This document shows, one piece after another, positions 1 through 64,000 of a DNA stretch of 64,000 nt. Position 1 is the stretch's first letter; each line of letters starts with the position of its first letter. The stretch is from Saururus chinensis. Taxonomy: Eukaryota > Streptophyta > Magnoliopsida > Piperales > Saururaceae. Under the pieces are notes generated by a model. That model made no database searches. It was not told where the DNA came from and saw only the letters and a program-made list of their open reading frames with translations. The stretch is from assembly GCA_035235625.1 (NCBI GenBank), contig CP141150.1:15364830-15428829 (forward strand). The letters run 5' to 3'. A program made the position numbers and the translations under genes.

Positions 1-702
1 TTTTATTTCCAAAAATTAAGAAATATAAAAAAATTCTAGAAAAATTCCAATAAATTACTCAAATTATTTCAAGACATTATCCAACCAAATAAGTTTTTAA
101 TGACAGTTAGAACACAAAATATTTTAGCCATTATTTTGTATCTCTCCAAAAAGATGTGAACACTTTTTGGTATCTATTTGATTAGAGAAAAATTATATAA
201 CATTGATATTCTAGGTATTATATGTAAGCATTGCACTATATGAACTTTATTTTTGATAAGTAAATATATGTTGTGTGTTAGTTGTTATTCCATAACTAAC
301 TCAAGTAATTAGCATGCAAACCCTTTCTCTTCTCTTAGTTAGCACTTGTACTCTAGAGTAGTGTAGAATTACTCTATGGTCTTCATAATGAACCAGAATC
401 ATGTAGTAAACCACTCCATCAAGTTCTTTGCACAATTGAATACTATGTGATCTTCAATAGGCATTCATATGTTAGTACATAACTTCCCATAAATGATCAC
501 ATATTTTACACACACCCTTATTTTTTTAGCTAGAATTAATAATTGACAATGACTAACCTTCCGAAATGAACATGTTTTGTTTTTGAGACATTTACCAGGA
601 CAATTTAAAATACAAACTAATCATGAAAAACCATCAGGAAATACAAACTCATTATCATAATATGATCTTCTCCATAGCCTTGACTTCAGTTATTAGTGAT
701 TC
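1..702. repeat. 3' flank of gene 1, paralogous to the gene 2 3' flank
   Basis: AT-rich sequence beyond the stop codon of gene 1. From about 120 it aligns by eye with 25255-25541 and then, after the 19.5 kb element B, with 45067-45338. Shared words include the TTTGTATCTC run near 136, the GTGTGTTAGTTGTTATTCC run near 275 and the GGCATTCA run near 460. The duplication of the two receptor genes therefore included several hundred bases of 3' flank. No gene or other element is visible in bases 1-120. Confidence 0.75.
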
Positions 703-3700
703 TCATTTTTTAGTCTCATGATATACTTGCCTCACTTTCATCAATTCTTTGCAAGTGTCTTTAATATCCATTCTCGCTTTTGGGTACTCGGCTGAGCAGA
801 CAACTCCAATTTTGGCCACACAAACCAAACAATTTATCAATCTATCCTTTTCTCTTGGATCTTTATGTAGGAGGAGCATAGGGTCTACAATTTCCATCAT
901 TTTTTCTGGAATAGCCATCTTCACATATTTTTGTAGATTTAGATTCTCACTGAACATTTCATTAGTTGGTTTCTTCCCTGTGATCATCTCCAACAAAATA
1001 ATTCCATAGCTATACACATCCCTATGAGTAGTCACCGTGCTTTCGACACCATATTCTAGCATTATGATTTACAAACAATAATGGATTAAGATAAAGAAGC
1101 TCATGTAAAAAAATGTAAGATATTAGTAGTTGGAAGCCTGCTTGTATAAAAATAAAGAAGAAAAACTATTTGTGTTATCAAGCAAACAACAAATAACAAT
1201 TGAAGTCTAAGATCGTACAAAATATAAGATCGATTTGGCTAAGAATAAGGTAATGTCTTTTTCATGTATGATACGTTAGAATAGAACTAGCACAAAAAGA
1301 CCATGTTTGAAATGAAAATATTTGCTACAATAGAGAGATCATGTCATCACTTTTAAAAAATTTCAAAGTACGTTTCTTTCCCATCTTTGCATGCAATCCA
1401 TACATTATGTCACATTCAAAAGGTAAAATGTAGAGAAATGTTTACCTGGGGCAATGTAGCCAATAGAACCCTTCAAAACCGAGGAACTCGTTTGATGGGA
1501 TGCGGAATGACCTCTTGATGTTACAAGGCTCTTGGCGAGGCCAAAGTCTCCCAAATGTGCCACCATATCATCATCAAGAAGAATATTGCTTGGTTTTATA
1601 TCACAATGAACAATTGGAGGTTCACACTGATTATGAAGATAATCTAAAGCATTAGCCACATCAATGGCCACATCTAATCTTTTACCAAGGCCCAAATATT
1701 TTGGTGAGTCTTTGCCAGTCATTTGTTGGTGCAACCACTGCTCAATACTTCCATTAGACATAAGCTCAAATACTAGAGCTTTAAAATCTCTACCTTTGAA
1801 ATCTGAACTTGAGCATGAAGTTAAAATCTTAACAAGATTCCGGTGACGAATATTTCTTAAAGCTTCACATTCATCCATAAAAGTTTTCATGGCATGGGCT
1901 TGATCAAGATTAAGTACCTTAATGGCAACTATGGCTTGATAGTTCTGCAAAAATCCTTTATATACAGTGCCAAAGCTCCCCATGCCAATTAAATTTGAGG
2001 AAGAAAAACCATCTGTTGCTTTGAGGAGCTCTATGTAGGAGATTTTAAAATGTAAATCAATTGAGGAATAAGAGGAGGACTGGTGCTTCGGCCTATTTTG
2101 TGTTCTTATACATATTATGAGTAGGCAAGTTATTACCAAAGCACAAACAATAGAAGCAACAATTGATAATTTTACTTTCATAGAAAGAGATTTTCTGCCA
2201 TGGTTGATAAATTTTGGTTGACAAGGGGCCAAGTGAAACTGTGGTATACCACCACATAAGTTGGGATTTCCATCTAGAGAAATGACACTGACATTGCTAA
2301 AGATTCCTATTGTGGGTACTTCTCCCTCAAAATTGTTGAAAGAGAGATTCAAATAATTCGTACCATTGAGCTTGGAGAGAAATTCTGGTATATTCCCTGA
2401 CAAATTGTTCTGTGAAAGATCTAATTGCTCCATACCTTTCACATAAGCTAACGAAGGAGGAATACTTCCATTGAGGGAGTTGTTTTGCATAAATAGTTTT
2501 TGCAGCATAGAGCAACCCCCAATGTTTATGGGGATCTTGCCTGTCAAACGATTGTTGTAGACATAGAAATTAACGAGGAGTATCAAGTCACCCACTTTTG
2601 ATGGTACTGGCCCAGTTAGCAAATTGTTGTCCATTCTGAGTTCAAACAAAGAAGAGAGATTGAACAAGGTCATTGGTATCTTACCGCTAAGCAGGTTGCG
2701 AGAAAGGCCGAGATATACAATACCTCTACAATTCCCAAGGCTCGATGGGATGTGCCCTTGGAGTTGATTACCACTTATATCAAGTTTAGCCAGCTGAGTT
2801 AAGTTGCCAATGTTGTCCGGAATTTTACCGGACAACTTGTTTGCACCAAGGTAAAGCACTACAAGCCGTTGAAGCTTTCCAATTGGTGCTGGAATTTCGC
2901 CAGTCATATGGTTATTTTGCAAACCTAAAGCCTGAAACTGGACGAGATTTTCAATTCCTGAAGGGATGGCTCCGTGGATTTGATTATATCCGAGTCCTAA
3001 CATTTCAAGATTGGTGAGGTTTGAGGTTGATTTGGGGAGAGAACCGACAAGGCTATTTCGAAAAGCTCCAAGCTGGGCTAAGCGAGTACAGTTAGTCAAC
3101 GATGCGATAAACTGCAAGTCATTTTTTCCGACACCTCCAAGCCGGTTTTCCCCAATGTTGAAATAAGACAAATTCTTCAAATTTCCAATGTCGACAGGTA
3201 CAGACCCAGTGAAAAGATTATACGAAAAATCGAGCTTTGTGAGATGAGAAGCGTTGGCTAGAGTGGTTGGAAGTGGACCAATGAATTTGTTCATACCAAC
3301 AGCAAGACTTTGGAGGTTTGACATTGTAAGGCCAATGTTTGAGGAAAGTCTTCCCCAAAATTGGTTTTTTGCCAGAGACAATTCTATCATGGATGAGAGA
3401 TTGTAAAGAGATGGAGGTATCGTACCAGATAGCTTGTTGGCACCGCAATAAAATATATACAACTTGAAAAGCCGGCCAAGCTCACTTGGGATGCGCCCGT
3501 CAAAGCTATTAAATGACACGGCCAAAACCTCCAGTGCAGAGAGGTTCCCAAACGAAGGCGGAATTGTTCCAGTGAGTTTGTTGTCGTACAATCCAAGGAG
3601 ACCCAGCCGAGACAATGAACCAAGCTTGGCGGGTACATTTCCTACAAGTTCATTTCCACCCAAATCAAGATAAAAGAGGCGGGAGCAGTTGGGGAGACTG

Positions 3701-4107
3701 CCTGGAATTTCTCCTTGTAGGGAGTTGTCAGCCATCATAAGAACTTCGAGGCGACGCAAACGAGCCAACTCCAATGGTATGATGCCAAGAAAGCCATTTG
3801 TATGGATGTCCAAGCTTTTGAGGAAGGAAAGATTGCCAAGCTGAGGTGACACTGTCCCTTGTAAACCAAGATTGGGCAGTTCCAAGTGCGTGACTCGCCC
3901 ATGCCGGCGACTGCAAGTAATGCCAGGCCAAAAGCAAAAGTGGGCGGAATGGTTCCAAGAAGCGAAGATTTGGTGGGGGTCACCAGTGATCTCCTTTTTG
4001 AAGGAAAGCAATGCAAGCCGATCCGTCTCGTTGCCCACATGCACTGCCTTGGTGCTCATCAATATCAAGCTGAAGCAGATGAAGAGTGCTAGTACCTGCA
4101 CCTCCAT
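703..4107 (-). CDS. LRR-XII receptor-like kinase (EFR/Xa21-like), gene 1, two exons
   Basis: Exon 1 is 4107-1446 and exon 2 is 1055-703, giving about 1,004 aa. The donor (CAG^GTAAAC) and acceptor (CTAG^AATATGG) join a phase-1 intron so that the kinase motif IAP-E-YG is restored. Residues 1-23 look like a signal peptide. The LRR N-cap with a C-x6-C pair lies at about 55-65, followed by about 20 plant LRRs. A C-cap follows near 615-630 and a transmembrane segment at about 645-667. Kinase landmarks are G-loop GMGSFG (~705), VAIK Lys (~726), HCD (~832), DFG (~854) and APE (~887). HCD in place of HRD makes it non-RD, as in pattern-recognition receptors. Family knowledge suggests a plasma-membrane receptor for a microbial or endogenous ligand; the ligand is unknown. 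The first Met, MEVQ, begins the signal peptide. No disruption is seen. Confidence 0.93.
1056..1445 (-). other. Intron of gene 1
   Basis: 390 bp AT-rich intron. In gene orientation it begins GTAAAC after CCCCAG and ends CTAG before AATATGG. Translation without splicing runs into a stop about 14 codons after the IAP motif, whereas the splice restores APE and subdomain IX. The paralogue has the same boundaries at 45710-46102. Position and phase match the single kinase intron usual in LRR-XII genes. Confidence 0.88.
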
Positions 4108-4800
4108 GTTGGAAACTGGGCTCCGTCAAGCACGCTCTGGCTTCTTCACCTTATTCCTTAATGATATGTGAGAATGCATGATATATGGGACTGAATATAT
4201 ATCCTCTCCTTGTCCTAAAGCCTGTTTCTCACCCATTTGCTTCTGCCGGTCTTGAGAAGGCAAGAAAATTGGATGGTTAGTGTGAGAGATGACGACAGCC
4301 ATCCCATATTGTATGGATAGAGTGTTCAGCGAGTTGCCAAGACTTGGCTAGAATTCACTCAGAAGTCATCCGGTACTTAATTTGCATTAAGGTACCGTTG
4401 GAAGTTGGGTACTGAATTAACTTTCTTGAATGTTAAGTTGGAAGACTTAGGCTAGAATTGAGTCTAAGTCGATAGGTACCCCATTAATGTGCTTTAAGGT
4501 GCAGTTGGAAGTCTGATAGTTACTGCATAAACAACGATCTAAATTTTGATGTTAAGGGGGTTTAGTCGCGATGGATTTTATTTCCACTTATCTAGTGGGA
4601 AAAATTTCCCCAATGATATGTATTTTTCAAAGAATGTACTTTTTTATTGAAAATATTTCTTTGTAGATAAAAATATCTCACAAAACCACAGTGACTCTTT
4701 TTTTGCAGTGTTAGTCACGTGCCATTTTTTTTCACGTATAAAATAAATTTAGGGTGTCCTATGTTAGTCAAGTATATTATGAAATTTTTTCTATGTACTA
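4108..4800 (-). promoter_or_regulatory. Gene 1 upstream region (repeat unit copy P1)
   Basis: Sequence immediately upstream of the gene 1 start codon. A TATA-like GGATATATATTC (minus strand, about 4191-4202) lies about 85 bp before the ATG; this is weak evidence. From about 4205 outward the sequence is a copy of a unit also found at 48845, 50988 and 52972. The markers are CTTGTCCTAAA, CTTGAGAAGGCAAG, and paired blocks of AGACTTGGCTAGAATT followed by GGTACC. Within the unit a block of roughly 75-100 bp is present twice (about 4335-4400 and 4435-4500). Confidence 0.6.
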
Positions 4801-6480
4801 GTTTAATATAGAACAATGCTCAAAACATGGACCCGACCCAATTTTAAAAGAACTGACCCGAGATGACCTGAGTTATGACAGTTCGGGGCCTATCTTGCAA
4901 TATTGGGTCCATAAAAAAGATACAGGTAAGTTTTGGTTTGGGTCGAGTAGCATATAAAAAATCAAAGAACTTACCATACCCAACCCGAGTTCTCAACTAG
5001 AATGACCCCTAATTTGGAAGACCAACATCTTCAAAAGATATCTTTAAATCCTAATTAGCTTTGTACTTATCTTATAACTCTAAGGACTTAAATTAGAAAA
5101 TATAATCTCAATCATTGATTTAATGGCGAGATTAAAGTACCATGGTGAGAACCGGAACCAAACCGAAGCGAACTATATACCTTCGTATGAAAGCCCAAGT
5201 TTCACTATTTCCCAGCCCTAATCTGAACCCTCTCCCATTCGGCCATTCCCACAAGCGGTGCGGCAGTGGCTCCTAGTCTCCTTTTCGGGCACTCTACCTC
5301 CTCTCTGACTCTACATCTGCTCTACCTCCTCTCTGGCTGCTCTACCTCATCTATGCTCTACCTCCTCCTCGGTCGTTCCTCTCTCATTTGTCATAGATAG
5401 TGAAGAGACGTTTCTCTCTGTCAACCCCTCCTCTTGTCCATTCCCTTCCATCACCATTTTTTTGTGCGATTGGAGTGTAGACGGGTTGTCCTCATAGATT
5501 TTTACCTTGATCAATGGTGGATCTTCGCTGCAAATCTCTTCCCCTTTCTGACCAGATTCATCTTTTCAGAGGTGGGTTTTCCTTTTTGTTTTTCTGCTGA
5601 ACTCAGTTCTTTCCTAGATTGAACATTTATATCGATTATATTATTTAGGCCTTTGCAATTTTTTCACATTTGAAGTCTTTTGAATTTGGTCAGAAATGTT
5701 CTTATTTTTTTGTCGTGATATTTTTGTTGGGTAGACTGTAGAGACTTTTCTCTTTAGTTTTGATTTGATTTTGATTAATTAAATAAATTTAATTAAAATT
5801 TTGGATTTTTATTCAGTTTTCGGTTTGGTTTCAGTTCTTATATCGGTTTGGTTCAGTTCTTGCATCTCAGTTCAATAATTCTATTTGGTTCAGTTCTTAC
5901 ATCTCAGTTTTATAATTCGGTTCAGTTCGGTTTCCACTACTATTACCACCTAAAGCTGAACCATGATGCAGCCCTAGTGAAAGGACTATGTCCAAATGAA
6001 CCTAAAATTTATGGCCTCTTATTTTTTACAATACTCTTTTTATTTCCCTTAGTCCTACCCTTACAAAGCTTACCATAAAGTTAACCTCACACAAGCTTTC
6101 GTGAGGTTGATTTTTATAGGGTATTTCTTATAGAACCACCATTAAAGGCGTATATGGGACCAAAAAAATGAGCAGTAAATCATGAGGACAAACTCCATGT
6201 AAAGTTTTGGTCGATTTTAATATATAGGACTCACTCATCAAGGTTAGTAAAAATTTTAACCCTAAATTAATAGCTCAAAATTGATGATATTAAATGAATT
6301 AATCATACATATTAAAATGACACCAAATTTAGTTAACCTACATTATCAAAGTGGATCTAGGGTAGATCTAAGGTAAACAAAAAAGACTTCATGTCCACAC
6401 TTCTAAAATATTCTTTTCCTTGTCCTAAAGCGTCTCACCCATGCCATCTGTCTTCTTGTGTTAGTTCAGCATCTTTTAGT
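4800..6480. repeat. Distal part of the upstream repeat unit, with the start of a further copy
   Basis: Apart from the 5149-5993 insertion, this stretch aligns by eye with 51530-52980 upstream of gene 2. Shared words include TCTTTAAATCCTAATTAG (about 5041), TTTATGGCC near 6010, TATAGAACCA near 6130 and TAAATCATGAGGA near 6178. At 6410-6450 it reaches TTCCTTGTCCTAAAGC and TCTCACCCAT, the opening words of another P unit, after which similarity fades. No gene is seen. Confidence 0.65.
5149..5993. mobile_element. Insertion absent from the paralogous copy, probably a non-autonomous DNA transposon
   Basis: Relative to the copy at about 52498, the sequence is interrupted after CCATGGTGAG and resumes near AATTTATGGCC, giving roughly 845 bp of extra DNA. 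Its ends carry inverted GGTTCGGTTT-type motifs (AACCGGAACCAAACCGAA at the left, GGTTCAGTTCGGTTTCC near 5929 at the right). CAGCCCTAG near the right end resembles a hAT terminus. I could not define an exact target-site duplication or any coding region. Confidence 0.45.
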
Positions 6481-7441
6481 TTTAGTAGAGCTTAACATCT
6501 ACCAAATGGTTACTATTTCTTCATTTGTGTGAAATGGCAATGAGACCTTAGTAAAGCATAAGTTTAACTACAGTGGGAAGGATCTTCTTTACACACGGGT
6601 ATTTAAGGATTCTTCTGCTTAGTAGATTGATGTAAATATAATTAAAAATGTATGAAATTTTTCTATGATAAGAACTGTAGATAAGATATAAAAGGATATT
6701 TAAAGCTAGAAGTTAGTGGTAGTTTAGAAGAACTAAATAAGTGAAGTATATAATAGTTCTTATTTTTTCGCGCGTATTCTCTCTTAACCCCATGAAACGG
6801 TGGGCTCAGCAATAAGCCACAGAACCCGGTTTTAACATTCCCATCCGCTATTCTGGTCCGATTTTCAGATCACCTCCCAAGCCCCTTTCCCTCAACAAAA
6901 GACGAACACCTTTCTTCTTCTTCCTCTCTTCTCACTTAGAAGTATGAACCTCTATTGTTGGGGACATCCGGCTGGAAAACCCGAGTGCTCAGCCCCCTTC
7001 TCCTCCGCCAAAGAGGCAGCGGTCCAGCCCCCGGAGAATCCCCGTGTCCATTCTCCATCCAAGTCCACTTGCTGAAGTTTCAAAATTGGTTGCAGGGGGG
7101 AAGCATCTTAGGGTTTCTTGATAATTCTGATGTTGATTGTCGGTTCTGAATTCACCTGGATGAACGTCCTTTCCCAGATGATGATGAATCGGGGCTATCC
7201 CAACTGGCCTCACCAAGTGCTGCTGCCACATGGGCTGCTGGTCCCACAAGAGGTTACCATGAGCGGCTACGCCAACTTGTGTCCCAGCCAGTGGGCTTCG
7301 TCCAGCCGCGGGTGAAGCCCCAAGGGCGGTGGAAGAGCAATAACGACGGGGACTAGTGGAGGATGGAGTTGGGCTTAGTGGCTGCTGCTGGCGGTTACCA
7401 TCCACCTAAAATTATTTTCATTGATCACAATGTCGTACTTA
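6481..7441. other. Spacer with a GC-rich coding-like patch
   Basis: Ordinary AT-rich spacer to about 6780, then a GC-richer patch (6780-7400) with pyrimidine-rich sequence and open frames on both strands, the longest on the minus strand at 6989-7405 (138 aa, Pro/Ser/Gly rich). I recognise no domain. The patch could be an eroded exon, a captured gene fragment or chance; no gene call is made. Confidence 0.3.
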
Positions 7442-7692
7442 AGGGCTGTTAGGATACAGATTAGTCAGTGTAATGAATCAAGATTCATGTGAATTTGATT
7501 AGTCAAATTCATTAATGACGCATTTTATGTTTGGCTGATATATATTTTATGAATTTGATTAGGGAGAGATTTGTCAATGAATCATGTTTGTTAAAACCAT
7601 ATGAAAAGTGAATTCAATAGTTAAAATTACACACATACCCACTAGATTTCTTTATATCTTCTTGTGGGTCACCAAAATACTTCTAACCCCGT

Positions 7693-7908
7693 GTGAATCA
7701 CTATGCAGACCCCTCCATCTTCAAGATTGCACTCTTGACATCTGGAATCTGCCTTGAGGTTCCTAACATATTTGGTAATAAGATTCATATGATAAAGCTC
7801 GGTCTAAGCATTAGCGAGGAGGTTGGTACTGATGTGAACACTGATATGCCACAGCTTGATGACATTGATGCTGAAGGCAACAAGATGGTCATGTTGATTA
7901 ATTTCTAA
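7693..7908 (+). pseudogene. HSP90 C-terminal fragment
   Basis: The frame reads IALLTSG, then PNIFGNKIH, KLGLSI, TDMPQLDD and DAEGNKM, which is the ordered C-terminal end of cytosolic plant HSP90 (normally ALLTSGFSL, PNTFG, IHRMLKLGLSID, DMPPLE, ending KMEEVD). Only about 70 codons of a roughly 700-residue chaperone are present. The terminal MEEVD co-chaperone motif is lost: GTTGATTAA (Val-Asp-stop, 7893-7901) is still present but out of frame, consistent with a one-base deletion after AAGATG, so translation runs on a few codons. There is no start, no ATPase domain and no introns. It is a dead fragment, probably carried by the surrounding transposon. Confidence 0.8.
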
Positions 7909-8374
7909 TTTAATCGCAGGTTGCTTGTGAACACTTTTCTTTTGGTAGGTATATAGTATAATTTTGGCTATTTTAATGAAGGTCTTATAATCCTCGAATT
8001 AGCAGTTACCCGATTGGCTTTATCAAATAAAAATTTACTTCTTTTCGCTGTATTAATTTCCTAAGTAGCCATTGCTACCATAAAACGTTTCATCGCTTCT
8101 TAGGTTGATGCTTTTTTTTCTTTTGGCAAAATATTGATGATGTTTTCACAAGTTATATTGTAAAAAATTATACCGTGTGATTGTGTATGTTTATTTTCCT
8201 ATAAGCATTAAAATATGGCTTATGCATCTACATTGAGTAAGTGTTTATGGTAAATAATTTTGCTAATATGTAATTACTAAATTATATGTGTCTTCAGAGG
8301 TCATCTTTAAATGAAAATAGTCGCTATTTTTTATTTATTTACTAAATAAATAAATGAAGGTACAAAAGTCATCA

Positions 8375-8862
8375 TCATCGAAGTCTCAAACCAAGTGAGA
8401 GAAACATGATGCAAAAATAAATATGTTGCAAGAAATTGTTATTTCTCAATAGTATGCTATCAAGTAGACTCACGTTAAACAATAATTCACATGTTATGAC
8501 CATTCGATCTGATATTTTTGCTACATCCAATATGATCTTAGGGTGTTTCGACTTAAAGAACATCTTCCCAGTGGCCTTGTACCTGTTTCCAGAAGAAACT
8601 TCATGATCCCTATTATTGAACTGAGAATCTGATTGGGGATTCCTAGACTTTTTATTTGGGGGTTCACTTCCCGAACGAGTATGACCATGATGCCCATCGT
8701 AGTTGGAGTTAGAACTTCCTCCCAAAGCACAAATCCTGTTTGATCGCCCAACAAAGAAGAATCGATGAATGAAGACGGAGAAGAGAAGGAAATAGAAGGA
8801 ATTGTCGAACCTTTCTATCACAGCTTCGAGATTTTGCAGAGAGAAGTAGAAACTTTTGATCA
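8375..8862 (-). other. Unrecognised open stretch downstream of the Rab fragment
   Basis: The frame that carries the Rab fragment stays open for about 160 further codons. It first gives hydrophobic Phe-rich residues that look like translated intron or spacer, then a hydrophilic part (about 8520-8710) rich in Ser, Asn, Gly and basic residues. I do not recognise it. It may be a third captured gene fragment or simply a chance open frame. Confidence 0.25.
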
Positions 8863-9010
8863 CAGCTTCGCCGGAGGTATCCCAGATCTGGGCCTTGATG
8901 GACTTGTGCACGATGACGAGGGTGCGGGTATGGAACTCGATCCCGATGGTGGCCATGGAGGAGGCTTAACTCGACCACTGCTGAGTCTCCGATCAGCACC
9001 ACCTTGAGTA
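8863..9010 (-). pseudogene. Rab GTPase (RABA/Rab11-type) fragment
   Basis: Reading leftward from 9010, one frame gives LKVVLIGDSAV (the G1/P-loop of a Rab), where the expected Gly-Lys-Ser is replaced by Val-Glu-Leu. After about 19 further bases a different frame gives [12 protein letters not shown], then [10 protein letters not shown], which are Rab strand beta2 and the G3 (WDTAG) motif. The residues between P-loop and switch I are deleted and the phosphate-binding Lys is gone, so it cannot be a working GTPase. Switch II and the rest are missing; sequence after GEA is unrelated. Host Rab proteins of this type act in vesicle traffic; this piece is a broken copy. Confidence 0.75.
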
Positions 9011-9371
9011 GTACACAACGCAGGAGCCTCGATCACCTATAGAGTGGAGCTCGACAGAAATTATAAAAGGCCTGCACAATCACACCAGCCGTCCTTCCTA
9101 CACAATGGAGCTTAAGGGAAATCACACGAGACTCAAAGGGTATAATTGAAAAAAAAATAATAAAGCATATTACCGCCCTTGATTAGTAACGAAATCTCCA
9201 GGAGAGGAGATTACTTAAGAAAGCAAAAATTAATCACAAATCTTGATGAATCCAACGATTTATTGCAAATCTGATACATTTAAGAATTTTTGCAACCAAA
9301 CCTAATTTACAAGATTTCCCCTTAATCTTAGAGAAATCTTGTTCATGAATATTCATACAAATAGCCCCTTA

Positions 9372-11139
9372 GTGACAAAGAATGAAGAACAGAGTATGTT
9401 GTTCAATGAGATCAATAGGAAATCCACTAGATACTCAGGTGGGCAAAGATTGGAAAACAAAGTATCGAAGAAAGAGAAAGGACTGGAGGAGGAAGTGTAC
9501 TTAGACGAAGGAGAAAGGATTGGAAGTTTCTTCACTCCCAGTTCAACTCCAACTTCCATCATGATCTCAAACTCTTTCATAAATACGCTCTTCTTTACAT
9601 TGTTCTTTTTCTGGTATGAGCTGCCTCTCTATTCTTTGGTTTCAACCGGACTCTAACAACTCCAACAATGAGGTCCTAGAACTGAGATTGGTTGCTCCTC
9701 TTCATTTTGGTTCCATCTCGAACTTTAACAACACCGAACACCATTAAAACTCTAACACCATGTCCATTTCTAGCATAGTTAAAGCTCTAAAGCTCCCATG
9801 ACAGCCATTAATTTCATATCCGTGCTCCACATGAACTTGAACTCCACCTCACAACTACAAAACTACTACCTTTCAACTAGAAATTAACTCACATTTATCG
9901 AATGAATAAAGCCTCCAATAAATCTAGCATTAATAAGGGTTTTTCCTCGTCAATTAGAAGCTTCAAAGCACTGGTTCGAAGTCTCACATGGCAGCCACAA
10001 AAATCTCCACTTTCCAATCAAAATCAGCTCCCATTTTTCCATTTTAAGCTTCAAACATCTTCTTCATTGTTTGAATTAAAATAGGTTTTAAAATGCCCAA
10101 TTTATTTGCTTAAATTCATACTTAATCTCACAATTTGCTATCCAAGAACTCGTCCACGAAGATGAAGTTGTTCACTGGACAATCCAATTACTGTCCAGTA
10201 CTCTTCTCTGTTCATTAAGTTCTTCTATTTATGTCCATATATATTTTCAACGTGTCTGCAACTCCAAAAAGTTGTCCAAATTACTTATAAGCATGTCTAG
10301 AGTATAATAAATTTTTTTGAACATTGTACACAGCCTCGAGAATTGTGCATCACCTAAAACACATAAATAGTCATATTTTAGACGTGTAAGACATATGTAG
10401 AACACTGATTTTATTCAAATACACTCCTAAACAATTAACATCGCCCAAATTAACTAATAATTAAATTACACTACTAATATCTATCTTAGCATAACTAAAT
10501 TCTAATTAACTCTTAATTAACCTAATCATATACTAAAAAATAAGGTAAATAGGCATATAAAATATATAAAAATCATGCGTATCAGTAGTATGCTTACTTC
10601 CTGAAAAAAAATTTGTTGCTTTGTAGAAGACTTCCAATAAGCTATCTACTTGCCCATAATTATTCCACTCATCTTTTCTTGGGCACCACTTGTAGTTTCA
10701 TCACAATTATGGTAATGTACAAAAACTATTCGAACTTCGTTTGCTGCCTTCACCATCAAATATGTAGAATTCTAACAAGTTGACAAATCTAAATGCAAAC
10801 CCCCCTTGCTAGAAAAAATTACATTTTCAATAGGTGTTTTAAAATCCTTTCTCCGTGCATTAGAGATATGAATATATAACACAACACATAAAACATCTTC
10901 ACTCCCACCTCACATCTTGAAGTAGATGGAATCTAATATTGTGGAAGCTTCACCATAGCATCATTTGATGTGGCATGATTCTTTTATGAAGCTTCCAATC
11001 TTCATCCACATAATGTTTAGTTACTGATCAGGTACTAATCGATGTCCACATGTTACTAGTAACACATAGACTATATACTTTTGCAAATTTCCTCATCAAC
11101 TTTTCCTTTTCCTCTTTATATAACCTAAGGCATGCACTA
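9372..11139. other. AT-rich spacer, no gene seen
   Basis: No convincing coding region, transposon terminus or RNA gene was found. Short open frames here lack any recognisable domain. A small fold-back around GGAAGCTTCA (about 10947) and TGAAGCTTCC (about 10997) is noted but has no further support. Confidence 0.5.
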
Positions 11140-12350
11140 CTAAGTTCCAATAGTGTCCCTAGAGAACTTCTCATGCCTTAGTTGAAAGTATTGACATGAC
11201 AAGTTGAATAACTTACTCTCTACTAATTTGAATGGTTGCACATCTATAATCACAAGCTTTGAAACCACTTTTTTCACCTTTTGTTTGTCATATTTGTGAG
11301 TTGCCACCGTTACTTCCTCCTCACCATCTTCATTATCATCCTTTATAAATGACAATTCTAGTTGAACTTTGGGCTTCACAATTCTTGGACATGATGCAAA
11401 ATGCTTATTTAATTGTATCATAGCTTTTGAGCTAGAGATTTTGATGTAGCCACCATAGTGATTACTAGGGCTGCAAATAATACGCTTGGCCCACAAGCCT
11501 GGTCCACCCTGGCCCGAAAATAAATGGGCTTGGGCCTTAAAAAATAGTTTATAGGCTGACCTTGGCCTTAAATGTAAAATATTATCAATTTTCGAGTTGG
11601 TCCTATGCATGGCAAAAAAATTGTAAAAGCCTGACCCGGCCCACAATAAGAGATGCAATTGTTTCTTGAGTTAATAGCTATATATTTTGGTTGTTACACA
11701 TGAATAGTTCTCTTATCTAATTTGTTATGTCTTATTATCATGGGAACTATCTAGGTGTTAAAACATATGGACCTTTTAGGTACTCTATACCAAATGAAAT
11801 GCAATGATTTTTATTTACCAAATAGAATGCAATGAAGTTTATAACTACTAAGTTTTTAAACTTCTCTTATATTTATTTCTCTACTCAAGATAAAGATTTA
11901 TCATCTCAGATAGTAAAATGCTTGAAGTTAAAAATAATTTATATCACATCTCTTTTAGCTCGAAAGCCCGTGGCCCGGCACGAGCCCTTCCAAATTTCGG
12001 GTTGGGCCAAATTTTTGGTCTTAACTACATGCTTGGGCTAGGACTTGAAAATTTTTTTTTCGGCGGGACCTTATTCTACCCTAGCCCATTAGGGCATGGC
12101 TTGTTTGTAGCCCTATATTTGTTACAATCTTCAGTACCTATCTTCACTTGTGAAAATTTATTCCACTAGAGATTTTTTTTACCTCCCGTTTCACTCGCAT
12201 TTGCATTTTCATTCATCCTTGCTATATTGTCAGACTGACTATCTATGTTTTCCTTATTGACATTCTCAGATGATGTCGATATATTACCAACTTGAGGATC
12301 ATCAATTATTTTCTCATTCTCAACTTGTGAAAATTAAGTTGCCATTCTCT
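11140..12350 (-). pseudogene. hAT-superfamily transposase remnant (BED zinc finger and N-terminal region)
   Basis: Reading leftward, 12350-12117 gives an acidic Asn/Glu/Ser-rich lead-in, then WNKF and EDCNKY; 11467-11140 continues with GGYIKISSSKA, LNKHFASCP, an acidic linker and FKLVESKLFN. This order (BED finger ending in a His/Cys pair, then the PFKLVE helix) is typical of plant RICESLEEPER/ZBED-like hAT transposases. The frame is split by the 649 bp insertion at 11468-12116, has an in-frame TAG before WNKF, and stops at 11140 before the catalytic core. A second diverged copy of the lead-in lies at about 22720-22880. Confidence 0.65.
11468..12116. mobile_element. Non-autonomous hAT-like element inserted in the hAT transposase remnant
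   Basis: The ends are inverted: TAGGGCTGCAAATAA at the left, and TAGGGCTACAAACAA as the reverse complement of the right end. Flanks AATCACTA and AACAAATA (minus-strand reading) could be a worn 8 bp target duplication, since removing one restores the BED-finger frame CNKY-GGY. The interior has GGCCC/GGGCTTGGGCC-type repeats and no transposase. About 190 bp of its left half (11474-11666) occurs inverted inside the 12411-18186 element. Confidence 0.6.
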
Positions 12351-12357
12351 ACATGTC

Positions 12358-12360
<3 letters not shown>

Positions 12361-12389
<29 letters not shown>
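12361..12389. repeat. (GT)n(AT)n microsatellite
   Basis: An uninterrupted run of GT units passing into ATATATA, next to the start of the inverted-repeat element at about 12411. Confidence 0.9.
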
Positions 12390-12574
12390 AGATAGAAGTC
12401 TTTTTTTATATGATCCTAGGCTCACGTGAGATTGTGTGAGCATAGGCATTGTACACTATTAGTGCACAAACTCAGGGGGCAGATTAGTTTATGCCCCCTT
12501 GCATTATTGGAACTCGAGCAACAATTGCATCTCTTATTGTGGGTCGGGCCAGGCTTTTACTATTTTTTTGCCAT

Positions 12575-12904
12575 TGATGTGCCCGATGTAGGCACGATCG
12601 GTACCTAGGAGAATTGTGCAGGGAAAGGGCAGAAGTAAGGAAGAAAGGAGAGAAACTGGAATTCTGTAATTGCATAAAAAACCCAACCAAAAGGAAAGGC
12701 CGCCCCATATAGGAGACGACCACCTAGGGAACTGGGCCACCTGAACCAGACCGGTCCGGTTCTTACAATATAATCTAATTAGTGGGTCGGCTAGCCCGGG
12801 CCACTAACTGAATCAACGCAGTACGACAATAAAGTATTACAATAATGAAGAAATAGTTCAAGGCAATAAAATAATAAAAGAGAGTATGATCCTCGTGCAC
12901 AACA
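12575..12904 (-). repeat. Element A 3' LTR (left in the window)
   Basis: 330 bp, starting TGATGTGCCCGATG and ending GTGCACAACA. It is nearly identical to 17532-17871. In coding sense this is the downstream LTR because the polypurine tract abuts its right side. Confidence 0.93.
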
Positions 12905-12921
12905 CTCCACCACTCTTCCGC
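12905..12921 (-). promoter_or_regulatory. Element A polypurine tract
   Basis: In coding sense GCGGAAGAGTGGTGGAG immediately precedes the 3' LTR. It is the expected primer for plus-strand DNA synthesis. Confidence 0.8.
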
Positions 12922-13013
12922 TAGTCGCCTTGTCCGTAAGGCGACCATGCTGGGTAACGAGCCAAAAAGTCATCCTCAGACATCCACGTAGCATCCTCCA
13001 AAGGCTGACCCTG

Positions 13014-16000
13014 CTAGGAAATTAGAACCTCAGTAACAATGCGACCCGAACGATGGACCCGCCTCTTCTCGAGCACAGATGCAGGAGCTGGGTCGGATGG
13101 CGGAACAGGACACATGAAACACAGGGTGAACCAAGGAGTTAGGCGGCAATGTGAGACGGTAAGCAACCGGACCAACGCGCGCCTCCACATGATAGGGTCC
13201 ATGAAACTGGGGAGCGAGTTTGGAGTGCTCGGGCTGAAACAAAGAAGTCTAGCGCTATGGTAATACGGAAACATAAACCAAATCACCCACTTGGAACTCC
13301 CGATCAGTACGGTGGCCATCATAGAGCTATTTCATCCAGTTTTGAGCTACAACCAAATTCATCTTCAGTTGACGCAAGACCTCATCGCGAGTTTCGAGCA
13401 TATAGTCCACCTCAGCCACCGAAGAGCGATGAGGAACATAAGACAAGATCGTAGGAGGGGGCGACCATACAGCACCTCAAAAGGAGTGAAGCCCGCACGC
13501 GTGTGGTATGCGGTGTTGTAGGACCATTCCGCCCATGGAAGAAGCTGAAGCCAGAGGCGAGGCGTCATTGTAAAACACCAGAGGTACTGCTCCAGACAAC
13601 GATTAACCACTTCCGTCTGCCCATCTGTCTGTGGGTGATAAGCCATGCTCATATGAAGTGAAGTACCTTGTAAAGCAAAGAACTCCCGCCAAAACTGAGA
13701 AATGAAGATACGATCACGATCAGAAACAATAGTGCGGGGCATACCATGCAGCTTCGCCACCTCCCGGACATAGAGGGCAGCCACGGTCTTAGTAGTGAAA
13801 GGATGTCCCAATGCACAGAAATGGGCATACTTCGACAGACGGTCAACCACCACCATGATCACTGACTTGTCGTGCACCAGCGGCAAGGCCTCGACAAAGT
13901 CCATAGAGATATCCTCCCAGACCTTATCAGGAATTGGCAGAGGTTGGAGCAACCCGGCGGGAGAAGTCGTGGCTGCCTTGGCATGTTGACAAATATCACA
14001 AGCGGTCACATACTCATGCACTGCCCGATGAATTCCCAACCATAAGAAACTCTGGCTGACCCTCTTATAGGTGCGGAAAGTCCCCTCGTGACCGGCCACT
14101 AGAGAGTCGTGGAAATGAGAGATAATGTGGCGGTGAAGATCAGCGACAGGGGGAACCCACAACCGGTCCTTCCAAAACAAGAGGTCATCCCGCCAAGCAT
14201 AAAATGGACGGGCTGCAGGATCAATCTGGAGGGTAGCGATCAGAGCTTGTGTCGAAGCATCATCAATGTAGGCCTGCTTCAACTCCTCAATAAACGGACA
14301 GGATAACGTGGAGAAAGTCAAGCAAGACCCCAAGGAAGGTATGCGAGAGAGAGCATCCGCCACTGTGTTCTCCAACCCCTTCTTATAAACAACTGCATAA
14401 TCATAGCCCAGAAGTTTATTGACCCACCGCTGCTGAGAAGGAGTGGACACGTGTTGTTCCAAGAAATACTTCAATGGCTGGTGGTCTATACGAATCAAGA
14501 ACCAACGACCCAACAAGTACGACCGCCACTTAGTAACCGCATGGATGATGGCAAGCATTTCTTTCTCATACACGGACATGGACAAGGAGCGGCCCGCCAG
14601 AGCTTTGCTGAAATATGCAATGGGACGCTCGTCCTGTAAGAGAACCGCCCCCAGCCCTATAGCCAATGCGTCCGTCTCGACCACGAAAGGGTAGCTGAAG
14701 TCAGGCAGAATCAAGACCGGGGCAGAAGCCATGGCCTACTTCAGCCCCTCGAAGGCCTCATGGGCAGCTGCCGTCCAAGCAAATGCCCCCCGTTTAAGCA
14801 GCGCTGTCAGAGGGCGAGCCAACTCCCCATATCTACTAATGAACCGCAGATAGTACCCGGTGAGGCCGAGAAAACCATGGAGTGCCTGAACACTTTGGGG
14901 GGTAGGCCAAGATAGTATGGCAGCCACCTTGGCTGGGTCGGTGGTGACACCATTCCCTGATATAATATGGCCTAAATAATCCACCTGCTGACTGCCAAAA
15001 GAGCACTTCAAACATTTAAGAAACAAAGAGTTGTCTCGTAGAATAGAGAAGACAGAACTGAGGTGTGTCAAGTGCTCCGTCCAGGACCGGCTGTACACCA
15101 AAATATCATCAAAGAATACCAATATATAACGGCGCAGGAAGGGTCGGAAGAGGTCATTCATAAGGCACTGAAATGTGGAGGGGGCATTAGTCAATCCAAA
15201 TGGCATAACCAGGAACTCGAAATGGCCGTCGTGAGTCTGGAAGGCAGTCTTATGCACATCGCCGGCCCTCATTCGGATCTAATGATAACCCGAACGAAGG
15301 TCGAGCTTACTAAAGACTGTGGCACCTGTCAACTCATCTAACAACTCCTCGATCACCGGAATGGGATATTTGTCTTTCACAGTGACGGCATTCAGGGCGC
15401 GGTAATCAACACAGAAATGCCAAGTACCGTCCTTCTTCCGTACAAGCAACACCGGTGACGAGTAGGAACTCGTACTAGGCCTGATAATCCCCGCCTAAAG
15501 CATATCTGCCACCAATCGCTCGATCTCAGATTTTTGAATATGCGGGTACCTATAAGGACGCACATTGGTCGGGGCTGCTCCAGGTGTGATAGTAATCTAA
15601 TGGTCATGAGAGCGGGCAGGAGGGAGACCTTGCGGCTCAGCAAATAAGTCCTGGTGGTTGGTCAATAACTCCTGGAGATCGGCCGGCATGTTGTCCTGAG
15701 ACACCTCCAGGACTGCACGCTGCTGCAACAGGAGCCCTTGGGGGGCGAACCGGAACAAAGTGCTTGAAGGAAGGGTAGAGAGGAGAGTGCCCGGCCGAGA
15801 GCCCTCCAACTGTACGCTCTGCCCCTGGAGCTCAAAATCCATCCACATCTCACAAAAGTTCCAAACGACATCGCCGAGCTCCTGTAGCCACTATACGCCC
15901 AACACAACATCCTCCCCTTTTGTAGGTAATAGGAAGAGATCGGTGACAAATGAGTGGCCCTGAACCGACAAAGTGACCTGCGCACACACCCCATTACTCT

Positions 16001-17501
16001 TGAGGTGCTTGTCATCTCCAATTAGCACGTCAAAGGGTTTTGAATCCGATACTAAACAACCAAGCCGGTGAGCGACCCTGTCATTAATAAAATTGTGAGT
16101 AGAACCACTGTCGATCAAGATAGCTACCTGTTGGCGCTTGAGGTACCCTTGTACTCGCATTGTGCGAGGAGTATATGCCCCAGAAAAAGCATGCACTGAG
16201 ATCTCAGGTAAGACCTCCTCCATCACTGATGGGGTAGAGCCATCGGAACCCTCGTCCACATCGTCAATCTCCTCCACTAGAAGAATGCCCATAACAGAAC
16301 AGCGGTGCCCAGGAACAAATTTCTCATCACATCTAAAGCATAACCCCTTCGAACGGCGTTCTTTCATTTGAGCCAGTGTGAGGCGTCTTACAATCGGACC
16401 TGCGGGAGCAGCTGGCTGGTTGGGGCGACCGGTTACAGAACTGCTAGGGAACGTGGTCAAAGGATTGGTGCTGAGAGCAGACCGGGTCAATGGTCCAAGC
16501 CGCCCTCCCCTGCGCTGTCGGGCCAATTTTTCCTCTTCAATGCGAGCGTGGCGCACCACGTCCCGCATGTTGGCACACGGAAAATACCACATCTCATCTG
16601 AAATTTCTGGCTTGAGGTCGTGCTTGAAGGTGCCCACCAAGGCAGCCACCGGCCACTCTGGCAGCCAGTTGGCCACCTTCATGAATTCAGTATAGTATGC
16701 ACGAACGGCGGTAGTCTAGCGCAGGGATGACAACATCTCATTAAAATCCTGGAACTCATTAGGTCCAAACTGAATGCAGAGTTCGTCAGAAAAGGCCGTC
16801 CATGTAGGGTAGCACACCTCCTTCTCAAAGCTCTGGAACCAAACAGATGTGTCGCCATCAAGGTGAAAGGCTATGATGCGCAAGCGCTCAGCCTCTAAAT
16901 TTGTTCCTTGGTAGGCAAAAAACTTTTCAACCTTATACAACCATTCCACCAGATCATCATCCCCGTTGTAGCGAGGAAATTGAAGGCGAACAAGGCGAGG
17001 TTCAGCGCCCCCTCGTTGTCCCCCACCATGCCTAGGATACTCATCCCACTCCTCCTCAGCATCTTGAAACTGATTGGGAGGGGGTGGCATCATAGGAGCA
17101 TTTTCATGAACACCTGGGGTGCCTCGCATGTCCCAAGTCTGGCGTCTTCCTCCCAGCACTGGCTGGTCAGCGCCATAGTGCGCAGGGTATGGCAAAACTC
17201 CCACATTGACGCCGTCCGGGACTGAGGGTTCAGGAAGGATTGGCTCTGGAGGCTGCGAGGGCCTACCCTTCTCCTGAGTAGCAGCGACTGGTCCAGGAAG
17301 AATTGGGGTGACGCGCGCTGCCTGAAGTTGTACCTTCACGCTGGCCATGTCTGCAGTCAGAGCTTGCACCGCCACGATGAGTTCTGACAGCTTGGCGTCG
17401 CTTGTCGTGGAATTGGCCTTCGAGCTGTCCGTCAGCGTTGGCTCAGGTGCCTCCTTCTCTGAGGGCGCCTCTTGCACAGCAACTTGTTTGCCACGAGCCA
17501 T
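13014..17501 (-). pseudogene. Element A gag-pol (gag, protease, RT, RNase H, integrase)
   Basis: A single frame runs from the Met at 17501 (MARGKQ) to about 13460. Gag ends with a CFRC-x7-H-x-C knuckle (about 16340). Protease LIDSGSTH (~16110), RT FFDDILVYS with both catalytic Asp (~15100), RNase H (ETDALAIG, ~14680) and an integrase HHCC finger and DDE-type core (RDRIF) follow. Stops interrupt it at 16716, 15891, 15597, 15495, 15279, 14736 and, after a one-base deletion in a C run near 13460, at 13327, 13255 and 13249. All are TAG where family members mostly carry Gln. Another shift occurs near 13105; a chromodomain-like DATWMSEDDFLARYP tail follows. Apart from these changes the motifs are well preserved. 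It cannot make a full polyprotein. Confidence 0.92.
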
Positions 17502-17517
17502 GGCCGGGGATCGCAAG

Positions 17518-17531
17518 AGCTCCGATACCAA
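17518..17531 (-). promoter_or_regulatory. Element A primer-binding site
   Basis: In coding sense TTGGTATCGGAGCT directly follows the 5' LTR. It matches the initiator-Met tRNA primer site TGGTATCAGAGC with one mismatch. Confidence 0.85.
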
Positions 17532-17871
17532 TGATGTGCCCGATGCAGGCACGATTGGTACCTAGGAGAATTGCGCAGGGAAAGGGGAGAAGTAAGGAAG
17601 AAAGGAGAGAAATTGGAATTCTGTAATTGCGTAAAAAACCCAACCAAAAGGAAAGGCCGCCCCATATAGGAGACGACCACCTAGGGAACCGGGCCACTTG
17701 AACCAGACCGGTCCGATTCTTACAATATAATCTAATTAGTGGGTCGGCTAGCCCAGGCCACTAACTGAATCAACGCAGTACGACAAGAAAGTATTACAAT
17801 AATCAAGAAATAGTTCAAGGCAATAAAATAATAAAAGAGAGTATGATCCTCGTGCACAATCGTGCACAACA
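17532..17871 (-). repeat. Element A 5' LTR (right in the window)
   Basis: 340 bp, starting TGATGTGCCCGATG and ending GTGCACAACA. It carries a 10 bp tandem duplication (CGTGCACAAT/CGTGCACAAC) absent from the other LTR. Confidence 0.93.
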
Positions 17872-18010
17872 GCCATGCAGAGGACCAACTCAAAAATTGA
17901 TAATATTTTACATTTAAGGCCCAGGTTCGCCTATAAACTATTTTTTAAGGCCCAAGCCCATTTATTTTCGGGCCGGGGTGGACCAGGCTTGTGGGCCAAG
18001 CGTATTATTT

Positions 18011-18063
18011 GCATCCGCTTGTGAGTCTGAAGTTTATATAACCTCGGACTCACAAGCGGATGC
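18011..18063. repeat. 24 bp inverted repeat (hairpin) with a third copy nearby
   Basis: The arms 18011-18034 and 18040-18063 (GCATCCGCTTGTGAGTC core) pair with two mismatches around a 5 bp loop. A third direct copy lies at 18187-18210, just beyond the right arm of the MITE-like element. Confidence 0.8.
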
Positions 18064-18224
18064 ATAGAATCATGAGTCATCAAATCGAGTTTTGACAATG
18101 CAAGGGGGCAAAAACTAATTTGCCCTCTGAGTTTTGTCCGCTGACAGTGTGCAATGCCTATGCTCACACAGACTCACAATGCTTATGCATCCGCTTGTGA
18201 GTCTGAGGTTATACAAACTTTTTC

Positions 18225-18249
18225 TATATATATATATATATATATATAT
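18225..18249. repeat. (TA)n microsatellite
   Basis: A perfect TA run of about 25 bp. From here to about 18560 nothing else is recognised. Confidence 0.9.
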
Positions 18250-18561
18250 CCCTTTCAAATGCATGTAAAGGGATATGTTTTTGTGGTGGCCTAACAATGA
18301 GTGAAGATGAACAATGAGCATGCATCTTCTAGAAAGATAGCATCTTCTTCCTCCTTCGAGTAATTGTTTACTTCACAATGAAACTGAAGAGATAGCGAGT
18401 GTGCATCTTCTTTCTCCCTCAAGTCTTTGTTTTGCTAATAACGAGAAATGGGGAGTTAGGGATTAAGACAACTTAGAGTACTCTTAAGGCTTCTTTTGTG
18501 TAATTGACTTATGGATCTAACTTCTAAGCAATTACCAATTGGGTTAGCGAGGTTGGAAGTG

Positions 18562-21500
18562 GGCTAGGGCCTACATGCAAGTGGGATAAGTTTTAATTAT
18601 GTTATTATTTAATAAGGGCATTTAGATGAATAGGTTATTTAAGGTTATTAGTATTTTTCTTTTAATTAAATTAATGGGCCGCCTGTTAGTGAGTCTACTA
18701 CTTTGTTTATTTAAGTGTAAGGGCTATACGTTAATTTGGGTAATGAATGAATTATTGCCTGACTCTTTTATTTTCTCTTCTTTCCTCTCATGGCGGCTAC
18801 ACTGCTCCCTCTCTCCTTTCCCAACCTTCTTGCACCACTCCCTTCTCCTTCCTTAGCCGCTAGGTTGTTGTGGCCACCAGTATATAGATGGTGTTAAAGC
18901 CCAATTATCTATGGGGCAACAAGAGGAGATGCTCTCAATGGCTCCTCTTTCCTTAGATATGACTCCCAAAAATTATAGTTATGATCAAGGAGGGGGGAAA
19001 GCTTATAATGGCCGTGACGGCATCTATGTTGGCCAAGGTGCCGGCTTAGGCTGACCCAACACCTCTACCATCAAAAATTCAAACATATGTCCTTTTGCCG
19101 CAAAGGGAAACTATTATGGAGGACTTGGCACCCCCGTGACTGGGCACCCCTATCTTTGGGTGTTTGCTCTGATTCGGCTGCCTCATTTGCCTGTTGAACA
19201 CAAACGTTCACCGCTGTTCAGCAGGACCATAGACGAACCTCTGCCGTCCACCGCTACTAAAATTCTGCTGACAAAGACCTATCATGTGGTGCCCTAAAGA
19301 ACAGAGGCTTCTCCCACCGCGATGTTTGCCAAACAGCATGTGGCCGGCCACTTAAGCATGTCGCATGACAGCCCTGTTCGCCTACTCCCAAACGATCAGT
19401 TTGTCCACTTCGGCGCCGCCCACTCCAGCCTCGAAGATGTTCGACCATCTACACCCAGCCAGGTCCCAATCACATCAGCGACGACAAACCTCTTCCGCCA
19501 GAAAGGTGAAGGCATTGTTGGGTCCTTCCCCTGCAACTGGACCAGTACACGACGCATGCTGTTTTTTCGCTGTGCAAGCCCCATCTACAATTTTTTCTTC
19601 ATCACTTCGTCTGCAGATGGGGGAAATCTGTCGGAGGCCTTGCATTAGTCCATGTTACAGCTACCAAAGTAGATCAATCGCTGCCCTGCCAGCTCTTCGA
19701 GTTCGGCATTCCCACCTTCACTCTTGACTGGTCTTTGTTGGTTTTCCTCTGCCACCGATCCTCTATTCGCCAGTGAGAATTGAAGTCGCCTTCTGCCCTT
19801 AGTTGCTGATGACCAAATGGGAAAGATAATCCACACCAAAAATACTGCCATTGTTTCGCATGTTTGGACTCTAGTTTTGGATTTGGAGAGATTTGTGCTC
19901 CTACAACTTCTGCCCATGCTGGTGTTTTTTTGTTCCATCTCGCTGGGGCCAAGCTTTGGGGGAACGCATCCTTTCATCGCCGACAATTAAAGTTGTCTTC
20001 GCAGATTGTTCGGGCTTTTGTGGGAAGCTTTCCACATGCAGATTGCTATGCATGGGATCTCCCAATATCTTGGATTCGCCAACACCTTCATGCTCTGTCC
20101 ACCTTCCCCCGTCTCAGTACAGAACTTCCCTTCTTGGATTTCCTTTCCTTTGCATGCGTGGCTATTGAATTTTCCCTCTCCACTGCCTTTCACATGGTTT
20201 TTGTGGATTCGCCATGTGTTTTAGTCCAAGCAGAATCCCTGATGAAGTTGCCAAGAATTTAGCCCAGATGGACGTTCCTACCAATTGCAGCCATATTTCC
20301 TTCTCAAATCATGTCTTTGGTGATGTTTGCATGCAGTGTTCACTTACTTATGGCCCAGCCCAAATGAGAATATCCAAAGTGATCTGTTGCTCTACAGTGG
20401 AAATTACAGCTCGACACACCTCCAAATTGAGCTTCTTTTAATAACTTTCTCCTCCCAGTGCATAAGAGCAATACTTGAGGGCAGCCATGTAGTTATTAGC
20501 CAAGATGACATGTACAAGTTGTGTAAGAATTCTCTAGACTATGATACATGTAGGGCCCCCATGGGATTGCCTTACAATGACTTTATGTTTGTTCAAGCCG
20601 GCAGGTGCTTCTTTGTACACAGTTATGTGATCAGTTGGCTCCCATGTGGCAGGCGCACCATACCCACCCGGGCCAATTCCTCTATGTAGGCTCCCTTGCT
20701 TGGAGTCTGCATAGACAGGGGGAGAATGAAGTGGGTGGCCGGAGCTACCTCACCCCCATTGTCGTCCGCCTACCGGCTCACCAAATTCTCCTCCTCGCCA
20801 CTCTCTATTGCTACTGGAATGCCCTAACAAGAGCAGGAGAAGATGGTTGCCATGAACCTAGACCATTGGTTTTAAAAAGATCTACAGTATATTGTAAGTT
20901 CTTTATGGGATTTGGGCCTACATGTTACAAGATGATAAACCGCCATGCGGGTGTAAGCCAGACCCACCACCCCTCTTTACATCAAAGCACCTTATCTGGC
21001 GGGTTTGGGTGGGACCTCTTCCTGCATGCACTCCCACCTATACTCCCTCTGTGCCGCATATTTCAGTTGAAACGGGTCTATTGGTGTTCCGTTCCTGTGA
21101 GCCTGAGCTCGTGTTTTGCTGATCACTAGAGACTTGGGTTTAGTTCTGATCTCCTGGGTCTACCCTCTTCACACCTATTTAGGGCCCACTTCTGCTGCCT
21201 ATGCCGATTGTTGGCCTTGGCACTTATATGACCTTTCTGATGAAGTTGTCTAATGCCCTCTGTGGACAATCTTGAGCCACCTTACTGTCCCTTTCGTGAC
21301 CCCGCTTGTTGGAGATTTGCACAGGCAATCCACTTTGTCCTGTGCCCGATAAGTCGTGCCCACTTCATTGATCTACTGCCTCCATCATCTCTAGCCATCC
21401 CTACTGATAACAGTGATGCCATGCTATCTGATTCCATGTTTGTGGTCTTTCTTGCCTTACAAGGCTCTATATCTTCTCCACTACCGTCTATTAACTTCAC

Positions 21501-22044
21501 TTCCGACATGTTTTTTCTGGTTTCTTCACGTCTACTTATGAGTACTAGCTCACTCTCTTATATCTTTCTATTTGTCTGAAGCACAGTTCCGGACTGGTTG
21601 TTCATAGTAGAGTTATGGTGGGCTCGATACTATAAGTTTTAAGCTACCTTGTGGACAAGGTGATGCACAAGCAAAGCATGGTGAAATGTTGTGACCATCC
21701 TAAGGATCTACTACTAGGACCCACATGCTAGTGGGATAAGTTCTAATTATGTTATTGTTCAATAAGGGCATTTAGGTCAATAGGTTGATTATGTTATTAG
21801 TATTTTTCTTTTAATTAAGATAATAGGCCTTAGATGTCTGTTAGTGAACCTACTAGTTTGTCTATTTAAGTGTAAGAGTTAGGCCTTAATTTGGATAGTG
21901 AATAAATTACTATTTAACTCTCTCGTCTTCTCCCCTTTCCTCTCTACCTTTCCCTCTTTCATGACCGTCATGCTGCTCTCTCTCCATTTTCCTAGCCATC
22001 TTGCGCCACTCTCTTCCCCTGCCCTGCTGCTAGGCCGTTGTAGA
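18562..22044. mobile_element. Probable non-autonomous or decayed LTR retrotransposon
   Basis: Two direct repeats of about 330 bp, at roughly 18562-18890 and 21711-22044, share a long series of words: GTGGGATAAGTT, AATAAGGGCATTTAG, TTAGTATTTTTCTTTTAATTA, TATTTAAGTGTAAG and CGTTGTAG/TGTTGTGG near the ends. This arrangement fits a pair of old LTRs around a 2.8 kb interior. The interior holds no clear RT or integrase. A stretch near 19020 (GIYVGQGAGL) faintly recalls the copia protease region, but this is weak. The ends do not show clean TG/CA or a target duplication. Confidence 0.5.
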
Positions 22045-22719
22045 CACAGGTCTACAACAAGGCTGTGAGTTAGGTGTAAACATATTGTTTAAGGTTTAGG
22101 TTGATTTTATAAATAATAAAGAAAATATAGTGATTTTAAAAAAAAATATTGTCACATGCATTATTTAAAAGAAAAGATCAAGACATGTCAGGTCATATGT
22201 GCGTCAGCATACACCCAATGCATCACTCACCATAGGAACAAGATATGTCAAAACTTGCAAGCAAGTGAGTAATACGTACCAATCGTGTAATTTTGTATTT
22301 AGTGCATGAACATGGGCATGCACCAAGAGGATATAAATGAGACTTTCATCTAAATGTAATTTATTAAGTCTATTTTGCAATACTCTTTTCACTTTTCAGC
22401 AGATCATGAGCATGGTAAATGTTAAATAGGGGTGCTTTTCTACTCATTGTCACTGGTGACCACTTTGATCATTTTGTTTGTGCCATCGATTTGGACTCTC
22501 ACTTCCTAGATGCTAAGAATTTAGCCTACTTAGGAGGTATTAGTAAGCACATTACAATTCAATCCTCCAACGACATTGCCTACTATTAAAGAGAATTCAT
22601 TGCTTCTAATTATAAATAATTTAATATGCTCTATAAATTATAGTACAATACCATATAAATTAGGATGGAAATAGGGCAATGTCGCAGTGATTGCATAGCC
22701 AATTGTGTTCCTCTTTTTA

Positions 22720-22880
22720 TAAATCATGTTTTTAGGTTAGGACATCATATTGTCAAATTGACCATCTATGTTTTGTTGATTGACATTCTCATATGATGTC
22801 CATATATTACTAACTTGAGGATCAACCCTTCCCTCATTCTCAACTTTGTGAAGGTTGAGTAGCCATTTGACTCAAAGAAT
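22720..22880 (-). pseudogene. Second copy of the hAT transposase N-terminal lead-in
   Basis: Matches 12215-12350 in shared words such as CTATGTTTT, TTGACATTCTCA, ATGATGTC, ATATTAC and AACTTGAGGATCA. The frame is badly eroded. It shows that the hAT remnant at 11.1-12.4 kb belongs to a repeated family. Confidence 0.5.
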
Positions 22881-22935
22881 AAGTAAACGTTTAAACAATA
22901 AAAAACTAATGAGAGTAGTCTAGATGAAAAAGAAG

Positions 22936-23045
<110 letters not shown>

Positions 23046-25254
23046 TTGCAAAAAGCTGCTATGCTACAGTGTTGTAGGTCATTATTAATTTAGAGGGCTG
23101 GAGATGGGTATATATAGAATTTTCTCTTCTTTAAAGTCCATTTCATCATCTGCTTACCAGTTAAAATCCGTTGCATACTAAACTTTTTGGAATTGCCCAA
23201 TAGTGAGGGACCCATCTTTATTTTTGGCACGAAATCAGGTTCATCTGGAACTTGAACCTGACTCTTCATCTTACGCTATCCTTCAGATTGCAATGAACTC
23301 ATATCTCTTCCTCTTCATTTCCAATGAGCACACACCTCTTTCCCTAGGCAGTGACTAGAAGAATTCTTTTTAAACTCATCTTTATTTAGCCATGGCCACC
23401 CTCACCCTACTGAACCAGTCCATCTCTCGAAGCAACATCATGAACCCATCGAATTGCAACTCTTCCTCTTTAGGCCGGCTTCCCTTCCAACTATAGCACG
23501 AATTTAACATCCTTCTCTTTAATTCAACTTCATTCATTACGACTTCATCTCCTTTATTTTTATCTCAAGACTCCATTAATGTTAGACCATCAAGTTGAAT
23601 AAAAATTCAACATAAGCTACACAAATAGCGTCACTAATGAAGATTTAGGAGTTAGGACATTATGTTGTCTTCTCAGTTTTCGTTTCAAACTTAGGAAAAA
23701 TTCATGGGTATCTTCTTGTAATATCCTCCTCTTAGCATTGGTATTGGTCTTGTTGGACTATATTGGTACATATGTGTGATTACATGTCTTATATATATAG
23801 TATATGTCATAAATGTATATTTACATTATTAATTATGTCTATATAATATAGACATTTACATGTATTATTTTTTTAATATATGAATTATTTATATACAATT
23901 TCAATATCCTATTCGACTTCAAGTTTAAGCTCGAGCTGAGTATGATTGAGTTCGAGTTTCATTTGAGCCAATCTAAGTCGAATAGGGGTAGGCTTAAACT
24001 TGATTCAAGCCTATTTAAACTCGAGTCAAGTTCAAGCTGAGCCTAATTTGAGCTGAGCCAAGCCAAGCTCAACTCGTTATACCCCTAAATACTCCATTGT
24101 CTAGTAACATTATTTAATTATTTTATAATGCTAGTGATATTATTCTTAGTAACTAAAACGTGTAAGTTACTCATTGATGTCATAGCTTATGTGATATCAT
24201 ATTCTGCTCTTTAGTAAAAGTGTTCTATTAATACATTAAATTTAATATATTTAAAATTATTTTTCACCCATCTCAATGTGTCCAATGTATCTTCGGTGCA
24301 TATCAATATCAAATATGATTGATATGATCGACCATGGATACCAATATGTCCTTCTCTGGTTGTAGAGTATTAATTTTGCATCTTCATTAACAAACCACCT
24401 AATGAATGATCCCTTATTAAATGATGACTCTCACAAGTCACATCAATCAATCTAACCTTGAAAAGCCAAACTACTGCACGAGGGGAGAAGAACAACTCCC
24501 GCACTAGAGGAGAAGAAAAGTTCATGCAGCTTGAACTCAATTGAATAAGTGTCCAATCATATTCTCTTTTCTTTAAAGGTATTGTGCCATCTTTGCCAAA
24601 TTCTCAAGAGGCAAGTGGTAAGGTTGTCTATGGTTTGGGAAGGGAGCCTCTTGTTTTATGAACTTTTAGCCAAAGATTAAGCAGAATATTTGGTCAATTG
24701 TTAGTGTCTAGCTTCTTATTATTTTCTCTGCTCACTTTTTGGTTTGTCGTTTATGGAAAATGTTTAAAAGATGCCATCAATGGATTTAGTGATGATGATT
24801 GGACTATCTTGAGTTGTATGGTTTTGAAGAGGTTGTCACTACAATAAATTCAAGTAACACTGTAGGAACCCATGTAGGTCTTTCTACTTTCCTTGTAATC
24901 CCGTGATAAAATTTTATGTGCTAAGGCGTTCATGCTACTTCAGGTTAGTAGTCTATGTGTTGTTCATATCACCATAAAAAGTCTTCACAAAAGGTCATCT
25001 GTAATGACCTTGCTTTTGCTCTGAGGTGATTCGTGGAAAGAGACCAAATTTTTTGCATGCAGTTTTTCAACATGCGTTGAGTGTGGCCGACTTGATTAAA
25101 AAGGTTCCCCACCTGAGTTGTGTCCATCATGAACCATGTAAATAATTTGTTACCACATCAAATAGCAACATTCACACATCCAAATGATTGGTAAAAATCA
25201 CACCTAATGATTTCTGTAATATTCGGAAATTAGAAGGTGTAGCATGAGCCTGCT

Positions 25255-25541
25255 TTTAGCCACTATTTTGTATCTCACCAAAAAGACAAGGACACTTTTT
25301 AGTTTTTATTTGATTAAAGAAAAAATTCATAACATTGCTATTCAAGGTATTATTGGAAGCATTGCACTGGATGAACTTTCTTTTGATAAGTAAATACAGT
25401 TTGTGTGTTAGTTGTTATTCCTAACTAACTCAAGTAATTAACTTGAAAACCCTTTCCCTTGTCTTAATTCACACCTATACTCTAGTGTCATGGGGAATGA
25501 CTTTATGATCTTCATAATGAAGTAGATCTATACAATAAAGC
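25255..25541. repeat. Distal part of the gene 2 3' flank, cut off by element B
   Basis: Aligns by eye with 120-400 beyond gene 1 (TTTGTATCTC, TTGATAAGTAAATA, GTGTGTTAGTTGTTATTCC). It continues on the other side of element B at 45067, where CACTCCATTAAGTTCTTT matches gene 1's CACTCCATCAAGTTCTTT. Confidence 0.8.
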
Positions 25542-28500
25542 TGTAATGACCCGGATTTTTCCTCTATTTCTACTTGTTTTTGTGCAAAAGAAAAATCAAG
25601 TTGTCCCTTATAATTAATTTGTATTTTGTTCCGTATATGTATGTGTATGTGTGTTACATTTGGAGCTTAAGAGTAAGTGGAGAGGTTTGCGTGTAAATTA
25701 AACCTTTGGCGTGGAGAGAGGGTTTCGACAAGCAAAAAGGGGTTTTGCACCTAAAATATGCATTTGGCACGTAAGTCCAGGCTTTGGTGTGTGAAGTAAA
25801 GCTTCAATGCGCAAAGGGAGGCTTTGATGTGAAAAGGGTAGGCCCGAAGTTTACTAACATTTGGGCGTGTTAGAGGAGGCTTGGCGCATGTACGGGAGCG
25901 GCAACGTGTGAAAAGGGAGGCTTATGTGTGATTAATTGAAAACTACATAAATAAATAGTGGATCAGGATGAAAAGCCATGACCCATCTGTTCATTCCAGA
26001 AGTTCTAGAAAAAAATTCATGTCCATGAAGAAAACGGAGGCTTTTCAAGACCCTCCGCGCGCCTCCTCCGTGGTCGGAATCTGCCATTTCTTGCTGGATC
26101 TCGCTTCACCCGGCCGCCACGAGTACGGTGGTACCGACTAGAGCTTCTGCCATCTCCTCCTTGCTCCTCCTCGTGTTACTGGAATTTGGCTCGGTTTTCA
26201 CCCTTTTGGCCGTTAGGAGCGTCAGAGCTTCGTTTGGTGACCTTCGTGCACCGTTTCTGGCTGGCAACCACTTCTCCACCCCTCCTCTAGTCATAGGCTT
26301 CCTCCCCACGCCCTCATTTCTCCTCTCCGACCTTCCTCCCATCCACCGTCCCTTGTTTTTGCACCCAAAAACTCAAAACCAGGAAGCAAAATCCTTGCTG
26401 TCTGGCGGTAGTGTGGCCTTGCCGGCGGCCAGGGCTGGCCACCGTCACCTTGTTTCTCCTCCTCCTCACCTATCTACCTTAACCCACGCCCCTCTAGCTT
26501 TTATACGTGGGTTTCGGCCTCCGGAACCACGATTGTCGACCTCTACCCGGGACGGTTTTGGCTTCTGACGATTTGCCACGATGCCCGTTGACCGATGGTG
26601 GAGCTAGACACCGCACGGAATTTGGGTTTGCATATCAGCCCTTTTGGGCGCAGTGTCCACCCCAACCGCCTCTTGTACGCGTCGTTGGGAGGCACGGAGA
26701 TCAACGGGCATTGAATCGGGACTGGACCATTCATCACGTAAACCCCAGGCAAGCCTACGGCGCTTCACCCAAGGGCAACTCGTTTTATAGAAAGTGACGC
26801 TTGGGTTTTCCGAATTTGTCACTGATGCCACCACAGTTGTGCTCCCCGACAACATTCGTACGCCCGGAAAGCGAGGTAGGGGGCTTTGAATTTGTAATTC
26901 CATCGTAGCGTCCTTGGTATGTTAGAATGCATGCTAGGGCCATTTGATTACATGCTTCATAACACGTAATGCTATGGATATAGCATGTAATGGTATGATA
27001 TTAGCTTATGCAAATGCTAATTAAATGACATGTTATTAGCTCGACAAATGATGGATTGTACACGTTTGCAGTGTAAGTATTTGCATGCTAGTAAGATAAT
27101 TTATCTACACGCTTATCCAATGGTTTATGCATATGTTGGATGTGCTATAATTGTAAGTAGTGTTTGGTTGGATGTGTGTGGATTGACATGCGGAATGGTG
27201 GATGTTTATATCGATAACATCGATATGTGTACGCTTGATGGGCTGAAATTAGTTTGGATTGGATCAGGCTTTGATGCAATGAGGGGAAAGCTTTAGGGTT
27301 CTCGGGGGCAAACAGACATAGTTTTGAGTTTACTGGGAGACTTTATGATAGTATGAGTTCAGAGGAAAATTACACGAGCATAAAGTATTTAATTCAAACT
27401 GGAATGTTAAGTAAAACTAAATTGTTAACCTTGTGAGTTTGAGACTTTAGTAGTTCGACAGATTAAGTTCCGTGGTTGAGCTAGCTAGTGATTAATCGGC
27501 TAAGCATTTCTCATGCCTAGCCATGTGTGTATCCTGCGGGAGTTTGTTTGTGTGCTATATTTAAGCCTAAACGTTTCATGCTCTATTGAGAGCACTGTAT
27601 GATTCTTCCCAAGAGTGGCACTGTATGAATTCTGCCCAAGAGTGGCACTGGCACTATAAGACCCCTAAAGTGTGGGCGATTGTATGACCCTAATGTGTGG
27701 CTATTTATGTTTGCGCGCTCAGGTAAGTAGTATCACGAAACTACTCTTACCTGTTTGATCCTGTGCCCCAAGAGCACAGGTGTACTGTAATGCCTGAGAT
27801 TTTTCATACATTTTCCTTAAAATTCACAGAAAATTTTTGTAATATAACGGCTGTAAATCGGAAAAAATAATGAATACGGAACCTATAAAAATAGTTTTAT
27901 AAAATAAAACATCACACATCGGTTTTTCCCGTACAAATTTTTACTCATTCGATTAAACATCGTACGGCCAAAGCAAATATCCTCAGGCGCTACTCGAAAA
28001 TAACAGTACAAATAAATTGCTATGATCATAGACTTTAATTACAAATCTCTCCGAGGCGTCCCTGAGTGTAAGTCCCATAACAGTTCATAGTCTAATCCAA
28101 ACTAAAGTCCAGAATATATATACAACTTAATTCTCATCTCACCCAATACTTTATATCGTGACACAAATAATACTCAAAGTGAGTCAAACATATACCTGAG
28201 TCAATGGAAATCAATCCACCGCTGAAATGAGCATTCATCTTTAGGAGCTCTTCGTCACAAACCTGCAAAAGCATCCCAAACAACGGGGCTAAAAAATAAG
28301 GTAATGAGTATTTTCATACTCAGTAGGAAAATACCCAGTAGGGGAGTTCTAAATAGTGAACTCAATAAATCCATACATAGATGCGTTCATGCAACTCAAA
28401 CATGAAGCAAGCAGGCAACATAATCATGGTCATACGCATACAATCATACCAAATGCACCATCGTGCCAAAATCATACCATCAAATTAAACTTACACAAAC

Positions 28501-28559
28501 ACCCTTATCCAGGGTCTTACAAACTTACTTATACCATCGTACGCATATCATACAACTTA

Positions 28560-28910
28560 CACATACTTGTACGACCTTACTCGTATAATCATACACTTAC
28601 TCTTATAACTTACACAAACTCGTATGACCTTACTCGTACAGTCTTACACTTACAGTCTTACTCAGAAACTTACACTTACAGTCTTGCTTGGATTCATACG
28701 TTTACAATCTTACTCATACTCATACGCTTACAGTCGTGCTCATACTCATACTCTTACAGTTGTGCTAATACTCATACTCTTACAGTCATGCTCATACTCA
28801 TACTCTTACAGTCATGTTCATACTCATACTTTTACAATTGTGTTCATACTCATACTCTACAATCGTGTTCATACTCATACTCTTATAGTCGTGTTCATAC
28901 TCATACTCAT
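28560..28910. repeat. CATACTCATACTCTTACAGTCGTGCT minisatellite, left half
   Basis: About ten imperfect units of roughly 26-30 bp built from CATACTC and CTTACAGTCGTG. The array is split by the solo LTR at 28911-31427 and continues at 31428-31720. On the minus strand it corresponds to the GAGTAAGACTGTAAG repeats of element B's LTR (35385-35480, 44110-44310). It creates low-complexity open frames (Tyr-Ser, His-Thr) that are not genes. Confidence 0.85.
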
Positions 28911-31427
28911 TGTAACGCCCGTCCATTTTTCATCTTTCCTCGCCCGACATACAGTCACAGTTTTCACGTCATAGACTATGAAGTATCCTTTGTCAAACTT
29001 ACAATCAAACACTCCCCCTTGCCCATCGATCACATACTACTAGCCCACAACAAAGATCACATGCTCTGGTCACAAACTTACAATTCATAGCAACTTACTA
29101 CTTACTCTTAGTCTTCAGTAGCATACGCACAATTTTTATACATACAATATGCTTATATACTCAGCATAATCATGCAAAATATTAAATTATAAACTCCTAG
29201 CATGCTACTACACAATCAAAGCATGCTATAATAAAATTACGAGTTCAAGGTCCTTTACCTCGTAATCCACAAAAGTTTGATGGTGAGCATATGACAGTGG
29301 CAACGTCGGTGGCGGAATAGGTGGCCAAAAGCATCACACTGAGAGAGTTATTGTCCCAAGGATTTTCAGACTCTAAATAAATCTCGACAAGGTTGGGATA
29401 ATTTCACTCGAACCAAAACAATTGGGTGCACTAGGGAAGCCAGACACAAGGTCGTGCCACTAGAAATTGAAGGCGCGACCAAAAGTTGAGGGTGTATAGA
29501 CTGAAAGTCGGTCGCAAGACGTTGAAATCGGCCATGACAGCACCCAACGGCATCAATTTCGCGTTTACAAGGGCCCACATAAGGGCGAAGGGCAACGACC
29601 AAGGGCGGAGGAGAGGTGGAGGTGGCGATGGAGCCAGCCGATTAAGGATCGTCTATGGCCGTTGACAAGCCGGGGCAGAACCCACGATAACTGAGTGGCC
29701 CTCACTAGCCATTGACAATGACGGTAACTCAAAATCAAATAGGGGTAGGAGACTATCAGGTGATCGGAGCGGGTTGACCAAGGTGAACAAGCGGCCAAAC
29801 GAGGAAGGTGGCGATGGTCTAGCCTTCACTTGTCCCGACAAGTTGGACATATGCCTGCCGGAGTCCATCCGATGCATAGCAGCAATGGATGGACATCACC
29901 TGACTGAAATAGGGAAGGGGTCCATACTATTGGAATCGAAGCCATAGGTGGAACCAAGATGGGGGTAGGTGGGGCTAGGCCAAAGCAGCCTTTCCGTCAT
30001 CGCCAGTTTGGGACGGAGCCAGGCGAATTCTGGCCAGCCCATGCCCGGCCACAACGATGCCAGAGAGAAGAAACAAAGGAAGAGGGCACATTTCTTTGGA
30101 TCGAACAGGCCAAGCAGGGCAATGATGGACAAGCTCCCACCATCACTAGGCCGAGGCAAAATCGTCAGCGGCTGGCCGGCCTTTGCTAGCCCACGACAGC
30201 GACAAAAATCATAAAACAGAGTGGAAGAGGCGGAACCAAAACAAGCTAGGGTGGCCGGAGAAGGTGGAGCCGGGCCGGATGGGGCTGTCCCTGGCCGTCA
30301 CCCGGTGGGGGCGGAGTCCACTGTCGGCCAGCACTGGCAGCTGCAGAGCCCAACACAGAGGGCAGATGATTCTGGGTGGATTAACAGAATAGGAAAAGGG
30401 CGGAAGAGAGGGCCAGGGAGGGAAGGTGGCGGCCTTGGCCAACTCCTCCATGGCCAAAGAGGCCCGGCAGAGCTGTCATCGGCTAAAGCGGGTAGCTTCC
30501 GGTGCCAAAAGTCCTAACCGAAGCACATCGAACAAAAACCGAACATAGGAGCGTTCGGACCGAGCATAGGAGAGACAGAGGGGGAGGAGGAGGAATTAGT
30601 CCTGGTGGGGTGGCTCACTGCCTTTGCCGAACCTAGGAGGAGCTGGTCGGGCTCCGGTCAGCCACAGCTCTCTGTCGGTGGCCACTGGTTAATCAAAACA
30701 GTCAGGGCGACAAAAACAGGGATGAAGGAAAGAATAGGAGAGGGGCAGAAGAGGAGACCAATTGGGGCCGGGAGGGACATCCTCCCGCCGTCGCCGGCCC
30801 AAGGCGGAGCACTGGGAGGCCGGCCAGCCCTCGTCAGCGCAAGGCGGCGACGGAAACAACACAACACAAATACAGGGGGATGGGGCTAACCGGAGCGAAT
30901 CTCGGTGGGGGAACCGGCGGGACTGGTCAGGGACAGCGGCCTTGCCGTTGCCGGCCCAAAGCCAGTTGGACGGAGGCTAGACGGAGCCTATCGCCAATTG
31001 CCGGTGACATTCTCGTGAGAAAACGGGAGGGTGAGAGAATGGGAGGGCGAACTGGGGCGGAACTGAGGAAGTAGAACCCGGACTGGGGCGGCGCCGAAAA
31101 GGCGGCCTGGCTGTCGCCTGGCTGAGGCCGGCCGGCGTCCAGCCGGTGGTGCCTCACCGGTCCATCCAGAACGAGAGAAGGGCCTCTGGGCGATTCCAGA
31201 ATGGAGTCGCCCGAGCCCAACTTTTATTATTTTTATGTTTTTTCATTTTTATCCCTTATCATCTGATCTCTCATTTACTTTGAATTTTCGCGCGGTAAGC
31301 GCGCGTCTAGGCTAGCGGCCTATGACTGAACCCATATCTAATTCTACGGGTACGAAAGTGACACATTTTCTTAATGAAAATTATCAAAAAATAACAGTGA
31401 AATTGTAGAAAAATTAAGGATGTTACA
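28911..31427 (-). mobile_element. Solo LTR nested in the inverted LTR
   Basis: 2,517 bp starting TGTAACGCCCG and ending GGATGTTACA, flanked by CTCAT on both sides (28906-28910 and 31428-31432). Minus-strand reading gives TGTAACATCC to GGGCGTTACA, the usual TG/CA ends. Its GC-rich part (29250-31320) is related to 33530-35110 of the surrounding LTR, including AAGCATGCTAT, CTCGTAATCC, GGCGGCCAAAAGCAT-like and AAGGGCCCACATAAGGGCG words. No coding domain is seen; open frames in the GC-rich part have no recognisable product. Confidence 0.85.
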
Positions 31428-31725
31428 CTCATACTTTTACAGTTGTACTCATACTCTTACCGTCGTGCTCATACTCATACTCTTATAGTCGTACTCATAC
31501 TCTTACTCTTACAGTCGTGTTCATACTCATACTGTTACAGTCGTACTCATACTCATACTCTTACAGTCGTGCTAATACTCATACTCTTACAGTCCTATTC
31601 ATACTCATACTCTTACAGTCGTACTCATACTAATACTCTTACGTCGTGCTCATACTCATATTCTTATAGTCGTACTCAAACTCATACTCTTACTCTTACT
31701 CTTACTCTTACAATCATACACATAC
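31428..31725. repeat. CATACTC/CTTACAGTCGTG minisatellite, right half
   Basis: Continuation of the array at 28560-28910 after the nested solo LTR. Confidence 0.85.
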
Positions 31726-31954
31726 TATCGCCCACTAAAGCTCATTACAACTAATAAGCTCAAGTGTCGAAACAGAAAAGAATGTCACTGGGGCATTGCC
31801 TTAACCTCCGGGGAATGACTAGACATCATTGACTTTTCCAAAGGCAAGGCACACCAATGCTCATGGGGCACAAGATTAAATAGGTAAGAGCAGGTCCATG
31901 ATACTACTTACCTAAGCGCGCAAACATAAATACCCACACATAAGGGGTCATATA

Positions 31955-32180
31955 ATTGCCCACCATAATGGGTTTGATAGTGCCATAGAATTGCCCACCA
32001 TTACGGGTCTTATAGTGCTATAGAATTGCCCACCATAATAGGTCTTATAGTGTCAGTGTCACTCTTGGGCAGAAATCATACATTGACATTATTGGGCGGA
32101 ATCATACAATATCACTTGGGCAGAAATCATACAGTGCCACTCTTGGGCAGAAATCATACAACGCTCTCAATAGAGCATCA
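31955..32180. repeat. Short tandem repeats ATTGCCCACCATAA and TTGGGCAGAAATCATACA
   Basis: Several direct copies of two short units. They are the reverse-complement counterpart of the TGCCCAAGAGTG repeats near 27606 and 43860 in element B's LTRs. Confidence 0.75.
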
Positions 32181-33099
32181 AACGCTTGGGCTTCATACAA
32201 CACACAGACTAAATCGAAAACATACATTACTCTCAACGAAGCATTATACGCCCGGTGCTCTATACAGCACATAAACAACATCGAAAACATACTTCACTCT
32301 TAACAGAGCATTAGACATCTAAGTGCTCCATACAACACATAGACAACATCCTGTAGGATAAACATCATGGCAAGACATAAAAAATGCTCAGTCGACTCAT
32401 TATCGGCTAGCTTAAACACGGAACTTAATCCGTCAAACCCTCATGTCTCAAACTCACAACGCTATCATTAGCTTTTCTTATAAAAAATCAAGTTTGAATT
32501 AAGTAAGTTATGCGGTACAATTATGCTACACAAACTCTCAAACATACCGTGCTCCACTGATGAAACTGAAGTTGAGCCCGATCCGAAACCCTAGTTCGTC
32601 AGGGCAACAGACTTCACTCACCCGTCCATATCATAAAAAAACTCATTGTACACCAAAATTTTACAGTCTTACATATTCTGCCATCCACCTTATGACCAAA
32701 TCATCTTACACTGACATCATCAAATGAAGCTCCTCAGAGCCAAACCCAATTATACTCTCTTACTTATACCTCATTTATTAAGCTTACTTTTCACTTCATA
32801 ATCTGTACGTTATACTTATACAATTATGCACACTCTTACTGTCTGACAACCACCAACATACGCTCTGGTATAAACCACTCCACTCTCATCCTCGCCCGTC
32901 ATACTCATATCCTCTGTCATCCGTCATATGCTTACACATCCACAACAAATCCAAACGAAACCTCTATCACCTCTTACTGTCCATCACCCATACCTCTGCC
33001 CACATACACTTACACATATCCATAGCATCGGCAAATAGCCATCATACATATATATGTCAATCATACATATGTATAACATACACAAACTTTCATACATAC

Positions 33100-33410
33100 T
33101 TAGCTTACCATCATACTCGCTAGTCATCGCTAGCACATACATACACGTAGCTTACAAATATACACACTAGCCATCACTAGTACATATAGATCCACATACG
33201 TAGCTTACAAACATACACGCTAGCCATCACTAACACAACATACTTCCACATATGTAGCATACCAACATACACGTTAGCAATCACTAGCACATACTCAATT
33301 CACATATGAAGCTTAACAACAAACACGCTAGCCATCACTAGCACATAATCAACATGTGAAGCTTACCAACAAACACGCTAGCCATCACTAGCACACAATC
33401 CACGTACATC
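33100..33410. repeat. 50-56 bp minisatellite (CACGCTAGCCATCACTAGCAC)
   Basis: About six tandem units, each containing CGCTAGCCATCACTAGCAC followed by a CACATATGTAGCTTAC-like spacer, inside the inverted LTR. Unit length drifts from about 50 to 56 bp. Confidence 0.85.
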
Positions 33411-35982
33411 ATACATACTTACATGCATATCATATGCATTTCAACATGGCATAATGCATCCTCTTACATCATGCAAATAGATCATGATCTAACATCCATA
33501 ACATTCAATCATATAGTTCTAGCATGTTGCTATTCATTCAAAGCATGCTATCATGAATTTACGACTTCAAAGCTCTCCTACCTCGTAATCCTGACATTTG
33601 ATAGCGAGCACACGACGGTGGCAGAGTTGGCGGCCAAAAGCATTGCCAAGTCGAGAGAGCTACTGTCCTAAGGGTTTAGGAAGCGTCGAAAATAATCACG
33701 GTCAAACGGGGTGTCAGAAGTCAATGCGGCAAAATCCGCAATCCACGGCGGAAAACTAGGGGCGGCCGAGAGAAAGGTCGTGCCAACATAAGTGGTAGTG
33801 CGACCAAATGTCGATGGTGTACTCATTGAAGGTTGGCCGGCGGCTGAGAAGTACTCGGCCGGCCGTAAAACGTCGAAATCGGTCGTGGACAGCACCCAAC
33901 GGCGGCGATTTTGTGTCAACAAGGGCCCACATAAGGGCGGAGGGCACGAGGCAACGCTCAAGGATAGAGGAGAGGTGGAGGAGGGCTATGCATGAATTCC
34001 ACTCGGTGGCAAAGCCAACCAATGGTCAGGCGGCGCAAAAGCGGCGCCTAAGCCTTGAAATGCACGCATGGCCACATGCACACTCAGCCAAAAAGGCCCA
34101 CTTTAGGAGAGATGGGTCGGACGGTGGCAGCCCACAGCCCACAAAAGGGCAATGGAGCTATGGCCAGGACATGGTGGCCGATCGAAGCGGTGACATCACC
34201 GATAGCCACCCACAACCAGAACCATGGTGCGGGCGGCTATGCATCTTGCACGGTATAGGGCAAGGGCAAGCGGCCCATTCCAGGCGGAGTGTATAATTGG
34301 CCAAGTGGGGCTAGCCCTCACTGTCGCTGAGCCGGGGTTAAGCCCACGATGGCCAAATGGCCCACGGTTCGCCAATGGCAACGACCCGAGATGCACCCAA
34401 AGCGTCTAATCGGGCGGAGCAAGGCAATAGGGTTGAGGTGGGGTCGGAAACGGTAACCCCCTACCAATACTAGGACGAGGTAGGCTGGACGGAGTCCGTC
34501 CGGTGACCGGACAACGACCGGAAACATACCGGTGTCCAAAAAATCCCACAGACAGTGAGATAACAATAGTAACAAAACCCGACCAAAGTAATGGTAGCTA
34601 ACTGCGGAGCGAATAAAGCATGGTAGCGGCTCTAGCCAATGCCTATGGGTTCCTACCAACCAAGCAAACATAAGTCTAGTTGAGGGCGGCCGCAAACGAC
34701 GTCAAAATCGCACACCCATGGCTCAAAAAGGGATTTGAAGGAGAAAAAACTTGAAAAAAAGTTTGGTACCTCCTTGATGAGCGAAGAGGCCATGGGGGCG
34801 GTCATAGCCGGTACCTATGGACTCGTGGCGATGAGGCAAAGAGGATCCTAACAAGAACCGATGAAATCCGATGGCAGAGGAGGGAGAATGGAGAGACTAG
34901 AATCAAGCTCTGGTTTCTCACAATGTTATTGGACGTGAAAAAGTTTCAGGGTGTCAAAATGTTACTGGAAGCGTGCTATGGACGTCAAAATATCATTTCT
35001 TTTTTATTTTTACATCTATATCCCCAATACGCGTTCACTTACCATTCACGCGTTATACCTCCAAAATTCGCGCTGTAAGTGTGCAACAAGGCCCGCGGCC
35101 CGCGACTAAGCCCCACACTCAACTCTATGGGTATAAATATGGGGTAAATACATAAATATAAATACACCAAAGCGTCACATTTTCCCACCAAAAATAACTA
35201 GAAAAATAGCAGGAAAATCACATAAAATCATAGAAAAATCAGGGACATGATATGTACCTTGCCTTCGAAAAAGTCCATGGCATCTAATACTCTCCGGAGG
35301 TTAAGGTGACGCCCCAGTGGCATTCCTTTCCGTCAACGTTGGAGCTAATTAGCTTGATAATGAGCTCTAGCTGTTGATCATAAGCATATGTGTTGAGTAA
35401 GATTGTAAGGTTAAGATCGTAAGTGTATGTGTTGAGTAAGACTGTAAGAGCAGGATTGTAAGTGTAAAAGTTTGAGTAAGATAGTAAGTGTATGTATATG
35501 CGTAGGATTGTGTGGTAAGATGGGACGAACATGAGTTCGTGATATGTGTATGGTTATGAACATCATATTCTGAGAGACTTTGATTGTTCATGTTTTACTA
35601 CTTCATGTTATGTTTCATGAAGGCAGCTACATCTGGACTTACAAATTCATTGTTTAGAAATACCCTACTGGGTATTTTCTACTGAGTATGAAAATACTCA
35701 TTTTCCCTCTACTGAATTTCAAATCCACCAGTGACTTCTGCGGGTCCCAACACGAGAGCTTTGTAGGCGGGACTTGGTTTTGGAGGAGAGGACAGACTTA
35801 CGGACTTCAGGTCATCTTTTGATTGTTCAGTTTCTTTTGTTTAGTTATGCCACAAACTGATGTAATTTTTGAGTATACATGTATTATGCAAGTTGAGAGC
35901 TTATGCATGTATTATTTTGGACTTGTATATGGACTGTTTATATTGGGACTGTTATCGAACTTGTACTTGGCTATGACGGGAG

Positions 35983-37133
35983 TAGGGTTGGGAAAATTCA
36001 ACCCGACTTGTTTACCCGACCCGCTTAACCCTGTACCTAACCCGACCCGACTACAGGTAGGGTCAGGGTAAAGGTTTAGGCTCTTGACCCATTTTGAATT
36101 TAAGGTCGGGTCATACCCAACCCGCACAACCCGACTAACCTGACTACAAATAATAAAGAACCCTATTTTTATAGTGTTGGTCTATTGGACTTATTTATAC
36201 TATTATTATTGTGTTTGTTTATTGCATACTATGTTGAACTGTAAGTGCTTAAACATAAATTTGGGCATGAATAAGATGTTTAGAGCATAGGTCTGATCAC
36301 ATATATTTTGCTTTTGTAGTAGACATCTATTTTGGGATAACAAAGGATGGTATCAAAGTGTGGTTAATTTTTATATAGTTTAATTTCTTTTCTGTTATTC
36401 TTTTCGGTGTGGTGAATGGAATGAAAATATGTCATATTTTGTTGTATTCATTACATACACTAGATTTAGCTCTCTGTTAAAGGCCTGACAATCATAACAG
36501 GGAGCAGGTTATGAACATGTAACCAGATAGGCGGATAATAAAGTTCGATGAAGGACACTTTTTGGAGGAGGAAAATTGTAATCAGGTATCACTGGTTGCA
36601 AAGGAGGGTAGGGTTATTAGCAGCCATAGAGTAGTTAATGAAAATTTGAAATTAAGACATGCTGAAACGCATGATCCTTTATGGCCATCAAAGAAATAAT
36701 GTTCAATTTGTTTTGCGTTGGTATGTGAGTTATCGAAAGCCAAGTGGGCTGATCATGAGTAAACAAATGTTGAAGGTCTGTTTTATTATCATTCTCTTAG
36801 AATGGAGGAAATGCAATATTATACCTTTAAGGTCTTTGTTGATGGCTACTACAAGAAAAGTATTAGCCACAAATTAGCCAAATAATCAAATACTACAAAT
36901 TAATGTTGTAATGTATTTAATTTTATTTGTGTTTGCCCTTTATAAAGAGAAGGTATATAATACAAGTTTAACAAAAAAATTGAGGGAAAAAAGTAGGGCT
37001 ACCCGCATACCCGACCCAACCCGACCTGACCCAACCCAAGTAGGGTTAGGGTTTAGATTTTCGACCCGATTTTAGTGAGGGTCAAGGCCAACCCAACCCG
37101 ATTTGACCCGACCCAACCTGATTCCCAGCCCTA
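35983..37133. mobile_element. Non-autonomous hAT-like element in the element B 5' LTR
   Basis: 1,151 bp with inverted ends TAGGGTTGGGAA and TAGGGCTGGGAA (reverse complement of the right end). The 3' LTR keeps the empty site CCTGGGAG at about 44796-44803; here it appears intact on the right (37134-37141) and as a worn GACGGGAG on the left (35975-35982), so an 8 bp target duplication is supported. Subterminal ACCCGACCC repeats occur at both ends. No transposase domain was recognised. Confidence 0.8.
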
Positions 37134-37401
37134 CCTGGGAGATGTGTATTTAGGCTCATGGCCATGGCACTCGTGATTTTACGTGTGTTTGTTTGATCTC
37201 ATGCCTGGGGTGATTAGTCGATGTGTTTTGATGATTTAGAAGAAAAATTCAAGTTGTGTAGTTTTAAATTGACGATGTGAGAAATATAAAATGTTTTCAC
37301 AGGTTTTGATTTTCGTGAATTTTTAAAAATTACAGCCATTATATTGCAAAAAAATTTCATGAAAATTCTAGAAAATGGTTTGAAAAACCCAGGACGTGAC
37401 A

Positions 37402-37415
37402 GTTGGTATCGAAGC
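37402..37415 (+). promoter_or_regulatory. Element B primer-binding site
   Basis: GTTGGTATCGAAGCC begins directly after the 5' LTR. It resembles the initiator-Met tRNA site TGGTATCAGAGCC with the AG pair changed to GA. Confidence 0.8.
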
Positions 37416-37550
37416 CTAGGCTTTCTGACTACATGTCCATAACTGTCGCAAATCCAAAATCGTGGCATGTAGGAGTTAGCTCAGACTATGTATTATATTT
37501 TTATAAGGGTTAGTCAGAGTTTCTGAAGTAAGTTCTCTTGTTCTGAATAG

Positions 37551-40500
37551 ATGTCTGAGGAGAATACTTCTAGGGGCTTGGCCTCTCCGAGTGGTGCAGA
37601 TGCCACTACAGAGAGATTCTCCCAAGGCTGTTTACTCGCAGCCCGACTCTTCTGTAGGTTAGGAGATATCAGGGCCTATACCCCTTTGGATTAGACTACT
37701 GAGTTTATGGGTACGATGTTCCAGGGCTTGAACCAGTATCTACAAGCTCAGGGATATCATATTTCTCAGACGAGATCAGATGAGGCAGATTCAGGCAGAG
37801 GGACATCCCTAGTAGAGAGGTTAAAGAGACTGGCACATACTTATGATGGCAGAGGAGAGCCAGAGGCCGCTAGTGAGTGGGTGGAGGATATGGAACAGTT
37901 ATTTGAGGTCATGCAGATCACTGATGAGCGGAGGGTGGTGATGGCCATTTACTCTTTGACAGATGATGCCCGATATTGGTGGAAGTCTGCCAAGCGTAAT
38001 CATTTTCCAGTAGAGCAGCCTATGGTGTGGGATAAGTTTGTGAGGGTATTTTATGAGAAGTATTTTCTGCGACACCTTCGCCTTCAGAAGGAGCTAGAGT
38101 TCCTCAGCCTCAAGCAAGGGAGCATCACCATATTGGAGTATGAGACTCGTTTTGCTAACCTTCATAGGTTTGTGGATGGTAGTGGTCTCATAGAGGAGTC
38201 TTGAGCCTCCAAGTTTGTGGATGGCCTGCACAGTGCAGTTCGAGCTAAGGTAGTTCTTCATGAGCCTACTACCTTAGTGAGGGTTGTGGATCTTACATCT
38301 ATTGCTGAGAGAGATTATCAGAGAGGCTAGTCTGATAGACAGGAGAGGCAGGAGCAGGCCAGTGGTTCTCGATGGGAGGACCACAAGAGGAGGTATAGTG
38401 AGGTCAGCACCTTTTTGGGCCAGCAGGGAAGACGGCCTCAGCAGCAGTCACAGTCTTAGCGGCAGGTTCAGGCTTCTAGGCAGCCAGTTCAGCCATTTCA
38501 GCAGCGCCAGGGTCAAAACTGCTAGAGGCAGGTACCACGTCAGTAGCAGTAGTTGCAGAGATGACCCCCTCAACAGCGGAGGGACACTGATGATCCTTGC
38601 TCCTCTAGTGGTGCCACCCTGGTAGGCCCTGCTACAAGATGGAGAATCGGTGTTACTTAGTGAGCAATTGTGGATTGCCACAAGAAGCGGGTGATCTTTG
38701 AATGCCCTGAAGGGCAGAGGGTGGTATTCTAGAGTATTCGGGATAGTTCAGCTTCTTGTTTTATGTCTGTTGTTAGGGCAAAAAGGTACATAGCCAAGGG
38801 TTGCAGAGCCTACTTGGCATGTGTGCTGGAGAAGCAGTCAGTGGGGTCCAAGATAGAGCAATTGGACGTTGTTAGGGATTATTCTAATGTGTTTCCTGAC
38901 CACCAGTGAGAGAAGTGGAGTTTGTCATTGAGCTTGTGCCTAACACTCGCCCTATCTCCAAGACGCCGTACAGGATGGCCCCAGCAGAATTGAAGGAACT
39001 TAAAGAGCAGCTAATGGAACTCCTAGAAAAAGGATTCATTAGACCGAGTGTTTCACCTTGGGGTTCTCTAGTTCTATTTGTAAAGAAGAAAGATGGGTCC
39101 CTATGTTTATGCATTGATTATCGTATGTTGAACCAGGTCACTGTTAAGAATAAGTATCCCTTGCCTAGGATTGATGATCTTTTTGATCAGCTGCAATCAG
39201 CTAAGATTTTCTCAAGGATTGACTTGAGATCGGGGTACCATCAGCTTCGGATTCGAGATGAGGATATCCCTAAGACTGCTTTTCGGACTCAGTATGGCCA
39301 CTACGAGTTCCTAGTGATGCCATTCGGGCTCACTAATGCCCTTGCTGCATTTATGGATATGATGAATTGGGTATTTAGGGAATTTTTGAATAGGTTTGTC
39401 ATAGTGTTTGTTGATAACATTTTGGTTTATTCCCCTAATCCCGCAGCACACGGAGAGCATCTTCAGTTAGTTTATGGAGACCTTGTGGTCTCACCAGCTA
39501 TATGTTAAATTTAGTAAATGTGAATTTTGGCTGGATTCAGTGCAATTTTTGGGGCATGTGATCTCAGGTGAAGGGGTGTCTGTTGATCCAGCTAAAGTTG
39601 AAGCAGTAATACGGTGGAAGCCGCCTAAGACTGTGACAGAGGTACGAAGTTTCCTAGGTTTGGTAGGATATTACCGGAGGTTTATCGAAGGGTTTTCTTC
39701 CATTGCCCTTACGATGACCCGGTTGACAAGAAAGGAAGTCAAATTTGTTTGGGATGAGACATGTGAGAAAAGCTTTTTAGATCTTAAAAGGAGGTTGACT
39801 ACTGCTCCAGTTCTTGCCTTACCGTCTGGGAGCAGAGGGTTTGTTCTATATAGTGATGTCTTTGGAAGAGGACTGGGTTGTATCTTGATGCAACATGGGA
39901 AGGTGATTGCCTATGCCTTGAGGCAACTTAAACCCCATGAAGTTAATTACCCGACCCATGACTTAGAATTGGCAGCAGTTGTCTTCGCTCTAAAGATTTG
40001 GCACCGTTACTTATATCGTGAGACATTTGAAGTTTGTACGGATCATAAAAGCTTGAAGTATATTTTCTCACAGAAAGATTTGAATATGCGTAAGAGGGGG
40101 TGGTTGGAGTATCTGAAGGACTATGATTTCTCTATTTTATACCACCCAGGAAAGGCAAATGTGGTTGCTGATGCATTGAGCTGAAAATCTGAGGGTTTAG
40201 CCACTCACATGATGGTGCGAGAATGGAGACTGTTGGAGGAGATTGTAGATTGTAGACCTGAGTTCCATGCAAGACGTAGGTAAAGTTTTGTGGCTAACCT
40301 CACGATTCCATCGGCTATTGTAGATAAAGTGATTCGGGCACAACTTGAGGATTCGGAGACACAAACATTATTGGGTAGACCGGGTTTTACCAGAGGGGTT
40401 GATGATGGGATTAGATTCCAGCACAGATTAGTGGTTCCATCCATGCCGGATTTACGGCAAGAGTTGTTGCAGGAAGCTCATCACTCTCAGTACACTATCC

Positions 40501-41701
40501 ATCCCGGCGGAACGAAGATGTACCGAGATTTACGACGTGGGTTCTGGTGGAATGGCATGAAGAAAGATATTGGGGAGTGTGTTTCTAGATGCTTGACATG
40601 CCAGCATGTCAAGGCAGAGCATCAGAGACCATAAGGACCCCTCCAACCATTGGACATCTTAGAGTGGAAGTGGGAGCACATCACGATGGATTTTGTTGTG
40701 GGTTTACCTCGCACTCAGAAGGGGCATGAGGCGATTTGGGTGATCGTGGACCGGTTGACAAAGTCAGATCATTTCCTGCCTCTTCGAAGAGAACACCCCC
40801 CTAATGAATTGGCGCAACTTTATGTGGATGAGATCGTGACATTACATGGCGTACCCAATTCCATTGTGTCCGATAGAGACAACCGATTCACTTCTCATTT
40901 TTGGCATGGGTTGCAAGAAGCTTTTGGTACGGTCTTAAAGTTTAGCACTGTTTTTCACCCTCAGACCAATGGTTAGTCAGAAAGGACCATTTAGACGCTA
41001 GAGGATATGTTGCGAGCTTGTGCCTTGGATTGGAAGAGTTCTTGGGATAGGCAATAACAGCTATCACTCTACCATTGAAATGGAACCATATGAGGCAATG
41101 TATGGAAGACCATGTCGGTCACCGACATGTTGGGATGATGTAGGAGAGCGAAAATTACTCAAGTAAGAGTTAATCCAGCAGTGTGCAGACAAAGTGAAGT
41201 TAGCAAGGCAAAGACTTCAGACTGCGCAAAGCCATCAGAAAAGCTATGCTGATCGGAGACGGAAAGATCTTGAGTTTGAGGTTGGCGACCATGTATTTTT
41301 GCGTGTCTCCCGCGCAAAGGGAATTATGTGGTTAGGGGTAAGAGGAAAATTGAGTCCTCGTATGTGGGTCCTTTCGAAATCCTGGAACGAATTGGACCAG
41401 TGGCTTATAGAGTTGCCCTGCCACCTCAGCTCTTGGAGTTCACAAAGTCTTCCATGTATCAATGCTCCGAAAGTATGTGCCTGACCCCTCCCATGTACTT
41501 GACTATACTCCTATGGAGCTCCGTCCTGACAAGACTTTTGAGGAGCGTCCGAGTCGGATTCTGGACAGAAAAGAACAGGTCTTTAGGACAAAGACCGTTC
41601 CTTTAGTGAAGGCTTTATGGCAGTACCATACTTTTGAGGAGGTAACTTGGGAAGTCGAGGCAGAGATGAGACAGAAATACCCTGAGTTGTTTGCTATGTA
41701 A
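37551..41701 (+). pseudogene. Element B gag-pol (Del/Tekay-like), heavily damaged
   Basis: Gag starts at ATG 37551 and includes the retrotransposon gag core (about 37850-38200). The zinc knuckle and the aspartic protease are not found: sequence passes from the gag tail (~38640) to the VDCHKKRVIFECP segment that normally lies just before RT. RT follows from 38906; its active-site box reads FVDNILVYS, with Asn (codon 39416) for the second catalytic Asp. A one-base insertion lies near 39473. RNase H (to ~40180), an integrase HHCC finger (40470-40610), a DDE-type core and a chromodomain-like end (TFEEVTWEVEAEMRQKYPEL, 41635-41695) follow. Stops: TAG at 37692, 38328, 38457, 38523, 38544, 38550, 38730, 40974, 40992; TGA at 38202, 38562, 40182; TAA at 40281, 40632. 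Confidence 0.92.
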
Positions 41702-41749
41702 GTTGTACTATGTGGTTAATGAAGCAATTTTAGGTAAGAAATTTCCTAA

Positions 41750-41760
41750 GTGGGGAAGAA
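41750..41760 (+). promoter_or_regulatory. Element B polypurine tract
   Basis: GTGGGGAAGAA immediately precedes the 3' LTR start TGTAATGACC. Confidence 0.8.
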
Positions 41761-44700
41761 TGTAATGACCCGGATTTTTCTGTTGTTTCTACTTGTTTTT
41801 GTGGAAAAGAAAAATCAAGTTGTCCCTTGTAATTAATTTGTATTTTGTTCCGTATATGTATGTGTATGTGTGTTACGTTTGGAGCTTAAGAGTAAGTGGA
41901 GAGGTTTGCGTGTAAATTAAACCTTTGGCATAGAGAGAGGGTTGTGACGCGCAAAAAGGGGTTTTGCACCTAAAATATGCATTTGGCACATAAGTCGAGG
42001 CTTTGGTGTGTAAAATAAAGCTTCGATGCGCGAAGGGAGACTTCAGTGTGAAAGGGGTGGGCCCGAAGTTTACTAGCATCTGGGCGTGTTAGAGGAGGCT
42101 TGGCATGTGTACGGGAGCAGAAACGTGTGAAAAGGGAGGCTGATGTGTGATTAATTGAAAACTACATAAATGAATAGTGGATCAGGCTGAAAAGCCACAA
42201 CCCATTTGTTCATTCCCGAAGTTCCAGAAAAAAATTCTAGTCTGTGAAGAAAACCGAGGGCTTTTCTGGAGCCTACGTCGCGCCTCCTCCGTGGTTGGAA
42301 TCAGCTATTTCTTGCCGGATTTCGATTCACCTAGCCACCACGAGTCCGGTGGTACCGACTAGAGCTTCCGCTGCCTCCTCCTTGCTCCATCTCGCGCTTT
42401 CGGAATTTGGCTCGGTTTTCACCCTTTTGGTCATTAGGAGCGTAGGAGCTTCGTTTGGTGACCGTTGTGCACCATTTTTTGTCGGCCACCACCTCTCCTC
42501 CAGTCAGAGGCTTCCTCCCCACGCCCTCCTTTCTCCTCTCCGACCTTCCTCCCATCCACCATCCTTTGTTTTTGCACCCAAAAAATCACAACTGGGAAGC
42601 AAAAACCTTGTTGTCCGGCGGTCGTGTGGCCTTGCCGGCGGCCTTGAATGGCTACCGTAGCCTTGTTTCTCCTCCTCCTCACCTATCTACCTTAACCCAC
42701 ACCCCTCTAGCTTGGGTTTTGGCCTCCAGAACCACGATTGTTGACCTCTACCCGGGACGGTTTTGGTTTCCAATAATTCACCACGACGCCCAGTGACCGA
42801 CGGTGGAGCTAGACACAACACGGAATTTGGGTTTGCATATCAGCCCTTTTGGGTGCAGTGTCCACCCCCGACCACCTCTTGTACTTGTTGACGGAAGGCA
42901 CAGAGATTGATGGGCATTGAATCGGGATCGGACCATTCATCGCGTAAACCCCCGGCAAGCCTACGACACTTTCGCACCCAGGGGCAGCTTGTTTTATTGA
43001 AAGCGACGCTTGGGTTCACCGAATTTGCACCTGATGCAGCCACAGTTGTGCGCCCTGACAACATTCGTACACCCGGAAAGCAAGTTAGGGGACTTTGAAT
43101 TTGTAATTCCATCATAGCGTGCTTGGTATGTTAGAATGCATGCTAGGGCCAATTTAATTACATGCTTCATAACACGTAATGTTATGGATATTGCGTGTAA
43201 TGGTATGATATTAGCTTATGCAAATGCTAATTAAATGACATGTTATCGGCTCGAAAAATGATGGATTGTACACGTTTGAAGTGTAAGTATTTGCATGCTA
43301 GTAAGATAATTTATTTGCATGCCTATGCAATGGTTTATGCATATGTTGGATGTGCTATAATTGTAAGTAGTGTTTGGTTGGATGTGTGTGGATTGACATG
43401 CGGAATGGTGGATGTTTTTATCGATAGCATCGATATGTGTATGCTTGATGGGCTGAAATTAGTTTGGATTGGATCAGGCTTTGATGCAATGAGGGGAAAG
43501 CTTTAGGGTTCTCGGGGCAAACAGATATAGTTTTGAGTTTACTGAGAGACTTTATGATAGTATGAGTTCAGAGGAAAATTACACGAGGATAAAGTATTTA
43601 ATTCAAACTGGAATGTTAAGTAAAACTAAAATGTTAACCTTGTGAGTTTGAGACTTTAGTAGTTCGACAGATTAAGTTCCGTGGTTGAGCTAGCCGGTGA
43701 TTAATCGGCTAAGCATTTCTCATGTCTAGCCATGCTGTGTATCCTGCGGGAGTTTGTCTGTGTGCTATATTTAAGCCAAGACGTTTCATGCTCTATTGAG
43801 AACACTATATGATTATGCACAAGAGTAACACTGTATGAATTCTGCCAATGAGTAGCACTGTGTGAATTCTGCCCAAGAGTGGCACTGGCACTATAAGACC
43901 CCTAAAGTGTGGGTGATTGTATGACCCTAATGTGTAGCCGTTTATGTTTGAGCGCTTAAGTAAGTAGTATCATGGACCGACTCTTACCTGTTTGATCTTG
44001 TGCCCCATGAGCATAGGTGTACCTTACATTCGGAAAAGTCCATGGTGTCTAGTACTCTCTAGAGGTTAAGGTGACACCCCAGTGACATTCCTTTCCGTCG
44101 ACGTTGGAGCTGATTAGCTTGATAATGAGCTTTAGTTGTTGATTGTAAGCGTATGTGTTGAGTAAGACTGTAAGATTAAGATCGTAAGTGTATGTGTTGA
44201 GTAAGACTGTAAGATTAAGATCGTAACTGTATGTGTTGAGTAAGACTATAAGAGCAGGACTGTAAGTGTAAGAGTTTGAGTAAGACAGTATGAGTAAGAC
44301 AGTAAGTGTATGTATATGCGTAGGATTGTGTGGTAAGATAGGACGAACATGAGTTCGTGATATGTGTATGGTTATGAACATCATATTTTGAGAGACTTTG
44401 ATTGTTCATGTTTTACTGCTTCATGTTATGTTTCATGAAGGCAGCTACATCTGGACTTACAAATTCATTGTTTAGAAATACCCTACTGGGTATTTTCTAC
44501 TGAGTATGAAAATACTCATTTTCCCTCTACTGAATTTCAAATCCACCAGTGACTTCTGCGGGTCCCAACACGAGAGCTTCGTAGGCGGGACTTAGTTTTG
44601 GAGGAGAGGACAGACTTACGTACTTCAGGTCATCTTTTGACTGTTCAGTTTCTTTTGTTTAGTTATGCCACAATCTGATGTAATTTTTGAGTATACATGT

Positions 44701-45061
44701 ATTATGCAAGTTGAGAGCTTATGCATGTATTATTTTGGACTTGTATATGGACTGTTTATATTGGGACTATTATCGGACTTGTACTCGGCTATGCCTGGGA
44801 GATGTGTATTTAGGACCATGGCTATGGCACTCGTGATTTTACGTGTGTTTGTTTGAACTCATGCCCAGGGTGATTAGTCGATGTGTTTTGATGATTTGGA
44901 AGAAAAATTCGAGTTGTGTAGTTTTAAATTGATGATGTGAGAAATATAAAATATTTTCATAGGTTTTGATTTTTATCAATTTTCACAAATTACAGCCATT
45001 ATATTGCAAAAAGTTTTCATAAAAATTCTGGAAAATGGTTTGAAAAATCCAAGGCGTGACA
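41761..45061 (+). repeat. Element B 3' LTR
   Basis: 3,301 bp, uninterrupted, starting TGTAATGACCCGG and ending GGCGTGACA. It gives the reference for reading the broken 5' LTR. It contains a GC-rich block (42250-43080), an 88-codon open frame (43240-43506, also in the 5' LTR at 27030-27296) and a GAGTAAGACTGTAAG tandem array (44110-44310). It ends 277 bp from the stop codon of gene 2. Confidence 0.93.
44110..44310. repeat. Tandem GAGTAAGACTGTAAG array
   Basis: Four to five imperfect units of roughly 40 bp (GTGTATGTGTTGAGTAAGAC plus GTAAGATTAAGATC). A shorter version is at 35385-35480 in the 5' LTR. Confidence 0.8.
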
Positions 45062-45066
45062 AAAGC

Positions 45067-45338
45067 ACTCCATTAAGTTCTTTTCATAATTGGATACTTT
45101 GTGATCTTTAAAAGGCATTCAAATATTAGTACATAATTTCATATAAATGATCACAATTTTTACTCACCCCCTTATTTTTTTGGCTAGAATTAATAATTAA
45201 CAATGACTAACTGTCCTACATGGACAAGGTATGTTTTTGAGACATTTAACAATATATTTAAAAATACAAACTCATCATGAAAAACCATCATAAAATACAA
45301 ACTCATTATTGTAGACGATTTTATCCATAGCATTGACT
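45067..45338. repeat. Proximal part of the gene 2 3' flank
   Basis: Aligns with about 405-702 beyond gene 1 (CACTCCATTAAGTTCTTT, GGCATTCAAATATTAGTACATAA-type words, GGCTAGAATTAATAATT). It joins 25255-25541 when element B and one AAAGC are removed. Confidence 0.85.
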
Positions 45339-48300
45339 TCAATTATTAGTGATTCTGATTGTTTTAGTCTCATGAAATACTTGCCTCACTTTCATCAATT
45401 CTCTGCAGGTGTCTTTCATATCTATTCTCTCTTTTGGATAGTCGGCTGAGCAGACAACTCCAATTTTTGCCATAGAGACCAAGCAATTTATCAATCTATC
45501 TTTTTCTCTTGGATCTTCACGTAGGAGGAGCATAGGGTCTACAATTTCCATCACTCTTTCTGGAATAGCCATCTTCACATAGTTTGGTAGATTTAGATTC
45601 TCACTAAACATTTCATTAGTTGGCTTCTTACCTGTAATCATCTCCAACAAAATAATTCCGTAGCTATACACATCGCTGAGAGTAGTCACCGTGCTTCCGA
45701 CACCATATTCTAGCATTATAATTTACAAACAATAACGGAATAAGATAAAGAAATCCATATTAAATAAATGTGAGATATTTGTAGTTAGAACCTGCTTGTA
45801 TTAATCAAGATAAAGAAGAATAGCTATTTATGTAATCTAGCAAAAGCAAATAACTATTTATTTGAAGATCATTCAAAATATATGATCGATTTCGTTATGA
45901 ATAAGGCAATGTCTTTTTCATGTAACCTTTGACTAGAACACACCTAATAAAGACCAAGTTTGACGTGAAAATATTTAATCTATTAGAGAGGTTAGTTATG
46001 TCATCACTCTTAAAATTTGTCGAAGTACATGTCTTTCTTATCTTTGCATACAATTAATACAATATGTCATATTCAAATGGTCAAAGGTAGAGAAGTGTTT
46101 ACCTGGGGCAATGTAGCCAATAGAACCCTTCAAAACTGAGGAACTCGTTTGATGGGATGAGGATTGATCTCTTGAGGTTACAAGGCTCTTGGCAAGGCCA
46201 AAGTCTCCCAAATGTGCCACCATATCATCATCAAGAAGAATATTGCTTGGTTTTAGATCACAATGAACAATTGGAGGTTCACACTGATTATGAAGATAAT
46301 CTAAAGCATTAGCCACATCAATGGCCACATCTAATCTTTTACTAAAGCCCAAATATTTTGGTGAGTCATTGCCAATCATTTGTTGGTGCAACCATTGCTC
46401 AATACTTCCATTAGACATAAGCTCAAATACTAGAGCTTTAAAATCTCTACCTTTGAAATCTGAACTTGAGCATGAAGTTAAAATCTTAACAAGATTCCGG
46501 TGACGAATATTTCTTAAAGCTTCACATTCATCCAAAAAAGTTTTCACGGCATGGACTTGATCAAGATTAAGTACCTTAATGGCAACCATGGCTTGATAGT
46601 TCTGCAAAAATCCTTTATATACAGTGCCAAAGCTCCCCATGCCAATTAAATTTGAGGAAGAAAAACCATCTGTTGCTTTGAGGAGCTCTATGTAGGAGAC
46701 TTTAAGATGTAAATAAATTGTGGAAGAAGAGGAGGGCTGGTGCTTCTTGTTTTGTGTTCTTCTGTATATTATGAGTAGGCAAGATATTACCAAAGTGCAA
46801 ACAATAGAAGCAACAATTGATAATTTCACTTTCATAGAAAGAGATTTTTTGCCTTGGTTGATAAATTTTGGTTGACAAGGGGCCAAGCGTAACTGTGGTA
46901 TACCACCACATAACTTAGAATTTCCATCTAGAGAAATGGCACTGACATTGCTAAAGATTCCTGTTGTGGGTACTTCTCCCTCAAAATTGTTAAAAGATAA
47001 ATTCAAATAATTTGTACCATTGAGCTTGGAGAGAAATTCTGGTATATTCCCTGACAAATTGTTGTGTGAAAGATCTAGTTGCTCCATACCTTTCACAAAA
47101 GCTAACGAAGGAGGAATACTTCCATTGAGGGAGTTGTTTTGCATAAATAGTTTTTGCAACATAGAGCAAGTACCGATGTTTTCGGGGATCTTGCCTGTCA
47201 AACGATTGTTATGGACATAGAAATCAACAAGGAATATCAAGTCACCCACTTTTGATGGTAGTGACCCTGTTAGCAAATTGCTGTTCATTCTGAGTTCAAA
47301 CAAAGAAGAGAGATTGAACAAGGTCATTGGTATCTTACCGCTAAGCATGTTGCTGGAAAGGTCAAGATGTCCAACACTTTTATAATTCCCAAGGCTCGAT
47401 GGGATGTGCCCTTGGAGTTGATTATCATTTATAAAAAGTTCAGCCAATTGAGTTAAGTTGCCAATGCTGTCTGGAATTCTACCGGACAACTTGTTTACAC
47501 CAAGAAAAACCCTTACGAGCCGTATAAGCTTTCCAATTGTTGTAGGAATTTCGCCAGACAGATGGTTATCACCCAAATATAATAACTGCAACTGTTCAAG
47601 GTTTTCAATTCCTGAAGGGATGGCTCCGTAGATTTGATTATTTCCGAGTAATAAGTATTCAAGCTGATTGGAGAGGTTTGATATGGATTTGGGGAGAGAA
47701 CCGACAAGACTATTTCTGTGAGCTCCAAGAAAGACCAAGCGAGTACAGTTGACCATAGATGCGACAAACTGCAAGTCATTGTTTCCGACACCTCCAAGCC
47801 GGTTGTACGCAATGTTAAATCGATACAAATCCTTCAAATTTCCTAGATCGACAGGTACAGACCCAGTGAAAAGATTATGCACAAATTCGAGCTGAGTGAG
47901 ATGAGAAGCATTAGCTAGAGTGGTTGGAAGTGGACCAGTGAAATTGTTTACAGCAACAAAAAGTTCTTCAAGCTTTGACATTGTAAGGCCAATGGTTGGG
48001 GAAAGTCCTCCCCGAAATTGGTTATATTCAAGATCCAATGAAATCATGGATGAGAGATTGTAAAGAGATGGAGGTATCGTACCAGATAGGTTGTTCACAG
48101 AACAAGAAAATATTCTCAACCTGAAAAGCTGGCCAAGTTCAGTTGGGATGCGCCCGTGAAAGCTATTAAATGTCAGGGACAAACCCTCCAGTGCAGAGAG
48201 GTTCCCAAACGAAGGCGGAATCGTTCCAGTGAATTTGTTGAAAGGCAATCCAAGTAGACCCAGCTCAGACAATGAACCAAGCTCGGCGGGGACATTTCCT

Positions 48301-48764
48301 ACAAGTCCATTCCCACCCAATTGGAGATAAAAGAGGCGGGAGCAGTTGGAGAGACTGCCTGGAATTTCTCCTTGTAGCGAGTTGTTAGCCATATTAAGAA
48401 CTTTGAGGCGATGCAAACGAGCCAACTCCAATGGTATGCTGCCATGAAAGTCATTCTGATGGATGTCTAAGCTTTTGAGGAAGGAAAGATTGCCGAGATG
48501 AGGTGACACTGTCCCTTTTAAACCAAGATGGGGCAGTTCCAAGCGCGTGACTCGCCCATGCCGCCGACTGCAAGTGATCCCAGGCCAAAAGCAAAAGTGG
48601 GCAGAATGGTTCCAAGAAGCAAAGACTTGGTGAGGGTCACCAGTGATCTCCTTTTTGAAGGTCAGCAATGCAAGCCGATCCGTCTCGTTGCCCACATGAA
48701 AAGCCTTGATGCTTATTAATAACAAGCTGAAGCAGATGAAGAGTGCAAGTACCTGCACCTCCAT
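45339..48764 (-). CDS. LRR-XII receptor-like kinase (EFR/Xa21-like), gene 2, two exons
   Basis: Exon 1 is 48764-46103 and exon 2 is 45709-45339, giving about 1,010 aa. Exon 1 is exactly as long as in gene 1 (2,662 bp) and the splice sites are the same. An in-frame ATG also exists at 48776, but 48764 (MEVQ) is chosen because gene 1 has only that start. Layout: signal peptide, LRR N-cap with C-x6-C, about 20 LRRs, C-cap, transmembrane segment (~643-665), and non-RD kinase with GMGSFG, VAIK, HCD, DFG and APE. The kinase part of exon 1 differs from gene 1 at only about a dozen of roughly 200 residues, while LRR beta-strand surface residues differ widely. The C-terminus extends seven residues past gene 1's. 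The gene is intact; element B sits 277 bp downstream of its stop. Confidence 0.93.
45710..46102 (-). other. Intron of gene 2
   Basis: 393 bp, phase 1, GTAAAC to CTAG, same place as in gene 1. Splicing joins CCCCAG to AATATGG and restores the kinase APE motif. Confidence 0.88.
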
Positions 48765-48776
48765 CTTGGAAAGCAT

Positions 48777-49440
48777 GCTGCGGCTTCTTCACTCTATTCC
48801 TTATGATGTATGAGAATGCCTAACATGTGGGCAGTAGCTATGGTAACTAATCTCGTCCTTGTCCTAAATATAGTCTGTACCATTCTTGAGAAGGCAAGAC
48901 AATTGGATGATCAGAATGAGAAACGACCACAGAATCCATATTCTACAGATAGACTGTTCATGAGTTGCAAAGACTTGGCTAGAATTGGCTCCAAAGTCGT
49001 CGGGTACCCAATTAACTCGCTTTAAGGTGTAGTTGGAAGACTTGGCTAGAATTGACTTGAAGTCGTCGGTACCAAATTAATGTGTTTTAAGGTGACGTTA
49101 GAAGTTTGACAGTCACTACGCAAACGACAATCTAAATTTGTTTGTTAAGTAGGTTTAGTCATGAAGAATTTTATTTCCACGCGTTTAGTGGGAAAAAATT
49201 CCCCAATGTTATTTTTTTTTTAAGATTATTGTAATTTTTCATGGAATATAAAATTTTGTTGTGGAAAAAAATCTCTCACGAAACCATAGTGACTTTTTTT
49301 ATTAGTGTTAGTCATGTGTCACTTTTTTTCATGTACAAAATAAATTTACATTGCCCTAAGTTAGTCAAGTGTATTATGGAGTTTTTTTTTAAGTAGTAGT
49401 TTAATGAAGGGCAGTATTCAAAACCTAGACCCGACCCTAG
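48777..49440 (-). promoter_or_regulatory. Gene 2 upstream region (repeat unit copy P2)
   Basis: Lies directly upstream of the gene 2 start. It shares with P1 the words CTTGTCCTAAA, TTCTTGAGAAGGCAAGA, AAAGACTTGGCTAGAATT and GGTACC; a pair of blocks of about 75 bp (48970-49100) is seen here too. The TATATATA stretch of P1 is not conserved; CTATATTTAG (minus strand, about 48865-48875) is the only TATA-like word, so core promoter calls are weak. Confidence 0.55.
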
Positions 49441-49898
49441 ATTGACCTGGATCAGGATAGTTTGAGTCCAATCTCAGGTTGGGTCAAAAAAAAAATATTT
49501 AGGTAGTTCTTGGGTCATATCGGGTTTAGTATGTGAGAAACCCAAGAACTAACCCGACCTAACTCTAATTCTTAATTAATTAACCTACAAAACCTTATCT
49601 AACCTGAGTTTATAAAAAAATTTATAATTTTTCATAAATAAAACCGTCCTAATATAATGTCGGTTCAGTTTGAATTATTAGAACCCATTATCTCATTCCC
49701 TACGTGATGCACATGGACATGATTTGGCATGTGGTCAGCAAAAGGCTCCCACCCTATAACACATGATCTGCAAGCTCTTAACCTGTCAATTTGGCCAATA
49801 AATTAGCCCTCTTGAAGGAACAAATCATACATCCACATGGTAATTTTCAGCTAATTAAGTCACTAGCTGGCATTCTTAAACGTAACACTCTCCACTTT
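49441..49898. other. Truncated distal unit and spacer
   Basis: To about 49690 it matches the GACCCGACC/ACCTGAGTT portion of the upstream unit (compare 4830-5000). After that similarity stops and the sequence to 49898 is unrecognised spacer. Confidence 0.5.
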
Positions 49899-50455
49899 TG
49901 ATGCAAGAGCTAGGATATGTAATCAGGAAACGGAAGAAAACATAATGGAGTTGGCATTTCATCGAACATCTGTGAATGGAATTAATATAGGAAAGGGTAC
50001 TTTCGGTATTCACTAATGGCCTAACGAATACATGTTGGTAATGCGGGTAATTTCCCAGAATAAGTGAAGGACCTTTAAGACATTTGAGTTTAAATAAATG
50101 AGCCGTGAAGTTCGTTTGGCTTTCTTCTTCCTTCGGCCATTTTTACAGTGCCAAAGTTCAGTCGGACTTCACGGCGTCAACTTCAAATTTGATTTCCGTC
50201 AAGATTTCATTACCAAATTAAGGATAGTATAAATTGAACTGGAATGTAATATGAGAGTCAGTTGTTGAATGTAATCATTTGAATTTGGTTGTCCAAATTA
50301 GGGTTTCCCCCGAGCTCTATTTCGCGCTGAAACTACTGCTTCAACGAGAGGTTGATCTGTAGTTTGATTTGTTTTCATTTCTGTAATTTCCTGTTTGTGA
50401 ATGAAAATTGAAAAGCGTTCATGAAAGCTTGTTTCAATCTGAGCCGCCTGCATCA
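49899..50455. mobile_element. Solo LTR
   Basis: 557 bp starting TGATGCAAGAGC and ending CCTGCATCA, flanked by the perfect 5 bp target duplication ACTTT (49894-49898 and 50456-50460). It is a single LTR with no internal region, so it fits a solo LTR left by recombination. Which retrotransposon superfamily it comes from cannot be told from the LTR alone. Confidence 0.8.
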
Positions 50456-50460
50456 ACTTT

Positions 50461-50987
50461 TTTATTTTCACTCGTGCTCTAAGTAATAATCAAATACTCT
50501 CTCGATCCTACATTAGTTGTCTGAAACATAAAATTAATATAAATAGAAATTATTTTTGTCTAATGAAGACGCATAATGGGGCCAGATGTACAGTTTAGTT
50601 GGTGACCCCTTTGTACGTATGCACCAAAATAATGGCTCAAATGGTTCAAGATTATTAAGTCAGTTCTTTTCCACGTGAAACACTTCCAGCTAAAACAATA
50701 TAGTTTTGAGCCATGAAGCAACTGACTGGGTAGGACTGGGTGTTTGCCCATACCTTAACAGGGGATCGAAAGGTCAGTCTGAGAGACAACATGAAATTAA
50801 GTAGCTTTGGCATCTAGCATCCAAAGCAAGTGGTGAGGTATGGAGGAAAGATATGCACTCGAAAACTGCGAACTGTGAAGTTAGGTGCGAAGTCACTGCT
50901 TCAAATTGCACTGGTTTTAAAACTGGCGTTGAAAAAACCATTCCCAAATTGGGAGCGCCCTTACACTACGATTTTAGCCTGAACCAG
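50461..50987. other. Spacer, nothing recognised
   Basis: No repeat, terminus or coding domain recognised. A 63-codon open frame on the minus strand (50560-50751) has no support. Confidence 0.4.
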
Positions 50988-51535
50988 ATAATATGTGCCG
51001 TTCTTGAGAAGGCAAGATAATTCGATGTTCAGTTTGAGAGACGACGACAGCGAGCCCATATTCTACGGATATACTATTTAGCAAGTTGTAAAGACAGGCT
51101 AGAATTGACTCGAAGTCGTTGGGTACCCACTTAACGTGCCTTGAAGGGTGGAAGACTCGGCTTAGATTTGATTGACTAAGAAGTCGTCAGGTAATGTGCT
51201 TTAAGGTGCAGTTGGAAGTCTGACCGTGACTATTAAACGACAATCAAAATTTGTTTGTTAAGGGGGTTTAGTTGTGATGAATTTTATTTCTACGCGTTTA
51301 GTGGGAAAAAATTCCCTAATCTTATGTAGTTTTCTAAGATTATTGTAATTTTTTATGGAAATTAAAATTTCTATGTTGGAAAAAAATATCTCACAAAACC
51401 GCACCAACTTTTTTCGTAGTGTTCATCGTGTGCCACTTTTTCTCACGTACAAAATAAACTTACATTGCACTAAGTTAGTTAAGAGTATTATGGCATTTTT
51501 TTTTACATACTAGTTTAATGTAGGGCGGCGCTCAA
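50988..51535 (-). repeat. Gene-free copy of the upstream unit (P3)
   Basis: Copies the receptor-gene upstream region: GTTCTTGAGAAGGCAAGA, AGACGACGACAG, TAGAATTGACTCGAAGTCG, GGTACCCA, then GGGGGTTTAGT and TTTATTTC. No LRR or kinase coding sequence lies on its gene-side flank. Orientation is given relative to P1 and P2. Confidence 0.75.
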
Positions 51536-52971
51536 AACTTGGATTCAATCGATCTGAATGGAATCGACCTGAGATTGACCTAGTTTAAGACAATTTAGGT
51601 TCAATCTCGGGTATGGTCCAAGAAAATAATATCCAGGCAATTCTCAGGTAAGGTCGGGTTTAGCATGTAAACCCATATAACTAGCCCAACTTAACTTGAG
51701 TTCTTAATTAGCCTAGAAAACTTTATCAAACCGGGGTTTGTATAGTTTTTTGTAATTTTTTCATAGAAAGAACTAACCTAATATAGTGTCAATATATTTG
51801 AATTATTGGAACCCACTGACCAAAGATAGAATATCATATCCTATTTCAGTTCTCGGGTTTTTCGGTGCTTAACTCGAGTCAAGTCAAGTCCAAGAAACTC
51901 AGTTCAAGTTGGGTACAAAGAACTTAGTTCCTATCTCAGTCTTGTCGAATCCTATAAAAGCCTAATCAACCTAACTCAAGATGTAGCCATAGTTTAATGT
52001 GTGTAATAATGTATATATACATAATTTGAGTTTCTTTGGTCAATATGAGAAACTCTTTCTGAGGTTGATTTTTTAGAGGGCTCATTTTCAAGAGTCACAA
52101 TCAAATGGGGGTATGGAACTGAAGGGGGTTAAGTGGCAAATCATGAGGAAATAAGTTTGGTACATTTTAGGCTTATTTTGATGAGTGAGACCCGCTAATC
52201 AAGGCCAGTCAAAGTTTCAACCTTAAATCAATGACTTCAATTTGACTGGATTAAATAGATAGGCCCACTTATTAAAAAGACCCCAAAATTGGTAGAACCT
52301 CATCTTCAAAGGAGATCTTTAAATCCTAATTAGTTCTGCACCTATCTTACAACTCTCTAAGGATCCAAATTAGAAAATGTAATATCAAATAAGATCTTTA
52401 AATCCTAATAAGTTCTGCACCTATCTAATAGTTCTAAGGGTCCAAATTAGAAAATGCAATCTCAATAAGTGATTTGATGGTGAGATTGAAATGCCATGAT
52501 GAACGGTTTATGGCCCCCTATTTTTTACAAATGTTCGATCTATTTCCCTTGGTCCCAGCCTCAACATATATTAGTAAGGACTTTATTTTGAAAATCAACC
52601 AAAGAAACTCTTTTCACATATTGACCTGACTTTATGGAGCTTACTGCAACATCAACCTCACACAATCTTCTATATGGTTGATTTTTGTAGGGCATTTTCT
52701 ATAGAACCATCATTAAAAGCGCATATGAGACAAAGGGGAATGACTAGTAAATCATGAGGGTAGCCTCCATATGAATATTTGGTAAATTTTGATAAGTGGG
52801 ACCCACTCATATAAGTCGGTAAAAATTTCAACCCTAAATCAATGGCTAAAAATGATAAAATTAAATGAGTGGATCTTACATATTAAAATAACACCAAATT
52901 TAGCTGACCCACATCATCAAAGTGGATCTTGGGTAAGTTAAAACTACTTCATATCGACACTTCATAATATT
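51536..52971. repeat. Distal part of the upstream unit, copy with internal duplication
   Basis: Aligns with 4800-6410 without that copy's 845 bp insertion. A block of about 75 bp (AGATCTTTAAATCCTAAT to AAATTAGAAAATG) is present twice at 52309-52460. No gene is seen. Confidence 0.65.
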
Positions 52972-53570
52972 CTTGTCCTTGTCCTAAAGCATGTTTCTCA
53001 CCCATTTGTTTGTGCTGTTCTTGAGATGGCAAGACAATTGGATGGTCAGTGTGAGAGTGGATGACAACCAGCCTATATTCTACGGATAGACTATTTAGCA
53101 TGTTGCAAAGACTTGGATAGAATTGACTAGAAGTCATGAGGTACTCAAACCCAATTAACTTGCTTTAGGGTGTAATTGGAAGACTTGGCTAAAATTGACT
53201 AGAAGTCATCGTGTGCCTAAACCCAATTAACTTGCTTTAAGGTGCAGTTGGAAATCTGACACTCTTTGCATAAAGGACAATCAAAATTTCTTTGTTAAGG
53301 GGGTTTTTATTCGCGATAGATTTTATTTTGACATGTTGAGAGAAAAAAAAATCCCCCAACCTTATATTATTTTTGAAGATTATTGTCTTTATTTGGAAAA
53401 TAATTTTTTTTGTGGAAAATAAATCTCACGCAACCATAAATACTTTTTTTATAGTGTTAGTCATGTGTCACTTTTTTCCACATACAAAATAAATTTACAT
53501 TGCCCTAAGTTAGTCAAGTATGTTATGAAGTTTTTTTAATACTAATTTAATGTAGGGCTGCACTCAAACC
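52972..53570 (-). repeat. Gene-free copy of the upstream unit (P4)
   Basis: Begins TTGTCCTTGTCCTAAAGC and TTTCTCACCCATTTG like P1, then has two blocks with AGACTTGG(A/C)TA(G/A)AATTGACTAG and GGGGGTTTTTA. It is the copy closest in wording to P1 at its start. No receptor coding sequence adjoins it. Confidence 0.75.
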
Positions 53571-53989
53571 TCATACGCAACCCAATCAGAATGGAACCTA
53601 CCTGAGATTGTCGTGGATCAGGTCAGTTTGGGTCCGATCTCTGGTTGGGTCAAAGAAAAAAATACTCATATTATTTTTTGGTCGGATGGGGTCTAGCATG
53701 TGAAAAACCCAAGAATGGAACTGACCCAACCTGAGTTCTTAATTAACCTACAAGACCTTATCTAACTTGGCTTTGTATGATTTTTTGTAATATTTCATAG
53801 ATAGAGATGACCTAATAGTGTCGGTTCGGTTTGAGTTATTGGAACCGACCTAACTCAAGATAGAATCTCGGTTCTTATTTTAGTTCTTGGGTTTTTTAGT
53901 TCCTAACGTGAGTTAGGTTGGGTCTAAGAAACTCGGTTCTTATCTCGGCCAGGTAGTGCCGCCATCAAATGAGGGTATGGGACTAAGGG
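53571..53989. repeat. Truncated distal part of a further unit
   Basis: The GACCTGAGTT/GGTTGGGTC portion matches 51540-51960. It ends abruptly at TGTCACACCCC (53990), which looks like the edge of an LTR. Confidence 0.55.
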
Positions 53990-55190
53990 TGTCACACCCC
54001 AAGATTTTTCAAATTCATTTGTCATGAACAAAACAACGAAACATTTTTCTATCAAAACATTCATCAAAATGTCTCAGGGTGTGAGCCACTCATTTTTTGA
54101 ACAAACCAATACCAAATCATAGTACCATAATAATCAAGGTCAAATCACATCATAAACTGAACGTGGTCATGCCCGAGTACATGTATGAATATCTTAATAT
54201 GTAAAAAAATTAATAAATGGTAAATTATCTACCTTAAAGTAAGATAACATTTATACATGCAAAGTGACCTAGCAACTTTGTCCATGCCGCAAAACCATTT
54301 TCCTAAAGGAACTTTAATCTTGCAATGTCACACCCTAAATTTTCTTAAATTCATTTTTTTGAATAAAATCTAGTGAAAATAAATTTTTTATAAAATCATT
54401 TTGTCATTAGACAAATATGTCATTCCAATGTGTGATTTACTCGTTTCGAACATATGGATAATCAACTGTCATGTCCTTAAATATATATAAGATATAAAAA
54501 AATCACAAGCAGACATCATAGGGTCTTACCCATGTACATACCAATCAATATCATATACACAACTATAAGTAATTGACACTCTCTAGCCTATATCTAGTAT
54601 CTTAACATCATTTCTTCACACAAGTGTCCCACCCACTATTCCTCTGAAGAACTTACATCGACAACATATGCTGAATGTATGAATATACCCAGTGGGTTGG
54701 CTAAACAAGAAATATAATGCTTCAAGAATTACACCTTAATTACATTCTCATTGAAATGATATCATATAAATTTAATATCAAGAACATCATACTTCATTCA
54801 TTAAAACCATAATAATCAATCAAGCATCATCAACCTTTTTCAATATAACATGACTACCACTCAAAAGTCTCAAATTTCTTGAGTGGGAATCGTAGGTTCT
54901 CTATGACATAGTATTCATAGTCCTGGAGTAGAGTCTTGTCTCACAAGACTATGAACTATCTGCATTCTGACTTCAAATACTTTGGATCATGTAAACATAT
55001 TGATTGGGATGTTTAGCATTAGAACCTCATGAATATATATTTACAAATAATGCTAATGTTACGTAATTGATAATGGATCTATGTTACATGTATGAGAATA
55101 TGTTTGATAATCATTGTATCGAATATGCTTCATGTTATGAAATTGTAAAATTAGAGAGAGGAAAACCTGGAGGAGAAATAGGAAAAGAGG
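53990..55190. other. LTR-like fragments
   Basis: Two similar starts, TGTCACACCCCAAG at 53990 and TGTCACACCCTAAA at 54326, each followed by TTTTTCAAATTC/TTTCTTAAATTC. They look like the 5' edges of related LTRs, the first copy being cut off after about 335 bp. Ends, target duplications and the element they belonged to are not clear. Confidence 0.4.
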
Positions 55191-56093
55191 ATTTATACCT
55201 TTGATAGTTGTTTTCCAAAGGAGAATTCACTTGAGCTTTGTGTTAAAGATCTATGGTGAATTGAAGAAGACAATCCACAACTGAAGAAATTAATACACAA
55301 AGTATTTAAAGTGGAGTTACAATATGTTTTTAATGGAAAAATGACAATTTTCACAAGGCCAAAGTCCAGACAACAATAGAAGATTGTTGAAGACTCTAAA
55401 CATATAAAGACAAAACAAAGAGGAGAAAGCTTCAAGTGCTTGGAAAAGACTTGAAGGCCAACAACAACAATCTCAACAAGATGAGCTTATGTTAGAGTCT
55501 AAACAAGGTTTGTAGTTTGCTTGTGTCCATGTAAACTCTTTATTTTAGTGCATTGATTTGGTTACTTTAGAAATGTCATGGTTTTTACCCTGAGTTTGGG
55601 GTTTTCCACATAAATTGATGTGTCTATGTGTGGATTGATCAATAGTTGATTGATTGATAATTCGAGAGTGAGATTGAGTGTTTTAATCGTTTCTACCTAA
55701 TAAAACATTCTGTGCAAAGAGGCTAGAACTATTAATTCTTACTTGTTGAAAGTACTAGTTTTAAGAGCAATCTAGTCATTCTCTAGGTCGATTAGACATA
55801 TATTAAACCCTCAATTGGTAGTTGATGCTTAAATGTTTTTGAAAAATTTGTTTGCTACTTGATATCAATTAGATTTGCCATGATATTGATTTTGAACCTT
55901 GCTTAATTTTTCATAGTTTAATTACTTGTGTTAGGGTAATAATTCTAATTTGTGCTCAAGTTTATTTCTTAGAAATACATAATTAAAACTTGCTGAGCTA
56001 TGTGCCCTAGGTACGTAGTTGATTCTCTCTAAACTTTCTTAACTTTAGTGCTTAATTTGTGGTGCTTGGGTTGATTTTTTTTAATTTAATTAA
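55191..56093. other. Leader-like or spacer sequence before copia gag
   Basis: AT-rich sequence with no recognisable domain. Its position just before the copia gag remnant suggests LTR or leader sequence of that element, but no primer site was identified. Confidence 0.3.
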
Positions 56094-56846
56094 ATGGCTG
56101 GTTTAAACAATTCAATAAATGAACATGGGACTTGAGAAATCCAATGAACAAACCTCATTTGTTTGATGAGAAAAATTTCTCATATTGGAAGAATAAAATG
56201 AAAGCATTTATACAAGTGCTTGATGAGAATGCCTTGAAAGTGGTTGTTAAAGGCTGAAGTCCTCCAATGACAAAAGATGAAGATGGAAGCTCAATTCTAA
56301 AAGATGAAATTAATTGGGATAAAAAGGAGACAAGACTTGCTAATCAAAACAGTAAAACTCTGAGTATTTTATTTAATGATGTAGGAATATTACAATATAA
56401 GTTAATTTCTAATTGTGTGTATGCCAAAGTTGCTTAAAAAAATTAGTAAACTATAATGAGGGAATTGGGGCTGTGAAGATGTCCAGGCTTCTATTGTTGA
56501 CTCTTAAATTTAAAAACATAATAGTGAGTGAAGAAGAAACAATTTATGAATATTATGCTAAAATTTTAGATATTGTCGACATGTGTGATTAACTAGAAGA
56601 CCTTATTCCTGAATACCTTGTTATGAGAAAACTTTTAAGGTCATTATCTTCAAAATTTAAAATTAAGGTGGCTACTTTTCATGAATAAAAAAATTTAACA
56701 CCTTAGACATAGAGGAGTTGGTTGGGAACCTTAGAACCTTTGAAATGTAAGAAGAGCCCAATGAGAACAAAAAAGAGATGATAGATAAGTTCAAGGAAAA
56801 ATAAAATGCCCTAAAAGCATCTAGAGGAACTTCCAAGAAAAATAAA
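56094..56846 (+). pseudogene. Ty1/copia gag remnant (UBN2 type)
   Basis: Broken frames give NKPHLFDEKNFSYWKNKMKAF, DEINWDKKETRLANQNSKTL, a KTLSILF segment, EEETIYEYYAKIL-like text, and LVMRKLLRSLSSKFK followed by an IEELVGNLRTFE-like helix. This is the ordered signature of plant copia UBN2 Gag (LFDGxNFxYW, W..KxLxxNSKA, LRSLP.. , LxxLxGxLxxYE). Several stops and at least one frameshift early (56094 versus 56144 frames) make it non-functional. Nothing of protease, integrase or RT follows, because CACTA sequence begins at 56847. Confidence 0.75.
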
Positions 56847-58045
56847 CACTACAATAAAAGGAACTTATAGCGCCGCTTTTATTAGTGCGCAATACAAAGC
56901 GTCGTTAAAAACTAATATTTGCGACCCATATAAAAGAATTGCAAAAAAACACTATTACCGACGCTTTGCTAATAGTGTTATATTAGCAATGTTTTTTAAG
57001 AAAAGTCGCTAATAGTGTTATATTAGCGATGTTTTTACAAAAGCGTCGCAAATAGTACTACTATCAGCGATGCTTTTTAAAAAGCGTTGCTAATAGTTAC
57101 AAGTATAAAAAAATAAAAAAGAAATGGAACTATTTACGATGCTTTTATAAAAATGTCAAAAATAGTACTTTTATTCGCGACGCTTTTAAACAAGCATCGC
57201 CAATAGTGGTACTATTAGTGATGCTTAAAAAATACAACGCAAATAAAATAAGGTTATTTTAAAAAAAGAAATTTAAGATTATTAATTACACTTTAAAAAA
57301 ATTGTCGCCAATAGTTTTATTTTATTTAATATTTATTATTAAAATAAATGATATATAATAAATAAATATTAAACAATAAAAAACAAATATAATATATTTA
57401 AATTAATATTTATTATTTTAATAAATAATTAAATAAATAAGAAAAAAAATTCATAAAATTTCCTTACTTTCTACCCACACCTCTTTAGAGCTTAGGCTCA
57501 CATTCATGTGCGTGAGTGAGAGAGAGAAGAGGAGTGGAGAGAAGAGAAGAGAAAGAAAGTGGAAAGAGAGAGGAGAAAGAGAGTGAAGGGAGAGATATAG
57601 AGAAGAGAGAGGAGAGAGAAGAAAGAGGGAAAGTGGAGAGAGTGAAAGAGGGTGGAGAGAGGAGAGAGAGAGAGCAGATAAGAGAGTGAAGTGAGGAGAG
57701 AGAGTGGAGACATAGAGAGAAAAGAGAGAGGAAAGAGATCGAGAGAAGAGAGTCTATAGAGAGAGTATAGAGATGGAGGAATATAATTTTAATTTTTTAG
57801 ATTTTTTTTATTAAATATTATATTTTAAAAATAATTAAAAAGAAATAAAATAAAAGTTATTAGCGACGCATATAAATTTGCATCACTAATACTCTAGGTA
57901 TTAGCGACCCACAGGAATTTGCGTTTCTAATACCCTAGGTATTAGCAATGCATATGCATGTGCGTCGCTAATAGGTAGTAGCGACGCTTTTTCCTATATG
58001 TCGCTAATATATTTATTTTATTTTATTATTTTAAAAATATAATAT
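56847..58045. mobile_element. CACTA (En/Spm-type) non-autonomous element, right end missing
   Basis: The left terminus CACTACAATAAAAG is followed by an array of subterminal motifs in both orientations (AGCGACGCTTTT, AAAGCGTCGCTAATAG and variants) at 56870-57250, repeated at 57860-58015. Such terminal and subterminal structure is typical of plant CACTA elements. No transposase is present; the middle is AT-rich plus a GA-rich tract. The matching right terminus TTTTGTAGTG is not found before element C starts at 58046, so the right part is either displaced by C or lost. Confidence 0.75.
57511..57777. repeat. (GA)-rich low-complexity tract
   Basis: About 265 bp almost wholly of GAGA, GGAGAGA and GTGGAGA units inside the CACTA element. 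The minus-strand Ser/Leu-rich open frame over it (57504-57713) is an artefact of the repeat. Confidence 0.92.
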
Positions 58046-58857
58046 TGTGGCACCCCGTGTTCTGATTACGCTTAACCTAAGATTGTTAGGGGGTAATTAT
58101 ATAATTTCAGTTAAATTTTAAGGGGTATTAAGGGATAAAACTCTCGTATCTAGATAGAGCTCGAAGTAATGAGCGTAACGAATCGAAGAACACACGAATC
58201 GGAGGTTGAGAACGAAAGTTACGTCCTCAAGAAGCATGCCACATGGGCGGGACCCACTTTCAAAGTATGAGATAACCTACCCATGTGGCATCTAGTTTTG
58301 AAGGGCTCGTCGATATGAGTTCATCGGTAGCAAGAACGCGCGATTCCGACTTCAAGATAAGAAGTTATCGCGTTTTGAACTTTGAATTGTATTTGGTAGA
58401 AATATTAATAAAATAATAAAGAAAGGACAAAATAGCTGATGTCAGCTAGCCGAGCCGAGCCGGAGCCACTCCGCCGATCTGTTGTGCCGCCAAGCCGCGT
58501 GATCGCGGCCATCCGCACGAGGCGGGTCTCGCGCGATCGGACGGCTGGCAAAGAGACGCACGCGGGACGGGCGGCGGACCTGCGTCATAGCCGCGCATAG
58601 CGCCGCTACGTGACGCGCGCCGACCATCTCCGTAGCCCATTTGAAAAATGCCACATGGCGCAAGCTTGTGCGGGTGAATCTTGGCTTCCGTCGTACACTC
58701 GCATGCCTTTTACCATAAATTCTCATTTTTGTTCATTCTTCCGGAGGAGTTTCTAGAGTCGTTCTAAATCCGTTTTCTTCCATTCAAAAAGCGTTCTTAA
58801 GTAATTAGAGGGTGTTCTATGTAATGGAAGTATCAATTCTTTGAGTTAGCAACTCTA

Positions 58858-59280
58858 TATAGGGGAAATGTCCCGGGGCAAGGGGAGGTTCCGTCTGCCG
58901 CCTACGCGCGCGGAAAGGGTAAAGTAAGGGGAGGTTTTGTATATAGGGGAAATGTCCCGGGGCAAGGGGAGGTTCCGTCTGCCGCCTACGCGCGTGGAAA
59001 GGGTAAAGTAAGGGGAGGTTTTGTCCGCCGCCTATGGGCGTGGGAAGGGTGAAGTGTCTCCGGGTAAGGGAAGGTTATGTCCGCCGCCTACGGGCGTGTG
59101 AAGTATCTCCGGGTAAGTGGAGGTTTTGTCCGCTGCTTACGAGCGCGTGAAGGGTGAAGTAATCCCGAGTCAGGGGGAGGTTCCGTCCGTAGCCTACACG
59201 CATGGAAAGATAAAAGTATTCCGGAGTTAGAAGAGGTTCTGCCCGCCGTCTCTGGATCAGAAAGGGGGGACACTCTAGGG
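58858..59280. repeat. GC-rich minisatellite in the element C LTR
   Basis: Units of about 55-65 bp with GGGGAGGTTTTGTCCGCCGC, CTACGGGCGTG and GAAGGGTGAAGT. The first 84 bp block (58858-58941) is followed by a copy differing at one base (58942-59025), an evidently recent tandem duplication. Confidence 0.88.
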
Positions 59281-60104
59281 AAACGAGCAACTCTGAACGT
59301 TGCCACTTTCGGAACTGCAGGGGAGTACGCTTTTTGGATCTTTTAGTTTAATATTATTTATATGAATGCACATCTTAATTAGTAATATACTAATTAAGAT
59401 ATATAATTTGTTGATCTAATATATGTTGATATGTTCCTATTTAATCCACTTTAATTTATTCTGTTGTGATATGAATTACTCTGAAATGCTCTATTGTGAT
59501 TTGACATACTCCGATCTGATATGACCGGTATGGTTGGATGAAATCTGATATGATCTGATATGATCCAACATGCTCGGTATTGTGTTATGCTCTGCTCTAT
59601 GATAGAGTGGGACGTGTGTTTTTGTTAGTGTTTTGCTCACCTATGTGAGATGTGTATTTTACCGATTTATTGGCTTCCGTTTGACCCCGACGATTTATAA
59701 GATTTATGTCTGATTCTAAATGATTATTCGAATATAAAGATATACATATTTTAACGTATATGATTTTGTGATGCCTAATGGATGTATTAGCCGTTAGGCA
59801 AAACTATGTTCGGATCCAATCGTATTGGAATAACGTCATTGATGATATTCAATACGTACTTAGGCAACCAACGGTACGATAACGTTGGCCCGATCCAAAT
59901 TAGTTATAAAATTAGGTTTGTCCTAATCTATGCGCAACAGAACATTATAACTTCGTAGCATGTAGAAGAATGTTATGACTCTCGCACTCAAAGTCTGCAA
60001 CTCCTGGTCAGTCGATTTAATTTTTCCACTTTTTTTATACAGTCTAATTCTGTCTTTCGAACTAACCCCCGGTCCGGGCCAAGTTTTTCGGGTTGGGGTG
60101 TTAC

Positions 60105-60631
60105 CACTGTTTTAAAACCCGGACCGGGTTCAACCGGACCGGGCCGATAAAACGGGCCGGGTTACTTGATTTTTTGGGTTAAGTTAACTCGGGCAGGTCA
60201 GTACAAACCGTCCAATCGAACTGCCGACCCGGTCAACCGGGTCGGTCCGGTTTAATTCTCTGGGTATGGAAAAATTATTTCTTTCGACTCGAACTCATGC
60301 TAGGATACTGCTCACCACATAGCCTTACCCACTTGGCTACAACAATTTTGTTATACACTTAACCATGTTGGTTTTATTTAAACGTTTATTTACTTTAGAA
60401 TGCAAGAAAAAAGTTTCACGGCAGGATTCGAACCGAGGTTGCGTCAGAAAGGATATATCCATTTTGCCCACTGAGATACAATGCTCTTTTGTGATGAAGT
60501 TGTACTTAATATTATATTTAATCTAGCATATAGGGAAACTGGGTCAACCCAGGTTGACTTGCGGTTCAACCGAGTCAACCCGGCCCAGCGACCAATCCAG
60601 GTCGATGGTCGGGCTGGGTTTTAAAACACTG
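60105..60631. mobile_element. hAT-type MITE at the end of the element C LTR
   Basis: 527 bp with inverted ends CACTGTTTTAAAACCC and CAGTGTTTTAAAACCC (reverse complement of the right end, one mismatch), flanked by a perfect 8 bp duplication GGTGTTAC (60097-60104 and 60632-60639). The 8 bp duplication and CA-N-TG ends fit the hAT superfamily. The interior is rich in CCGGGTCAACCCGG-like motifs; no transposase. Confidence 0.9.
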
Positions 60632-60642
60632 GGTGTTACAAA

Positions 60643-60656
60643 TGGTATCGGGGAGC
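60643..60656 (+). promoter_or_regulatory. Element C primer-binding site
   Basis: TGGTATCGGGGAGC follows the LTR end TTACA by two bases. It resembles the initiator-Met tRNA site TGGTATCAGAGC. Confidence 0.75.
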
Positions 60657-60699
60657 TTTACTCTGTCTGCGAGAGAAAAATATTTTAAAATATATATTG

Positions 60700-61290
60700 A
60701 GTTGTTTCGAATTCCAATTTTTAAATTGGAATTTCTTTGTTACGAGTGTATTATCGGATTTAATATAAAGTTCGATTGTGATTTTTGTCATTTTGCCATG
60801 TGTCATCGGCTTTATGACAAACTCTGCTTTTGAATGTGTTGTTCTGCATTTATGATATTGGCATTAAAATAACCTCTGACTATGTTTTTATTGTTCCACA
60901 TATGTGTCAACGGATTTAATAAAAAATTCTAATTGTAAACATCGGTTTTGCATGTGTGATATCAGAATTAAGGAAAATTCCAAGTGTGACCTCCATTCTC
61001 TATAATTGATATCAGATTTAATGCTTACTCTAATTTTGAATTTTTTTTTTGTACGTGTGATATCAGATTTAATGCTAACTCCGATTTTTGAATTTTATGT
61101 TCCACATGTCTGATATCGGACTAAAGGAAAATTTCTATTGTGAATCTTTCATTCTTTACGTGTGATATTGGATTTGAGGATTTTGATTTTTGAACTTCCA
61201 CATGTGTTGTATCGGATTCAAGGTGAATTCCGATTATGAGTTTTTTGTTCTCCGAGTGTTGCATTCGATTTAATATGGACTTCAATTTTA
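60700..61290. repeat. Degenerate tandem repeats in the element C leader
   Basis: About eight imperfect units of roughly 60-75 bp, each with a (C/T)ACGTGTGATATCGGATTTAA-like core followed by a CTCCGATTTTTGAA and TTTTGTTCCAC-like part. They lie between the primer site and gag. The role is unknown. Confidence 0.75.
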
Positions 61291-62458
61291 CGTCTTCCGA
61301 TTTCGAATCAGAAATAATTTTAAATTTATGTCTTGCAAGCTCTGCAAGTAATTGATACTAACGTTGATTTTATGAATTTTGATTTCAAGTCAGAAACTAT
61401 TTGCATTCCTGTCTGAATCTGTTACATAAGGATTTGATACGCCAATCCATTTTATTAATTTTACTATGAATAAGTCGTATCGAATTTTGATTCATAGTTT
61501 TGTTAAAATTCATGCATAGAGAATCAGGGAGCTGAGAGGGAGCTTTCTGAAGCAGGCTTATATCAATTGAACCAAATCCAGACAGAACCAATAGTTTCTT
61601 CCAAGTCAATTTTCAAGTACAACTAATCGATCAACTGAATTGAAACAACTTTATACAAAGTTTCTAATAAGGAATCAATTCCGTGAAACAAAGTTCGTTC
61701 TCATTTTTTTTTACATTTTCTAAATAGAATGAAAATTTAGACAAAATAAAGAAAAAACAACACATTCCAGAAATCCACCTGGTTTGCTTGAATCCACAAG
61801 CTAAAAGCAATCTTCGTTGAATCTACAATGAACTATCCTCAAATCCATGAGAATCAATCCACCGAGCTCCAGCTTCAGTAGTTCTAGAATATTCAAATTT
61901 TGACAAAAGATCCCTTCCTTCTTTCCGACAAACTATTTATACTGAACAACTTTCACACCTTCAATCCGATTGTTCCAGATCATTTTCAAAATGTCCCACC
62001 TTTATTTCAGCTTCCTCTGTAATTCCTACCGACAAAGATGATCAACCATATATAATGACTATTTTAGTTAAACTCAGTTGTCTTAAATGCCCCTTCCTGT
62101 TCCAACTATTTACCCGTTAAACTAAACTAACACATTTCAATCGTTAATGATTACCCACAATACCCCTCGTGTTAAAGATTTGCGGAGATGTTTGATCAAA
62201 TGCTCCAACCAATTTTAATTTTCAATGCCTTGACCAAATTGTTCATGCTATTGCATCACTTTCAGCCTGGTGGATCAGCCTTTGCCCTATCTCTGTCATT
62301 GTATTTTGATGGACTGAAATATAGCTTGGGCGGAGACCCTTGCACCAGGACTGACTTGTGCTGTGTTTGTGCTATTTGCTTGTGTTTCCCTTGCGCATAC
62401 GAGTGGGAAGGGAAGAGAGTGGTTGCTAGTTGTGAAGCGCAGCCAGGCCATCACGTGT
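61291..62458. other. Element C leader, nothing recognised
   Basis: AT-rich sequence without a recognisable domain or terminus; short open frames on both strands have no support. Some of it may be a further insertion, but I cannot define ends. Confidence 0.35.
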
Positions 62459-64000
62459 ATGGACGCTAGGCAAAGCTTCGCACCCGTGACAGTTGGTTCC
62501 ATTGCCGGGATACCAGAAGGAGGTGAAAGCTCTGTACGGTCTTTGAGAAGGAGTTGGATGAAGGTTGTTGAGTCGCTGAGATACCCGGAAGAGGCCAAAT
62601 CCTTAACGGGTTGTTGCTGAACAGATTGGAGATCCTTGCTGCGTGCTTACCTTACCTTGACGAGTTGCTGGAAAACAAAGAGTGTTGATGGTAGGCTCGA
62701 TGTTGGCTACAATTGCTGAGGTCGAGGCGAAGGTGGATGCGATGGCCACTGCGAATGGGACGTTGGCTGAAGTCCAAACCTCTTTCTGCAACATCAATGA
62801 GTGTTTGGCCCTCTTCAACCAACTAGTGTCCTTGCTTGAAGTCGCACCACACGTTGATGAGTCTCAGGAAGATGGCAGTACGGCTGAAGGGGCAGCCCGT
62901 CTCACCACATTAGTGGCCGATGTGTCTGCGATGATGGATTACCTCAGGCAGTGAGTGCAAAAGGTAGAGGAGGCAGCGACAGCGAAGGTTAGCGAGTTAG
63001 TGGATGAAGTGGCGGTGCTGAAGCGGGCAATCCTCAATACTCCATCCCGAGATGGGGGCGAGTCTTCATCTTAGCAGGTTGTGAAGAAGGTAAATGTGCA
63101 TGAACCGAAGGTGTACGCGGGGACGGGAGGCACCAAGGAGATCGAGAACTTCCTTTGGTATATGGAAAGCTACTTCACGCCGGTCCATACTCAAGAGGGG
63201 GAGAAGGTTACCATGGCAGCGATGTACCTTGAAGGGGATGCAAAGCTGTGGTGGCGGACGCGGTTGGAGGATGATGCAGCTACGGGTTAGCCAAAGATAG
63301 GGACGTGGGATACGTTCAAGAGGGAGCTGTAGGTGCAGTTCCTTCTCAAAAACATGTCTTGGATGGCTTGAGAGGCATTGAAGAACCTTAGACATACGGG
63401 GGCAGTCCAGGACTACGTTAAGGAGTTTCAGTCACTGATTTTGGGCGTGACAAACAATGACAAAGGATGACAAGCTGTTCTACTTCATGGTGGGCTTGCA
63501 AATATGGGCTTAGAAGGAGCTGAGACGAAGGGAAGTGGAGGACCTTCCCGCAGCGATTGCAGCGGATGATAGCCTGGCGGACTTCAAACAAACTCCCGCT
63601 GAGTCAGCGAAGAAGAATGGGGAAGCAAAGTCATCCAACAAGGAGGACATCAAGGGTGGCAAAGCCAAGGGCAGCGAGCAGTCTGGCCAGCCTAACAAGG
63701 GTGGTGGCTGTTTCATATGCGATGGGCCGCACTGTGCCAAAGTCTGTCCAAAACGGGAAAGGCTGAATGCACTTCTTGCGAAAGAGGAGGAGGAATCCGA
63801 TCATGAGGAGCTAGCACGAATGAGTCCCTTGCAGCAAATGAGTTGTGTTCAGTTGCTGGAGTCCCCGCTTGAGGGGGCAGCTTCGAGTCATTGAGGATTC
63901 GAAGGAAGGAGGGAGCAGACTCCCCAAGCCTTGGCTGATCGAAGCAGCTAAGGGGCAAACTGATGGAGAGGTTCGCAGGATTTGGGGGCAGCGGGTGTTG
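62459..64000 (+). pseudogene. Element C gag (Ty3/gypsy), partial and disrupted
   Basis: A possible start is ATG 62459, though frames shift before 62682. The main frame (62682 onward) reads a helical region, then EPKVYAGTGG, a WYMESYF and MYLEGDAKLWWRTR gag core (63100-63270), and, after a frameshift near 63460, a Lys/Ser-rich linker and the zinc knuckle CFICDGPHCAKVC (about 63706-63744), as in plant Ty3/gypsy Gag. Stops: TGA at 62952, TAG at 63072, 63288 and 63330, TGA at 63369, TAG at 63511, TGA at 63892. The protease and pol would lie beyond the window. Confidence 0.85.

What the first reader, a model, noticed from the sequence alone, without database searches (positions are those of the whole stretch)
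13249..63894. Three retrotransposons killed mainly by TAG codons at Gln positions
In element A all nine in-frame stops I could place are TAG, most at sites where Ty3/gypsy relatives carry Gln (for example in the SGYHQIR and QTTAVR-type contexts). Element B has nine TAG, three TGA and two TAA. Element C has four TAG and three TGA. The TGA codons sit where Arg (CGA) is expected. CAG to TAG is a C to T change in a CHG context and CGA to TGA one in a CG context, the two contexts kept methylated on silenced plant transposons. The pattern looks like a record of methylation-driven deamination, more specific than general decay.
Basis: partly seen in the sequence, partly recalled or inferred. Interest (0 to 1): 0.75.

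Follow-up and report, generated by a model that had tools for sequence, protein, structure and literature searches.

The report
Methylation scars in dead plant retrotransposons
Three broken jumping genes in a plant chromosome carry mutations concentrated at the two kinds of DNA site that plants keep methylated on silenced transposons, so many of their stop codons look like a record of silencing-driven chemical damage, a process already known in plants.

Summary
All nine TAG codons reported in element A are real; at each, the commonest sense codon in 11 other copies from the same genome is CAG. C-to-T changes in A, polarised with two genome copies, are 24/212 at CG, 17/245 at CHG, 12/916 at CHH (CHG v CHH p 9e-6). 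The bias recurs in the LTR pairs of A (5/25, 4/22, 0/91) and B (57/194, 29/139, 56/920) and in pooled copies of all three families, but not in a neighbouring gene pair once T sites are counted. It is strand-symmetric and blind to dipyrimidines. CAG/CTG exceed CCG in all three families, significantly in two, matching reported CCG under-methylation in plants. Corrections: by stop codons alone only A exceeds codon supply (P 0.002; B and C 0.47-0.88); B's own pol piece is not significant for CHG (p 0.12), and two of its five comparable stops are transversion-type; one C stop is in 28 of 29 copies. The process is known (wheat, PMC2996936); methylation was not measured.

The parts
12575..17871 (-). 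Element A, Ty3/gypsy-type LTR retrotransposon, about 5.3 kb, flanked by a 5-base target duplication (12570-12574 and 17872-17876)
   Evidence: LTR ends and target duplication read from the sequence printed; domain order gag, protease, RT, RNase H, integrase; tblastn frames
17532..17871 (-). 5' LTR of element A
12575..12904 (-). 3' LTR of element A; 13 differences from the 5' LTR over 332 aligned columns, 9 of them transitions, all 9 at CG or CHG
13458..17501 (-). Long gag-pol frame of A interrupted by six TAG (16718, 15893, 15599, 15497, 15281, 14738)
12921..13461 (-). Integrase tail of A after a frameshift, TAG at 13329, 13257, 13251 and 13016; normal terminator at 12923
25542..45061 (+). Element B with two insertions in its 5' LTR, 5-base target duplication at 25537-25541 and 45062-45066
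25542..27785 (+). 5' LTR of B, first piece (further pieces 35253-35982 and 37134-37401)
   Evidence: context counts
41761..45061 (+). 3' LTR of B
37704..41743 (+). gag-pol remains of B with at least five frame changes; nine TAG, four TGA, three TAA; no protein relative aligns to 38388-38663
62757..63890 (+). gag start of element C, cut by the window end; four TAG and three TGA, one of which is not a lesion
408..4839 (-). Receptor-kinase gene copy used as non-transposon control, paired with 45062-49437

Best explanation
Three ordinary Ty3/gypsy-type retrotransposons of a plant inserted and were silenced by cytosine methylation. While silent, their methylated cytosines at CG and CHG sites (above all CAG and CTG) deaminated to T on both strands much faster than other cytosines. 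In the reading frame this turns CAG (Gln) into TAG, CGA (Arg) into TGA and, through the other strand, TGG (Trp) into TAG. CAA (Gln, a CHH site) is largely spared, so TAA is rare. Shown here: the context bias, its strand symmetry at CG and CHG, the codon outcome, its absence in a gene pair once T sites are counted, and the CAG/CTG over CCG preference. Inferred: that methylation was the cause, which methyltransferase made it, and that silencing came before the stops.
For: LTR pairs: A CG 5/25, CHG 4/22, CHH 0/91; B 57/194, 29/139, 56/920 (57 further B differences dropped because their context differed between copies); mirror (5') context control flat for G at -1. Eleven further family-A LTR pairs: 70/188, 41/236, 56/994. 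Polarised with two other genome copies: A 24/212, 17/245, 12/916; pooled A family 294/2165, 210/2494, 219/9887; C family 188/1197, 160/1568, 199/6747; B family 115/565, 100/792, 136/4241. Codon outcome in 12 A copies: TAG 67/724 at CAG sites, TAA 2/366 at CAA, TGA 15/186 at CGA; stops 89 TAG, 24 TGA, 6 TAA. At A's nine TAG the commonest sense codon elsewhere is CAG, and the sister copy reads sense at the six examined. Gene pair: no context effect on all C/T sites (OR 1.19 and 1.12) against 3.63 and 2.96 in B's LTRs, interaction p 2e-5 and 0.0017. No dipyrimidine effect. CG and CHG rates not different between strands in any of the three families. CAG/CTG above CCG in all three families: A 180/1913 v 30/581, C 142/1272 v 18/296, B 83/599 v 17/193, as reported for methylation in four angiosperms (PMC5221884, abstract). 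Maize transposons average 82% CG, 67% CHG and 4% CHH methylation (PMC8547701, passages).
Against: No methylation data. In B's own pol piece CHG v CHH is not significant (6/97 v 14/482, p 0.12; other outgroup pairs 4/49 v 10/367 and 3/46 v 11/360). B and C stop tallies alone do not differ from codon supply. On simple C-site rates the gene pair also shows the bias (CG 45/127, CHG 32/146, CHH 160/1250; p 1e-9 and 0.005); it goes only when T sites are counted. Of 32 TAG sites private to one A copy, 11 have another commonest codon than CAG, CAA or TGG in the other copies. The CAA/CTA excess seen in A and C is absent in B. In C the CHH class differs between strands (p 0.014). B LTRs show a weak mirror-context signal for G at -2 (p 0.012). 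Triples share sequences, so pooled p-values are not independent.
Confidence: 0.9

Rival explanations
1. Codon supply: the families use CAG more than CAA, so random transitions give mostly TAG.
For: For B gag, B pol and C the TAG share is what codon supply predicts (P 0.69, 0.88, 0.47).
Against: A exceeds supply (P 0.002). In the A family TAG at CAG sites is 67/724 against TAA at CAA sites 2/366. Non-coding LTRs show the same contexts.
Confidence: 0.04
2. Ultraviolet damage: C-to-T at dipyrimidines.
For: It also gives C-to-T.
Against: Pooled A family, YC against RC: CHG 107/1275 v 103/1219, CHH 122/5575 v 97/4312; LTR pairs likewise.
Confidence: 0.01
3. A deaminase acting on one strand of the cDNA, or a repeat-induced point mutation process aimed at CA.
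For: CAG is also a CA site.
Against: CTG mutates as much as CAG (90/948 v 90/965), while CAA, CAC and CAT stay low (41/1159, 26/1054, 24/1151). CG and CHG rates do not differ between strands. At the six A stops checked the sister copy reads sense, which fits accumulation after insertion.
Confidence: 0.02
4. TAG is read as Gln (recoding), so the elements are not dead.
For: The TAG codons of A lie at Gln positions.
Against: Many stop sites are private to one copy (32 TAG sites private, 24 shared). A also has a 1-base and a 68-base deletion. The same C-to-T contexts appear in non-coding LTRs and on the other strand. The gene's own end is TAG in A and the 11 other copies.
Confidence: 0.005

Closest known systems
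Methylation-driven transitions in wheat transposons (PMC2996936, BMC Genomics 2010; passages read)
   Same: Transitions at CG, CHG and CHH sites about 2-fold higher in transposons than in introns and UTRs, LTR pairs used; the authors say methylation can irreversibly inactivate elements by raising mutation at methylated sites
   Different: That paper's main text holds neither 'stop codon' nor 'nonsense'; here the outcome is followed to codons and to CAG/CTG v CCG
Subcontext signatures of plant CHG and CHH methylation (Gouil and Baulcombe 2016, PMC5221884; abstract and passages read)
   Same: CCG less methylated than CAG/CTG, linked in Arabidopsis to SUVH H3K9 methyltransferases; CAA and CTA preferred among CHH in Arabidopsis and maize through chromomethylases
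   Different: That is measured methylation; here it is seen only as accumulated C-to-T, and the CAA/CTA part fails in family B
Ty3/gypsy (possibly chromovirus) LTR retrotransposons of plants
   Same: Domain order in A, paired LTRs and 5-base target duplications in A and B
   Different: Copies A and B are broken and C is cut by the window; nothing unusual in anatomy
Long-term deamination in Welwitschia (PMC8275611; passages read)
   Same: Transposon cytosines lost through deamination of methylcytosine
   Different: The passages read argue from GC content, not from codons or contexts

Membership tests
Methylation-driven decay of plant transposons | C-to-T per site higher at CG and CHG than at CHH | tested here: met
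   element B's pol piece alone not significant for CHG (p 0.12)
Methylation-driven decay of plant transposons | Both DNA strands affected alike | tested here: met
   for CG and CHG in three families; CHH in family C differs, p 0.014
Methylation-driven decay of plant transposons | Stronger than in neighbouring genes | tested here: met
   one receptor-kinase pair, on the test that counts C and T sites; not polarised, genes are under selection, and the simple C-site test does show a bias in the genes
Methylation-driven decay of plant transposons | Cytosines methylated in the germ line | not testable with these tools
   no bisulfite data
SUVH/CMT3-type CHG methylation pathway | CAG/CTG favoured over CCG | tested here: met
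   p 9e-4 in A, 0.008 in C; same direction but p 0.08 in B; mutation, not methylation, was measured
CMT2-type CHH methylation pathway | CAA/CTA favoured among CHH | tested here: inconclusive
   met in A (p 0.002) and C (p 2e-5), not in B (p 0.59)
Ty3/gypsy retrotransposon (element A) | gag, protease, RT, RNase H, integrase in that order | tested here: met
   the gag match (21.5 bits) is below Pfam's cut-off of 24.1
Ty3/gypsy retrotransposon (element A) | Paired LTRs with target duplication | tested here: met
Chromovirus (element A) | Chromodomain at the end of integrase | tested here: inconclusive
   the 29-residue piece after the last internal stop gives no Pfam hit; several relatives carry PF00385
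Ty3/gypsy retrotransposon (element C) | gag and pol domains | tested here: inconclusive
   two short pieces give no Pfam hit; 15 weak tblastn matches in one frame; window ends in gag

The most novel reading that the evidence does not exclude
The mutation spectrum of dead plant retrotransposons keeps a readable, family-specific fingerprint of which methylation pathway silenced them. CAG/CTG over CCG would mark the SUVH/CMT3 route, and CAA/CTA over other CHH a CMT2-type chromomethylase (families A and C but not B). A plant's past silencing pathways could then be typed from sequence alone. A corollary, resting on one case, is that TAG scars go on to TAA through the CTA left on the other strand.
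Probability: 0.4. Interest if true: 0.55.

Novelty: new member of a known kind. Interest (0 to 1): 0.35.

Why it matters
It is a worked example, from one locus and some of its genome-wide copies, in which stop codons of dead elements read out methylation context. It also warns that LTR dating is inflated: A's LTR distance falls from 0.040 to 0.011, and B's from 0.090 to 0.048, when sites that are CG or CHG in either copy are left out. Because transitions are removed selectively, those lower figures are bounds and not ages.

Tried and rejected
Protein relatives as a guide to the original residue: useful at conserved sites but misleading at one A stop (Tyr in relatives, CAG commonest in the family's DNA) and at one B stop (Arg, but not a CGA codon).

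Polarising B's LTR differences with the diverged LTR fragment at 31.4-32.5 kb: too few sites (C-to-T in CG 8 of 11, CHG 7 of 11, CHH 10 of 18).

Simple C-site rates in the gene pair also look context-dependent (CG 45/127, CHG 32/146, CHH 160/1250). The effect disappears when T sites are counted too, so the simple ratio is confounded by T-to-C changes and I did not rely on it alone for the LTRs.

Rejected: ultraviolet damage, CA-directed mutation, one-strand deaminase, recoding of TAG (see rivals).

Not done: B's gag stops at DNA level; a polarised gene control from the genome; a single-element CHG test with power for C (5/52 v 7/221).
Full report
What is there. The window (G000:C11:15364830-15428829 of a 516-Mb assembly in 11 contigs) looks like plant nuclear DNA with receptor-kinase-like genes and LTR retrotransposons. 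Element A runs 12575-17871 on the minus strand with LTRs at 17532-17871 and 12575-12904 and a 5-base target duplication. Element B runs 25542-45061 on the plus strand, with a 3.3-kb 3' LTR and a 5' LTR split by two insertions (27786-35252 and 35983-37133), also with a 5-base target duplication. Element C begins its gag near 62757 and is cut by the window end.

The stops. In A the frame is continuous by homology from 17501 to about 13458, then shifts twice. It holds ten internal TAG and no TAA or TGA. One further TAG, at 12923, is TAG in all 11 other copies and so is the normal end. Against all nonsense-capable codons the TAG share is unlikely in A (P 0.002), whereas in B gag, B pol and C it is what codon supply predicts (0.69, 0.88, 0.47). 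Seven of B's 16 stops lie in 38388-38663, where no protein relative aligns.

What stood there before. Protein relatives came from three searches (120 listed of 7909, 1827 and 7974 found). Gln is the commonest residue at six of A's nine TAG sites (178 of 180 at one, 12 of 13 at another, only 64 of 277 at the weakest), other residues are commoner at two, Tyr at one; at the tenth TAG, Trp in 26 of 26. DNA copies from the same genome are better. Of 41 LTR hits (two of them A's own) I took the 11 further elements whose two LTRs lay 4 to 9 kb apart; a pair 13 kb apart and unpaired hits were left out. The sister copy reads sense at the six of A's stops that I checked, so those probably arose after the two copies parted. 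For C, 29 of 39 further hits were used: for five of seven stops the commonest sense codon is CAG or CGA, for one CGG then TGG, and one TGA is in 28 of 29 copies and is no lesion. For B's pol piece, 8 of 39 further hits were used: of five stops two sit where CAG is commonest, one TAA where 7 of 8 read CAG, and two need a transversion. B's gag stops remain untested.

The mutation test. Within A's LTR pair, 9 of 13 differences are transitions and all 9 are at CG or CHG: 5/25 and 4/22, against 0/91 at CHH. In B's LTRs the figures are 57/194, 29/139 and 56/920, with 57 further differences dropped because their context differed between the two copies; without dropping they are 72, 45 and 82 differences. 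T-to-C changes could inflate such ratios, so I bounded them: even if every CHH difference in B were T-to-C, at most 21.6 CG and 12.1 CHG differences are expected against 57 and 29 seen. The gene pair shows no excess on the same reckoning (45 seen, up to 58.9 expected; 32 seen, up to 38.4), although its simple C-site rates do differ by context. Eleven further A-family LTR pairs give 70/188, 41/236 and 56/994.

Polarised counts. Counting only sites where two relatives agree over five bases, A has C-to-T 24/212 at CG, 17/245 at CHG and 12/916 at CHH (CHG v CHH OR 5.6, p 9e-6); two other outgroups give the same picture. Pooled families give A 0.136, 0.084, 0.022; C 0.157, 0.102, 0.029; B 0.204, 0.126, 0.032. 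B's own lineage alone gives 9/71, 6/97, 14/482, where CHG v CHH is not significant (p 0.12), and with other outgroup pairs 3/44, 4/49, 10/367 and 4/41, 3/46, 11/360. C's own gives 8/38, 5/52, 7/221. Codon outcome, counted over codon sites where at least two copies read the sense codon: 12 A copies 67/724 TAG at CAG, 2/366 TAA at CAA, 15/186 TGA at CGA; 30 C copies 51/652, 15/562, 29/326; 9 B copies 12/133, 1/115, 7/90. Missense and nonsense changes at columns at least 90% conserved in protein relatives agree: A 5/43, 3/47, 0/166; B 4/23, 3/25, 3/123; at 80% the direction holds with CHH 3/221 in A and 4/151 in B.

Mechanism. CG and CHG rates do not differ between strands. There is no dipyrimidine effect. 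CTG mutates as much as CAG, while CAC and CAT stay low and CAA is only a little higher. That speaks against ultraviolet damage, CA-directed mutation and a one-strand deaminase as main causes, and fits methylcytosine on double-stranded DNA. Among CHG sites CAG/CTG exceed CCG in all three families: A 180/1913 v 30/581, p 9e-4; C 142/1272 v 18/296, p 0.008; B 83/599 v 17/193, p 0.08. Counted once per alignment site the p-values are 2e-5, 0.004 and 0.18. Gouil and Baulcombe report CCG under-methylation in four angiosperms, linked in Arabidopsis to SUVH H3K9 methyltransferases, and CAA/CTA preference among CHH in Arabidopsis and maize through chromomethylases (PMC5221884; abstract and passages). 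Here the CAA/CTA preference appears in A and C but not in B. The link from methylation to mutation is inferred, since no bisulfite data were at hand; maize transposons average 82% CG, 67% CHG and 4% CHH methylation (PMC8547701; passages), which is the order seen here in mutation.

Known or new. The wheat study showed more transitions at CG, CHG and CHH sites in transposons than in introns and UTRs, used LTR pairs, and said methylation can inactivate elements irreversibly (PMC2996936; passages). The process is thus known. Ten full-text searches of the open library (listings seen, four papers opened for abstracts or passages) showed me no paper that reads CAG/CTG v CCG from accumulated mutations of dead elements; that is a limited search, not proof of absence. 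The stops are best seen as scars accumulated under silencing (inference). In B, frame changes and insertions seem to do more damage than the stops.

Noticed in passing
window 122-408 and 25254-25541 / 45062 onward: The receptor-kinase locus at the window start is a paralogue of the one split by element B and shows B's site without the insertion.
   Followed up: partly
window 27786-35252 and 35983-37133: Two insertions inside B's 5' LTR; the larger holds 26-base tandem repeats (28.6 and 31.4 kb) and a reversed, about 74% identical fragment of a B-like LTR at 31.4-32.5 kb.
   Followed up: partly
window 11469-11613 and 17872-18016: A 145-base inverted repeat (95% identical) whose one arm starts exactly at element A's target duplication.
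   Followed up: no
L036, L039, L041: These A-family copies have CHH C-to-T of 0.039-0.046 against about 0.01 in A, L031, L033, L034 and L035, while only L039 is also high in CHG; longer branches or a different silencing route could explain it.
   Followed up: no
window 40281: A TAA in B at a codon that 7 of 8 other copies read as CAG: a possible second step through the CTA left on the other strand after TAG.
   Followed up: no
window 1405-4125 and 46038-48788: Two large receptor-kinase-like open frames (906 and 916 codons stop to stop) on the minus strand; the loci are 86% identical in DNA.
   Followed up: partly
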